From contig OZ037770.1 in assembly GCA_964035545.1 (NCBI GenBank), positions 12,842,642-12,906,641 on the forward strand: DNA of 64,000 nucleotides, given 5' to 3'. Under the pieces are notes generated by a model that saw nothing but the letters and a program-made list of their open reading frames with translations, searched no databases and was not told the DNA's origin. Shown here in pieces: positions 1 to 64,000 of this stretch; within the stretch, counting starts at the first letter, position 1; every line of letters starts with the position of its first letter. A program made the translations under genes and the position numbers. The stretch is from Bugula neritina. Lineage: Eukaryota > Bryozoa > Gymnolaemata > Cheilostomatida > Bugulidae.

Positions 1-321
1 AATATATACTTTCAAAACAAGAAAAATGATAATTTTTAAAAAGAAATAAATTTATTATTTATTTTAAAATGTGAGATTAAAACAGAGATGATAAAGTTTT
101 CCAATTCTCACTTGCATATTTTAAATCAAACTAAAAAAAGTAAAACTATACAGCAGTTAAAATATCTCAGCATTTAACAATAACTATCTTGGTTATTATT
201 TTTTGTTCTGTTTCAAAAATTTTGCAATTTTTCATAGAGTTTGATAAATTTTGAGCACATGTTATAATGAAAACTACTTTATCTATAACAATGGAAACTG
301 GTCATACTAAAAGCTACTTAC

Positions 322-3300
322 AGTGGAAAATGAAGTATTCCCTTTTAAAAATACTCTTGGATCTTTTTTTTGAGGCTTCAGAGTACGTCCAGACTTCAAA
401 TGTGTAGGTGACTTTACTCTGGAGATCTTTCCACTCATACTCGCCTTTATCAATTGGCAAATACTACAGTGAGTAAAAATTTCAGTTTAGTTTTAAATAC
501 AGTAAACAGCCACTGTTGATATCACAAAGAAAATTATTTTTTAGAAAAACAATTACCTACAAGAGAGATTAGATTAATCTTGAAAACACAGTATGTGAGA
601 TTAAAAATTAGGAAAATACATTTTTGACTAGATTATAAAGTAAGTATAGGTGCTATTTTCTCACAGTTATAGCGTGCTTATGCAAATATAAATTAATAGG
701 AGATAATAATTATAATGTTGTAGAAAATGCGGGCATTTTTATGTCTGCTGTTAATTAAACAACTATAAAACCTTTAATCACATATAGTGATTATAGTTTT
801 AATATTCAGTGTTATTATAAAAATATACTACATTATTAAGTTATGTTGTTTATGGTATATACTGTATTGCATCGTATTACATAACTTACAAGTTTTTTGA
901 CCTCAGTAATCACAACAGAGTTTTGGCCAAATTTGAAACAAAATAGCGTACAACAACTTTTAGAGGACTTTTATTCAAGTGGAATAAACTATTTGATCAA
1001 AATGGTCCAATAATATTTTTACACAAAAACATAAACAATAGGCCAGCAAGGGATAAACTGTTACATAAATAACAGTTGTTATTAAACATCACCCATGGTG
1101 TGAAATAGTTAGAGTTTCAACACGGGCCATTGGTGATGTTAGGAATTGCATTCAGTGATCACAGTATCCTTTTTGTCATAAAACCATTTTCATCAGTGAC
1201 TCACACAAGGATAACGACTATATAAACACATGTGAGTTTCTACAATTATGACGCATGAAACTGACCGTTAAACATCCCTCATAGTCATTGCAAGTGGTCA
1301 CCAAATAATCAAACTGATTGACTACTGCCGAGTATAATGTCCAGCTCATTATAACCCTTCCTCCATCGACCCTGAAATTCAACTCCTTTGGTGGAAGTGG
1401 CTCTAAGAAAATATAAAACTCCGCTTTTATCAGCAATGGTTTTATCATTTAGGCTAAGGCTTCTATGTATGTATGTGTGTGTGTTACAAGCAATAAAACA
1501 TTCATGCGCTTTATTTTTATAAAATATATTTCTTAGTTTTTAATATGCAATTTGTGAAACCTTAGCAAGAGTACTAGCTATCAAATAGAAAAACATGCCT
1601 TAAAATTTTCTGCACAAATTCAATTTAAATTAAAGAAAATAAGCGCCAAAAATATATGCGCAAGATTATGTTAGATTAGATAACTCCAAACTTGGTAATG
1701 CGTTCTTTTAACAAGGTCAAATAACTCCTAACTTAGTTGAAAAATATGATATTTTGAGAGAATTATCAACCCATACAACTGCATATCATTCGTCTGCATA
1801 ATTAATGGCAGTATACTAAAAATAATTTCATCGTTTCGTAATTATTAAATTATGATTGGTGGGAGCATTTTTCATTATTCTAGATTTTAATGAAAATTTG
1901 TACTTATAGATAAATTGCAGTAAAAATTTTATTAATTACATGACTGCATCTATAAAATAGTTACTTTTTTCATTTAGCTAGTTTTCTTTGTTTTGTCTAT
2001 TTATTTTTAAACTTTTGTTAAAAAAACACTGCTATATAATTTTTCAGATACTATAAAACATAAATATATAATCCAACAGTTTATTTTAAAATTACCAACA
2101 GTTTTGCAGATCAATCAGTTTTTTTCTTCAGAGAATTATATATTTCTTCACATGCAGCACTTATTTTTTGATTTATAAACGTAATAATCATGCATTGCAT
2201 ACTTACAAATAAGGAGCAGCTGTGATTTATGGGTTAGAGCATTTGCCTATAGTAAACACAAAGTCATGAGATACAAAGTCATGAGTTCAAACTTAGACAA
2301 AAGCCATTGGGGGTGTTAGGAAGAGCATCCATGCAGTCACAATTGCTCCTGTGCCTTATCTTAATAAGTCCTTAACCCACTTTATAAAAAGCGCCCTCCG
2401 TGAGTTTTATTGCAAAATTAAAAATATTTTATTAGACATACCGATGTCAAATCTCTGAGGATCACCAAACTCTCCAAGAAGAACAAAGTCTTCGGACGAG
2501 TTCAAGTTTGAGGTGCTAGACATCCTTGCCCTCAGCATGTATGGTCGGCCAAACGGGATTTTACTTGTCTGAAAACAAAATGAGAAATTTTGAATTTAGA
2601 GCTTAGAAAGAGAGAGTTTTAAGATTTAACAGGTTTAGTTTTAGGGAGCAATATTGAAGAAAGCTTGCAGGTTGGTTTTTAAAATTATTAAGCAACCAAT
2701 TATTTTTTACAGTAAATTTAATAAAAGATAAGGAATATACTTCACTCATTTAATTAAAGCTTTTATATTTATTTTAATTACAATGAAAACCAAATTTTTA
2801 CCATTTCTCAACAACAATTTAAAGATTAGAGTCCTGTCAAATTACATTGTAAGCTTAAGTTCACAGGCAACTTTGCTAATTTCTAAAGAATTTGTTTGCA
2901 GCTACTGGTTTACCCGGATATGTTGGCCTCCAGACACCTGATCAGACCTGCCAGTGATTGCATCTGTAAACTGCAAGCTTATCTCGTCAAAATAACTCTG
3001 AGTCACATCAAGTTTCACCTCTAAGAATGGGACATCAGTCCTACCAATTACTGCGACTGCACTTTCAATTGGTGGCGGCAAAGGTTTTACTGTAAAGACA
3101 TGTTGCATAAATGTTATTTAAACGCAAAGTCGCAGTAGATAATATGAATAATATATCAAATATAAAAAAATTCAGAAATGTAGAAAATATTTAGCTTTAT
3201 CATAATGCTTTTTTTGTAAAAAATCAGCACAGCAAAATGTATTCCTGTATATAGATCGAGTCATATACAAAATTATAGGTGCAACTTTGGTTGTAATTGA

Positions 3301-6300
3301 CAATGTTTTGTTTTCAATATTGCATTTATAATGTTTATCAGATGTTAATAAAGATTGACAGCAGCAATGCTGAGAAATCCAAAAGGGCACTGCTTTGCAC
3401 TGTCATGTATGAAATGTAGTGTAGATAAGTAACAGAAAACTGGTGCTTTATCCAGCTTTTATATTTCAGCTGTTGTAGAATACAGCCTATAAAAACTAAG
3501 CACACTTAATTTTATGAGATCAAATAAATTTGATTAAACATAGTAAATAATATAATTATACTATAACATATTACGTGATGTTTAATATAATATACTATAT
3601 AAGGTATAATATACTGCATACAATTTATAATATATACATACTATATCAAATCCAATATTATACCAAACATATTATATAATGGGGACAAAACAATCTGATT
3701 ATCTACACTATCATGTAATATGTATGACATAGAACATATCATAATATAGTATTATAATATATAATATTATATTATCATATATCATATAATATATAATATA
3801 TTGTGTATAATGCATATTTCAAAAGAGTCAAGCTGGTAATTGTTTCCCCCTCCTACAAACAACAGTAGACCTTGACCTGTAACGAAATAGTTCTGTTGTT
3901 GATCAGTCGCCAGATGTCTGACAGCACACTGTAGTATGTCTCCAGGAACTATGTTTACATCTGACTCAGAAAACCGTCTGGTAATACTGGCTAAAACCAT
4001 GAGAATCACAAGCTATGTATCAATATGAATTCTTTAACATGGCAACATCAACATTCTTTGACCCTTTTCTAAATCATAACATAAGCTTTAAACCAACATG
4101 GCAATTTTATTTTGAAAAAATTATTTTTCAGCTTATAAAATATGCAAATTTATGTCTAAACGTGAACATAATTTAAATTTATACACGTGTTTTAATGCAC
4201 TTTCACCTTTTACATGGTAAAGTTCATTTTATTGATGCATGGACATAATCATCTTAAAATCAAAGAACTTTAAAGAGATTAAAATATTGGCTCCGAGTTT
4301 TTTCAAATTAGTGTCCATTTTGTATAATTGGTTACAATGTGACTGCCACCTAATACTATCCATGCTAAACGCAAGTACTATTTTCAGTAATATAATTACT
4401 ATAAATACAAAGATAACTTTGCTGAATGGCATTACCTTGAATAAAGAGGAATTTTAAGCAAACTTTAAAGTAAATTACGCTACTATAATAAAAGATTATT
4501 AGGAAAAATACTTACAATGCTCATAGACATTAATCTCCATGATCTCCAAGGTTTGAGTGGCTTCAATGCATAAACTCAGGTACTTTGTAGAGACTGGGAT
4601 GTTAAATGTCTTAGACAGAGACTCTGTGTTTAACTGCTTTAGAAACCTGCCGTCCCAATCAGACGTTGTATCGCTATCAGCGCATGGCGCCACGAAATTA
4701 GATTTTGCTCTAGTTTGAACTGTCACAGTAGGCAAACTAAAACCTGAAGAAATAAAACAATAGTGATGTACCATACTGTAAGAAGCATAGTGCAAGTTTA
4801 TATTGATGGGAAGCATTAGAGCTTTTAACAACCTTTATTAGAATTGGATAAATTCTTAGATTTCTTTGTTAAAAATTTACTACAATAAAATATTTTTTAA
4901 ATGAAAGCCTAGTCTATTATTAAAGTTCTATAGTAAGCTTTAGTTAAAGTTCCAGCTAGGAATAATCATATGGCTTAGAGTAAGCTAACTTAAATTAAGT
5001 TTAAATTAGACATGATGTGAATTAAAAGTTGAATATTTATCAGTTTTATTAAGGGAACAACTGCTGTATATAAATTGGCATGAAAAAATAAGCTCCATGC
5101 AAACAGTGGCTAAATGCTACTAGTAGAAACTAAGTCTACAAAACCCAGTAGGAGTTAGGGCTATATAAATTCATAAAACAGTAGTGCAGAAATCCTTCGA
5201 AGAGGACCTACTTCTAATGAGTGTTGTGCCCAAAGGCGAAAAATGATATCAGCTTATTTTAAAAAAAAATTAGGTAATGATTTTTCTTTAAATTGTTACT
5301 TGTATAGTTACAATAATATATTTTGGTCAGCATTATTTTAAAGGTAACGTATGTCTACAAAGTTACATCTTGCAAGTTATCCAATCAGCCCTAATTGAAC
5401 AACTTGATCAGACAACTCTCACGGCTACTAAAAAGGAAATAAATCTCCCATACAACTGACCTCTGGGATACACAAAGATTTCAGAGATGGAAAGCTGAGC
5501 GACATCACGAGTGTATATGGCTATGTATCTGGCCAGGGTTTCAGTTTCTCGATTAGCCAGATTAACCGAGAGTCGTTGTCCCACGTAACCATCAAACACG
5601 ATGTCCCACTGAGTTAGATCACTAAGAAACTTTCCAACATATCCGAGAGCCAGAGGAGTAACAGCAATTCCTATCAAACTATTTTTCTCGCCTATAAAGG
5701 TGACGCCACTGAATATGTATACTGAACACGATATAACATGAAATAGCAACTGTTAAAATGTTTTGTCAGCACGCAGAGCCTATATAGTCTTCTAAAGTCA
5801 ACTTACTAATTGAGAAGCAGAGAAAATAACTTCTACTATTTAACTCGCTGAAACAATTTACTCAGAATATATGTTTAGTTTGACTGAATATTTGACAAAC
5901 ATATAATAAAGTGCTTTTGTTGATAAGCGTTGTTCTGTTTTTGATAATATAATTCAACAACAGCAGCACTGGCAGCAGTAGCAGCAAAGTGCTAGAATTT
6001 CTCTTCTAAACAAGCACCTTTAAAGTAATGAAAATACTACAGCTTTTAGAATAAAATATTATATAGAGCAGAAGGAATGATAATCTCTTATAGAAGTAAA
6101 GTGATAGTTTTATAGTATCTTAGTGACTGAGCATCAGTGGTGCAGTGGTCAGAGAGCACTGATCCAGCACATATGAGGTCGGTGGTTCAAGTCCAAGTGC
6201 ATGCAATAATATTTTACTTATGTGTCACATGCAAACAAGTCCTGGGCATGCTTTAAAAACTCCTTTTGCATAGATAACAAATACAAATTCATTCGAAATT

Positions 6301-9300
6301 ATTGATGCCGTGAAGAAGCTATAGTGTGAGAGTGTTGAATAGCACACAAAGGAAGATATTGCTCAAACATTGAGTGAAGTAAGACGATTCTGAAAAGCTC
6401 AGAAAGACAAAGAACTATAACTCACCGCAGTTGGGGTTGCAGCCTGCAGCCAACCCACAGCATCCCTCATATTTACGGTGCAGTATTATTTTACCGAGGC
6501 TATACTCCTGCACAAGATACAGCATAAAGTATTTCAGCCCTTCATTGTCTGTCTCGGCGTATTCAAAAATGTTGTCAAACACATTTCCGTCGTAGGCTTT
6601 CTTTTTGTTGTAAATGTCTAACGGATGTGATCTGGTGCTACTAGACCAGGCTGAGATTGTATATGCAAGACTTTTTCTTTCTAAAAAAAAATTAATATGT
6701 TAATGAAACTAGTTTAATTTATTAAAAATAATTGAATAAAAAAATCTTTGGTTTACCACTTTATTTATTTAAATTATGAAGACAGTTGACTTATATTTTG
6801 TTGTAAATTTAGTTTAATTTAGATTTTATAACTGATGCACAATAATTAGTGTTTAAACAATATAAATAAACTATTCATTGAAATTTTTATTATTGTTTAG
6901 ACTTCTTGGACTTTCGAAACTTTTTAGTAATTGGGTGCATCACGCTTCATATCGCAAGAAAGTTATACTTTCATGGCTATATGTGAGCTGTAGCCTCTGG
7001 TTCAAAAGGAACTGACTAACTTTATTTATACTCACTTATAGACTCGGGGCTAACTCTGAATCTAAAGTTTTTTACTCTACGGATACTTCCAAAGTCAGCG
7101 GCCAACCAGCTACTGACTTTCTCACCAACATTCACTGGGATTACGGCAAAGAAATCAGTTTGTAAGTAATGTTCTTTATCGAGAGCATATAACCACCTAT
7201 CCCGACTAATGTCAGCTGTAGAAATATAATAATAGATCACAATGTTTAAACAAGGAGCTTTGTATATGTAGTGTTGAGTTTACCCAGTGACCCCTGTAGC
7301 GTAATTAGTTAGAGCAATTGCTTGCAAGCCGGAGGACTGTGGTTCGAATCCCAGTGAGGGCATTTATTTTTTTCAAGTTATTTCGGCCTTTAGGGGAGTG
7401 TAGTAGTAGTAGTAGTACTCCGAGGGAGTTGAGAGACCAGGGGGCCCTGAAAACTGAAGGAGTAGTAGATAGACCAGTGGAGTTCAGAAAGCTGGGTGGG
7501 ATGTACTAATCAGTTTACCTAGTGGCCCCTGTAGTGTAATGGTTGGCGCACTTGCTTGCAAGCCAGAGGTCTCGGGTTTGAATCCCAGTGGAGGCAATTA
7601 TTTTTCAGTATAATAAAAACTCAAGCAAGAAATGCTAGCTATGATTATTCAATTCTTTCTAAATTTATGTTCTACAATACATTCATATTATTATAAAGTA
7701 GTCATAATCTAGTGGCCTGCGGTAGAGAGAAGTTCATGGGATCAACTTTCAGTCAAGGTCATTGATAATTTTAAAACAGCATTCAGTCATACTTGGTCCT
7801 TTGCCACATTAGAAAACAAGTCCTTAGTCAGCTTTAAATATTTCTTTTTTAAAAAGGGTTTTCACAGGAATGAAGACTTTTAATTAAAACAGTTGGAGTT
7901 CAAATTATCTATTTAAAAACTAATGTTGAGTTGGCAAAAGAACAGAGGTGTTACCGTCTAAACCATTTATTATTGGGAATCGTTTTTCTTGCTGTGTGTT
8001 TTCATTCACACAGTTTATTTCCATTGCAGAGTATTTTGTATGTAGTTTACGGTTGAAAGTAACCTGTAAGTCTCCATTACGTTCTTTAGAGATCAAAACA
8101 TTCTCGAATGGTGGAAGTTCTACAGAAGAAATGGTGAAGATTTTTTTATTATTAGATATAATATAATATATTTGTGTCTAACGCAATTAAAAGTGCAACA
8201 TATAATACAATTATATGTTATTGTTTATTATTTATTGTTTATTATTTATTATGTATTTTTTATTCTTTGATGCACTATTAATACTATTTTTATAAATGAA
8301 TTGTGCAAAAAATCGATTTAAACAGTAAATTTACACACTTTTCACACCTATACAGTCGTAGTCCTGTACGGGTGATCCTAAATTTACATTATATTTAAAT
8401 TAGAAAAATAAAAAATAAGTATAAAGTTTGGAGCTGTGCCCCTCTAACTATAGTAAGACATGGAAAACTTGCCCAGTTTTTTTATCATAATCTCAGGAGT
8501 AGTGGTTCTCCCGTAATCAGACCATTTGATGATTTCAATCTTATATTCCGTGCCAGACAATAACGGGCCTATTGTTTGCTACAAATTTAGGCAGACAACT
8601 CTTGTAACTCATATGAATATCAGCACAAATCAAGAGAACTTGCTCTTATTCAAAGTTCTGAAAACTTATAAGAAGAGAAGTTATTAAGTGGCACAGCTAG
8701 ACCATCGTAGCAACATGACATTCACTGAGACACAGGAGCAATTATGATTGGTTGCTCTTCCTGAAATGTATCTAGAAGTTGACCTGTGACTTCTGCTACA
8801 CTATAGCGACTAGACCATTCAATTGTTAGGCAATAGCTGTTCCATAGTATAGGTTCAAAAAGTTAATCATTAAAAATGCAAATCTATTTTCAGTTTCTCT
8901 ATATTTGGTAAATAAACTTCTAATGAAGTTACTTCAAATATTTAGCTCAAATTGATATAAAAAATTGCCATTATTTTTTTTCTTTTATTTAGTCAACTAC
9001 AATATTTAGTAGTAGCATTTGTGTAGAACAGAGACATCTGTATGCATGTTTAAATTTTTAATTATAAGTAACTTTTTAAAAAAGCTTATATTTAGAATGA
9101 AATAGGAGAAATAAATTGTAGGAGCTACATTTAGTATATTTATTATCATGTACTGACTTGCAAGCGTTGTTAATGATAGATTCAGTCAATTGATGGCATT
9201 AAAAGAAAACATATGGAAAGAGCATGAATTTTACAAGAAAAGGGTGAATTGTTTATTTCTTCCCACACAGTTTTTGTGTTGAGTTTTGTTAAAAATTTAG

Positions 9301-10172
9301 AGCATATTGCTATTAAGTTTGTCGAAGATTTACAACTCACTTTTAAAAAACAATAGTCGAAGAATATGCTATAATTACAATTATTTATTTAATTATACTT
9401 ATTATTCCTGGAAATATGCTTATTATGCTTTTAGATTACAATATGCATAATTGAAACCTGCATATTCTGCCCCACAAAAGCAAAATATTTATATATAGGA
9501 AATAACTTTACCTCAAACTTCTGATATGCCGGCAGCCTCTTACTGAATGAAATGTAGCCTGTAGCAAGGTCTGTGAGCACCAAGTCTATGTGCACAAACC
9601 TCTCACCACCATACAGAAACTCTCCTCTTGGCGATTCCCTATCTTGAACCTGACCCTCTACATGGATGTGAGTTCTGCCCATTATGTCAGCTGACCATAA
9701 ATATTGAGGAAACGCCCTGCATGCAGATTCAATAAGTTTTGTATAGGCCTATTACAAAAAGAAACTCAAAATAGTTTATATAGTACCTATCCCTGTAAGA
9801 AAACTCTGATAGAAAAAGGTTTTTTTAAATCAGGCTAAGGGCTTACAGCTGATATGTGGCACAGGAGGAATTATAACTAGACTTGATGCTCTTTCAAACG
9901 TTACTAATGGCATTTACTGGGGTTCATACCCATAGATTTGTGTTTACTAAGCAAACGTTCTAACTGCTAGACTACAGCTGCTATATTACAAGACACCAAC
10001 TGGAATTGGTTTACTTCATTATACCTATATAGCAGGCTATGAATTTCTAACATCAATCACTGCAGTAATAAGATAGTAAAAGGAAAATCCCACGTTGCAT
10101 TCTATGTGCATGCAAAACTTACCCAATGTATTCAGCTAAACACATGAAATGCAAAATAGTTGTGGTCTTCAT
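322..10172 (-). CDS. F-type-lectin/FN3 receptor-like protein, copy 2 (3' end beyond window)
   Basis: Paralog of the gene at 11252-21841. Exons, 5' to 3': 10172-10123, 9716-9512, 8578-8473, 8119-7955, 7215-7036, 6680-6426, 5721-5461, 4743-4516, 3990-3877, 3089-2914, 2568-2442, 1402-1266 and 463-322. They join in phase to about 715 residues. Exon 1 encodes a signal peptide (MKTTTILHFMCLAEYIG), chosen as start because it matches exon 1 of the paralog in length (50 bp) and phase. Exons 2-4 are FN3-like, exons 5-8 carry a discoidin/F-type-lectin fold (AYDG in exon 6, a CC pair, and the C-terminal IFVYPRG), and exons 10-13 are FN3-like (EPLPPKE, YTFEVWTYS). The membrane and cytoplasmic exons seen in the paralog must lie left of base 1. 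Intron 3 begins with GC at 8472. Exon 7's acceptor (ending 5722) and exon 12's donor (GTCAGT at 1265) are the least certain borders. Function is inferred: a surface receptor or adhesion protein. Confidence 0.8.
1100..1226 (+). mobile_element. SINE family B fragment (3' part)
   Basis: It contains GGCCATTGGTGATGTTAGGA and the family tail resembling CATCAGTGACTCACACAAGGATA. It lies about 40 bp from exon 12 of lectin receptor copy 2. Confidence 0.7.
2215..2405 (+). mobile_element. SINE family B
   Basis: Head GCAGCTGTGATTTATGGGTTAGAGCATTTG, written here as two parts GCAGCTGTGATTTATGGG and TTAGAGCATTTG, is followed by a box-B-like GAGTTCAAAC and then GCCATTGGGGGTGTTAGGAA and CTGTGCCTTATC. A short AAAGTCATGAG duplication lies inside the head. 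Confidence 0.75.
6128..6300 (+). mobile_element. Third tRNA-like SINE type
   Basis: GCATCAGTGGTGCAGTGGTC resembles an A box, and GGTGGTTCAAGTCCAAG a box B at the usual spacing. An unrelated tail follows that shares AACAAGTCC and TTTTGCATAGATAAC-like landmarks with no other copy in the window. Intronic in lectin receptor copy 2. Confidence 0.5.
7270..7600 (+). mobile_element. SINE family A, two tRNA-like heads flanking a body
   Basis: Two heads (about 7280-7361 and 7519-7598) have A-box-like GTAGCGTAATTAGTTAG/GTAGTGTAATGGTTGG, the palindrome GCTTGCAAGC, and box B GGTTCGAATCCC/GGTTTGAATCCC, ending in GGCA. A shared leader, GTTTACC(C/T)AGTG, precedes each head. The body between them contains a GTA run and GAGAGACCAGGGGGCCC. 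The structure resembles tRNA-derived SINEs. They are not good tRNA genes because the anticodon stem does not pair. Confidence 0.75.
7700..7885 (+). mobile_element. Degenerate SINE family B
   Basis: The order of landmarks fits the family: a tRNA-like start, GGTCATTGATAA, TTGCCACATTAG, AAGTCCTTAGTC and TTTTCACAGGAATGA. Identity is low. Confidence 0.5.
8700..8850 (-). mobile_element. SINE family B
   Basis: Complementary landmarks are present: GACACAGGAGCAATTATGAT, TGCTCTTCCTGAAATG, then the tRNA-like head ending near AGGCAATAGCTGTTCC. It lies in the intron upstream of exon 3 of copy 2. Confidence 0.7.
9780..9985 (-). mobile_element. SINE family B
   Basis: It has the full set of landmarks in complement: ATCCCTGTAAGAAAACTCTG, ATGTGGCACAGGAGGAATTA, ACTGGGGTTCATACC and AACTGCTAGACTACAGCTGC. 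It lies just upstream of exon 2 of copy 2. Confidence 0.8.
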
Positions 10173-11251
10173 GGCTAACTAAAAGATGCAGCTGTAATTA
10201 AAATAAAACGCTATTGCTAATATGATATTATTAACAAAACATATTTTATTGCCAAGACTAAACAACGAACTTTCATGACCATTGTTATGCGTATCAGCCA
10301 CCATCTATACTAAAATTCTGCTCATTGTTTATAGTTTTGATGCTAAAGAATAATCTATAGTATAGCTAGGTAGCTCCACCTCTCTCAACTGTTAGAAATA
10401 CCAAAAAGCTTTAGTGAATCAAATACTTGGTTGCCAATTAATTTATAGGTTGAAATAAGAACTACATTTTTATTACAATATTTGCACAGTATTTTCACTT
10501 AAGCATTGCAATATTTTTTTCAGATTTGCTGTAAACATATTATTTATATTACTGTTTGCAATAAGGATTTTAATAAATAAATCTTCATTTCATAAATTGA
10601 TTTTTAGTGAAATCTTAAGTTTGAATAAATAGATTTTAAATAAATTATTCTGTAAATTTTGAAGACTAGAAATGGTCTCTAAGTCAAAATTTTATCTTTA
10701 TTAACAACTAGTTTAGTTTTTGTTATTTTGTATTAAGTAGTTATTTAAATCATAGTTATAATAGCAGTGATTTATTAACAATATTCAAAAAACATTTTAC
10801 TGACAGTTAAAAGCAAATACTTTTCTTGACTTATTAATTCAACTGATCCATTATAATCATTAAACAATCATTTAATTTAATAAAATAAAATACAAGATAA
10901 ACCGTATATAATATTGCTGTATTGACTACTTTAATTTTATTAATTGCTCAGACCATGTTTGTATAGCGCATAACTTTTGTCATCGCATCATTTTACACTC
11001 TAAAATAATATTTTATCACAAAAAGTATAGCTACAACTTTATATATAAGAACTTAGAAGCAATTTTTTTAGGGTTGTAAAACAACTATAATTTATCACCT
11101 GAACAAGTAATATGCCAAAAAATTTTTATAAGTAAAATTATTATTAGAAAAATCCATACGCACATTGGTAAAATCTGTATAACGCAATCAAAAACTAATT
11201 ATGATCAATTTCAATTCAATTCAATTCAATTTCAAGCAATAATCAATTGGA
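10173..11251. other. Intergenic gap between the two lectin-receptor genes
   Basis: This is the 3' flank of copy 1 and the upstream region of copy 2, both on the minus strand. It is AT-rich. The only signals noticed are a complementary AATAAA at 10936-10941, which could serve copy 1, and a short CAATT repeat near 11210-11235. No TATA box or coding stretch stood out. Confidence 0.6.
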
Positions 11252-14200
11252 TTATTTAATAGGTTGTGGAAGGGTTAGCTGTGATCGGTACATCATAAGT
11301 GAATCCTTGTTCACAAGTACGGCGCCCTTAACAGACGGCTTCTGCATACTTTGGGGCTCTTGCAAAATGCTCACTGTAACGTTGTCATCTAAATTTTCAA
11401 TCTTAACTTCGTCGTAATGATGGTAATCGTCGGTTTTTTCTAGAGCCTTTTTTCGAACATGTCTAAAATAGAGTTGACGTTTTTTTCAAAGTAGCTAATC
11501 TTACAGGGACTAATGCATAAGAAATAATTCAAATATTAATGATAGTATACAGATTGTTATAGGGTTTCATAGAAAGACTATTTACTATAAAAAGCAGAAA
11601 AATTTTTAATGCAAAAACAAACAAAATTTAGGTTTATTTTGCATTTTTTGTTTATGCCTTGCAAATTTCCTTTAATTTCTATATTACTGCAGTTAGCTCC
11701 AGAAAAAAAATTTTCTTCTGGACGTTAATAGCAAAAACTACTAGCATCATAAAACAAGTACAGTCTAAATGGCACTGTATACGATTGCATGTATAGAGAG
11801 ATATTTAGTAAAACTGCACACACATAAAGTGGTAATCAACCACTACAATGACATACTTCACATTAGAGTATAGGAACAGATTTTTTATTTGACATAATTA
11901 TGTAGACGGTGTCATTTAAATAAAGCTACGGCCACAAATATATTCACAGAGTCATTCATTTAAAGTATGGGGACGTAGTGAAAGAAGTTTATGATTTAGA
12001 ATCATGAATCAGAAAACTAATAAAGATAATATGTTGTCGTATAAAGGTCTTAGGTTGTATAGAGTTTGAACTAGTTATTTATATAAAGAGGTGATAAAAG
12101 TTACCTTATTAGAAAGAAAATCATTGCACCAAGTACGAGTACACCGACGATGACAGCAGCATAAACAGCAACCAAATAGGCCACAGTGATTTCTACAAAC
12201 GTAATAATATTATAGTCGTTAGAAGTCATTGGCCCATGTTAGTTTTTGATAGCAAAATTAGATTGCTTTGTGAACATTATCAGAGCTACAAGATAAGACA
12301 ACTTAGAAGCCAATCTGCTATTCAGTACACCAGATAAGCTACATAATATAGCATATATACTATGATATACCAGCATCACAGTATAACAAGTTTTGCTTAT
12401 AATAAACAATATATTTTACATAATTCTCTTTTCTGCTACATCATGTGTGAAGTCATCATCTATAACATATTATAGATAATATAAAACTTCTTATATTCAT
12501 TTGATAATAACAATTTTGCTGACCTTGGAAGTTGAATTGCTGCGATTTGATAAATTTCTGAGAATTCTTTTTCGAGTGATTTGAGTAAGTCCAAACTTCA
12601 AAAGTGTAGTTTACTCTGGGTTTAAGTGATGACCAGATGTGGTAACCTTTCTCTTTATTTAGATACTAGGAAACATAAAAACAAGAGCAAAATAATTGCC
12701 GTCACTGGGATTCGAACCTGAGACCTCTGGCTTGCAAGCAAGTGTGCTAACTATTACACTGCGGGACGTACTGCAGGTAATCACAATGCTGAATAAAGAG
12801 CCATTTTGAATTCATTTTCAACGTTATTAGTATCAAAATAGGATCTAAATAGCTGAAAATTAAGTTAAGTACCCTGAAACTTGATAAGAAAAATTAATAT
12901 AAGATAACATCTGTAGTCAAAAGATTCCTTTTGCTGAAAATTATATTATTAATTTTGCTAATCTTGGCTTGCACATTTTAATTATAATAAGTATTGCTGC
13001 ATTTTCAAAACATAATCATAGAATGAAATAATTTCTTCATCATATAAAAATTAAGTTTGGCAATGAATAAAAGAAATGCAGACATGTTTTACAGCCCAGG
13101 AAGTTGAATTGCTTACAATTGCACATCTTGGACTGTCAAAGCACTTTGTAATTAATTGGTTAGAATAAGAAACAGTTTCTGGGTAGAGCTTCCATGTCAT
13201 CACCACTCTGTTACTCTCGATTAGAAAAGTAACCTCTTTAGGCGGAAGTGGCTCTGTAACAAGCAACATAATTAGTAGAGAATAACACTTTCTCTAAATC
13301 ATTTTATAATAGAGTTTTCACTAAAGTATTGTCATCAAATAAGATTTTATCTCGCCACCCTTGAAGGACAACGGCGGTGAAATTGGTGACCATATAGAAT
13401 AAGATTTTAAACTAAAAAATAAGTAAACAGTCATTGGCTTATATTCATGCAAGTTTGATTTGAACTTAGCTTATCATTTCAGGTGGTGACATAACAAGCT
13501 TGCATAACTCATCTTACTAAAAATAGTTTCTTTATAATATAATTATACAGTTATTTACAGCATGCCAAAAACTAGATCACAAATGAGTTGGACATGGTTT
13601 GTTAATTTTAGGTAAGGCAACTCTAAAGGTTTCTCAATGCGTTCAAGATGATCCCTAATATTAGAACTCTGAATTAAATAATTATGTTATATTTCAACCA
13701 CTAAAAATATATTCATTAGATAATCCCACTCTATAAACAGAGCAAGGAAAAGTGGCCACTTTTAAATCAACTCTAAAACAATTATCACAACTATTGTTAA
13801 AATGTACCTGTACATATTTTATAATAAAAATTATATCACTTCATTTTGCTTTGCTTTATTAAAAACAATAGTCAAAGGAATTAAAGCAAACACGAGTAGA
13901 TTTTCGTAAAAAATTGGTATTTTTATCGGACTTGAAAGGGTACAAACCTATTTCTGCTCGAAAACTTTTGCCAAACTTTCCCCTGATTGTCTTTGGATCA
14001 GGGTGAGCTGTATTAAATAATCCTTTAGCTTTTAGTGAGTACGACTGCCCATACTGAACGTAGGGTAACTGAAAGTATGGATAATAACAAACATAAACTT
14101 CTAATATACAACTGGCTCCAACATAATGCACATGAAATGCTTAAAACTGATAAGGTGATGTATTGCAGTGGCTCATGGACCTTCGAGAGGGGGAACTTGT

Positions 14201-17200
14201 TCCCTCTTTCTTGGTAGTATATACATATCGCATGTGGTGACTAGTCATTACGTTTTCCTATATTGCCATTTATCATACGGCGACCACGTGGCTAGTGATG
14301 TGACTGTTTCCCAATTCTCCAATCAGAATGAAGGCCAACCTGTGATCACGAAGGAAGAGATTCTCCCGTGTGAGAAAGGACTAGCTAAGATTTATGTGAA
14401 CAGTTGTATTAGCTTTCTGACTGATGTAAAGTTTCCGACTATTGTATCTTGTATAATAATACACCTTAGGCCTATTATTATTCTTTCGCTACAATCATTT
14501 GGAGCTGATTACGTAACTGCCTGCAATGTGTTAATTGGATTATACACAAATACCCACATATAACTTGGAAAAACATAACAGTATTCAATACATTATTATG
14601 CTTCAATCATTCATTTTATTCATACCATTTTTGTATGGAAGCTAGCAAACATTTTGCATGCATTGCTTTTTATTTATTACATATTATTATAAAATTAATA
14701 TGGTAGCAGTAGGTACACAATATTTTTGTATTAATTTTTGTATTATTTTTGTAACTTAGTCTTGGAACACCCTGGCTTTTGACTACCTTGTGATCACCAT
14801 ATTAAGTATTTGTTTATGATCCAGCAGTTTCGTTCCTAAAATATTTGCATTTTGCCTAAACAGATTTTAAGTTTTCAGTAGAGTAAATTTTACATGCTTG
14901 AAAATCAGCCTAGACATATGTGACTTTGTGCTCGAGGCAAACACCAGGAACTACATGTGACGTGTCACAGGAAGCCTATGATGCAAGTTGTTGTGTGTGA
15001 TAAATTGTGGCATAGGAAAAAATTGAAAACAGAAGAAAATAAGCACATATGACTGATTCTAGCTTGTGGTATACATGTAGCATAATATATAAATGTGGCA
15101 CGGCACCCCTGACTACCTGCCCCTGATTAGCGAATACACAGTAGAGAACTTAGGCTGACATGCAGAGTATAATCAATAAACGTTATGAGAAAACAAGAAT
15201 TCTAATTTACTTAGACTAGTAGCACCTTTTTGAAGCTGTCAACTGAATAGGTTGACTGAAGAGACGCCCCGGTAATGAGATTGTTTGAGCGGACAGATAT
15301 TCTGCTGATGTGAGAGTCTAGTACCAGATGTACAAGAGTGTAGGGAGCATTGGGTCCTTTACTGATTACAATGACATCTGATATGACAGGTGCCAACGGC
15401 TCAAGATCTGTCATAATATATAAGTGTAGCGTTGAGTTTACTCAGCAGTCTCTATGGTGTAGTGGTTAGTGCGTCTGCGTGCAAGCTGAAGGCTATGGGT
15501 TCGAATCCCGGTGGAGGCAAAATTATTTTATAATAAGAGAATGAACAAATTTTAGTTATTGCAGCAGCAGCATAGACAAGTTCTAAATTAGGGTACCTAA
15601 ATGAAAGCCTAATGATTGGTAAAATGATTTTATTAAGCAGCAATTGAGCCCTTATGTACATCTGGTAGCACAGATGTTATATACATGTTCATTTCAGATA
15701 CTATGCAAAAACGGAAAATTTGCATAAAGATATGCTCCACTGAGATGCAAACCCAAAACTTCCACTTTGCAAGCAGGTGCACTAACCATTAGCCTACAGA
15801 GGTTATCGGGTAAACTCAGCACTAGATTTGATGACCGAACTCAAAAACAAATAATTATTTATTTAAAATAAAAAAATTTCAATCAACTTATTTGAACTCA
15901 AAAAGTGATGTAAAGAAATTTTTTATTGCACTAGCATTGAAATGAATTTGTACCACATCCACTGCAATTTCTGGCGCAGAGTTATTACCCAAAATTCCTT
16001 ACTAATAAATTATTGTTTGACTCACATATCTTATCCAAGGCAATGAGACGATTTCCTGATATGATGTCCTTCACCAGACAGTCTAATATATCACCGTGGT
16101 GTATTAAAACCTCTGGCTCACTAAAGCTTCTGACAACTTTAGCTGAAACGACAGAATGATATTGCTGCTTAATCGCTTCATTTGAATTAATCTTACAATA
16201 ATTCCTATTTTTTCTATCCTTATCATAAGAAGTGTAAAAAGCTTACAACGCTGTTGAACTTTGAATTCAATCATCTCTAAAGGTTGAAACAGTTTCCAGC
16301 ATAGAGAGAGCGCCTTGGCAGAAAAAGACTCTTCATATAAGATGTTGGAGGTTTCATAGAAAAAAAATTCTTGGGTATATCTGTCAGTCCAATCGTCTTC
16401 TGAGGCGGAACACGGCGAATCAAAGTTTGTTTCTAAACTGCTCCGAATAGTCAAAGTAGGTGGAAAATAATCTAAAATAACGAATTTCTTACATAGTACT
16501 ATTCATTAACAATATAAAATCATAGAATAAAAAAAACTTGAAAATTAAATTGGTAGTCAAACCCAAATAACTTGCATTTTACCGGTGCCGTTGGAAGCAG
16601 TTATAAGTGTAGTAGTGGAGATATTGCTAAATATGGCAATGATATCAAAACATTACTTTCAAAGAAAATATATTTGTAGGATTTCAAATTAAGTCAGTTA
16701 TTAAATTATAGTATGCAAACTAGAAGTTAAAGTCAAATGTGACATCCAATCGTTGCATAAAAACTTATGCAAGTTTATAGTCACCATTCCTGTGTAGAAT
16801 CCCTGTTGGAAAGGTTTTATGTTAAATCAGATTAAGGACTTATTTATATGTGGCACAAAACAAATTATGATTGAATGCTCTTCCTCAAATTCGCCAATAG
16901 CCTTCACAGGAGTTCGAACCCAGGACTTGGTGCTTACTAAGCCAACGCTCCAATTCTTAAACCATGGCTGTTCTTTTGCATTATATCATTACATAATCTA
17001 GCATAAAAATATTGCAAAGAACTTTTTTTAGTAGACAATAAAATTAATTGTTAAACTTTGGCAATGTTGAAACATGCCCACAAAAGTGTGATTTTACCTC
17101 ATTCCAACAGTAAACCTACCTCGTTCGAACACTTCTACTTCATGTAGAGAAATCGGTTTTTCCAGATCAGAGTACACAGCAACAAACCGAGCAATCACTT

Positions 17201-20200
17201 CTGTTCCACTGTTGAGATCAATCTCATTCAGTTGCTGGTCACTCGTAAACTTATGTACCATTTGCCAAGAAGTGTCTTGAAAACTAGGGTTGCCCTTGGG
17301 CTGAGTTGAGGCAAGGACAGACCAAGGTGCCATGTCAAACGCTAAAATGATAGTATGTACGTTCAATGAACCAATACTGCGCATGGTAAGCGAGAGACAA
17401 ATGTGGATAGCGCTGCTGAGAAGATTTTTAAGCATGTGTATAGAAAAAGTAGGCGTTATATACGCGTGGTCTACACATGTGCTTATAGGAAAATATCCAA
17501 TTCACTTGTCACTAACAAAAGTAATAACACATTTTGGTGCTGCTGTATTTAGCATATTACTGAACTAGGCACATGTGTACAACTTTCCATTGCTGTAAAA
17601 TAGTACCTTCAAGTTATGACTTGCAGATTTCGAAAATGGCACAATTTAAAGATCCCTATTTAAAGCTGTGTTATCTTCTGAAAATGCAAGATTGAAATAA
17701 GTTTCTTGGAACTTGACTCAAGGAGACTTTGTGTCTTAGCTTGAAAAGGTAGACTGCTATATATACTCTAAGTCACTCACACAAGTTTATAGTCGCTATC
17801 CCTGTGAGAAACCTCTGATGAAAAGTGTTTTTGTTAAATTGAGCTAAGGACTTATTTAGATAAGGCACAGTGGCAATTTTGACTGGATGCTCTTCCGAAC
17901 ATCGCCAATGGCCTTTGTCGTGGTTTAATCCATGACTTCGTGTTCATAAAGCAAACACTCTAACACCTAGACTATGACTGCTCCCTATATATACACATGT
18001 GCTTGAAAAATAGAGTTGATTTTCCCATAAAGATCACAAACCTCACAAGTTTGGTTTTGACAAATTTTTTTTAAAGAGGTAGGTGCAGTAATGGAGAAAT
18101 TGGGAAAAGCCTGTGTTATTCTAGATGAAAATTATAGCATAAGCACTGCAAAAATTTTAACTGCGCCTCAACCGACATTTGGTAATGGAAGTAGAAAGCT
18201 TAGGCAACATCAGTTTCTTCATTACTGCTCGTAACTAAAATTTGAATACGAAAGCAGCAACCACACGCTGCCGTGTCAGCTTACCGCATAGCTCACACTC
18301 CTCTAAGAAGAACAAACAGCACCGGACTGTGCTCCTGTATATAACAATCTTGCCGAGCGAGTATGCGTCCTGAAGGTCCACAAACCAAAACGTTTCTGTC
18401 TTAGATTGGCTTTGTGTGAACAAGAGCACGTTGTCGTAATAATTGAGACCATCAACAGCTAGTTCGGACTGGAAACTACTAAACTGTTGAGCTCCCCAGG
18501 TACCTGACTGGTTAGTCGGTTTGTAAAGCGCCAAGTTTTTCTGAACTAGAAAAGAATTGATTCAATCTTAGTTTAAATTAATTTAAGCTTCAAATATAAT
18601 AAAACTGATAGACAAAGTTGATTAAAAGAAAATGGAAAACTGCATGCAACAAAAAGCAAACATTAATATTTTTAATTATATAAAGCATTTTAATACCGTG
18701 GTGGCAAATTTAAATTACATTTGAATGACATCAAGCTTTATTACAATAACCAATTTGAATTTATTGACTTTTTTCGATTTCAACACATCTATCTTTATAA
18801 CAAAATCTTTAATAATTATTATATATAAAAACAACCTACTGATGGAATCTTTGGATATCTTGATGTCTATAGTTTTGATGGAATATGTACCCAGAAGGTT
18901 GACCGCCCACCAACTGAGTGCATTAGATTCTGTCATTAAAGGAATCAACACGGTAGATAATCCCAAAGCATATTTTACATTTGTACTGTGATGTACAGGC
19001 TTTCCCTCAGTTATTTCACCTATCAGTAAAGTAATGAGAAATTATTGGCAAAGGTACCAGTTAATTTAAAATTATTATTTTGCAAATTATAGCTAGAAGT
19101 TTGTATGTTGAATAACCAAATTCAAATCTTAAAGCTGCGTTATACTTTATTTAAAGACGTGCTCTCTCACCCACACAATCGCACACACACAAATACACAC
19201 AAATACACACAAATCCACAACACAAACACAAAACATAACACGCACAAGCACACACACACAGTATACAAAACACGTATGTGTTAGCTCACTTTCTCCTGCA
19301 TAAACTATAGGCTCAAATTCTATGTCTTCATCCTCGATTAAAGATTTGCAAGAGATGCCAATGCGGTAATCATCTGCGGCCAAGGGGAATGTTTCAAAGC
19401 TGACATAAGTCTTTTCACTGTTTTCCTTGGTCTTGTACACACTGAAGCTTTTCAATGCTAAAAGAGCTAAAACGGCAGTCCAGTGTAAAATTATTCATCC
19501 AACTCAGCTAATCAGACTTTAGGTTCAAAAAAAAGTTGAGAACAAGCTATTTTTATAAGTCATTTTGTAGCTCTGTCATAGCTGCTACCCAAACAAGACA
19601 TAGCGGAGATAGGTGATAAGAAAAACTTTGTAGCTTTGTCATATGTGAAATAGGGAAGCGTTTTTAAAGTTTAATAAATTTCCTCCAGTGGAAAACTGTC
19701 CCCATCTTACTCAAGCCAACGATTCACATAATATAATGAAAATTAGTTTCTGATTATTAATGAAAAGAATTTTAAATGCATTATTCACAGTTATTATAAT
19801 AACTTTGTTTCATTCTTTTGTTACCATCCTTTTATTTTATTTTATTCATTTTACATTATTAACCAGTTTTAAATACAATATGTACGGTTTTTTTATTTAT
19901 TGTTATACCACTATTACTATCATTTCCATTAGATATATATGCATTAAAAGTTGATGTAGGGTATATGCTACACCGGGCCTAACAGGGATAACGTTGTTAC
20001 TATTATTGTTACAGTATTTCTAATAAACTATTGTTATATAGTTACTCATTATTGCATGCTGTGTGTAATACACATGGCTACTTAACTTACAGGTTTTAAT
20101 ACGCCGAGTCTGCTCAGAAGTGACTCTTCCAAAATTAGTTAGAATTACAACTCTGTAGCTGTACCATCTATTGGCCAAAACAGGTCCAAATGTTTCCTAC

Positions 20201-21841
20201 AAAGCAATTTTAACTATGAAAAAATTGTAAAAATATTTTGCTCCCACTGGGACTCAAACCCTAGACTTCCAAGACCTCCACTACACCACAGGGCTATGAC
20301 GCTACTGGGTAAACTCAACACTAAATCCCGTCAATTCTTCAAACTCAACTGACCTCTCAACTCTTCAGAGAGCCACTCCACTACTACAGTTCACCAAAAG
20401 CCTAAGTATCTTATACAAATTTTGCTCTTACTGGGGTTTGAACTTAATTGACCTCCGGCTTGCAAGCATTAACATGCATTACTATACATTACCATGCATC
20501 ATTATGCATTACCATGCATTACTATGCATTACCATGCATTACTATGCATTACTACGCATTACTATGCATTACCATGCATTACTATGCATTACCATGCATT
20601 ACTATGCATTACCATGCATATTCATTACCATTACATCACAGGGGCTACAAGATTGGCTAACCTTTTTAACACCATACTGTGTGCATAAACACACATACTG
20701 CAAAGGAAATATCAGGTAAAAATCTAGGTTTAATCATTTTTATAACTATAAAATGACTAGTAATTTTAAATTCATAACATATTACATTCAAGCATATTGC
20801 ATTATGATTGGTTCTTTCACATTTCGCACTATATAGGTACATTCTTATTAAAATTAAATCATATGTTGCAACTTTCATATATTAGTTTCATATCTAAACC
20901 ACAATTTTGTGGTAAAGTTTTACCTCAAAACTTGAAACAGTTTCCAGACGCTTGTAGTACGTTACATATCCTGTCTGCAAGTCTATACACAGCAGATCTA
21001 CGTGAGTATGAGTCTCACCAACTCTATATGCCATACCTGAACTGAAAGATCTTATTTCTCCAGCAATGTTATAATGAGTTGAATTTATATGAGACCATCG
21101 CAGGTTATATCCACAGTAAACCCTGCATGTGAAAAGACAGTAAAAACTATAAGGGCAAAACGAGGTAGATATCGATAATGGAGAAATTGAGCCAATAAGC
21201 CTGTGTTCTAGATTAGAAATATAACAAAACAGTTATGGTTTCTACCAGCGCCCCAAACAATACAAAAATTAAAGGACTTGAGTAATCTCAATTTTTTCAC
21301 TACTGCTCGTGAATAGGCATGAAAGAAAATGATGGGTGGAAAGAAAACAAACAATCTAAATCTATCAGCTCTGAAACTTGAAGCACTGCTGATAGTATTG
21401 TAATTAGAGTTGAAACAAGCTGATTAATTTTCAGCATTACATAATGGTAGTGTAGTGGTATGCTGGTTTAGTAAAGCACGAAGTCAACGGTTGAAAATGC
21501 TAAGAAGGACATTCTGTCTTAATTGCTACTGTGCCACAAACGAAGGTGTATTTAACCCATGATTTAAAAGCTTTTCCATCAGGTGTTCTCACAGGAAGAG
21601 GCAACTATAGACTCAAGTGAATTTTTTAGTTTTATTAGACGTTCAAATTCAGTTTAAACTGTAAACATAATATGAATAGATATAATGGCAATAAGGAAGC
21701 TTATCAGCCACATGATGTTTAGGAAAAATCACAAAAATCCAAATGTTGATTATAAAAACTGGGATGGCAGAATTTGGGCTAAATTACTTACTGTGAAATT
21801 AAGTAAGTCAGATAATACAAAAGTACAGTTGCAACTTTCAT
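11252..21841 (-). CDS. F-type-lectin/FN3 single-pass receptor-like protein, copy 1 (complete)
   Basis: Exons, 5' to 3': 21841-21792, 21122-20924, 20196-20091, 19457-19290, 19019-18840, 18545-18285, 17341-17120, 16471-16247, 16142-16026, 15407-15226, 14068-13948, 13253-13093, 12665-12524, 12192-12105 and 11462-11252. Every junction is GT-AG and in phase; total 2433 nt, 810 residues plus TAA. Residues 1-17 are a signal peptide. About 18-175 are FN3-like. Exons 6-7 (about 235-395) form an F-type-lectin/F5-8C domain: NLALYKPTNQSG start, ELAVDG, FWFVDL, a vicinal CC pair, and the ending ISLHEVEVFERG. About 510-711 are FN3-like, with EPLPPKE and YTFEVWTYSN. Exon 14 is one hydrophobic helix (about 715-738). 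The roughly 70-residue tail has DDYHHYDEV and MMYRS tyrosines. It is probably a membrane receptor or adhesion protein. Ligand and function are unknown, and the fucose-contact motif is incomplete. A possible AATAAA lies about 310 nt past the stop (10936-10941, complement). Confidence 0.85.
12690..12776 (-). mobile_element. SINE family A head
   Basis: Complement of the same tRNA-like unit: CACTGGGATTCGAACCTGAG, GGCTTGCAAGCAAG and TATTACACTGCGGGAC. It ends about 25 bp from the acceptor of exon 13 of lectin receptor copy 1. Confidence 0.78.
15430..15522 (+). mobile_element. SINE family A head
   Basis: GTTGAGTTTACTCAGCAG leader, GTAGTGGTTAGTGCG A box, GGTTCGAATCCCGG box B and terminal GGAGGCA. 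It lies just upstream of the acceptor of exon 10 of lectin receptor copy 1. Confidence 0.78.
15728..15830 (-). mobile_element. SINE family A, diverged
   Basis: Complementary TTTGCAAGCAGGTGCACTAA, CATTAGCCTACAGAGG and the leader GGGTAAACTCAGCAC are present. Box B is degraded to GCAAACCC. Confidence 0.65.
16770..16982 (-). mobile_element. SINE family B
   Basis: Landmarks are TTATAGTCACCATTCCTGTG, AAGGACTTATTTATATGTGG, GAGTTCGAACCCAGGAC (a good box B in complement) and AACCATGGCTGTTC. It lies in the intron between exons 7 and 8 of lectin receptor copy 1. Confidence 0.82.
17780..17985 (-). mobile_element. SINE family B
   Basis: Landmarks are TTATAGTCGCTATCCCTGTG, AAGGACTTATTTAGATAAGG, TGCTCTTCCGAACATCGCCA and AGACTATGACTGCT. 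It lies in the intron between exons 6 and 7 of lectin receptor copy 1. Confidence 0.82.
19180..19262. repeat. CA-rich microsatellite
   Basis: Imperfect ACACA/AAATACACA repeats lie in the intron just downstream of exon 4 of the lectin receptor gene. The repeat makes false Cys/Val-rich open frames on the minus strand. Confidence 0.9.
20240..20400 (-). mobile_element. SINE family A with body
   Basis: Complement head CACTGGGACTCAAACCCTAG and CTACACCACAGGGC, leader GGGTAAACTCAACAC, then a body with CAACTGACCTCTCAACTC that resembles the body at 7375-7515. Confidence 0.72.
20428..20660 (-). mobile_element. SINE family A head split by a 10-bp repeat array
   Basis: The box-B half ACTGGGGTTTGAACTTAATT with CCGGCTTGCAAGCA is at 20431-20470. 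The A-box half TTACATCACAGGGGCTAC is at 20629-20646. They are parted by about 160 bp of ATGCATTACC repeats. The repeat probably grew from the CATTAC of the A-box half itself. Confidence 0.78.
20470..20632. repeat. 10-bp tandem repeat, ATGCATTACC/T
   Basis: About fifteen units of ATGCATTAC plus C or T. The array lies inside a tRNA-like SINE head on the minus strand and splits it. Open frames here are only translations of the repeat. Confidence 0.92.
21430..21615 (+). mobile_element. SINE family B
   Basis: It has a tRNA-like head with GTAGTGTAGTGGT, then AAAGCACGAAGTCAACGG, CTACTGTGCCACAAACGAAG and TCACAGGAAGAGGCAACTAT. The head differs from other copies. Confidence 0.7.
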
Positions 21842-22129
21842 AGTCAATAGTCCAAGCTAGACTTTGCATGATCAAGATCACTGCTACTATTTTATCAACC
21901 ATTTACAGCTTTTGTTTTCATTGTTGTTTTCAAAGCATAGGATCATTTTGAAAAACAAAGAATGCAAGCAGCATTGTTGGTAGAAACAGCTAAACAAAAA
22001 GCTAACAAGCAGATAAATGAGGTATTTTAAAACAAATCTCAGTGAAAACAATTAAATTGAATGATATTTCTTATCATTAAAGGTCATCTGAATCAACTAT
22101 AAATCAACATCAAAAGCAATTACACTACT

Positions 22130-22250
22130 GAAAACTTTGACAGCTTTTGAAAAAATCAATTAGTTTCTTTTGTTCTAAAACCAGCTAGAAAACTTTGACA
22201 GCTTTTGAAAAAATCAATTAGGGTTTTTTTGTTTTAAAACCAGCTAGAAA
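22130..22250. repeat. 58-bp tandem duplication
   Basis: Two adjacent copies start GAAAACTTTGACAGC at 22130 and 22188 and end with AAAACCAGCTA. They differ mainly in the T-rich middle. Confidence 0.85.
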
Positions 22251-22748
22251 AGTTTGCTTCCAGACAGAAAAAGTCAAATTTAATTAAATAGTAAATCCCA
22301 CAACAACATGTGCTAAGGTATTACTCTCAGACCTAGAAAGCAGCTGTACTTACTGTAAAAATATGTCCTCATTATATTATAATAATGTGCCTGGTGAGCT
22401 TTTCTTTATAAGAAAGCACAGTGCATAAGTTGCTTTAATTACCCTGCCGTTGAGCGCATTTAGCCTATGTATACAAAGTTGGATAAGCTTGGTTATCTTG
22501 GAGTTCTTTGGCTATAATATTTTAGGTTAATACAATCTATCTGAAGTGTTTTAGAATGTATAGAAATACCAAGATCACACTCTTAGCCTAGCTAGGGAGT
22601 TACACTAGTCTAGAATCTAGGAAGTTTAGTTTTTCCTCCAATTGCATCTAGTTACACCACTTTACTGGAAGGCTGGAATTAGTTTTATGTGCTTAGCAGC
22701 AGGTTATAAGTTACCTAGTTACATTGCTGTTAGCATGAAACTGAGTAG

Positions 22749-22966
22749 CAACGGTGTAATCACCTAGCAACAGTGTAGTCACCTAGTAACAACACAGCAA
22801 CCTAGCAACAGTACAGTAGCCTAGCAACAGTGTAGTCACTTAGTAACAGTGTAGTCACTTAGTAACAGTACAGTGGCTTAGCAACAGTACAGTGGCCTAG
22901 CAACAGTGCAATCACCTATATGCAACAGTGAAGTCACTTAGCGACAGCGCAATCACCTGGCAACAG
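22749..22966. repeat. 19-bp minisatellite
   Basis: About eleven imperfect units of the form CAACAGTGTAGTCACCTAG, with one longer unit near 22906-22925. Units fall into GTAGTCAC and ACAGTGGC variants that are partly interleaved. Confidence 0.88.
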
Positions 22967-23882
22967 AAGAGACACCTGCACTAAGATAACTAAAGTAAAC
23001 ATTCAGATAGTGATATGATAACTGAAGATCCTAAGTAGAATACAGTATTGTTATATTTATATTACTACATACATGGGATATAGTCCCAGAAATATAAACA
23101 GAGTACAAAGAAGTGATTTTAAACACAGATATACAGCTTGAACTATGATAGGTCTACTGAAGTCAAGATAAGGGTTTGTTTTGTTGTTTTTGTGAGAACT
23201 CAATTGTAATTTTATTTGAGTCAGCTTTGCTATTTTTGACTTTATAGAAGGGAAAAACGTCCTAGGCAATATTTGCTAAAAATTTTGAGATATCATAGAA
23301 TTTAAGTCATTGTTTTGAGTTCATTCATTGAACAAGGTGTTGATTGTATGAAGATTATATATTGACATATTGTTATTCAGCATACTTAATATACAGAGAT
23401 GTAGTTAGAATATGAAAGCAAGTAGAATTACATAACAGTCACCAGCTATTAGTGGACACACAATTCAACCAAGCTCTTATATACAAATATAAGCCAATGC
23501 TAAACTATTATACTAAATAAAAATGGCATTACCATAGCTATAGCACAGAGCTGCAGTGAGATATATTATATGCATAATATGATAATATTTAACTTATCAT
23601 ATATATACTAAAGTCTACATATATATAATATATGATATATATACTAACACCTATGTCTATATAATCTGTAATACACATGCAGAATGATTAGAACCATCAT
23701 AGAATAACCACTAGTTTTGTCAGAGTGCTATTACCATGGTACACAGATAAATTAGTATAAGATATTTCTGCAATCTAGTAACACACATACTAGAAACTGT
23801 CCAGTAGCATATAAATGTATATTCACCAGCTACACTACTTAAACTAGTGAATCTACAATAAAGTATATAATATAGTGTATAT

Positions 23883-26800
23883 TCAAGAGTTATCATCTCT
23901 TCTGTTATAGCCATTAAACCCAGGAAAGAGGTAGAGTCTTCTCATGTGAGTGAGAGTATCCCAGGCTACAACCAGCTGTCCACTGTCCAACTTTTTCTTC
24001 AGACACAGTTTCCTGACTTTAGTCTGCACCTAAACATAATCATAAATAACTGACAGTTTCAATAGTTTAGATTCCCGAGTAGAGAAGTTATGAGGTTTGT
24101 GACATAAAGCCATGTGACCATGACTCAGTTATCAATATATGTAAACGAACCAACCTTCACAACTGGCATATTTTTTCTTTATTGAATAATCTAATTTTAT
24201 CACTATACTGATTAGCCAAATGTGGTGAGCTAAGTGGAAGATTGTGTTCACTAAAGCTTCACATGTTTAAATTGCTTTACATCTTTCCACATAGTACTGC
24301 TTTACAAGAGGTTCATTTTCAAAGTTAAACTTGTAGACTTACTTGTTTGAAAATAGTGTAGAGGTCATGGTGACAGGCATGTTTGTACATTGAAGATACC
24401 AGAGCTCTAATCATTAGAGATCCATACACACGATGTCTCTTCGATGTAAATGCTGTAACAGATCATATAGAAATACACAATTCAGCAAGCGCATATAATG
24501 GAAGTAATAATGCATACAGAAGTGTAATATAGTAACTGACTAACTCAAACTGAACTCACACTCCATACTGGATTTCACTACCAGCAAATCATCATAGTTC
24601 AGTCTAGTCATAGCCTCAGCTTTCTTATCTCCTGGAACTCCAACAGGGTGTCGTGCTTGTGTCCCTACACCCTCTCTCTGCGCCGGTTCAGCCACTCGTG
24701 CTGAGTCTATATCTCCGTCACCAACAGTTTTATCTTCTGGAACTTCAACAGGATGTGGTGACCCTGTCAATGCATCCTTTTCCAGAGCTGGTTCAGCCTC
24801 TGGTACTGAGTTTATACCTCCTTCATCAACATCTTCTTCAGCTGTGAAATAAACTGGCTATACAGAGAGATGCTAATAGGTGATTTATAAAACCACTGAA
24901 TTCTAACTATCTATTTTCTGCTGAGATGTATATCTATATACTCTGCAGATAGTCAACAGGCACTAATAACTTTGAGATAATATAAAGATAAACATTATAA
25001 GCATGTATCAAGGAACTACTAACTGCTCTACTTACAATCTTTAGTAGATTTTTTGGAGTTCTCTTCTTTTTTAGACTCGGAGTTTTTAGCTCTCTGGACT
25101 TTAGCAAGGGAAGGTGACACTACTTCGGCATCCTCTATCTGAGCTTTTCCAATATCAGTTGCTGGGTCTATACCTTTCTCACCAACATCTATCCTGGCTG
25201 TAACAATTATATGAATATTCAAAACTTTCAAATTGCTTATAGAAAAAACAAAATAAGCCCCCCTCCCCCGTTCAGAATAATGATAAAGAGTCATTTCATT
25301 CTATTTACTAAATTGGGACAGCAAAGCAGAAAATTTATCAAAATTACTTGTTATCTATATGCATATAATGTAGTGACTCAAAAATAATTGCTTCATACAA
25401 ATAGTGTTAGCTATATTTTGACTCAGCTGATGGTAGGTAAAGCTTACTTCCACTACAGGTTTCCAGAATAACAATCTTCGGTCTCCCAGCCATCCCGGGG
25501 AAGTTCAGTGGGGTCAACAGGTCATACACATCAGTGAGCTTCACTCTCCTCCCATCTACTCCATAGATGTAGTTGTTTACACCTCCATGAGTCATGATAA
25601 CCAACACATGACATCCCAGATCTTCATGTTCCTTTTGTTGGACTTCATCTTTGATGGTGGACAGAATAGCCTAAATAATTTTGTAGCAAAATACTGTAAA
25701 TAGGCTAGACGATGTCTCTTTTGACCATCATAAACACAAACATTATTATTGTACCAAACATACCGCTGCTTTCAGATCTGTATGTGTCACAACATCAAAC
25801 TTGAAAGCTTTCAACATGACTGAAATATTCTCAACATCAGTATCTGAACCTTGCCTACACAAATCTGGTCCCTCATCAAAGTTCTTGTTGTTGATTATAA
25901 GAGCTCTGCCTCTTTTCCGTGTCATAGTAAACACCTGCAGATGTAAAGAACAAAATGGTTGGTAACTTTCTGAAAGAAATTGTTGTTATTTCTAAATATG
26001 GTAAATATCATTTTCGTCAGGTGACAGTTACCTTATCAGTGTTTGAAAAGAGCTTTTTGATTTTCAAGGTAGTAGTTCTTTCCAGTTTAAGTCTCATCAA
26101 CTTCATTTGTTCCCCTTCTTTATCAGGGTACAAGTACTCGTCTTCATCAGAAAGATCACTCAGATCATCATCAGCTGTGACCTCTTCAGTTCTTTTATCT
26201 GATTGGTTGTTATCTTCAACTACAAATATAAAACGATATAGTAGTATTTAAGTGCAACAGCATAACAGCGTGCCACCCTACAAGTTGAGCACTATACATA
26301 TAATCTTTCATAGGTGTGAATGATTTGCTCGATAAAAATTTGATTTCTGTGATAGACTTGAGTTAGTCGCTATAAAATATCAATTTGAACTAAAAAGCTG
26401 TTAAGCGACAGTATATTCGAAACCACTAGATTGGATTTAGTGCAGTTTTCTACCTGAAAGGTTGCTTTTCTCTTGCTGTCCTCTAGCAAGCAACTCACTC
26501 ACAGTTCTTTGAAAGGTCTCCAAATCATCTCTTGACATGCTCTCACCTAAATATTAGAAAACATGAATTAAAATATCTCGCATGAAAAAGACAATTTTTT
26601 ATATACTAATAAATTGTTAATGACAAAAAGATCTGTAAAGGATCTAATCTTTCAAAGGTTTTTTACTATCCCCATCTCATTAATACCATAAAAAGCATTT
26701 TTATTATTTCAATGAGTATCTTTTGGCATACAAAAATTTCAAGATGCTAAAATTTTTAGGAATTGTGGAAGAAACAGATACTACTGAAACTCAAATAAAA

Positions 26801-29800
26801 GAAGCATACATGGGTGGAAAAAAGCTGAAGGAACTTCCTCATCTTTACAAAGGGTTATTGAGGATCCCTGGTACCAGTTGACTAGGGGGGAAGATTTCAA
26901 GGAGCGGAGGCACCATTGAGGCCTTGTTATTTTCTCAACTTGAGAGTTGCCTAACAGCAAGCAGTGTCCACAGTGAACTGACGGAACCGGTCTGCATGCT
27001 GTCCATGTTTCTAGAACCTGTCTGAGGATGCTGTTGGTAGCATTAATCAGGGTCTGCCACATTCTGCTGATGTTTTCGGCGTCTGATGAAACGAATAGAA
27101 GCACTTTTCTTGATTTGTAATCGTGTATCAGCTGAGTGTAGATTTTATCATGATACACATTGGCTCCATTTCTCTTCACTTTGATTTTAGAGATTTCATC
27201 AGGAAACAGCTGCAGTAAACCAACTGTCATCTGGTGGGATACGTAGTGTGGTAGTGCCAGCCCATTGAATTCAATACCAACTAACAGAAACATGCTTTTA
27301 GGTGGTGAGAAGTTATGGTTGAAGTATTCCTTGGCAAACTGTGGCGCAATGAAGCATGAGTAAATTGGGTCTTTATCAGAAGCATCATGTAGTGGACCAT
27401 GTAGCAGACGGAAAGTCTTAAGCAGGCAAATAGCAACTGCCCAGTCCTGAGGCTCATGGAATCCAGATTCTTTTCTTATTAAATAGTTGAAAAGAATTTC
27501 CCTTAAAACACCTGTTTTAGTGAAATGATCTACAGACTCTTCAAAATCCTGTAGCTCAAATTTATCACCACCAAAATTAAGTAGTGAGAATTGATCACGT
27601 CGACACTGCCACACATTAGAATCATGATTATGCATTACGGTTAGAAGCTTGGTAACTTCTGATATCTTGTGGAAGATGTAAGGCTTCAGAGTATCCATAT
27701 CTTTGTACCACAATATCTTACCGCAGTCATGCATGTAGGTAAGAATTATGTCCAGCTGACTTGATTTAATCTGAAGGTTCTGCTGTTGGAAGGTGGCCAG
27801 GATACACCAGAATGAGCTGTAAGTAGACTTTAGAGAGAGAACTTTCTCATTCACCTCTTCCCAAATTAAAGGCAAAGACTTCACAAACTTTTGACTGCTT
27901 TGTAGAAGCGATTTCTTGATCTTGTCAAACACTTCATATCCATCGTCAGCTCCGACTTCATAAATGTCATCTTCAACAAACACCCTACCTGCTGACTCCA
28001 CAAAATGCTGAATTTGACAAAATTCTCCACCCAATGCTTTCTCCTCCTCAACAATCTCAACACTAATTTGATTCATTAGTTTGAGAAAGGTTGACTTTTG
28101 CTCCTGAAACTTGATGTTAGTGAATTTGTCTTTGTGAGTCAAAATGAGCTTTGGTGCACCCAAAGTTGGGTTAGCCAAATAGAGATGAGACATGTAATCA
28201 AAGGCCAATCTTCTCACAGCTTCTCTACTGGAAAACTCTGTAGAAAGGTTGTTGAATTCCGCCATATTGACTACAAAAACGGGAATACAATTTTGTTTCA
28301 GCGTGAGTTGATATGTCGCATGATACACTTCCTGTCCCCCCATGTCAAGGACACGTAGCACTGTTCCATCTACTTCAACTTCCTGAACATTGAAGACTTT
28401 TGTCGTCTCATCTATGGCAGCTTCAGGGCTTCTGTCTATTAAGACTCTCTTCCTCTCAGGACTTTGCAAGGTCTTGATTAGACTTGTTTTACCGGCCATA
28501 GAATTTCCCAGTACAGCTATTGTAGCAAAGGGGATATTTTTTCCAGAACCTTTAGCTAAATCCTTCAAATATTGTCTCACAGCATCTAATCCTCTCCGAC
28601 AGACTTCCCTTGGAGGAGATGTGAGAGCAAAACAACTATCTGTGTTTAGTCCTTGAAGCTGGGTCAGCTGTAATATCTCCTGGTCTAGAGACTTCAGAAA
28701 TTTATTGTCGGATACATTCAGCTCTTGCAGACTACTCAATGTGTACACAGAAGATGGGATGTTGGTAAAACTATTGCCTGATATGTCCAGTTTCTCCAAT
28801 TTTTTTAGACTTTGTACACTAAAAAGAAATGAGTGAGAGCTGAGCTTTAATTGAATGAGGAAGCATGTAAAGCAGATTGGAGTGATAGAATAAAATGGTA
28901 ATTTATGTGTAAACAAGAGAGCAACCTAGCTGTGAATATCATATCATAACAAGTCACTAAAACTTCTGCCCCTCAGACTTCTAAATTACAAGCCATCGTG
29001 TTAACCATCACAATACAAGGCTACTGGGAAATTTCAACATTATATTCAATATTTCTTATTAATTCACTATCTTTAATATCTTTCAAACTTTAATTCAGGC
29101 CACAGATAAATAAGATTTAATTCAAGATACAGTCGAATAATTGAGCTTTCATATTTATGGTAAGAGTAGGTAGGTAGGTAACACTTTTAAACATTGCAAG
29201 AACAGCCTTGCTATCTAAGGTTAGCTTATTTCAAACGTTTTTATACACGCTGCAAGCATATTTTTAATAAAAATTCAGTGAATTTAACTTTTATTCAACC
29301 TGCCTTTACACCACAATAACTACACTCAAGAAGCAATAGTTCTAAAACCCCAACTGATTGTAGAAAAACTCTGCGACACAACCTTGCAGTGGCTTTAGCT
29401 CAATTTCACTGTGGTTGTAGTAGCTTAAGTAATTATATCTAAATGTAAGCATTTATATAACTACATACCAAGTATTTACTATAACTATTGGTATTTATAT
29501 AACAACCAAATATTTACTAGTTATTACTTATTAGTATTACTCAGAGTAAGTATTATCATCATGTTAATTAGACTACAAGACTTTATCTGGTTTAGTATGA
29601 ATAACTTCTACAGTAAGTTACTACAGCCAATTAGACAATCATCGTAAACTACACAAACCAATACTAAGACTTATATAGTGTTGAGCATAAACAGGTATAC
29701 ATAACAGCAATAGCATAAGATTTAAAGTACTGCCTTTAATGAACCAGGTATAACTTCAATATAATGTGGTTTGCAGGAGGTTAGAAATAGTTTCATGTCA

Positions 29801-32800
29801 TTGGCTAATGACAAAGACTGCCTAATACAAGCAACTTTGTATGGTTTCTTTATCTATTTGAATAGAAAAACTCCCTGCAGTGGATAAGCCATTAATTAGG
29901 AGTGAGTGGCTAGCAAGTTGAACTTGTATATGTAACAACAACTAAAGCCATTAGATTACAAACTTGTAAATACACTGATAAAAATAGTAAAACCAAGATA
30001 AGTTAAATGTGCTGCAGGTACCTTGGATATGAATAGAGGTGACCATATTATAGTCATACTATTTACACGCAGTAGGGTACATAACCAAGTTCCTAACCAA
30101 CTAAAACTATATGGAATTATTAATGCCCTGTTTCTAGTGACTGCATGTGCACTATTAATAGGCTCTCAGGTTCACAGACAGCACAGCTAGGGACATACAT
30201 GTAATAGCCCCGTATATTAAATAAAAAAGCTCACTGTCTTACAAGTAAATAAATTTCATTGACTGACCTATTTATGGTTAATGTCATTATTCTTATGTAA
30301 GTAATTATTTAAGCAGTTAACTGCATGGGGCTGGCATATTAGAGTTTGGTGGTATTTTATAGGCTTTTACAAAGCTTCAAAACTTTCATTCTATGGTAAA
30401 TAAAATTTTTTATCAGAAACATCAACCTAGTAAAAATTGTAAATAATTACAATTTTGATTTCTTCGGCCATTTTATAGTCTCACGTACGAGTATTATATT
30501 ATGCATATTATATACACTGTACATGCTGTACATTATGTATATTACTGCCATCACTTCTATCAACTCTATAATCTTACCCACATTTCAAAATAGTTCTACT
30601 ATAATTATAGTTTAATGTATACATGCAGTATGTAGTGAACTATAGGCTATGATTTGGGCAATAAATCTTCACTGATGTCCTTTATTGTATTATTACTCAA
30701 ACATTACACTGGTTGGCATCATTAGACAGTAATTGACATTGATTGACATCGTCAAGACTACAATTGCAATGCAAAACTTACATAATCTCAGCATAAACTT
30801 ATATAAACAACATGAAAAATACAAACAGTTGCATTCCACAAAAAGAAAAAATATAATTAATATAAATGATTTATTTATTTTTGCTCTCTACAAATATCAA
30901 CTAGTTCGCTAGCTCCTGCTATTATCAAGTGTCAGATATTTGTTATGTAGCGCAGACTAGGGTGTAGAAAGCTTTTCTATAAAAGTGCTTAATATAGCTA
31001 AGGTAGTTGAGCAAACTAGCACTAATTTCGCTACACAGTACATACCTCTTTGGTAGAGTACTGAGTTTACAGCGACTGATATTCAACTCTCTCAGTGATT
31101 GTAAAGATGTGAACATCTCATCTGGTAGATTATCAGACAGGTTATTCCTTGACAGTTTCAGTATTTGAAGATTTCTCAGTTGAAGCATACTGTGACATAA
31201 ATGTAACACATCTTGTATTGATACAGTCATTATTAACCTGTTATACAACTAGGATTATAAAAATACTAAAAACTTGTAGTTAAAGTTTGCCCTCTGTGTC
31301 TTGCTATATCGAAGTGAGTTAATGTTAGATGGTGAAATGTTATATCATTTATCATACCATTTATCATATATTATATAATGACTCAACCATAAAGCTTTTT
31401 TCAAATATGCTATAGAAAAGTATTACACATTAGTAATAATTTTGAAAATATAATAATAATAATTTCTGTTGAACTGTAATCTTGTACACAATTTAAAAAC
31501 AAGTCTCATCAGGACATCATGAAACTAAACCCATATTTCATTCACCAATTATACACCTGAAAATAGATTTATTTGAAATCTGCTTAAAGACAATTAATTT
31601 TAATTTCAACAAAAATCATAAACCTCTATAGCTATTAGGTAGTCCCAGCAGTAATTGCTTTCTAACAGATATACAAATAAAACTTCTTTTCTAAATGTTA
31701 AGAAATACAGATCATATGAAAATATACCACAGTTATAAATACAGAGGTGATGTTTCTATTTCTATTACAGTATTATTATACAAGAATTGTTATCGCATTC
31801 ACATTCTGCTATAATTTTTACATTATGCATACAAGAGTTATTATATTAAACTGTATACACAGTACATACCTCTTTGGTAGAGTACTGAGTTTACAGCGAC
31901 TGATATTCAACTCTCTCAGTGATTGTAAAGATGTGAACATCTCATCTGGTAGATTATCAGACAGGTTATTCCTTGACAGTTTCAGTATTTGAAGATTTCT
32001 CAGTTGAAGCATACTGTGACATAAATGTAACACATCTTGTATTGATACAGTCATTATTAACCTGTTATACAACTAGGATTATAAAAATACTAAAAACTTG
32101 TAGTTAAAGTTTGCCCTCTGTGTCTTGCTATATCGAAGTGAGTTAATGTTAGATGGTGAAATGTTATATCATTTATCATACCATTTATCATATATTATAT
32201 AATGACTCAACCATAAAGCTTTTTTCAAATATGCTATAGAAAAGTATTACACATTAGTAATAATTTTGAAAATATAATAATAATAATTTCTGTTGAACTG
32301 TAATCTTGTACACAATTTAAAAACAAGTCTCATCAGGACATCATGAAACTAAACCCATATTTCATTCACCAATTATACACCTGAAAATAGATTTATTTGA
32401 AATCTGCTTAAAGACAATTAATTTTAATTTCAACAAAAATCATAAACCTCTATAGCTATTAGGTAGTCCCAGCAGTAATTGCTTTCTAACAGATATACAA
32501 ATAAAACTTCTTTTCTAAATGTTAAGAAATACAGATCATATGAAAATATACCACAGTTATAAATACAGAGGTGATGTTTCTATTTCTATTACAGTATTAT
32601 TATACAAGAATTGTTATCGCATTCACATTCTGCTATAATTTTTACATTATGCATACAAGAGTTATTATATTAAACTGTATACACAGTACATACCTCTTTG
32701 GTAGAGTACTGAGTTCACACCAATTGATATCCAACTCTCTCAGTGATTGTAAAGATGTGAACATCTCATCTGGTAGATTATCAGACAGGTTATTCCCTGA

Positions 32801-35800
32801 CAGTTTCAGTATTTGAAGATTTCTCAGTTGAGGTATGCTGTAACATAAATGGAACACATGTTGTATTGATACAGTCATTATTGACCTGTTATACAACTAG
32901 GATTATAAAAATACTAAAAACTTGTAGTTAAAGTTTGCCCTCTGTGTCTTGCTATATCGAAGTGAGTTAATGTTAGATGGTGAAATGTTATATCATTTAT
33001 CATACCATTTATCATATATTATATAATGACTCAACCATAAAGCTTTTTTCAAATATGCTATAGAAAAGTATTACACATTAGTAATAATTTTGAAAATATA
33101 ATAATAATAATTTCTGTTGAACTGTAATCTTGTACACAATTTAAAAACAAGTCTCATCAGGACATCATGAAACTAAACCCATATTTCATTCACCAATTAT
33201 ACACCTGAAAATAGATTTATTTGAAATCTGCTTAAAGACAATTAATTTTAATTTCAACAAAAATCATAAACCTCTATAGCTATTAGGTAGTCCCAGCAGT
33301 AATTGCTTTCTAACAGATATACAAATAAAACTTCTTTTCTAAATGTTAAGAAATACAGATCATATGAAAATATACCACAGTTATAAATACAGAGGTGATG
33401 TTTCTATTTCTATTACAGTATTATTATACAAGAATTGTTATCGCATTCACATTCTGCTATAATTTTTACATTATGCATACAAGAGTTATTATATTAAACT
33501 GCATACACAGTACATACCTCTTTGGTAGAGTACTGAGTTCACACCAATTGATATCCAACTCTCTCAGTGATTGTAAAGATGTGAACATCTCATCTGGTAG
33601 ATTATCAGACAGGTTATTCCCTGACAGTTTCAGTATTTGAAGATTTCTCAGTTGAGGTATGCTGTAACATAAATGGAACACATGTTGTATTGATACAGTC
33701 ATTATTGACCTGTTATACAACTAGGATTATGAAAATACTAAAAACTTGTAGTTAAAGTTTGCTCTCTGTGTCTTGCTATATCGAAGTGAGGAAATGTTAG
33801 ATGGTGAACTGTTATGTCATTCATCATACCATTTATGATAAATCATCATTTATCATATATTATATAATGACTCAACCATAAAGTTATTTTCAAATCTGAT
33901 ATAGAAAAAATATTACACAAATTATACTTATAAAAATATGATAATTATATTTTCTGTTGCACTGTAATGTTGTACATACTTTAAAAATAAATCCCATCAG
34001 GACATCATAGAACTAAATCCGTATATTTTATCCACCAGTTAAACATATATTTAAAAATTGATTTACTCAAAACCAGCCTAAATATAAACAGCTGTGCATG
34101 TCCTGCATGGTCTTAATTTTAACAAAACTTATAAACCTCTATAGCTATTAGGTAGTCCAAGTCGTAATTGCTTTCTAATGGATATACAAATAAAACTTCT
34201 TTTGTAAATGTTTAGAAATATAGATAATATGAAAATATAATACAGTTATAAATACAGAGGTGGTGTTTTTATTTCTATTACAGTATCATTATACAAGAAT
34301 TGTTATCACATTCACATTCTACTATATAATTATAACATTATATATACAAGAGTTATTATAATAAACTGTACACACAGTACATACCTCTTTGGTAGAGTAC
34401 TGAGTCCACAGTTACTGATATCCAACTCTCTCAGTGATTGTAAAGATGTGAACATATCAGGAAATAATGAAACTAAATTCCATATTTTTTCACCAATTAT
34501 ATTTAAATATATATTCATATAAAATCTGCCTAAATATAAATAGTTGTGCATGTGATACTTGATTTTAATTTTAACAAAAATCATAAACTTCTATACAATT
34601 AGGTAGTCACAGCAGTAATTACTTTTTAATAGATGTACAAATAAAACTCCTTTTCCAAATGTTTAGAAGTATAGATCACATGAAAATAGAATAGAGTTAT
34701 AAATACAAAGGTGGTGTTTCTATTTCTATTACAGTATCATTATACAACAAATATTATCATGTTCACATTCTGATATAATTATTACATTATGTATACAAGA
34801 GTTATTATATTGAAGTGTATACACACAGTACATACCTCTTTGGTAGAGTACTGAGTCCACAGTGACTGATATCCAACTCTCTCAGTGATTGTAAAGATGT
34901 GAACAAATCATCTGGTAGATTACCAGACAGGTTATTCCCTGACAATTTCAGTATTTGAAGACTTCTCAGTTGAAGCATACTGTAATATAAATATAACACA
35001 TATTGTATTAATATAATCATTATTGTTATTAATTGTTATACAATTAGGAATATGAAAATACTACAAAAAACCTTTAGGTAAAATTCGCCCTCCGTGCCTT
35101 GTTACATTGAAGTGCATTAATTTAAGGCAGTGAAATGTTATGACATATATAACATATATTATAATATAATGAATCTACCATAAAGTCATTTTCAAATCAA
35201 CTAGAAAAATTATTACACAGATAATTATTATGAAAATGTAAAAATAGTTTTTGTTATGTTGTAATCTTGTACACAGTTTAAAAACAAGTCACATCAGGAA
35301 ATAATAAAACTAAATTCCATATTTTTTTCACCAATTATATTTAAATATATATTCATATAAAATCTGCCTAAATATAAATTATAGTTGTGCATGTGATACT
35401 TGATTTTAATTTTAACAAAAATCATAAACTTCTATACAATTAGGTAGTCACAGCAGTAATTACTTTCTAATAGATGTACAAATAAAACTACTTTTCCAAA
35501 TGTTTAGAAATATAGATAATATGAAAATATACCACAGTTATAAATACAGAGATGGTGTTTCTATTTCTATGACAGTATCATTATACAATAATTATTATCA
35601 CACTCACATTCTGCTATAATTATTACATTATGTATACAAGAGTTATTATATTAAACTGTATATACCCAGTACATACCTTTTTGGTAGAGTAGTGAGTTTA
35701 CAGTGAGTGATATTCAACTTTCTCAGTGATTGTAAAGATGTGAACATATCATCTGGTAGACTGTCATCAGACAGTCTATTCCCTGACATATACAGTATTT

Positions 35801-36372
35801 GAAGATTTCTCAGTTGAGATATTCTGTAATATAACTATAATATAACACATGTTGTTTTGATAAAGTTTACTATACATAGAATACACTAATCTGTACTATA
35901 GAATACTACTATGTTATTATTTTCTCTCTCAGTAAATTATTTATATTTTATTACAATGTGTTCCATATTACCTAGCATAGTCAGCAGAGGAATTCATCCA
36001 CCTCAAACTCAGATAAGTGAGATGAGGGAACAGATTGTGAATATCTGGAGGAATGTCACCCCACAGTATAACATGAGTCACAGTATGATGTCTATTTTCT
36101 TCTCTCAACTCATTTATAGTGTAGCATTTAGCTGCGATATTCTTCATCCATCCTTTATCAGACTCATCTATACTGGCAGTGTTGAACCGTATGTCATATC
36201 TTTTCTCTGTAAATCAGATACACAAAGAATAGAAACATTATTTATATATTTATCCACAAACTGGATATAGTCTTTGATGTGCATCTGATAAATCAAAATA
36301 TATTCTCATGACAAAAACTGACTATTAAATTATATATACAATGTTTACTAAAACTGACTTACTTTCAGCCAT
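23883..36372 (-). CDS. LRR-Roc-COR-caspase fusion protein, copy A
   Basis: Exons, 5' to 3': 36372-36363, 36206-35972, LRR exons 35823-35677, 34979-34836, 33661-33518, 32837-32694, 32013-31870 and 31189-31046, the large exon 28818-26810, then 26546-26454, 26219-26032, 25934-25764, 25670-25448, 25197-25036, 24841-24560, 24452-24343 and 24029-23883. All junctions are GT-AG and in phase; 1498 residues plus TGA. The start has a good context (A at -3, G at +4). Residues 82-400 are LRRs of about 24 residues. A Roc GTPase follows, with P-loop GNSMAGKTS (about 475), DMGGQ (529) and THKD (598), then COR (IWEEVNEKVLS onward). After an acidic linker comes caspase p20 with catalytic His in MTHGG (1219) and Cys in LETCSG (1263). 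A linker with repeats follows, then p10 (YGSLMIRAL, ending LYLFPGF). No CARD, DED or death domain was seen. By family knowledge it would be a GTP-regulated sensor joined to a cysteine protease. Number of LRR exons used in transcripts is uncertain. Confidence 0.85.
28950..29045 (-). mobile_element. SINE family A, old copy
   Basis: Complement traces of the head are visible: ATTACAAGCCATCGTGTTAA, CCATCACAATACAAGG and CTACTGGGAAATTTCAACA. It is strongly diverged and lies in the intron before the large exon of caspase copy A. Confidence 0.55.
31034..33720 (-). repeat. 824-bp LRR exon-intron cassette, tandem near-identical copies
   Basis: The minus-strand LRR exons starting at 31189, 32013, 32837 and 33661 are exactly 824 bp apart, and the intron sequence between them is almost the same in each unit. 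Each exon is 144 bp, encodes 48 residues (two LRRs) and is bounded by phase-2 introns on both sides, so units can be gained or lost without changing the frame. The exons at 31046-31189 and 31870-32013 encode the same peptide. Those at 32694-32837 and 33518-33661 encode a second shared version (IPQLRN start, DINWCE). The left edge of the repeat is near 31034, where similarity stops. Confidence 0.93.
33721..35850 (-). repeat. Older, diverged copies of the LRR cassette
   Basis: The same exon-intron pattern continues here with clear sequence drift and indels. It holds intact LRR exons at 34836-34979 and 35677-35823, and a broken one at 34385-34459. Recognisable intron blocks recur, for example the stretch near 34135-34330 against 34580-34800 and 35420-35660. 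These appear to be earlier products of the same duplication process. Confidence 0.85.
34385..34459 (-). pseudogene. Truncated LRR exon lacking its 5' half and acceptor
   Basis: The 3' half of an LRR exon is intact, from MFTSLQSLRELDIS to its GT donor at 34384. Upstream of about 34459 the sequence switches directly into cassette intron sequence, matching the block starting near 35294. The 5' half of the exon and its splice acceptor have been deleted, probably at a short match around ACATCA/ATATCA. It should be skipped in splicing. I left it out of the copy A model. Confidence 0.85.
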
Positions 36373-38328
36373 TATGTGAAATCAGCCAATCATGTAGGAC
36401 TATTCAACTTTCAGTTTGTGGCAGCCAATCAGAATTTCTATTAGTACCATGTTTTCCTATCTGTAACAGACAGTAACTCTACATCTTGTAAAATCACATT
36501 CTGAAACGAAACTTTCTACAAGAAAATCTCTCTGAATGAGTTTCTCATTGAATAAACAGAAGATAATATTTAGAGATCAAAGCTGAGCAAGAATCAACCT
36601 TTGCTACATTATTGTAGACTTCAGATGGTAATAAGATGAGTTGTAATAGTCAATATGAATATGTGATCAATTGACTACTGATAAGACTAACTCTACACAA
36701 GTGTATTCTCAATTATTTGCTGTGAGTATGCTGTCAAGCTGATAATATGCTGTCTGCTACAAAATAAGAAGAATAATGTGAAGTTATAGCTGAACCGTAT
36801 GAGTTTAAATGCAACTATGTTGACTTTGTGTAGAAGTAGAGCTATGCAGTTGTCGACTAGAAATTTCTATGTGCAGATACTGTATGCAAATAAAGGACCC
36901 ACTCTTCAGTGTTACAGTAAAGTATGCCATATAGTATGCAATATACTATACAACATACATGTTGCTACGAAATTAAAAACTTGCTTGAGTTTGTATAACT
37001 TATTCTGAGTTTGTGACTAAACAGCACCAGCTTTTGGGTAGACAATTCTTGTACTATAAAACTCAGATTTAAATACAGCAGTTATTTTTAACATATATTA
37101 TAATATAGTATATATGTAACATAATCTATAGTAATACAGGTAATAAAATAAGTGAAACTGGTGAACACTATTTTCTACAAACCTGAAATATCTCAAAGTC
37201 ACTGAGTAATGTATTCTATGTCTCAGCTGCTAACCACCCCATAGCTATCATTTGATCAGTAAACAGTCACATGATAATATTACAAGCTATGACCACCTGC
37301 CAACCGAAAACATAGCGTTACAGTGAGTACATAATTAAATGTTTTGCCACTGATAAGGGTCAGTTTATTATTCTAAGAGCATTCGATAATATGTGGAGTA
37401 GCTCAATGCTTATCTATAACACATAATAGGACTATAATTGGCTTAGTTTAATAACTATAGCTTGTGACAATAATTATTCTATAAGGTTAAACTGTGTACA
37501 ATTTAGTATGGCTGTAAGAATTCTTATAAATAAACTCAGTAACACCAAGAGCTGAGAGGATATAATTACTCTCTAACTCTCTCAAAAAATAATTAGTAAA
37601 CTACTACTGAAAGTGACACTACCAGTCTTACCTACCTACCTACCTACCTACCTACCTACCTACCTACCTACCTACCTACCTACCTACCTACCTACCACTG
37701 CTATTGTTGCAGCTACCACCACAACCACCACTGCTGTTGCTATTGCTGCTGCTACTACTGCTACAACTACCACTGCTATTGCTACCACCGCTACTGCTGC
37801 TGCTACTGCTACCACGACTGCTACCACTACTGCTACTGCAAGTACTGCTACTGCAAGTACTGCTAATATAAGTACTGCTACTACAAATACTGCTACTGCT
37901 ACTGCAAGTACTGCTGCTGCAAGTTGCTACAGTTGCTGCTGCCGCTGCTGCCTGCTACCACTACCTGCTACTACTATAAGTTACCGGCTACTACTATGGA
38001 TTACTACCACTGGCACCACCACCACTATTATTACTACCACTGCCACCACTAAGTATAATAATAGTCCATGGGTTATCACCATTTCAATATCATTATGAGA
38101 GTGAGTGGGTAAAAATTAACTGAGAGGTGTATTATTACACCTACTTATACTTAGTTTTATAGTTCTATTCATAAAATTACATTTAGATTTACATAATCAT
38201 AATGATAATATAAAATAATAGTATAAGTATCACTAAGATAAACTAAAACACAATACACCGAATGTCACCAATTAAAATTAGTAATCTGCAACGACTACTA
38301 CTACTAGTACTACTACTACTAGTACTAC
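36373..38328. other. Region between caspase copy A and the retrotransposon
   Basis: It contains the presumed promoter and 5' UTR of copy A, which is not resolvable by eye. There follows AT-rich sequence without coding signals, and from 37629 a large microsatellite. The 69-residue plus-strand frame at 36799 has no recognisable features. Confidence 0.6.
37629..38060. repeat. TACC tetranucleotide array followed by CTA/CTG-rich trinucleotide array
   Basis: A pure TACC run spans about 37629-37696. It changes into imperfect GCTACT/ACCACC/GCTGCT repeats to about 38060. The long Thr/Ala-rich frame across it is a by-product of the repeat. Confidence 0.93.
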
Positions 38329-38635
38329 TGTGGTGGCTCGTGGAGCTACCAGCAGCACAGTACGCAGGGTCGCGTAATTGACCCGGAACGATGACAGCCA
38401 ATTAGCGGCTTTAATAGTTAGCAGCAGTAGTAGTTTTCCCGCTGTTAGTCAGTCGAAGTTAGAGTGTTGAATAGTCTAGATGTGTGGAATTATTATTGTA
38501 TTTGTATCGTTTTTTGTAATGTACTCTTGTGTTTAAAATATATACTCGTTCACTCGACTTATCCTGGTGCAGTTCTCTAGCAAGTAATTAGACTCTCTGG
38601 ATCGCATATCAACCCTAATTCTGAAAATTATAACA
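38329..38635 (+). repeat. 5' LTR of the gypsy element
   Basis: It starts TGTGGTGGCTCG and ends AATTATAACA, and matches 45477-45782. By eye the two LTRs differ by seven substitutions and one T-run indel. Those few differences indicate an insertion that is recent but not brand new. Confidence 0.93.
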
Positions 38636-38636
38636 G

Positions 38637-38654
38637 TGGTGGCAGCGGTGGGAT
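38637..38654 (+). other. Primer binding site complementary to tRNA-Leu
   Basis: TGGTGGCAGCGGTGGGAT begins one base after the 5' LTR. It is the complement of the conserved 3' end of animal tRNA-Leu including CCA, as I recall that end. This identifies the likely minus-strand primer of the element. Confidence 0.8.
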
Positions 38655-38668
38655 AGTGCACATCCAAG

Positions 38669-39622
38669 ATGGAGACTGAAAACGCTGGAATGCAACCACC
38701 GGCAGTAGAAGGTGAGCGTAGAGACAATGCTGTAGAGACAATGCCTGTCAACCATGTAATAGAAGAGCGAAGGGTTCCGCGAGAACTAACTGAAGACCGC
38801 TACCGGTTAAAGGCGTCCACCTTCACGGGCGAAAAAGAGGTGGAGCAATTCATCCAAGAGTTTGGCGACGTAATGGACGTCGCCCAGTGGCCCCCTAGGG
38901 TGGCCCTGCTGAAGCTTAGAATGGCATTGATAGACAAAGCCAAGCCTTATGGGCTGGGCGTAGACATCGATAATATCTTTGCTTCTCTGCGGGCCCGCTT
39001 CGGCCTCTCTGCTACAGATGCCCGGGCCCGACTGCAAAGGTTGCGGCGTGATCCCCGCACCCCGCTGCGGGAACATGCCGCCGCGGTTATGAAGCTGGCA
39101 CAGATCGCATACAGCGACTTGCTCCCAGTCAACCGCTAGAGGTATACCCTTGACGCCTTCATAGCATCTGTCGACGATCTGGGTCTCCACCACCAGTTTC
39201 TAGCTAGGGGAGTCACCACCGTCGAAGATGCTCTGACAGAGGGGGAAGCTTACCTCCTAGCCAATCAGATGCATAAAAGTCGCAGAAACTCCCGCCAAGT
39301 GGAGGTAGACCGCGCGGACACGGCAGCGGGACGAGAGGAGGAAACCTCCGCAACGGCTGCCGTGGCTCAGTTAGCGACGGCATCGAAAGTCACTCAACTG
39401 ACAGACATGCTGGCCAAACTGATAGCAACACTGACACCCCAAACCCCAGTAGGTACCGCCACTGAGCCCGTGCAGCTACCGGCGCCGCCACCGGGGGAAA
39501 CGGTCAGTTTTTGCTGGGAATGCGGAAATCAAGGACATTTTCGCAGGTACTGTCTCTACCTAACTCCGGGGTTAAACTACCGCGGCCCGCAGATGTTCCC
39601 ACCTCTTGCGGGCCGGCGATGA
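38669..39622 (+). pseudogene. Gypsy gag, interrupted by an in-frame TAG
   Basis: The frame opens with METENAGMQPP and continues through a capsid-like region (FTGEKEVEQFIQEF) to a CCHC zinc knuckle, CWECGNQGHFRRYC (C-X2-C-X4-H-X4-C), typical of a nucleocapsid. A TAG at 39137-39139 splits the frame after LLPVNR, and the same frame then continues to a TGA at 39620-39622. The stop lies well before the knuckle, so a full Gag would not be made without readthrough. Confidence 0.88.
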
Positions 39623-40090
39623 AACCTCCAGGGAAGAAGAAACGCAGGTCACCCAGACAGGTGCCGCGTGCTGGCAACCAACAGTAGCAACAGCCGCGAC
39701 GGACCAACAAGGGGCTCCGCCCCGCCGCTGCCTTTTTCGTGCCCCTCCACAATCGATTCGACGGGCTACCAGCCCAAGAATCCGGATGGGAGCCAGCAAA
39801 GGTAGCCGGAAATCTAGCCTCGGCACCTTCGAGGTCCACTTACGGCCATCCCAAGAGACCTCCTTCGCGACCCAAAGCGAGGGAGGTACTCCCTGCGAGA
39901 GTAAGGCCTGAAGAGAGAGTTCAGGTGCAGCCCCATGGGAACAGCTATTTCTTGCCCGGTAAATTGGAAGGCAAAGCTGTTACTTTTCTCATTGATTCAG
40001 GCTGTACCACGAACCTCCTAAGCCGCCAACTCTTCGACACCCTCAGTGCTAGGGTCAGGGACGAGATGGAACCATACGGGGGGGGGGGAG
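39623..40090 (+). pseudogene. Gypsy protease region
   Basis: The aspartic protease signature FLIDSGCTTNLLS lies near 39988-40030. The frame is -1 relative to gag, as often seen at gag-pol borders. It runs into a run of eleven Gs at 40078-40088, after which the frame holding the rest of the protease and the reverse transcriptase is different. The frame change at the G run breaks continuity with downstream pol. Confidence 0.8.
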
Positions 40091-42181
40091 TATGGCACCC
40101 TAGCTGACGGGTCATGCCTTCCCTTCTATGGTATAATTGAGCTGACGGGACGAGTCCGTGATCAAACGATCCAAGAGACGTCTATCGTCAGTCAGCTCAA
40201 GGAGGACGCCATCCTCGGGATGCCATTCCTAAAATGGCACGGATGTCACATCGATTTTAGTAAATCTGCGATGGTGATGTCCGGGCGGGAACTCGCCTGC
40301 GTCGACAAGTTTGGCCGCCCTTTGGTGGGAGGGGTGCGGGTGGTACGCAACCGTACCATACCAGGCCGCTCCCGGGCTACCATTCACTGCAGGGTGAACA
40401 ATAGCCGGATCTCTGGACTCGGGGTAGTCGAAGGCGCGCACGAAAGGATCCAACTTGCCAGCAGTCTAAATCAGCTGACTGAGCAAGGGGAGATCTTGGT
40501 GCAGTGCGTCAACCCCTTTACCGAGTCTGTCAAGCTTCCGGCTGGGTCTATGCTGGGCCGTTTTCACTCTGTTCAGGAGGAGGACGTGGGCCCGTTGCTG
40601 GGTGATGCGACGGAGGCATCCTCTCGGTGCCCTACTCAAGGGCGAAGGACAGTCCCAGCACATCTCCGGGAGTTATATGAAACAGCCTGTGGCGGCTGCG
40701 CGAGTAACAAAGAACGCCAAGCTATGGCGAAGTTGCTACGCGACTACGGTGATGTGTTCAGCAGCGAAGATCATGACGTGGGGCTGACTGGAGTTGTCAG
40801 ACACGAAATACCGCTGACTGCAAGGACAGTCCCTATTCGGCAACTCACACGCCGGCTGGGGCCGGAGAAAGAGAAGGAGGTTAGCCAACAAGTACGGGAT
40901 CTTCTGGATCGCGGCCTCATAGAGCCCGCCCATAGTGCGTGGAGCTCGCCGGTCGTACTGGTCCGGAAGAAAGATGGCAGTTGGCGGTTCTGTGTGGATT
41001 ACCGCAAACTCAATAGCGTAACCATACAGGACGCCTACTCTCTACCTCGTATTGACGAGTCATTGGATGCCCTAGCCGGCAGCAAGTACTTCAGTACGTT
41101 AGACTTGCTGAGTGGCTACTGGCAAGTCCCTCTGAGTCCCGACGCCCAGGAGAAAGCGGCGTTTATCACACGGGACGATTTGTGGAAGTGGAAGGTGTTG
41201 CCTTTCGGGTTAACCTCCGCTCCAGCCACCTTCCAGAGGTTGATGGAGCAAGTCCTCAGCGGGCTCCATTGGAAGACACTGCTGATCTACCTCGATGATG
41301 TCATCGTGATCTCCCCAGACTTCGAGACGCATGTCAGTCGTCTGCAGGAGGTCTTCGAGAGGCTCCAAGGTGCCGGTCTTAAGCTCAAACCTTTCAAGTG
41401 CGCTCTATTGCAGCCGGAGGTCAAGTACCTGGGGCACGTTGTCGGTCGAAACGGCGTGGCAACGGATCTCGAAAAGGTACGGGCGATAGAAGACTGGGTC
41501 ACCCCCTAAGACTTGACCGGACTTCGGGCTTTCTTGGGGCTGGTAAGGTATTACAGGCAATACATACCAGAATTTGCGAGCATAGCGCAGCCATTAAACC
41601 GGCTCATCGCAAAGGGGGTGACGTGGCAGTGGACCCCAGTCGAACAAGGAGCGTTCGACCGCCTCAAGGGTTGCCTACTAACGGCGCCCATCTTGGTCTA
41701 CCCAGACCCCACTCTGGAGTACATCCTCGACACTGACGCCAGTGACCAAAATGTTGGCGCTGTGCTGTCTCAAGTGCAGAAAGGCCGAGAGGTAATAGTA
41801 GCCTACTACAGCAAGTCTCTCTCACCCACTGAACGAAATTACTGCATTACCCGCAAGGAGCTGCTGGCAGTAATCAAGTCAGTGAAGCACTTCAGATCAT
41901 ACTTATACGGCAGGAAGTTCCGGCTGCGTACGGATCATGCCTCGCTGATCTGGTTGTGCAAGAGAGCAGAGCCCTCTAGTCAGGTCGCCCAGTGGCTCGA
42001 AATCCTAGCTGAATTCTCGTACCGGATCGAACATCGGCCGGGCAAGAGACACAGCAATGCGGATGGTTTGAGCCGCCGACCTGATGGAGGTTGCAAACAG
42101 TGTCTCAACATCGAGAGGAGGGACGGAGGTTTCCCTGCGATGCGAGTTGGAGACATTAGCTCACCACGGAGCACCGTTTGA
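40090..42181 (+). pseudogene. Gypsy reverse transcriptase and RNase H region
   Basis: Reverse transcriptase motifs are clear: WSSPVVLVRKKDGSWRFCVD, YFSTLDLLSGYWQ, FGLTSAPATFQ and the catalytic YLDD (near 41288-41300), then the thumb (KYLGHVV). A TAA at 41507-41509 interrupts the connection, and the same frame resumes with FLGLVRYYRQYIPEF. RNase H follows with DTDASDQNVGAVLSQ, the ELLAVIKSVKHFR segment and LRTDHASL. Near 42080-42180 the frame shifts, so the spacer before integrase is read in another frame (42084-42461). Confidence 0.9.
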
Positions 42182-42477
42182 CTGGGACCAGGGTCAACTC
42201 AGGCAGGAGGTTGACGAGTCCCCGGAGGTTGTACAGAACCTCCGCGCCAATCCTGTACTGGCCGATAATGTCCAGGAGCTGAAGAAGCTCCAAGAGGAGT
42301 TGCCTGGGGTAGTGGCAGACATATATCGGGCCAAAAAGGACGGGCGACGACCCAGGGAGGAACGCATACGGCAGGGATGCGCCGAGTTCCGGCTACTCTG
42401 CCAGCGTTGGGACTCGCTGAGGATCGGGCAGGATGGTCTGCCCCAGTGCCATACGCTGTGAGTTAATCTAGGACACT

Positions 42478-44092
42478 CACAAACAGGCCCACGCAGGGGT
42501 CAAGAGAGTGATCTCCAAATTACAACTCCGGTGGTATTGGCCCAAAATGGGGCGGGATGTCCGGCTCAGAGTAAAGCAGTGCGAAATCTGCCAGGCCAGC
42601 AAGCATGGCCGTCTCCCTGGTGAAGCGGGACGGCGGAGGCTATATGCTGGCAGGCCGTGGCAAGTGGTAGCTGTTGACCTGGTCGGACCCATGCCCCTGA
42701 CCCCCAGAGACAATAGTTGGATCTTAGTACTGACCGACCACTTTACTAGGTGGGCAGATGCTCTGGCTATCCCAGATGCGTCAGCCCCAACAGTGGCCAG
42801 GACGCTAGACCAACATGTATTGTTATTTCGGGCTCCCCAAACAGATACACTCTGATCAAGGCGCTCAGTTCCAGTCTCAACTGATAAGCGACCTTTGCCG
42901 CCTCTGGGGAGTAAATCAGAGCAGGACCACCCCCTACCACCCTCAAGGTAATGGGGTGGTGGAGCGCAACAACCGGATGCTAGGTGATGCGCTCCGGAGT
43001 CTCCTCCTTGGACGCAGCCAAGAGGAATGGGACAAGGTGTTGCCGCAAGTCATGCGTGCATACCGTAGCACCCCACACACCAGTACTGGTGAGACCCCAA
43101 ACCTCTTGATGCTTGGGAGAGAGACCCGCGTCCCTGACCATCTCACCTACCACGTTCCAGAGCTAGACAACTCGATTCACGAGTATGCCAGTGAACTAGT
43201 GGAACGAATGAAGGCCGCACACGATATACTGCATGAACAGCAGTGGAAGGTGTGACACGAAGATTCCGAGGAACCACCCCTCTATCAAACGGGAGATAAG
43301 GTGTGGATGGTCAATTACCGTAGGCGTCGCGGACAGGCGGCTAAGTTACAGCCTAAGTTCGTGGGACCCTACGTGATCGTCGAGGCTATGCCCAACCATA
43401 CGTACAAGATTGAGCGTTCAGGACAGGTGTCTATCCAGAATGAGTCTCGCTTAAAGCCGTATTGGGCTAGCCCCGACGCGGTGGGAGAAGCTCCCCCCCC
43501 GTTGTTGGAGCCCAGGAGGCAGACAACAACGCGTGGGCGACGGCGGCAGGGACCTGAATATGAAGTGGTCATACCGGGGGAGGAAGAATTGGTGAGAGAT
43601 GAGCGACTGCTTTTACCATCAGAAGCGTGTCCGCCACCGCCAAATCTGATTCCACCACTTCCAGAAACCGAGCCGGTTCCGGAAGTGCAAACCCCCATGG
43701 AGGGAGGGGCTCCATCCGGAGAACCAGAAGACATGACCACTAACGGTGAAGTAGAGACGCCACCAGAGGCCCCTACTAATACACCGACGAGTGCGTCACC
43801 TCCCCTAGAGCGGGGACAACATACGAGGCAACCCCCCGCATATTTGAAGGACTTCGTATGCGACTGCGTTAAAAGCGGCGCGTATGAAAGTCTAGGGAAA
43901 AACCGTACGAGAAAAGTATCGAGCAAATGTGGGAGTTGTCAACACCACGAAAATGTCAACTTTTGTATCGGCAGAAATAGAAACAAAATTCATCCGCCGG
44001 GTGCACAAAGTCTTAATCACGCACCCCAACCACGTTGCTCGATCTTTTCATACGCTGATGCAGTCAAGAGTAGACGTGTTCCTAATCAGTAG
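42478..44092 (+). pseudogene. Gypsy integrase and C-terminal region
   Basis: The zinc-binding module has HKQAH and CEIC, though its upstream part is damaged around 42461-42478. The catalytic core shows the D,D,E residues in VDLVGP, HSDQGAQF and GNGVVERNNR. A frameshift at about 42815-42840 lies between the first and second aspartates. A TGA at 43253-43255 then interrupts the frame, which continues with GDKVWM and a GPY/F-type KFVGPY motif and a proline-rich tail to 44092. No chromodomain was recognised. Confidence 0.85.
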
Positions 44093-44372
44093 TCCAAACC
44101 ATTTCACAAATTCAGTATGTCTTACGACAACAGATCGTGGGGTGAGTTAACTATATCTTGATATGGAAACTAGATTGCATCACTCAGCTCCGACTCACTG
44201 AGTCAAATGAGCTGGAGATAGGCTAGTGAACTACCGTGGTAAGAACTCAGTTTGACTTAGAGATTTTATAATCTCATTGCAATACGTGTTCTATCTGACT
44301 ATTCACTACCATAAATCTCTACGAGGTAACTGAACGAGAAGTTGCCAGGCTATTCAAGCCGACAACACTGCA

Positions 44373-45189
44373 GTGTATTATACTAACGCTGTTGAAACTC
44401 TTTCAGGTTACACTCGACCCGTTACAACCAGGGTACGGGATAGAGCACTTCCCGCTCCGCATCCTGAGGAGTATACCAATGGTGACCGGCCCGAGCTACT
44501 GCGCCGCCGTTGGCGGTGGGTGTCGCCGGAGACAGAGGAGCAGATAGAAACAGCCTGGGGATCCAAAAGAAAGGACGCGGTGCCAGATTTGTGACGAGGA
44601 GTGCGCCTCTCACCGCTCCTTGAAGCTGCATGTCAACGCCCATCTATTGCTCACGTTCTGCCCCTGTGGATATAACGACGTCTACCCCTACCCCGTTACC
44701 AGACATCAGGCGACGGGCTGTTTCTCCGAAGAGAATTATGTGGTGGATGCCAAACTCTATCCAGAATTCTTAACTCTGATACGACCTCTAGTGAAGAAGG
44801 CAATGTTGTTGGCCGTCCTGACCTCGGGCTTCCAACGCGTACTAGACTACGCCAGGCAGCAATCTCCATTGGTGTCCGACCGCCCTCAGATTGCGTATAC
44901 CCCCGAAGAGTTTTCCTATCCTGAAGAAGGAGAAGTCTTCCCTACCCCGACGAAGAGACGGACCCGGTCTCCAAGTCCCCCTCTTCGTCGCAGACGGACA
45001 CCGTCCCCAGACTCTGCTCGCCTGGCCACAGTAGAGGAACGCCTCCTCCGACTGCAGGCTGAGTTTACCCAGTTAGCACCAGATCTGCTTAATACCACGA
45101 CGGGACTCTTTCAGCTAAAAGGCTCGGTGGGCCGGATTAAAAAGAAATTACGTACATGCCAGGCCAAACATGGGCGTGCCCAACACTGA
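44373..45189 (+). pseudogene. Extra gypsy ORF after pol with zinc fingers and a basic/coiled region
   Basis: Two overlapping frames appear to be one gene broken by a frameshift near 44575-44594. The first (44373-44594) is basic and ends in ETEEQIETAW. The second, open from about 44581 to 45189, starts with a classical C2H2 finger (CQIC, 12 residues, HVNAH) and has a second Cys/His cluster, CPCGY to HQATGC. It continues with an Arg/Ser/Pro-rich stretch (TKRRTRSPSPPLRRRR) and a likely coiled coil (VEERLLRLQAEFTQL). There is no membrane segment, so it does not look like an envelope protein. A pyrimidine-rich 3' splice site at about 44399-44406 lies just upstream, which could allow expression from a spliced transcript. 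Function is unknown. Confidence 0.65.
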
Positions 45190-45465
45190 CTCTGGTTCTG
45201 TTGCCCGGAATGATCCACAAGCCTCGTCCTCTTGGGAGACCCAAGACTATCGTGCAAATGCTTGACTGCTCGACAGCCGATTCCTTGTCCAATACCACAA
45301 CTAGCCGGTATTCTATAGCTGGCCAATTGTATGTGACCTGCTGTTATAATGACTCTGTCTGTTATTATGTATCTTTATATGTGTTATGTATTTTCTTTTG
45401 GTCTACTGATGTATGTGGTTAATGATGAACGTTTTTTTTATATATCAGAAAGAGGGCTTTCTGCT

Positions 45466-45476
45466 GGTGGGGGCGG
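45466..45476 (+). other. Polypurine-like tract before the 3' LTR
   Basis: A GGTGGGGGCGG run immediately precedes the 3' LTR, in the position expected for plus-strand priming. It carries one T and one C, so it is not a perfect purine run. Confidence 0.6.
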
Positions 45477-45782
45477 TGTGGTGGCTCGTGGAGCTACCAG
45501 CAGCACAGTACGCAGGGTCGCGTAATTGACCCGGAACAATGACAGCCAATTAGCGGCTTTAATAGTTAGCAGCAGTAGTAGTTTTCCCGCTGTTAGTCAG
45601 TCGAAGTTAGAGTGTTGAATAGTCTAGATGTGTGTAATTATTAATGTATTTGTATCGTTTTTGTAATGTACTCTTGTGTTTAAAATATATACTCGATCAC
45701 TTAACTTATCCTGGTGTAGTTCTCTAGCAAGTAATTAGACTCTCTGGATCGCATATCAACCCTAATTCTGAAAATTATAACA
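45477..45782 (+). repeat. 3' LTR of the gypsy element
   Basis: This is the direct repeat of 38329-38635. It follows the G-rich tract at 45466-45476 and is followed by CTACTACTA microsatellite sequence that continues the pre-insertion repeat. Confidence 0.93.
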
Positions 45783-47125
45783 CTACTACTACTAGTACTA
45801 GTAACTAGTGAATAATAATAATCATCATCATCAGTAAATGACCAAATCAAAATGAGTAATGAGATGTCACTTAAACCCTAGGAATAGGTTTACCATCTAC
45901 TTCCAGTAAAAACAATTTCAGAAGTTTAAGTTGAAGCTTCTGTTAAAATAAATGTTAAAATAAGCTTTTGAAATGAGGATTGACTTTCACTTTGAGAAAG
46001 AGCATAAATAAGGCATAATTTGAATGGCTTATGCTGAACAAGAACTTACCAAAAAATTTGATACAAAGATCTCTACAATGCAAACACTTGCTATGCAAAG
46101 TTGATTCGAAAAAGTGGGTCGCCAATTTAAAATTAATGATTACAAATCAACACAGCCGACATCGAAGCTGAACCAAAAACTGCAGCTGATGTGGGGTGAC
46201 GCCTCCTTACAGTACAAAGTACAGTGCACTGACTTGCCATCTGAAATAACGTACTTTGTTCGATGTTATAAGAGGCGCAAAATATCTTTTCCGTCGATCT
46301 TTTTTCTGAATAAAAGACATGAGGTGATAACTTCTCATTAACATTTCACAAAATCTGCTATTTATAGTATGTAATTGAGGAAAATCGCAGAACTAAAATT
46401 TTCATATCTAGTCCCATGAAGTAAGAGAATAGTGCAAATGGCTGAATCCAAGCCAAAATGTAGGCTGGTCAATGGAATCTCAATTTCGCAATCTACATTT
46501 TAATTGCAAGTAAATAGTGGTTGTGGAGCAAGAATAATACTGTGGGAAAATTATAATTCGAAAATACAAAAAAGCCGAGAAACTAAAGTTTATTGGAGTT
46601 GAAATTTGAGAGAGAAAACATGGTCAAGCCAATTATTATGAAAATTACATGAAAACGTAAGCAGAGATAGTTTGAGTATTGTGTAAATGCAGTTTTTCAA
46701 TCAATTTAAAAAAAATATTGTTTTTTATTCTGAAAAATAGCATAAACTTGACAGCCTCAAAAACAGCATAACAGTGTGATATAAAGAAAAGTATTCATAA
46801 ACTAGCAGCATTATAATACAGCCTTGATATAATTATAAAAAGTTGTGGTTAAATGCATCTATATATAAGAGTAATGTGAAAATAAAGAGCTGTATAATCC
46901 TTGCACATTACTTTGTATTGAAAATCATAATCTTGAAATAGTTTGTGCTAGTAGCACGCAGAGCAAACAGTGTCATTTACATTATACATAATATAAATGG
47001 CAGCATTATAAACACAGCTGATAGTTATTTTCTCTTGCAGAAACCTACACGCTGTCTACTAGCAAACCTATAGAAAAAAGACATTTTACAGAAATATTGC
47101 TAGTGAGTTAGACTGTAACTAAGAG
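45783..47125. other. Region between the retrotransposon and caspase copy B
   Basis: CTA-rich microsatellite remnants reach to about 45835, then AT-rich sequence with no gene found. A complementary AATAAA near 46722-46727 could be the poly(A) signal of copy B. The short plus-strand frame at 46114 has no supporting features. Confidence 0.55.
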
Positions 47126-56082
<8,957 letters not shown>

Positions 56083-59000
56083 GTTGAATGAAATATAACC
56101 AGTCTATAAACTTGTATATAGTATCTAACCCTGAGAAAACAGATATATTAAGCTGAGACTGATTTCTAATTTCATGAACTTCATATTAGAAAGAAAGTAG
56201 AATTACAAAACAGAATAAAATGTTAACCACTGCTATCACTTTAATCTCCAATTAAATAGTTAGTAGAGTGTGTGGGTTTTTATGTTTGCTATGTAGAGTT
56301 ATATATATGTAAAACTTCACTCATTGTTTACCCACAGAGGACCAAAGTAAACACAGTTTACTCATGCAGATAAGGATGGCAGGCAATGTTAACCAAGGTA
56401 CTCTCAGTAAACCATATTACAATTGTTAAAACTAGAAAATAAACGGTTCCTCGTAGTTTATAATTTAAATTTGAATTGAGTTTTTAGCATCAAACTGAAA
56501 TTACATGCAGCTACACTACAGAGGTTCAAAATATCGTATGTATCCTTAGTTGTATTGAGAGATCTAGCTAGTAAGCTAATAAGAATATAAAACTTACACA
56601 ACTTTATAGTAGCTATTTCTGTGAGAAACTCTAATGGAAAGGCTTTTTACTGCAGGCTAAGGACTCATTTATATGTGACACTGGTGCAATTATGGATGCT
56701 CTTCCTAACATCACCAATGGCCTTTACTGAAGGTTGAACCCATAACCTGTTTTCCCTTAGACCCAGGCTTCTCCTATACCTAGTAAGAATATACAAAAAA
56801 CAAATGTGATTTAAAAAACAGGGTGCTTACACTTACAGTGAAGTTTGAATTTTCAGGACACTTACATGTTTTCACTGCAATTCAATTTTCTTAACATTTT
56901 TGCCAGTTTACTACGCAGAGGTTGATGGCATATGGGTTATTGCTAAGCACAAATTCTTGAAGAGCTATAACCAGCTAATTTCGCATCTGGCTAATTAGTA
57001 AATGATAATGTCACCATAGCAAACAGGTTTATGCAAAGATTGTTTAATCTAAAACTTACAATTGTTTATTCTCAAAAAATTGTGCACCAAACGGATTTAT
57101 GATATGTTTATGAAAATACTCATGTATAGTGGCTTGCCACATCACAACTACTACCCATAGTTGCGTCAGAATAGCATGTTATTAGTCTAAGATTTTAAAG
57201 CAAGATATTCCACAGAATTGATTAATACCAACTAAGCTTAGTTTGATACAATGTATAGTATATTTCTTGCAAGTAATATGCAAACTCTATTTTGCAATAA
57301 TTTTAAATACATGATATACTAGCTCTATTTCATTTAATTATCAATTTATTAGCTGTATTATCTAACAACAAAAGTAAAAAGCTTGCCAACCACCTTAAGG
57401 TATAGCTTTATAACCTGATAAACAAAAGCCAATTTAAATAAATTTTATATGCAGAAAATAAATTTATGACATTATTTTATTTTAGTGTTAGGTTGGCAGC
57501 AACCTATTATAGCAATTTATATTATTTGATGACAACTAACTTTATTAGTTTTTACTTGTTGCAAAGTTAAACCGCAGAGACTGAGCATAAGTTTATAACT
57601 GGAGACAAGTCAGTGGGTTGTAGACCTAATGGTACTATAACATTAACTATACTGTCGAACTTAAATTTGAAGATAAAGAATAGGAATTTTTTAGGTTAAA
57701 ATTTCAAACTTCTAGACAACTGTTAGCCCATCACAATGAAGCTCCCAAGAATTTTAGTCTTACCGAAGTATAGCAGAATCTCTAATACTGGAAGAGATAC
57801 TAATGGAGTAATGGTAACTCTAATTCTCAATTATCTACGCTTTGTCCTGTTCGGGTAGTGGGACTAATAGTAACTCTAATGCTAATAGTAAAAAGAAAAG
57901 CTATTCACCTATTAATACTAATATAGTTGTACATGTAGTAATATTATTATTAAATTTATTTTAATAATTATAACTTTTAAATTTATGCATAACTATAAGC
58001 GATACTTCCTTAGCAAAACCTATGGTTATGATATTAAAAAATAACAGTTAGACTTTAGCCTAAAGTTGAGTGCAACTAGAAGTAGAGGGAAATTTTCTAA
58101 TAGTTAAACTTAAACTTGAGGAAAGATTTTTTTACATTTCTAAACTTCAATTTGGCATTCACATTTTGATTTACTTTGACATCACCTAACTTTTATCAAC
58201 TATTCTCACTCTGACGTTGCCTTTGGGCCTTAGTGTATATTTATTTATTAATATAACTATTAGTATTACAAATTGAAATTATAAAATTCAATATGAATAT
58301 CAAAATCATGATTATTAAAATAATAACATGCTACTGATACATCATATATGTTTGGTGCAGAAAAATTAAAATCAAAAAGATTCAGAGTAAAATAGTGTAA
58401 TTATGCTACATTAAATATAATTAAACATGGTAACCTGAGTTAGAGATTTACTTCAAGTTAAAGTTTTGATGATTACGCCTTCGACCAGCTAGGAAACTAA
58501 CCACATAGCTAAAGTGGTTTCAGTTCAGTTTGTATAGCAATAACTTTAGAATGACGGAGATGATGATGAGAATATTTTTTCCTTCAAATTTGAACGCAGA
58601 GGCTACAATTACATATAATTGTTTAGCGATTCGATTTTTGATTTGTTTGATTTTCATCTCCATTTCCGGTTATGCACTCATGGGAGAAAAACATAGTCAA
58701 AGTGCCAAATTCGATCGCAATAACTATAAGCAACAATTACTAATAGTAATAGACTACTAGTACTTATAAATGTATGAATAAAATTTAAAACGAATATTAA
58801 AAAATATAGTGTAGTGATTGTTATAATTCGGTACCAATTGCGCTAATTATTAATGTTATTTATAATTTTAATTAAATTGAAATTCAAATTGTATTATCAA
58901 ATTCAACATGAATATCATTATGATTATCATAGACATTATGTCTATGATTATCAATATCGTAATGACAATGATAACCATAATGATGATCACCATAATAGTC

Positions 59001-60054
59001 GGCTATTGATATAGTGTATGGTATTAATTATGATATTACTATTACTATTAGTATTACTATTACTAATTGATTACTAATAATATTGATTATAACTCAGTCT
59101 CATGCGACCAACTCGAACTCATAATCGTAATGATAATCATAATGAGTGTTATTGGAAATAGAAATAAATTAATCATTATATTGTGATTATTATTCATTAT
59201 GAGTTAATCCTAATAATATTATGAGTTTTGACTTCTGAGGCATGTAAGTTGTAACTTTCTTTTAGTTTTACTTTTTTATTTTGATCAAAATATTTCATTA
59301 TGATTGTTACTGTTAGTAGGCTAATTATAATAGTAATAATCTGTTATTATTATTGTTCTTAACTGCTAGTTGTAAAAATATAATTCATTGATTTTAAAGA
59401 ATTTATCAATGCCCATAATCAGAATATTCACAATCATACTCATAACCATTCCAAATTTAATGGTGAATATATTATTGTATACAGATATAATAAGATTATT
59501 ATTAATGCAGTTCTAATAGGAATGATGACTACAATACTGATAGTAAATGTAAGTATCAATACATAAGTGTGAATCAGACAACATTGCATTATGGTTGTGA
59601 CGGTTAAATACTTATCACATCGGTTTTTTTATTCACATGTATATAGCTAGATATTAATAATGATTTGATTAACTGAATACTAGTAATAATATAAGTATGA
59701 TATAATTTTTAAGAGTGAGTGTGATCAAGTCATTTTTAACGATCATTATAATCTTGAAATCTAGTGGAAATTTATATTAAGAAGTTAGTGAGCAACAATG
59801 CCCACTGAATTTAATTTTTTAAAATCATGAATCGCAACATTCTTTTCAGCAATTTAATTTCTATCAGAGTTTTTCATACAAAGCAAGTTTGGCCTCTTGT
59901 TTAACTAAAAGGAATTAACTATAATATACTAATTTTCTGGCGTTATTGTGCCTTAACCAAAATATTCTTTTGATTTCGACGTCAGTTAGCTCTATCTGAC
60001 TCATTTGTAATCTATTTCTAGAGTTCACTGCCGGTTTCAGACTTTCTTTTTGTC
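56083..60054. other. Intergenic region between caspase copy B and MRPL23
   Basis: This is a divergent promoter interval with copy B to the left and MRPL23 to the right. It is very AT-rich, with ATT/TAATA simple repeats around 58900-59360 and one SINE (56600-56785). A 76-residue frame at 58530-58760 has one hydrophobic stretch but no splice or family support, and I do not call it a gene. Confidence 0.6.
56600..56785 (-). mobile_element. SINE family B
   Basis: Landmarks are TTTATAGTAGCTATTTCTGT, AAGGACTCATTTATATGTGA, GGATGCTCTTCCTAACATCA and GGTTGAACCCATAACC. It lies upstream of caspase copy B. Confidence 0.78.
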
Positions 60055-60758
60055 ATGGCTTACAAAAGATTTGGATTGGGAGGACAAATTATGTAAGTAG
60101 AGCTTATAATCAAGTCCTACTAATTATTTAGTCTCCTGTTTGTAATCCAGTTTTAGCTATGTTTGATCCATGTTTTGAGTTGGTGTTTGTCAAATCTTGA
60201 TAGACCATCACTCTATGTCACTATTTGTCTCAAATCTTGATACATCATCACTGTGTTGCTGCTTATTAAAATATGATTTCAACCAGCACTAGCAGTAAAT
60301 GTAAATGTGTACGTAACCTCTCTAAATTATTTACTTGATACTGTAAGCTACTTGCATTATTTGTTTACAAAAAAAAAATTATTAAGATTATCATTTTGAA
60401 TTAACATCTATCCCGGAGTGAATTGAGTTTTTAAGAAAATTATTTTTCTTGAGTATGTTTTTTTATTATTCAAATAGCAGTCATTTGATTTTAATTAACT
60501 GCTGGACTGATTTATATTACTATCTCATTCATGTAAAACTCAAAATTGTTTAATTATTTTCACTTTGGTTCAAATCAAGTTGCATAAGTTGGTCTCTGTT
60601 TTTTCTAGTCCGTTTTGGAAAAGAGAAATTGAAAGTTTGCCAAAATGGCAGAAGGGCGACCCTCAAATTAGAATATTTCTACCAACGTTCTGGATGAAGA
60701 TGATAAAGCCACCAGAAGACACCCCTTCGAATCAAGTATATTTCGTCACCCATCCCCA
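60055..60758 (+). CDS. MRPL23: Mitochondrial ribosomal protein L23 (uL23m), first two exons
   Basis: Exon 1, 60055-60092, encodes MAYKRFGLGGQI and splits a codon at a GTAAGT donor. Exon 2, 60609-60758, follows a TTTTTCTAG acceptor and encodes PFWKREIESLPKW, GDPQIRIFLPTFWMKMIKPP and NQVYFVTHP before a GTGAGT donor. The order Gly-x-Pro-Gln-(I/L)-Arg-(I/V)-Phe, then a hydrophobic block, Pro-Glu-Asp-Thr and a beta strand matches the N-terminal part of animal MRPL23 as I remember it. The protein sits near the exit tunnel of the mitochondrial large ribosomal subunit. Later exons (expected Met-Thr-x-x-Asp region) were not found before base 64000, so the gene probably continues past the right edge. 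It is divergent from copy B of the caspase gene, 4 kb away. Confidence 0.78.
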
Positions 60759-61959
60759 GTGAGTAGCTGCATCTACTTTACCTACTTTCATCAATTTCAG
60801 TTTCAGCAAGCTCTCATACCTGTTGGTTACTGGTTACTACTGTCTGCATCTTATATCTCAATTGTTTGTTGTTTAGTTTGAAATAGGCAATAGATAAGTT
60901 ACCATTACGTACTTGTAATAGAGGGATTACCTTTTTATACTTTCTCTATAGGGATTATCCCTATGTACTTGTAATAAAGGGATTATCCTTGTGCACTTTC
61001 TCTGTAGGAATTAACTTCATGTATTTGCAGTTAGGGAATTCTCATTCCCTGCTTGCAGTAAGTGGATCACCCTTTCTTGTCCGTAGTAGACTGTAGACTG
61101 TAGAGCCTTTGGTGTCAAGCCCAAAATCCGGTCCACAGTGACTTTGCCCACCAGATACATCATGAAACAATTTGTTTCCTACTTTTTTGAGTTTCATTAG
61201 CCGTTAAGACTTTCAATAAACTTGAGTTCATGGCAGCAGACAGCTGACAACAGAGCTGCGTGGAGAGCTGCAACCAAATCTAAGCTTAATCCATAAAACA
61301 GTCATAGTCGTATCGACTGACTGCAAGAGAGAGAGAGAGAGAAGACTTTCACAGCTATTAGGTGTATTAGTAATAGCATCAGCTACGCCATACTCTATAC
61401 AATTAGGTTACTGTTTATGCAGTTGTAGCTCTCCAAACTGTTACTTGACATTTTTCAGTAGAAGTAAAGAGCTAGTGAAAGCAATGAAAGTGAAACTAAT
61501 GGACATTATTGTTACCGGTATTGCTGAGTGACCTTGTTTGTTTGTTAGCTCTGGAGTATTCTAAAAGTATTATAACTCAATAGTGACATGACGTTCTATA
61601 GGAAGTTGCGTTCTTCAGATCAGGAGGTGATAATTTGTTATTTCTAGGTTTTTTCCAATTTGAAATAAAGATTGAAAGTGTTTAGTGTTACTTCATGGTA
61701 ACCATAGAAACTGTTGTTAAGTTGATGATGACTAGCTTATAGAAGAGTTGTCTTCTACTGTCTCCAATGTGCTCTCAGTCTGTTAGTAGGCTTCTGCTTG
61801 ATCTATTTAAATAATTGATAAAATTATTTTTTGGAGTTGCGTTTTCTTCTACATTATTTCAGTTTATAGGTGTCCCCTATTGCTGTTACAATAATCATTC
61901 AAGTTCAATTAGCAAATCACACCAGGCAATTTTCTTAAATAGTATTATTCTTTATGTAG

Positions 61960-62115
61960 AACATATACAGCAGACCAATGGCTGTGCATGTTGTGGTACA
62001 GGAGATATTGTGCTGCTCTTTCTAACTCACCCATAGTGCTGTTGACTATTTGAACCCATGACCTATCACTTACTATGCCTGACTCTAACTCCTAGACCAC
62101 TTCTGGTCTCTGTTT
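61960..62115 (-). mobile_element. SINE family B fragment
   Basis: Landmarks TGTGGTACAGGAG, TGCTCTTTCTAACTCACC and TTTGAACCCATGACC place it in the family. It is diverged and probably lacks the tail. The 73-residue frame across it is not a gene. Confidence 0.6.
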
Positions 62116-63317
62116 GTAGATGAGTCACTGCTCAGCAATGCAAACTGTTGTTTGGTTGAAAGGAAAGATTTTCTTTTAATTCGTAGTAATTTAATTGCTC
62201 CAATTTTAAATTATGAAAGCATAAGATATGTAGGTTGTAACTGTGTTAGATTAGTTTTTTCTATAATTCTAGAAATACACTACATTTCCAAACTTATGCA
62301 AATAGATGTTTGGGAAAAGCTGCATTAAATGAAATTACAGCCATTAGTCCATGCAAATCCATTAGCCTAAAACTAAAACGCAGTAATCGTGTTTTTTTGG
62401 AGTCTCCAGTGGTATTTTGGAAATCATTTTATTATTAGTTCAGGCTGTTTGCTAATTTATCTGAGAATATTCCTGGCAAAATAATTATTCTATTTAATGT
62501 GTGAATATTCCACACAGAGCTGCCCATCAAAAGATAATGCGAAACTAAGGGCAAAGTACAATCCACACTGCATTTCTATTTGCATTATGATTCCAGGCTT
62601 GGACAAGTAGTGAAGCATTGTCCTTCCAAATTTATTTTTTATTGCCGTGTCTTGATTTCACCACATTCTGTTCGTTTAGAAGGTAGTGTGTGTAGGCTTG
62701 TTAAACATTTCTCTGCTTTACATGTTTTAGACCTTTTGGACAATTTTTAATGCTTTCAAAATTCATTCCAGACATTTCTATTTTGGTTTTTGTTTATATT
62801 TTTCTCAGCCATCAAAGAAATGTAGGAATTTATAGGACTTTATTTACAAAGATGATTGCGATTTTCTCAACAATCTGGTATACAGGATATCATGCAGCAT
62901 TGTCTATACGCTATGAATAGTATGTGATGGAAAACAAGTTGATAATAAAGATTAGTTAATACTTAACAATGAACTATCATGTTTAGTAAAAAATACAAAA
63001 AAATTGAATCACCAAAACTTGTAGTAAAAACTAGGTGTTTGTTTTTCCCTCAAATTTCGAATTGTCATAGTACGCCATAAATAAATATATAGTTGCTGAA
63101 CTTAGCATATAGTTTAGTTACATAATGACTAAGTAAGGCAGCAGCAGTTTAGAGTTTCTATTAGTAGGACTCAGTAACTCTTTCTACTCAGTCCGACTGA
63201 GTTATCAGTCATTTAGATGATAATGATTTGATATGTGTAATAGTCAGTAGCTGAGTATACATCGGTGCCAATGAGGTGCTAAACACGGCTGCACTAGTGA
63301 CTTTCAAGACGTCTGCA

Positions 63318-63440
63318 TCACGCTGGGTCACATTGTATGACTGGAACAGGTCGGCAATTTCTCACATACCCGACTATTTTCTCTGGACAATATAGAGCTA
63401 TGTTATCCCGGAGGGTGTGGTTGGTATCGTATATTGCAAT
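63318..63440 (-). CDS. Possible terminal exon of an unidentified gene
   Basis: This stretch is richer in G and C than its surroundings. On the minus strand, after a good acceptor (TTTCTCTATTTCAG), only one frame is open across the first 71 bp: IAIYDTNHTLRDNIALYCPE and then KIVG. A GTATGT donor follows at 63369, or the frame continues to a TGA at 63318-63320. Other frames on both strands are also open over part of 63220-63370, so the true reading is unsettled. I do not recognise the protein. A pseudogene fragment is equally possible. Confidence 0.3.
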   Translation of the reverse strand: MAIYDTNHTLRDNIALYCPEKIVGYVRNCRPVPVIQCDPA

Positions 63441-64000
63441 CTGAAATAGAGAAACATTTGGGTTTCATTAGTTGATTCCAGAAAAAATGTATAGAAATTC
63501 ATTCTCAAGTTTGACATTTATAAAATGAAATTAAATCTCATGCTATATTTTTCTAGCATCCCATTTTTTGGCTAAATTAGTCTTGCACTAGAGTTATTTG
63601 GCAAAAGAGAAATTGAGCATGTATTGATAAATTGAAAAAAGGAGAAATTTATTTATTTCTATTGACATGGATTAAGTTTTCTTATTGAGGAAATGATATG
63701 GTTGTTGCTCTTAATTCTAGTTGGAGTGATTAATGATCAAGAGAAGTTATCTTCTCTTTAAGAGATAATTATTAGACCACTAAAAGTAAAGACAGTCTCT
63801 TAGCTGTAAACACTTCCATGAGTATTTAGACTAATATCGTCTCCATTTGACGAAATCCTATGATACCAAACTCAAATCTATGTCAGCTATGCTCTATAAC
63901 CAGGTTTTTATGTAAAATCAGTAAAAAATTTATTAATCACAGAGTTTTTACTAAATTTCTTCAAGTTAGCATCTTTATTATCAATTGTTGTCCTATTAGA

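Follow-up and report, generated by a model that had tools for sequence, protein, structure and literature searches.

Two genes of the bryozoan Bugula neritina, A and B, are probably members of a large family of intracellular single-chain receptors, in which a variable LRR sensor, a Roc-COR switch and an animal-type caspase effector follow one another in the same protein. Dozens of Bugula genes appear to join a sensor, a switch and a cell-death enzyme that are usually separate in other animals, possibly as an immune receptor system of their own. Both genes lie on the minus strand of the window, a stretch of 64,000 nucleotides from chromosome 6 (contig OZ037770.1). A sequence-only reading had proposed two tandem multi-exon genes here, each encoding a GTPase fused to a caspase, and its interpretation as a whole is partly supported. 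It overlooked the genome-wide family, the swapping of effectors and the diversifying LRR face. The finding exceeds that statement: this bryozoan has a whole family of receptor-proteases that has diversified and swaps effectors, and for which we infer the mechanism and the ligand.

Gene models and domain order

The limits that the sequence-only reading gave for the two genes are exact to the base in the rebuilt models (Table 1). Its assembly of the exons into single proteins also holds, with GT-AG at all internal junctions, consistent phases and no internal stop in either gene. The predicted order in both is LRRs, Roc, COR, acidic linker, caspase p20 and p10. The LRR exons are 138-147 bp long with phase 2-2, the linker between p20 and p10 occupies one exon in gene A and two in gene B, and p10 is made of two exons.

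Table 1. Predicted genes A and B and other features of the window.
Feature	Position	Strand	Basis or remark
Gene A: LRR-Roc-COR-caspase, 14 exons, 1317 aa	56082-47126	-	In-phase GT-AG model; Pfam of joined protein
Gene A LRR exons 3-6	54871-54728, 54544-54404, 54230-54087, 53789-53652	-	Each phase 2-2; gene model and LRR matches
Gene A exon 7, 2009 bp	53532-51524	-	Last LRRs, Roc (GNTMAGKTS, DLGGQ, THKD), COR
Gene A linker exons	51340-51251; 50763-50588	-	Second is acidic, motif LSDEDDYLFP
Gene A caspase p20 exons	50147-49977; 49305-49083	-	First S1 Arg in CREG (first exon); MTHGG, ETCSG (second exon)
Gene A p20/p10 linker exon	48844-48653	-	
Gene A p10 exons	48393-48284; 47257-47126	-	Aligned to CED-3 p10
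Long CT/GA microsatellite	47640-47860		Last intron of gene A
Ty3-like retroelement	38657-44092	+	Between genes A and B; gag and pol frames, reverse transcriptase match
Gene B: LRR-Roc-COR-caspase, 17 exons, 1498 aa	36372-23883	-	In-phase GT-AG model; Pfam of joined protein
Gene B six tandem LRR exons	35823-35677, 34979-34836, 33661-33518, 32837-32694, 32013-31870, 31189-31046	-	
Relic gene B LRR exon	34382-34450	-	By eye; seemingly lacks its 5' half; partial repeat copy
Gene B exon 9, 2009 bp	28818-26810	-	Last LRRs, Roc (GNSMAGKTS, DMGGQ, THKD), COR
Gene B linker exons	26546-26454; 26219-26032	-	Second is acidic
Gene B caspase p20 exons	25934-25764; 25670-25448	-	MTHGG, ETCSG (second exon)
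Gene B p20/p10 linker exons	25197-25036; 24841-24560	-	
Gene B p10 exons	24452-24343; 24029-23883	-	
Several similar exons	4499-21232	-	By eye a tandem discoidin (F5/8 C-type) cluster; Pfam on eight single exons unsupportive

Pfam searches of the joined proteins matched many LRRs in both, together with Roc, COR-A and Peptidase_C14. The caspase match is strong in gene A (residues 1050-1283, E 9.9e-37) and gene B (residues 1142-1456, E 6e-36). Roc is matched at E 5.4e-8 (33.5 bits) in gene B and at E 1.9e-5 (25.3 bits), just below the 27-bit cut-off, in gene A, and the COR-A matches (E 6.4e-5 in A, 0.0034 in B) both fall below the cut-off of 35.3 bits. The same searches of the two joined proteins gave no match to a protein kinase domain, to NACHT or NB-ARC, or to a death-fold domain. 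An AlphaFold2 run on the Roc-COR exon of gene A, with gene B as the only other sequence in the alignment, gave a mean pLDDT of 38.2 and no usable model.

Genes A and B are 51% identical in Roc-COR and 83.8% identical in p20. The low Roc-COR identity rules out a duplication introduced by the assembly, and open frames in both genes, together with a family dN/dS of about 0.2, rule out pseudogenes. Bacterial contamination is ruled out by the spliced structure of the genes on a chromosome-scale scaffold and by the animal type of the caspase.

A genome-wide family and the linkage of Roc-COR to caspase

The description of the locus as two tandem copies was correct in that two copies are present, but it understated a family that extends throughout the genome. 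We searched the tzBugNeri2.1 assembly as 295 contigs totalling 215.85 Mb; the excerpted text of its publication gives 320 scaffolds and 216.00 Mb (PMC11480708). With the Roc-COR exon of gene A as query, at least 66 Roc-COR exons were scored among 167 candidates, 64 of them free of internal stops and two with an in-frame stop, and a search with gene B's second p20 exon gave 134 caspase places. A caspase exon lies on the same strand within 5 kb downstream of 61 of the 66 Roc-COR exons, and the corresponding control counts are 0/66 upstream on the same strand, 0/66 downstream on the opposite strand and 0/66 upstream on the opposite strand. The median gap over all 66 is 1.6 kb. For the remaining five, the nearest caspase exon is 6.1 to 15.4 kb away. 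The sequence behind the farthest of these, read for 4.9 kb and thus short of the caspase, contains both linker exons and, beyond them, the gag frame of a retroelement; its long gap may therefore stem from an insertion. By eye, the gag frame behind the family member L080 resembles that of the Ty3-like retroelement in the window.

A separate Pfam Roc search, from which 39 places with open frames of at least 460 codons were chosen, found a downstream caspase exon on the same strand at all 39, within 5.5 kb at 36 of them. Four of these places (C6:3940673, C6:6175422, C7:5083608 and C7:7663512) are absent from the 66 when the two lists are compared by reading, and there are therefore at least 65 close pairs of Roc-COR and caspase. 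Among the 134 caspase places, 69 are unpaired with any of the 66 Roc-COR exons within 15 kb; these may include ordinary caspases, or caspases with Roc-COR partners that were not scored.

We aligned 21 Roc-COR exons, from genes A and B and 19 of 20 fetched loci. The Roc domain had been recognised in the window by its P-loop, DxGGQ and THKD motifs, all of which are present, and Pfam Roc matches all 21 exons at E up to 0.01, with G1 (GxxxxGKTS), DxGG and TH-D invariant in the alignment. The COR assignment likewise finds support in the family, where 15 of the 21 exons give a COR-A match with an E of 0.01 or lower (best 9.3e-8), with A and B themselves under Pfam's own cut-off. In-frame stops occur in single members, namely in the p10 exon of L018, in the Roc-COR exon of L026 (C7:7663512) and at two of the 66 scored places, and some copies are therefore decaying or wrongly assembled.

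Several candidates were set aside during these searches. High-scoring Pfam Roc matches on small contigs, with internal TAA or TAG codons, resemble small GTPases of a contaminant and were left out of the counts. Eight such small-GTPase matches lie on small unplaced contigs (L001-L008), seven with only TAA or TAG inside, and their longest stop-free frames of 91-215 codons lengthen to 232-412 codons, in a comparison made with no control, if TAA and TAG are read as Gln; the contigs may therefore belong to a ciliate-like associate. One nominally very long Roc-COR frame was dropped as a product of N bases. In keeping with a bryozoan source, a Hox exon at L050 carries the motif KLTGP after the homeodomain, a lophotrochozoan Lox5 mark.

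The conserved exon structure bears on whether each locus is one gene or two. Of 22 family members compared (A, B and 20 fetched loci), 20 have a phase 1 GT donor at the corresponding position where COR ends; it is absent from L021 and L026, the two most divergent. Both p20 exons, mostly 171 and 223 bp long, have splice sites in the expected phase at all 19 loci that cover them, the sites being sought leniently over 45 bases on either side. The acidic linker exon is matched at E < 0.05 in 16 of the 20 fetched paralog loci. Across pairs drawn from 19 members with dS between 0.05 and 1.5, the 96 Roc-COR pairs have a median dN/dS of 0.22 and the 89 p20 pairs one of 0.19, with values up to 0.8 in a few close p20 pairs; by these ratios, the Roc-COR switch and the p20 exons are under purifying selection.

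An LRR-Roc-COR gene with no effector could instead stand in tandem with a separate caspase gene, with the in-phase joining of the two being incidental. Polyadenylation-like hexamers do lie between the COR and caspase exons, but their number does not exceed what composition would give (three in A against 3.0 expected, one in B against 2.8), and the conserved Met inside the first caspase exon sits at a position where known caspases carry one by ancestry. Against separate genes stand the phase 1 donor at the end of COR, the conserved linker exons, and the 61/66 linkage at a median of 1.6 kb with no pair in opposite orientation within 5 kb. We consider the two-gene arrangement very unlikely. The one-chain architecture of sensor, switch and protease proposed in the sequence-only reading is well supported by the phases, the donor, the linker exons, the linkage and the purifying selection on p20.

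Caspase competence, effector exchange and LRR variation

The caspase of gene A is best matched by animal caspases, including an ancestral caspase-3/6/7 reconstruction, insect-type caspases and CED-3, with which it aligns across both p20 and p10. The best 60 of 180 PDB matches are all named caspases (one of them engineered), CED-3 or apopain. Catalytic and S1-pocket positions were taken from the alignment to CED-3, with the residue roles established for caspases. The claim that the caspase is complete stands for p20, p10 and the catalytic His and Cys, which are present in both A and B. It does not stand for the pentapeptide, which is ETCSG in both genes rather than the QACxG expected for a caspase, nor, in gene A, for the second S1 Arg, which is Ile there.

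We sampled 41 p20 exons, comprising those of A, B, 19 fetched Roc-COR loci and 20 other places chosen for diversity. The His and Cys dyad is intact in 37 of the 41 and in 18 of the 21 that are Roc-linked; Cys is lost in L011, L027 and L044, and His in L014. Two residues before the Cys, E is the commonest residue of the 21 Roc-linked exons (14, with 4 H and 3 Q) and Q that of the 20 other places (14, with 3 E, 2 H and 1 V). The contrast in Q between Roc-linked and unpaired exons is in fact slightly sharper, because L042 and L045, both with H, pair with Roc-COR. The first S1 Arg is kept in 20 of 21 Roc-linked exons and the second in 14 of the 17 covered (18 matched), with Ile in gene A and L010 and Ser in L023. 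Gene B has both S1 arginines, and its caspase looks catalytically competent. The activity of gene A or its preference for Asp is doubtful, because of the change from Q to E that both copies share and the Ile in place of the second S1 Arg. Some family members are probably decoys, and a decoy or regulatory function is likely for those without the catalytic Cys or His.

These substitutions raise the question of whether the fused caspase is in many members, gene A included, a non-catalytic scaffold or decoy that signals through recruited partners. The equivalent of Q283 has changed from Q to E in 14 of 21 Roc-linked exons, with Q kept in 14 of 20 others, and the Ile of gene A and the dyad losses at L011, L014, L027 and L044 point the same way. 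However, the dyad is retained in 18 of 21 Roc-linked exons, the S1 arginines in 20/21 and, where covered, 14/17, and p20 shows purifying selection, and such a role in many members seems unlikely.

The switch and the effector have separate histories in some members. The Roc-COR exons of L013 and L018 are 88.6% identical in residues and their p20 43.7%, and like discordance is found in L012-L013, L018-L023 and pairs with L027. In genes A and B, Roc-COR is saturated at synonymous sites (pS 0.81) and p20 has a dS of 0.34; because synonymous divergence agrees with the protein comparison, unequal protein rates are not the cause of the discordance. With groups that were picked after the trees had been viewed, and with the long-branch rows L021 and L027 excluded, a p20 tree forced to unite L012, L013 and L018 is worse by 177 log-likelihood units (AU p 9.6e-5), and a Roc-COR tree forced to unite L012, L016 and L018 is worse by 50 (AU p 6.5e-4). 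The 90.5% nucleotide identity between L013 and L018 spans the Roc-COR exon and ends about 11 bases into the next intron, and identity between L013 and L027 is likewise confined to that exon. L012-L018 and L013-L023 share intron sequence too, as do ordinary duplicates. Effectors thus appear to have been swapped, because Roc-COR exons about 89% identical join caspases only 44% identical.

The same discordance could result, with no selected swapping, if paralogs converted one another's Roc-COR exons by ordinary gene conversion. The family copies are clustered, and the restriction of identity to the Roc-COR exon in L013-L018 and L013-L027 is what a conversion tract would give. We regard conversion as a possibility of some weight, if not the favoured one. 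Whichever process acted, switch exons about 89% identical sit on 44% identical caspases, and the effector therefore differs.

At the other end of the protein, the sensor diversifies. In 24 close pairs, the LRR part of the exon has a dN/dS of 0.63, the segment that follows it as far as the Roc end 0.21, and COR 0.23. On the LRRs, 13 positions are predicted to lie on the concave face; they were set by the canonical motif after the variability string had been seen. There pN/pS is 1.15 over four disjoint pairs, 1.19 over six and 1.09 over all 24, the disjoint pairs coming from one family and so not being fully independent. At these positions pN is 0.41-0.45 and their own pS, 0.38, is also high, with a pS of 0.16 to 0.20 in the other LRR codons and Roc. 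Off the concave face, pN/pS is about 0.41 in the LRRs, and in disjoint pairs it is 0.19-0.21 for Roc and 0.26 for COR. By these measures, the LRR face is diversifying at positions predicted to face the ligand. In gene B, the last four LRR exons lie in 824-bp repeats that are 94-100% identical over 300-base stretches, and the array therefore grew recently.

Relation to known systems and a possible role

The sequence-only reading knew of no characterised animal protein of this order, and open-licence papers yielded no report of an animal Roco fused to a caspase; bacterial ones have been described. The excerpted text of PMC8195603 describes bacterial LRR-AP-GTPase(Roc)-COR proteins with at least 24 C-terminal effector domains, including caspase and trypsin, as predicted conflict systems. 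They share with the Bugula proteins the order of LRR, Roc, COR and C-terminal effector, a constant core with a varying effector, and a predicted role in conflict or defence (PMC8195603, in the same excerpts). In contrast to these prokaryotic, predicted systems, the Bugula genes are multi-exonic with shuffled exons, and they encode an animal-type caspase with p20 and p10. When prokaryote genomes were scanned with the Roc-COR alignment, 16 pattern matches came up, none confirmed as a relative.

Among eukaryotes, brown algae have expanded LRR-ROCO candidate immune receptors, up to 47 genes per species, whose LRR exons shuffle and diversify much as in Bugula (PMC11378527, as excerpted). A peptidase domain at the C terminus, IPR009003, is present in 3 of the 111 LRR-ROCO genes (group 3) and in some SAR relatives, and the same excerpts report no caspase, in contrast to the at least 66 Roc-COR exons of Bugula, 61 with a close caspase (PMC11378527). 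A Roco joined to a protease is therefore not new in eukaryotes, given these three algal genes. We take IPR009003 to be of serine-protease type. The excerpted account in PMC11378527 credits animals with up to forty different domain combinations in their Rocos, and caspase might be among them. In the familiar LRRK1/2, DAPK1 and MFHAS1, encoded by few genes per genome, the further domains are a kinase, ankyrin and death domain, or an effector is lacking (in part PMC4104024). They have the Roc-COR core in common with Bugula, and LRRK and MFHAS1 also the LRRs; unlike LRRK and DAPK, the joined A and B proteins have no Pfam kinase match. Trichoplax, with at least 17 ROC-COR proteins joined to CARD, Death, TIR and other domains, resembles Bugula in having expanded animal Rocos tied to death and immune signalling domains, but those listed in the excerpted text are of adaptor type, with no caspase protease among them (PMC4104024). 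Two bryozoan genome papers, PMC7576161 and PMC13326412, have no occurrence of caspase, Roco or LRR in searches for these terms.

The Bugula proteins combine what other animals usually distribute over several chains. In the inflammasome or apoptosome, an NLR, an adaptor and a caspase provide sensor, nucleotide switch and caspase output as separate proteins. The Bugula proteins share an LRR or other sensor, a nucleotide switch and caspase output with these systems, and differ in being one chain, in having a GTPase for the STAND ATPase and in the lack of a death-fold match. Six-frame searches of the whole genome matched CARD 4 times, Death 11, NACHT 1, NB-ARC 0 and TIR 9; these counts are lower bounds, because domains split by introns can be missed. 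The contrast between at least 66 Roc-COR exons and one NACHT and no NB-ARC match is large. It is plausible that the single chain works with no adaptor, which the scarcity of CARD, Death, NACHT and NB-ARC fits. The pN/pS of the LRR face, the swapping of effectors and the scarcity of NACHT and NB-ARC suggest an immune or recognition receptor, and Bugula neritina may use Roco-caspases where other animals use NLRs.

The mechanism we propose begins with the LRR face, which, judging from selection, would bind a microbial, viral or non-self ligand. Characterised Roco proteins change nucleotide state and assembly in Roc-COR, and ligand binding could do the same here. Initiator caspases are activated by proximity; by analogy, the gathered caspase domains would be activated and would cut at the linkers rich in Asp that precede p20 and separate it from p10. 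The freed protease could then set off cell death or an inflammatory-type response.

Colony allorecognition, or programmed degeneration and renewal of zooids, could be the function of the family rather than antimicrobial defence. Bugula is colonial, and a diversifying LRR face and clustered copies would suit allorecognition too, but the intracellular domain make-up favours sensing within cells, and we think such a function improbable. A broader and more tentative proposal, to which we give somewhat less than even credence, is that a bryozoan lineage replaced the usual animal series of STAND-ATPase sensor, death-fold adaptor and caspase by a combinatorial set of Roco-caspases, at least 65 in number, that need no adaptor. 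Shuffling of exons would join their diversifying LRR sensors and closely similar switches to caspases of several types, which differ in the S1 pocket, in convergence with bacterial modular conflict systems. If so, an animal lineage may run cell-death immunity through single GTPase-protease chains in place of NLRs, and effectors would be exchanged in animals as has been proposed for bacterial defence genes. Such a chain would be a natural, self-contained and testable device leading from sensor to caspase, and would show how Roc-COR drives an attached effector, a question that also concerns LRRK2. Elsewhere in the genome, a CARD match with one stop inside is followed after 4.6 kb by a divergent p20 exon of the same strand (G000:C6:14148625-14153595, plus strand), and is probably part of an ordinary CARD-caspase.
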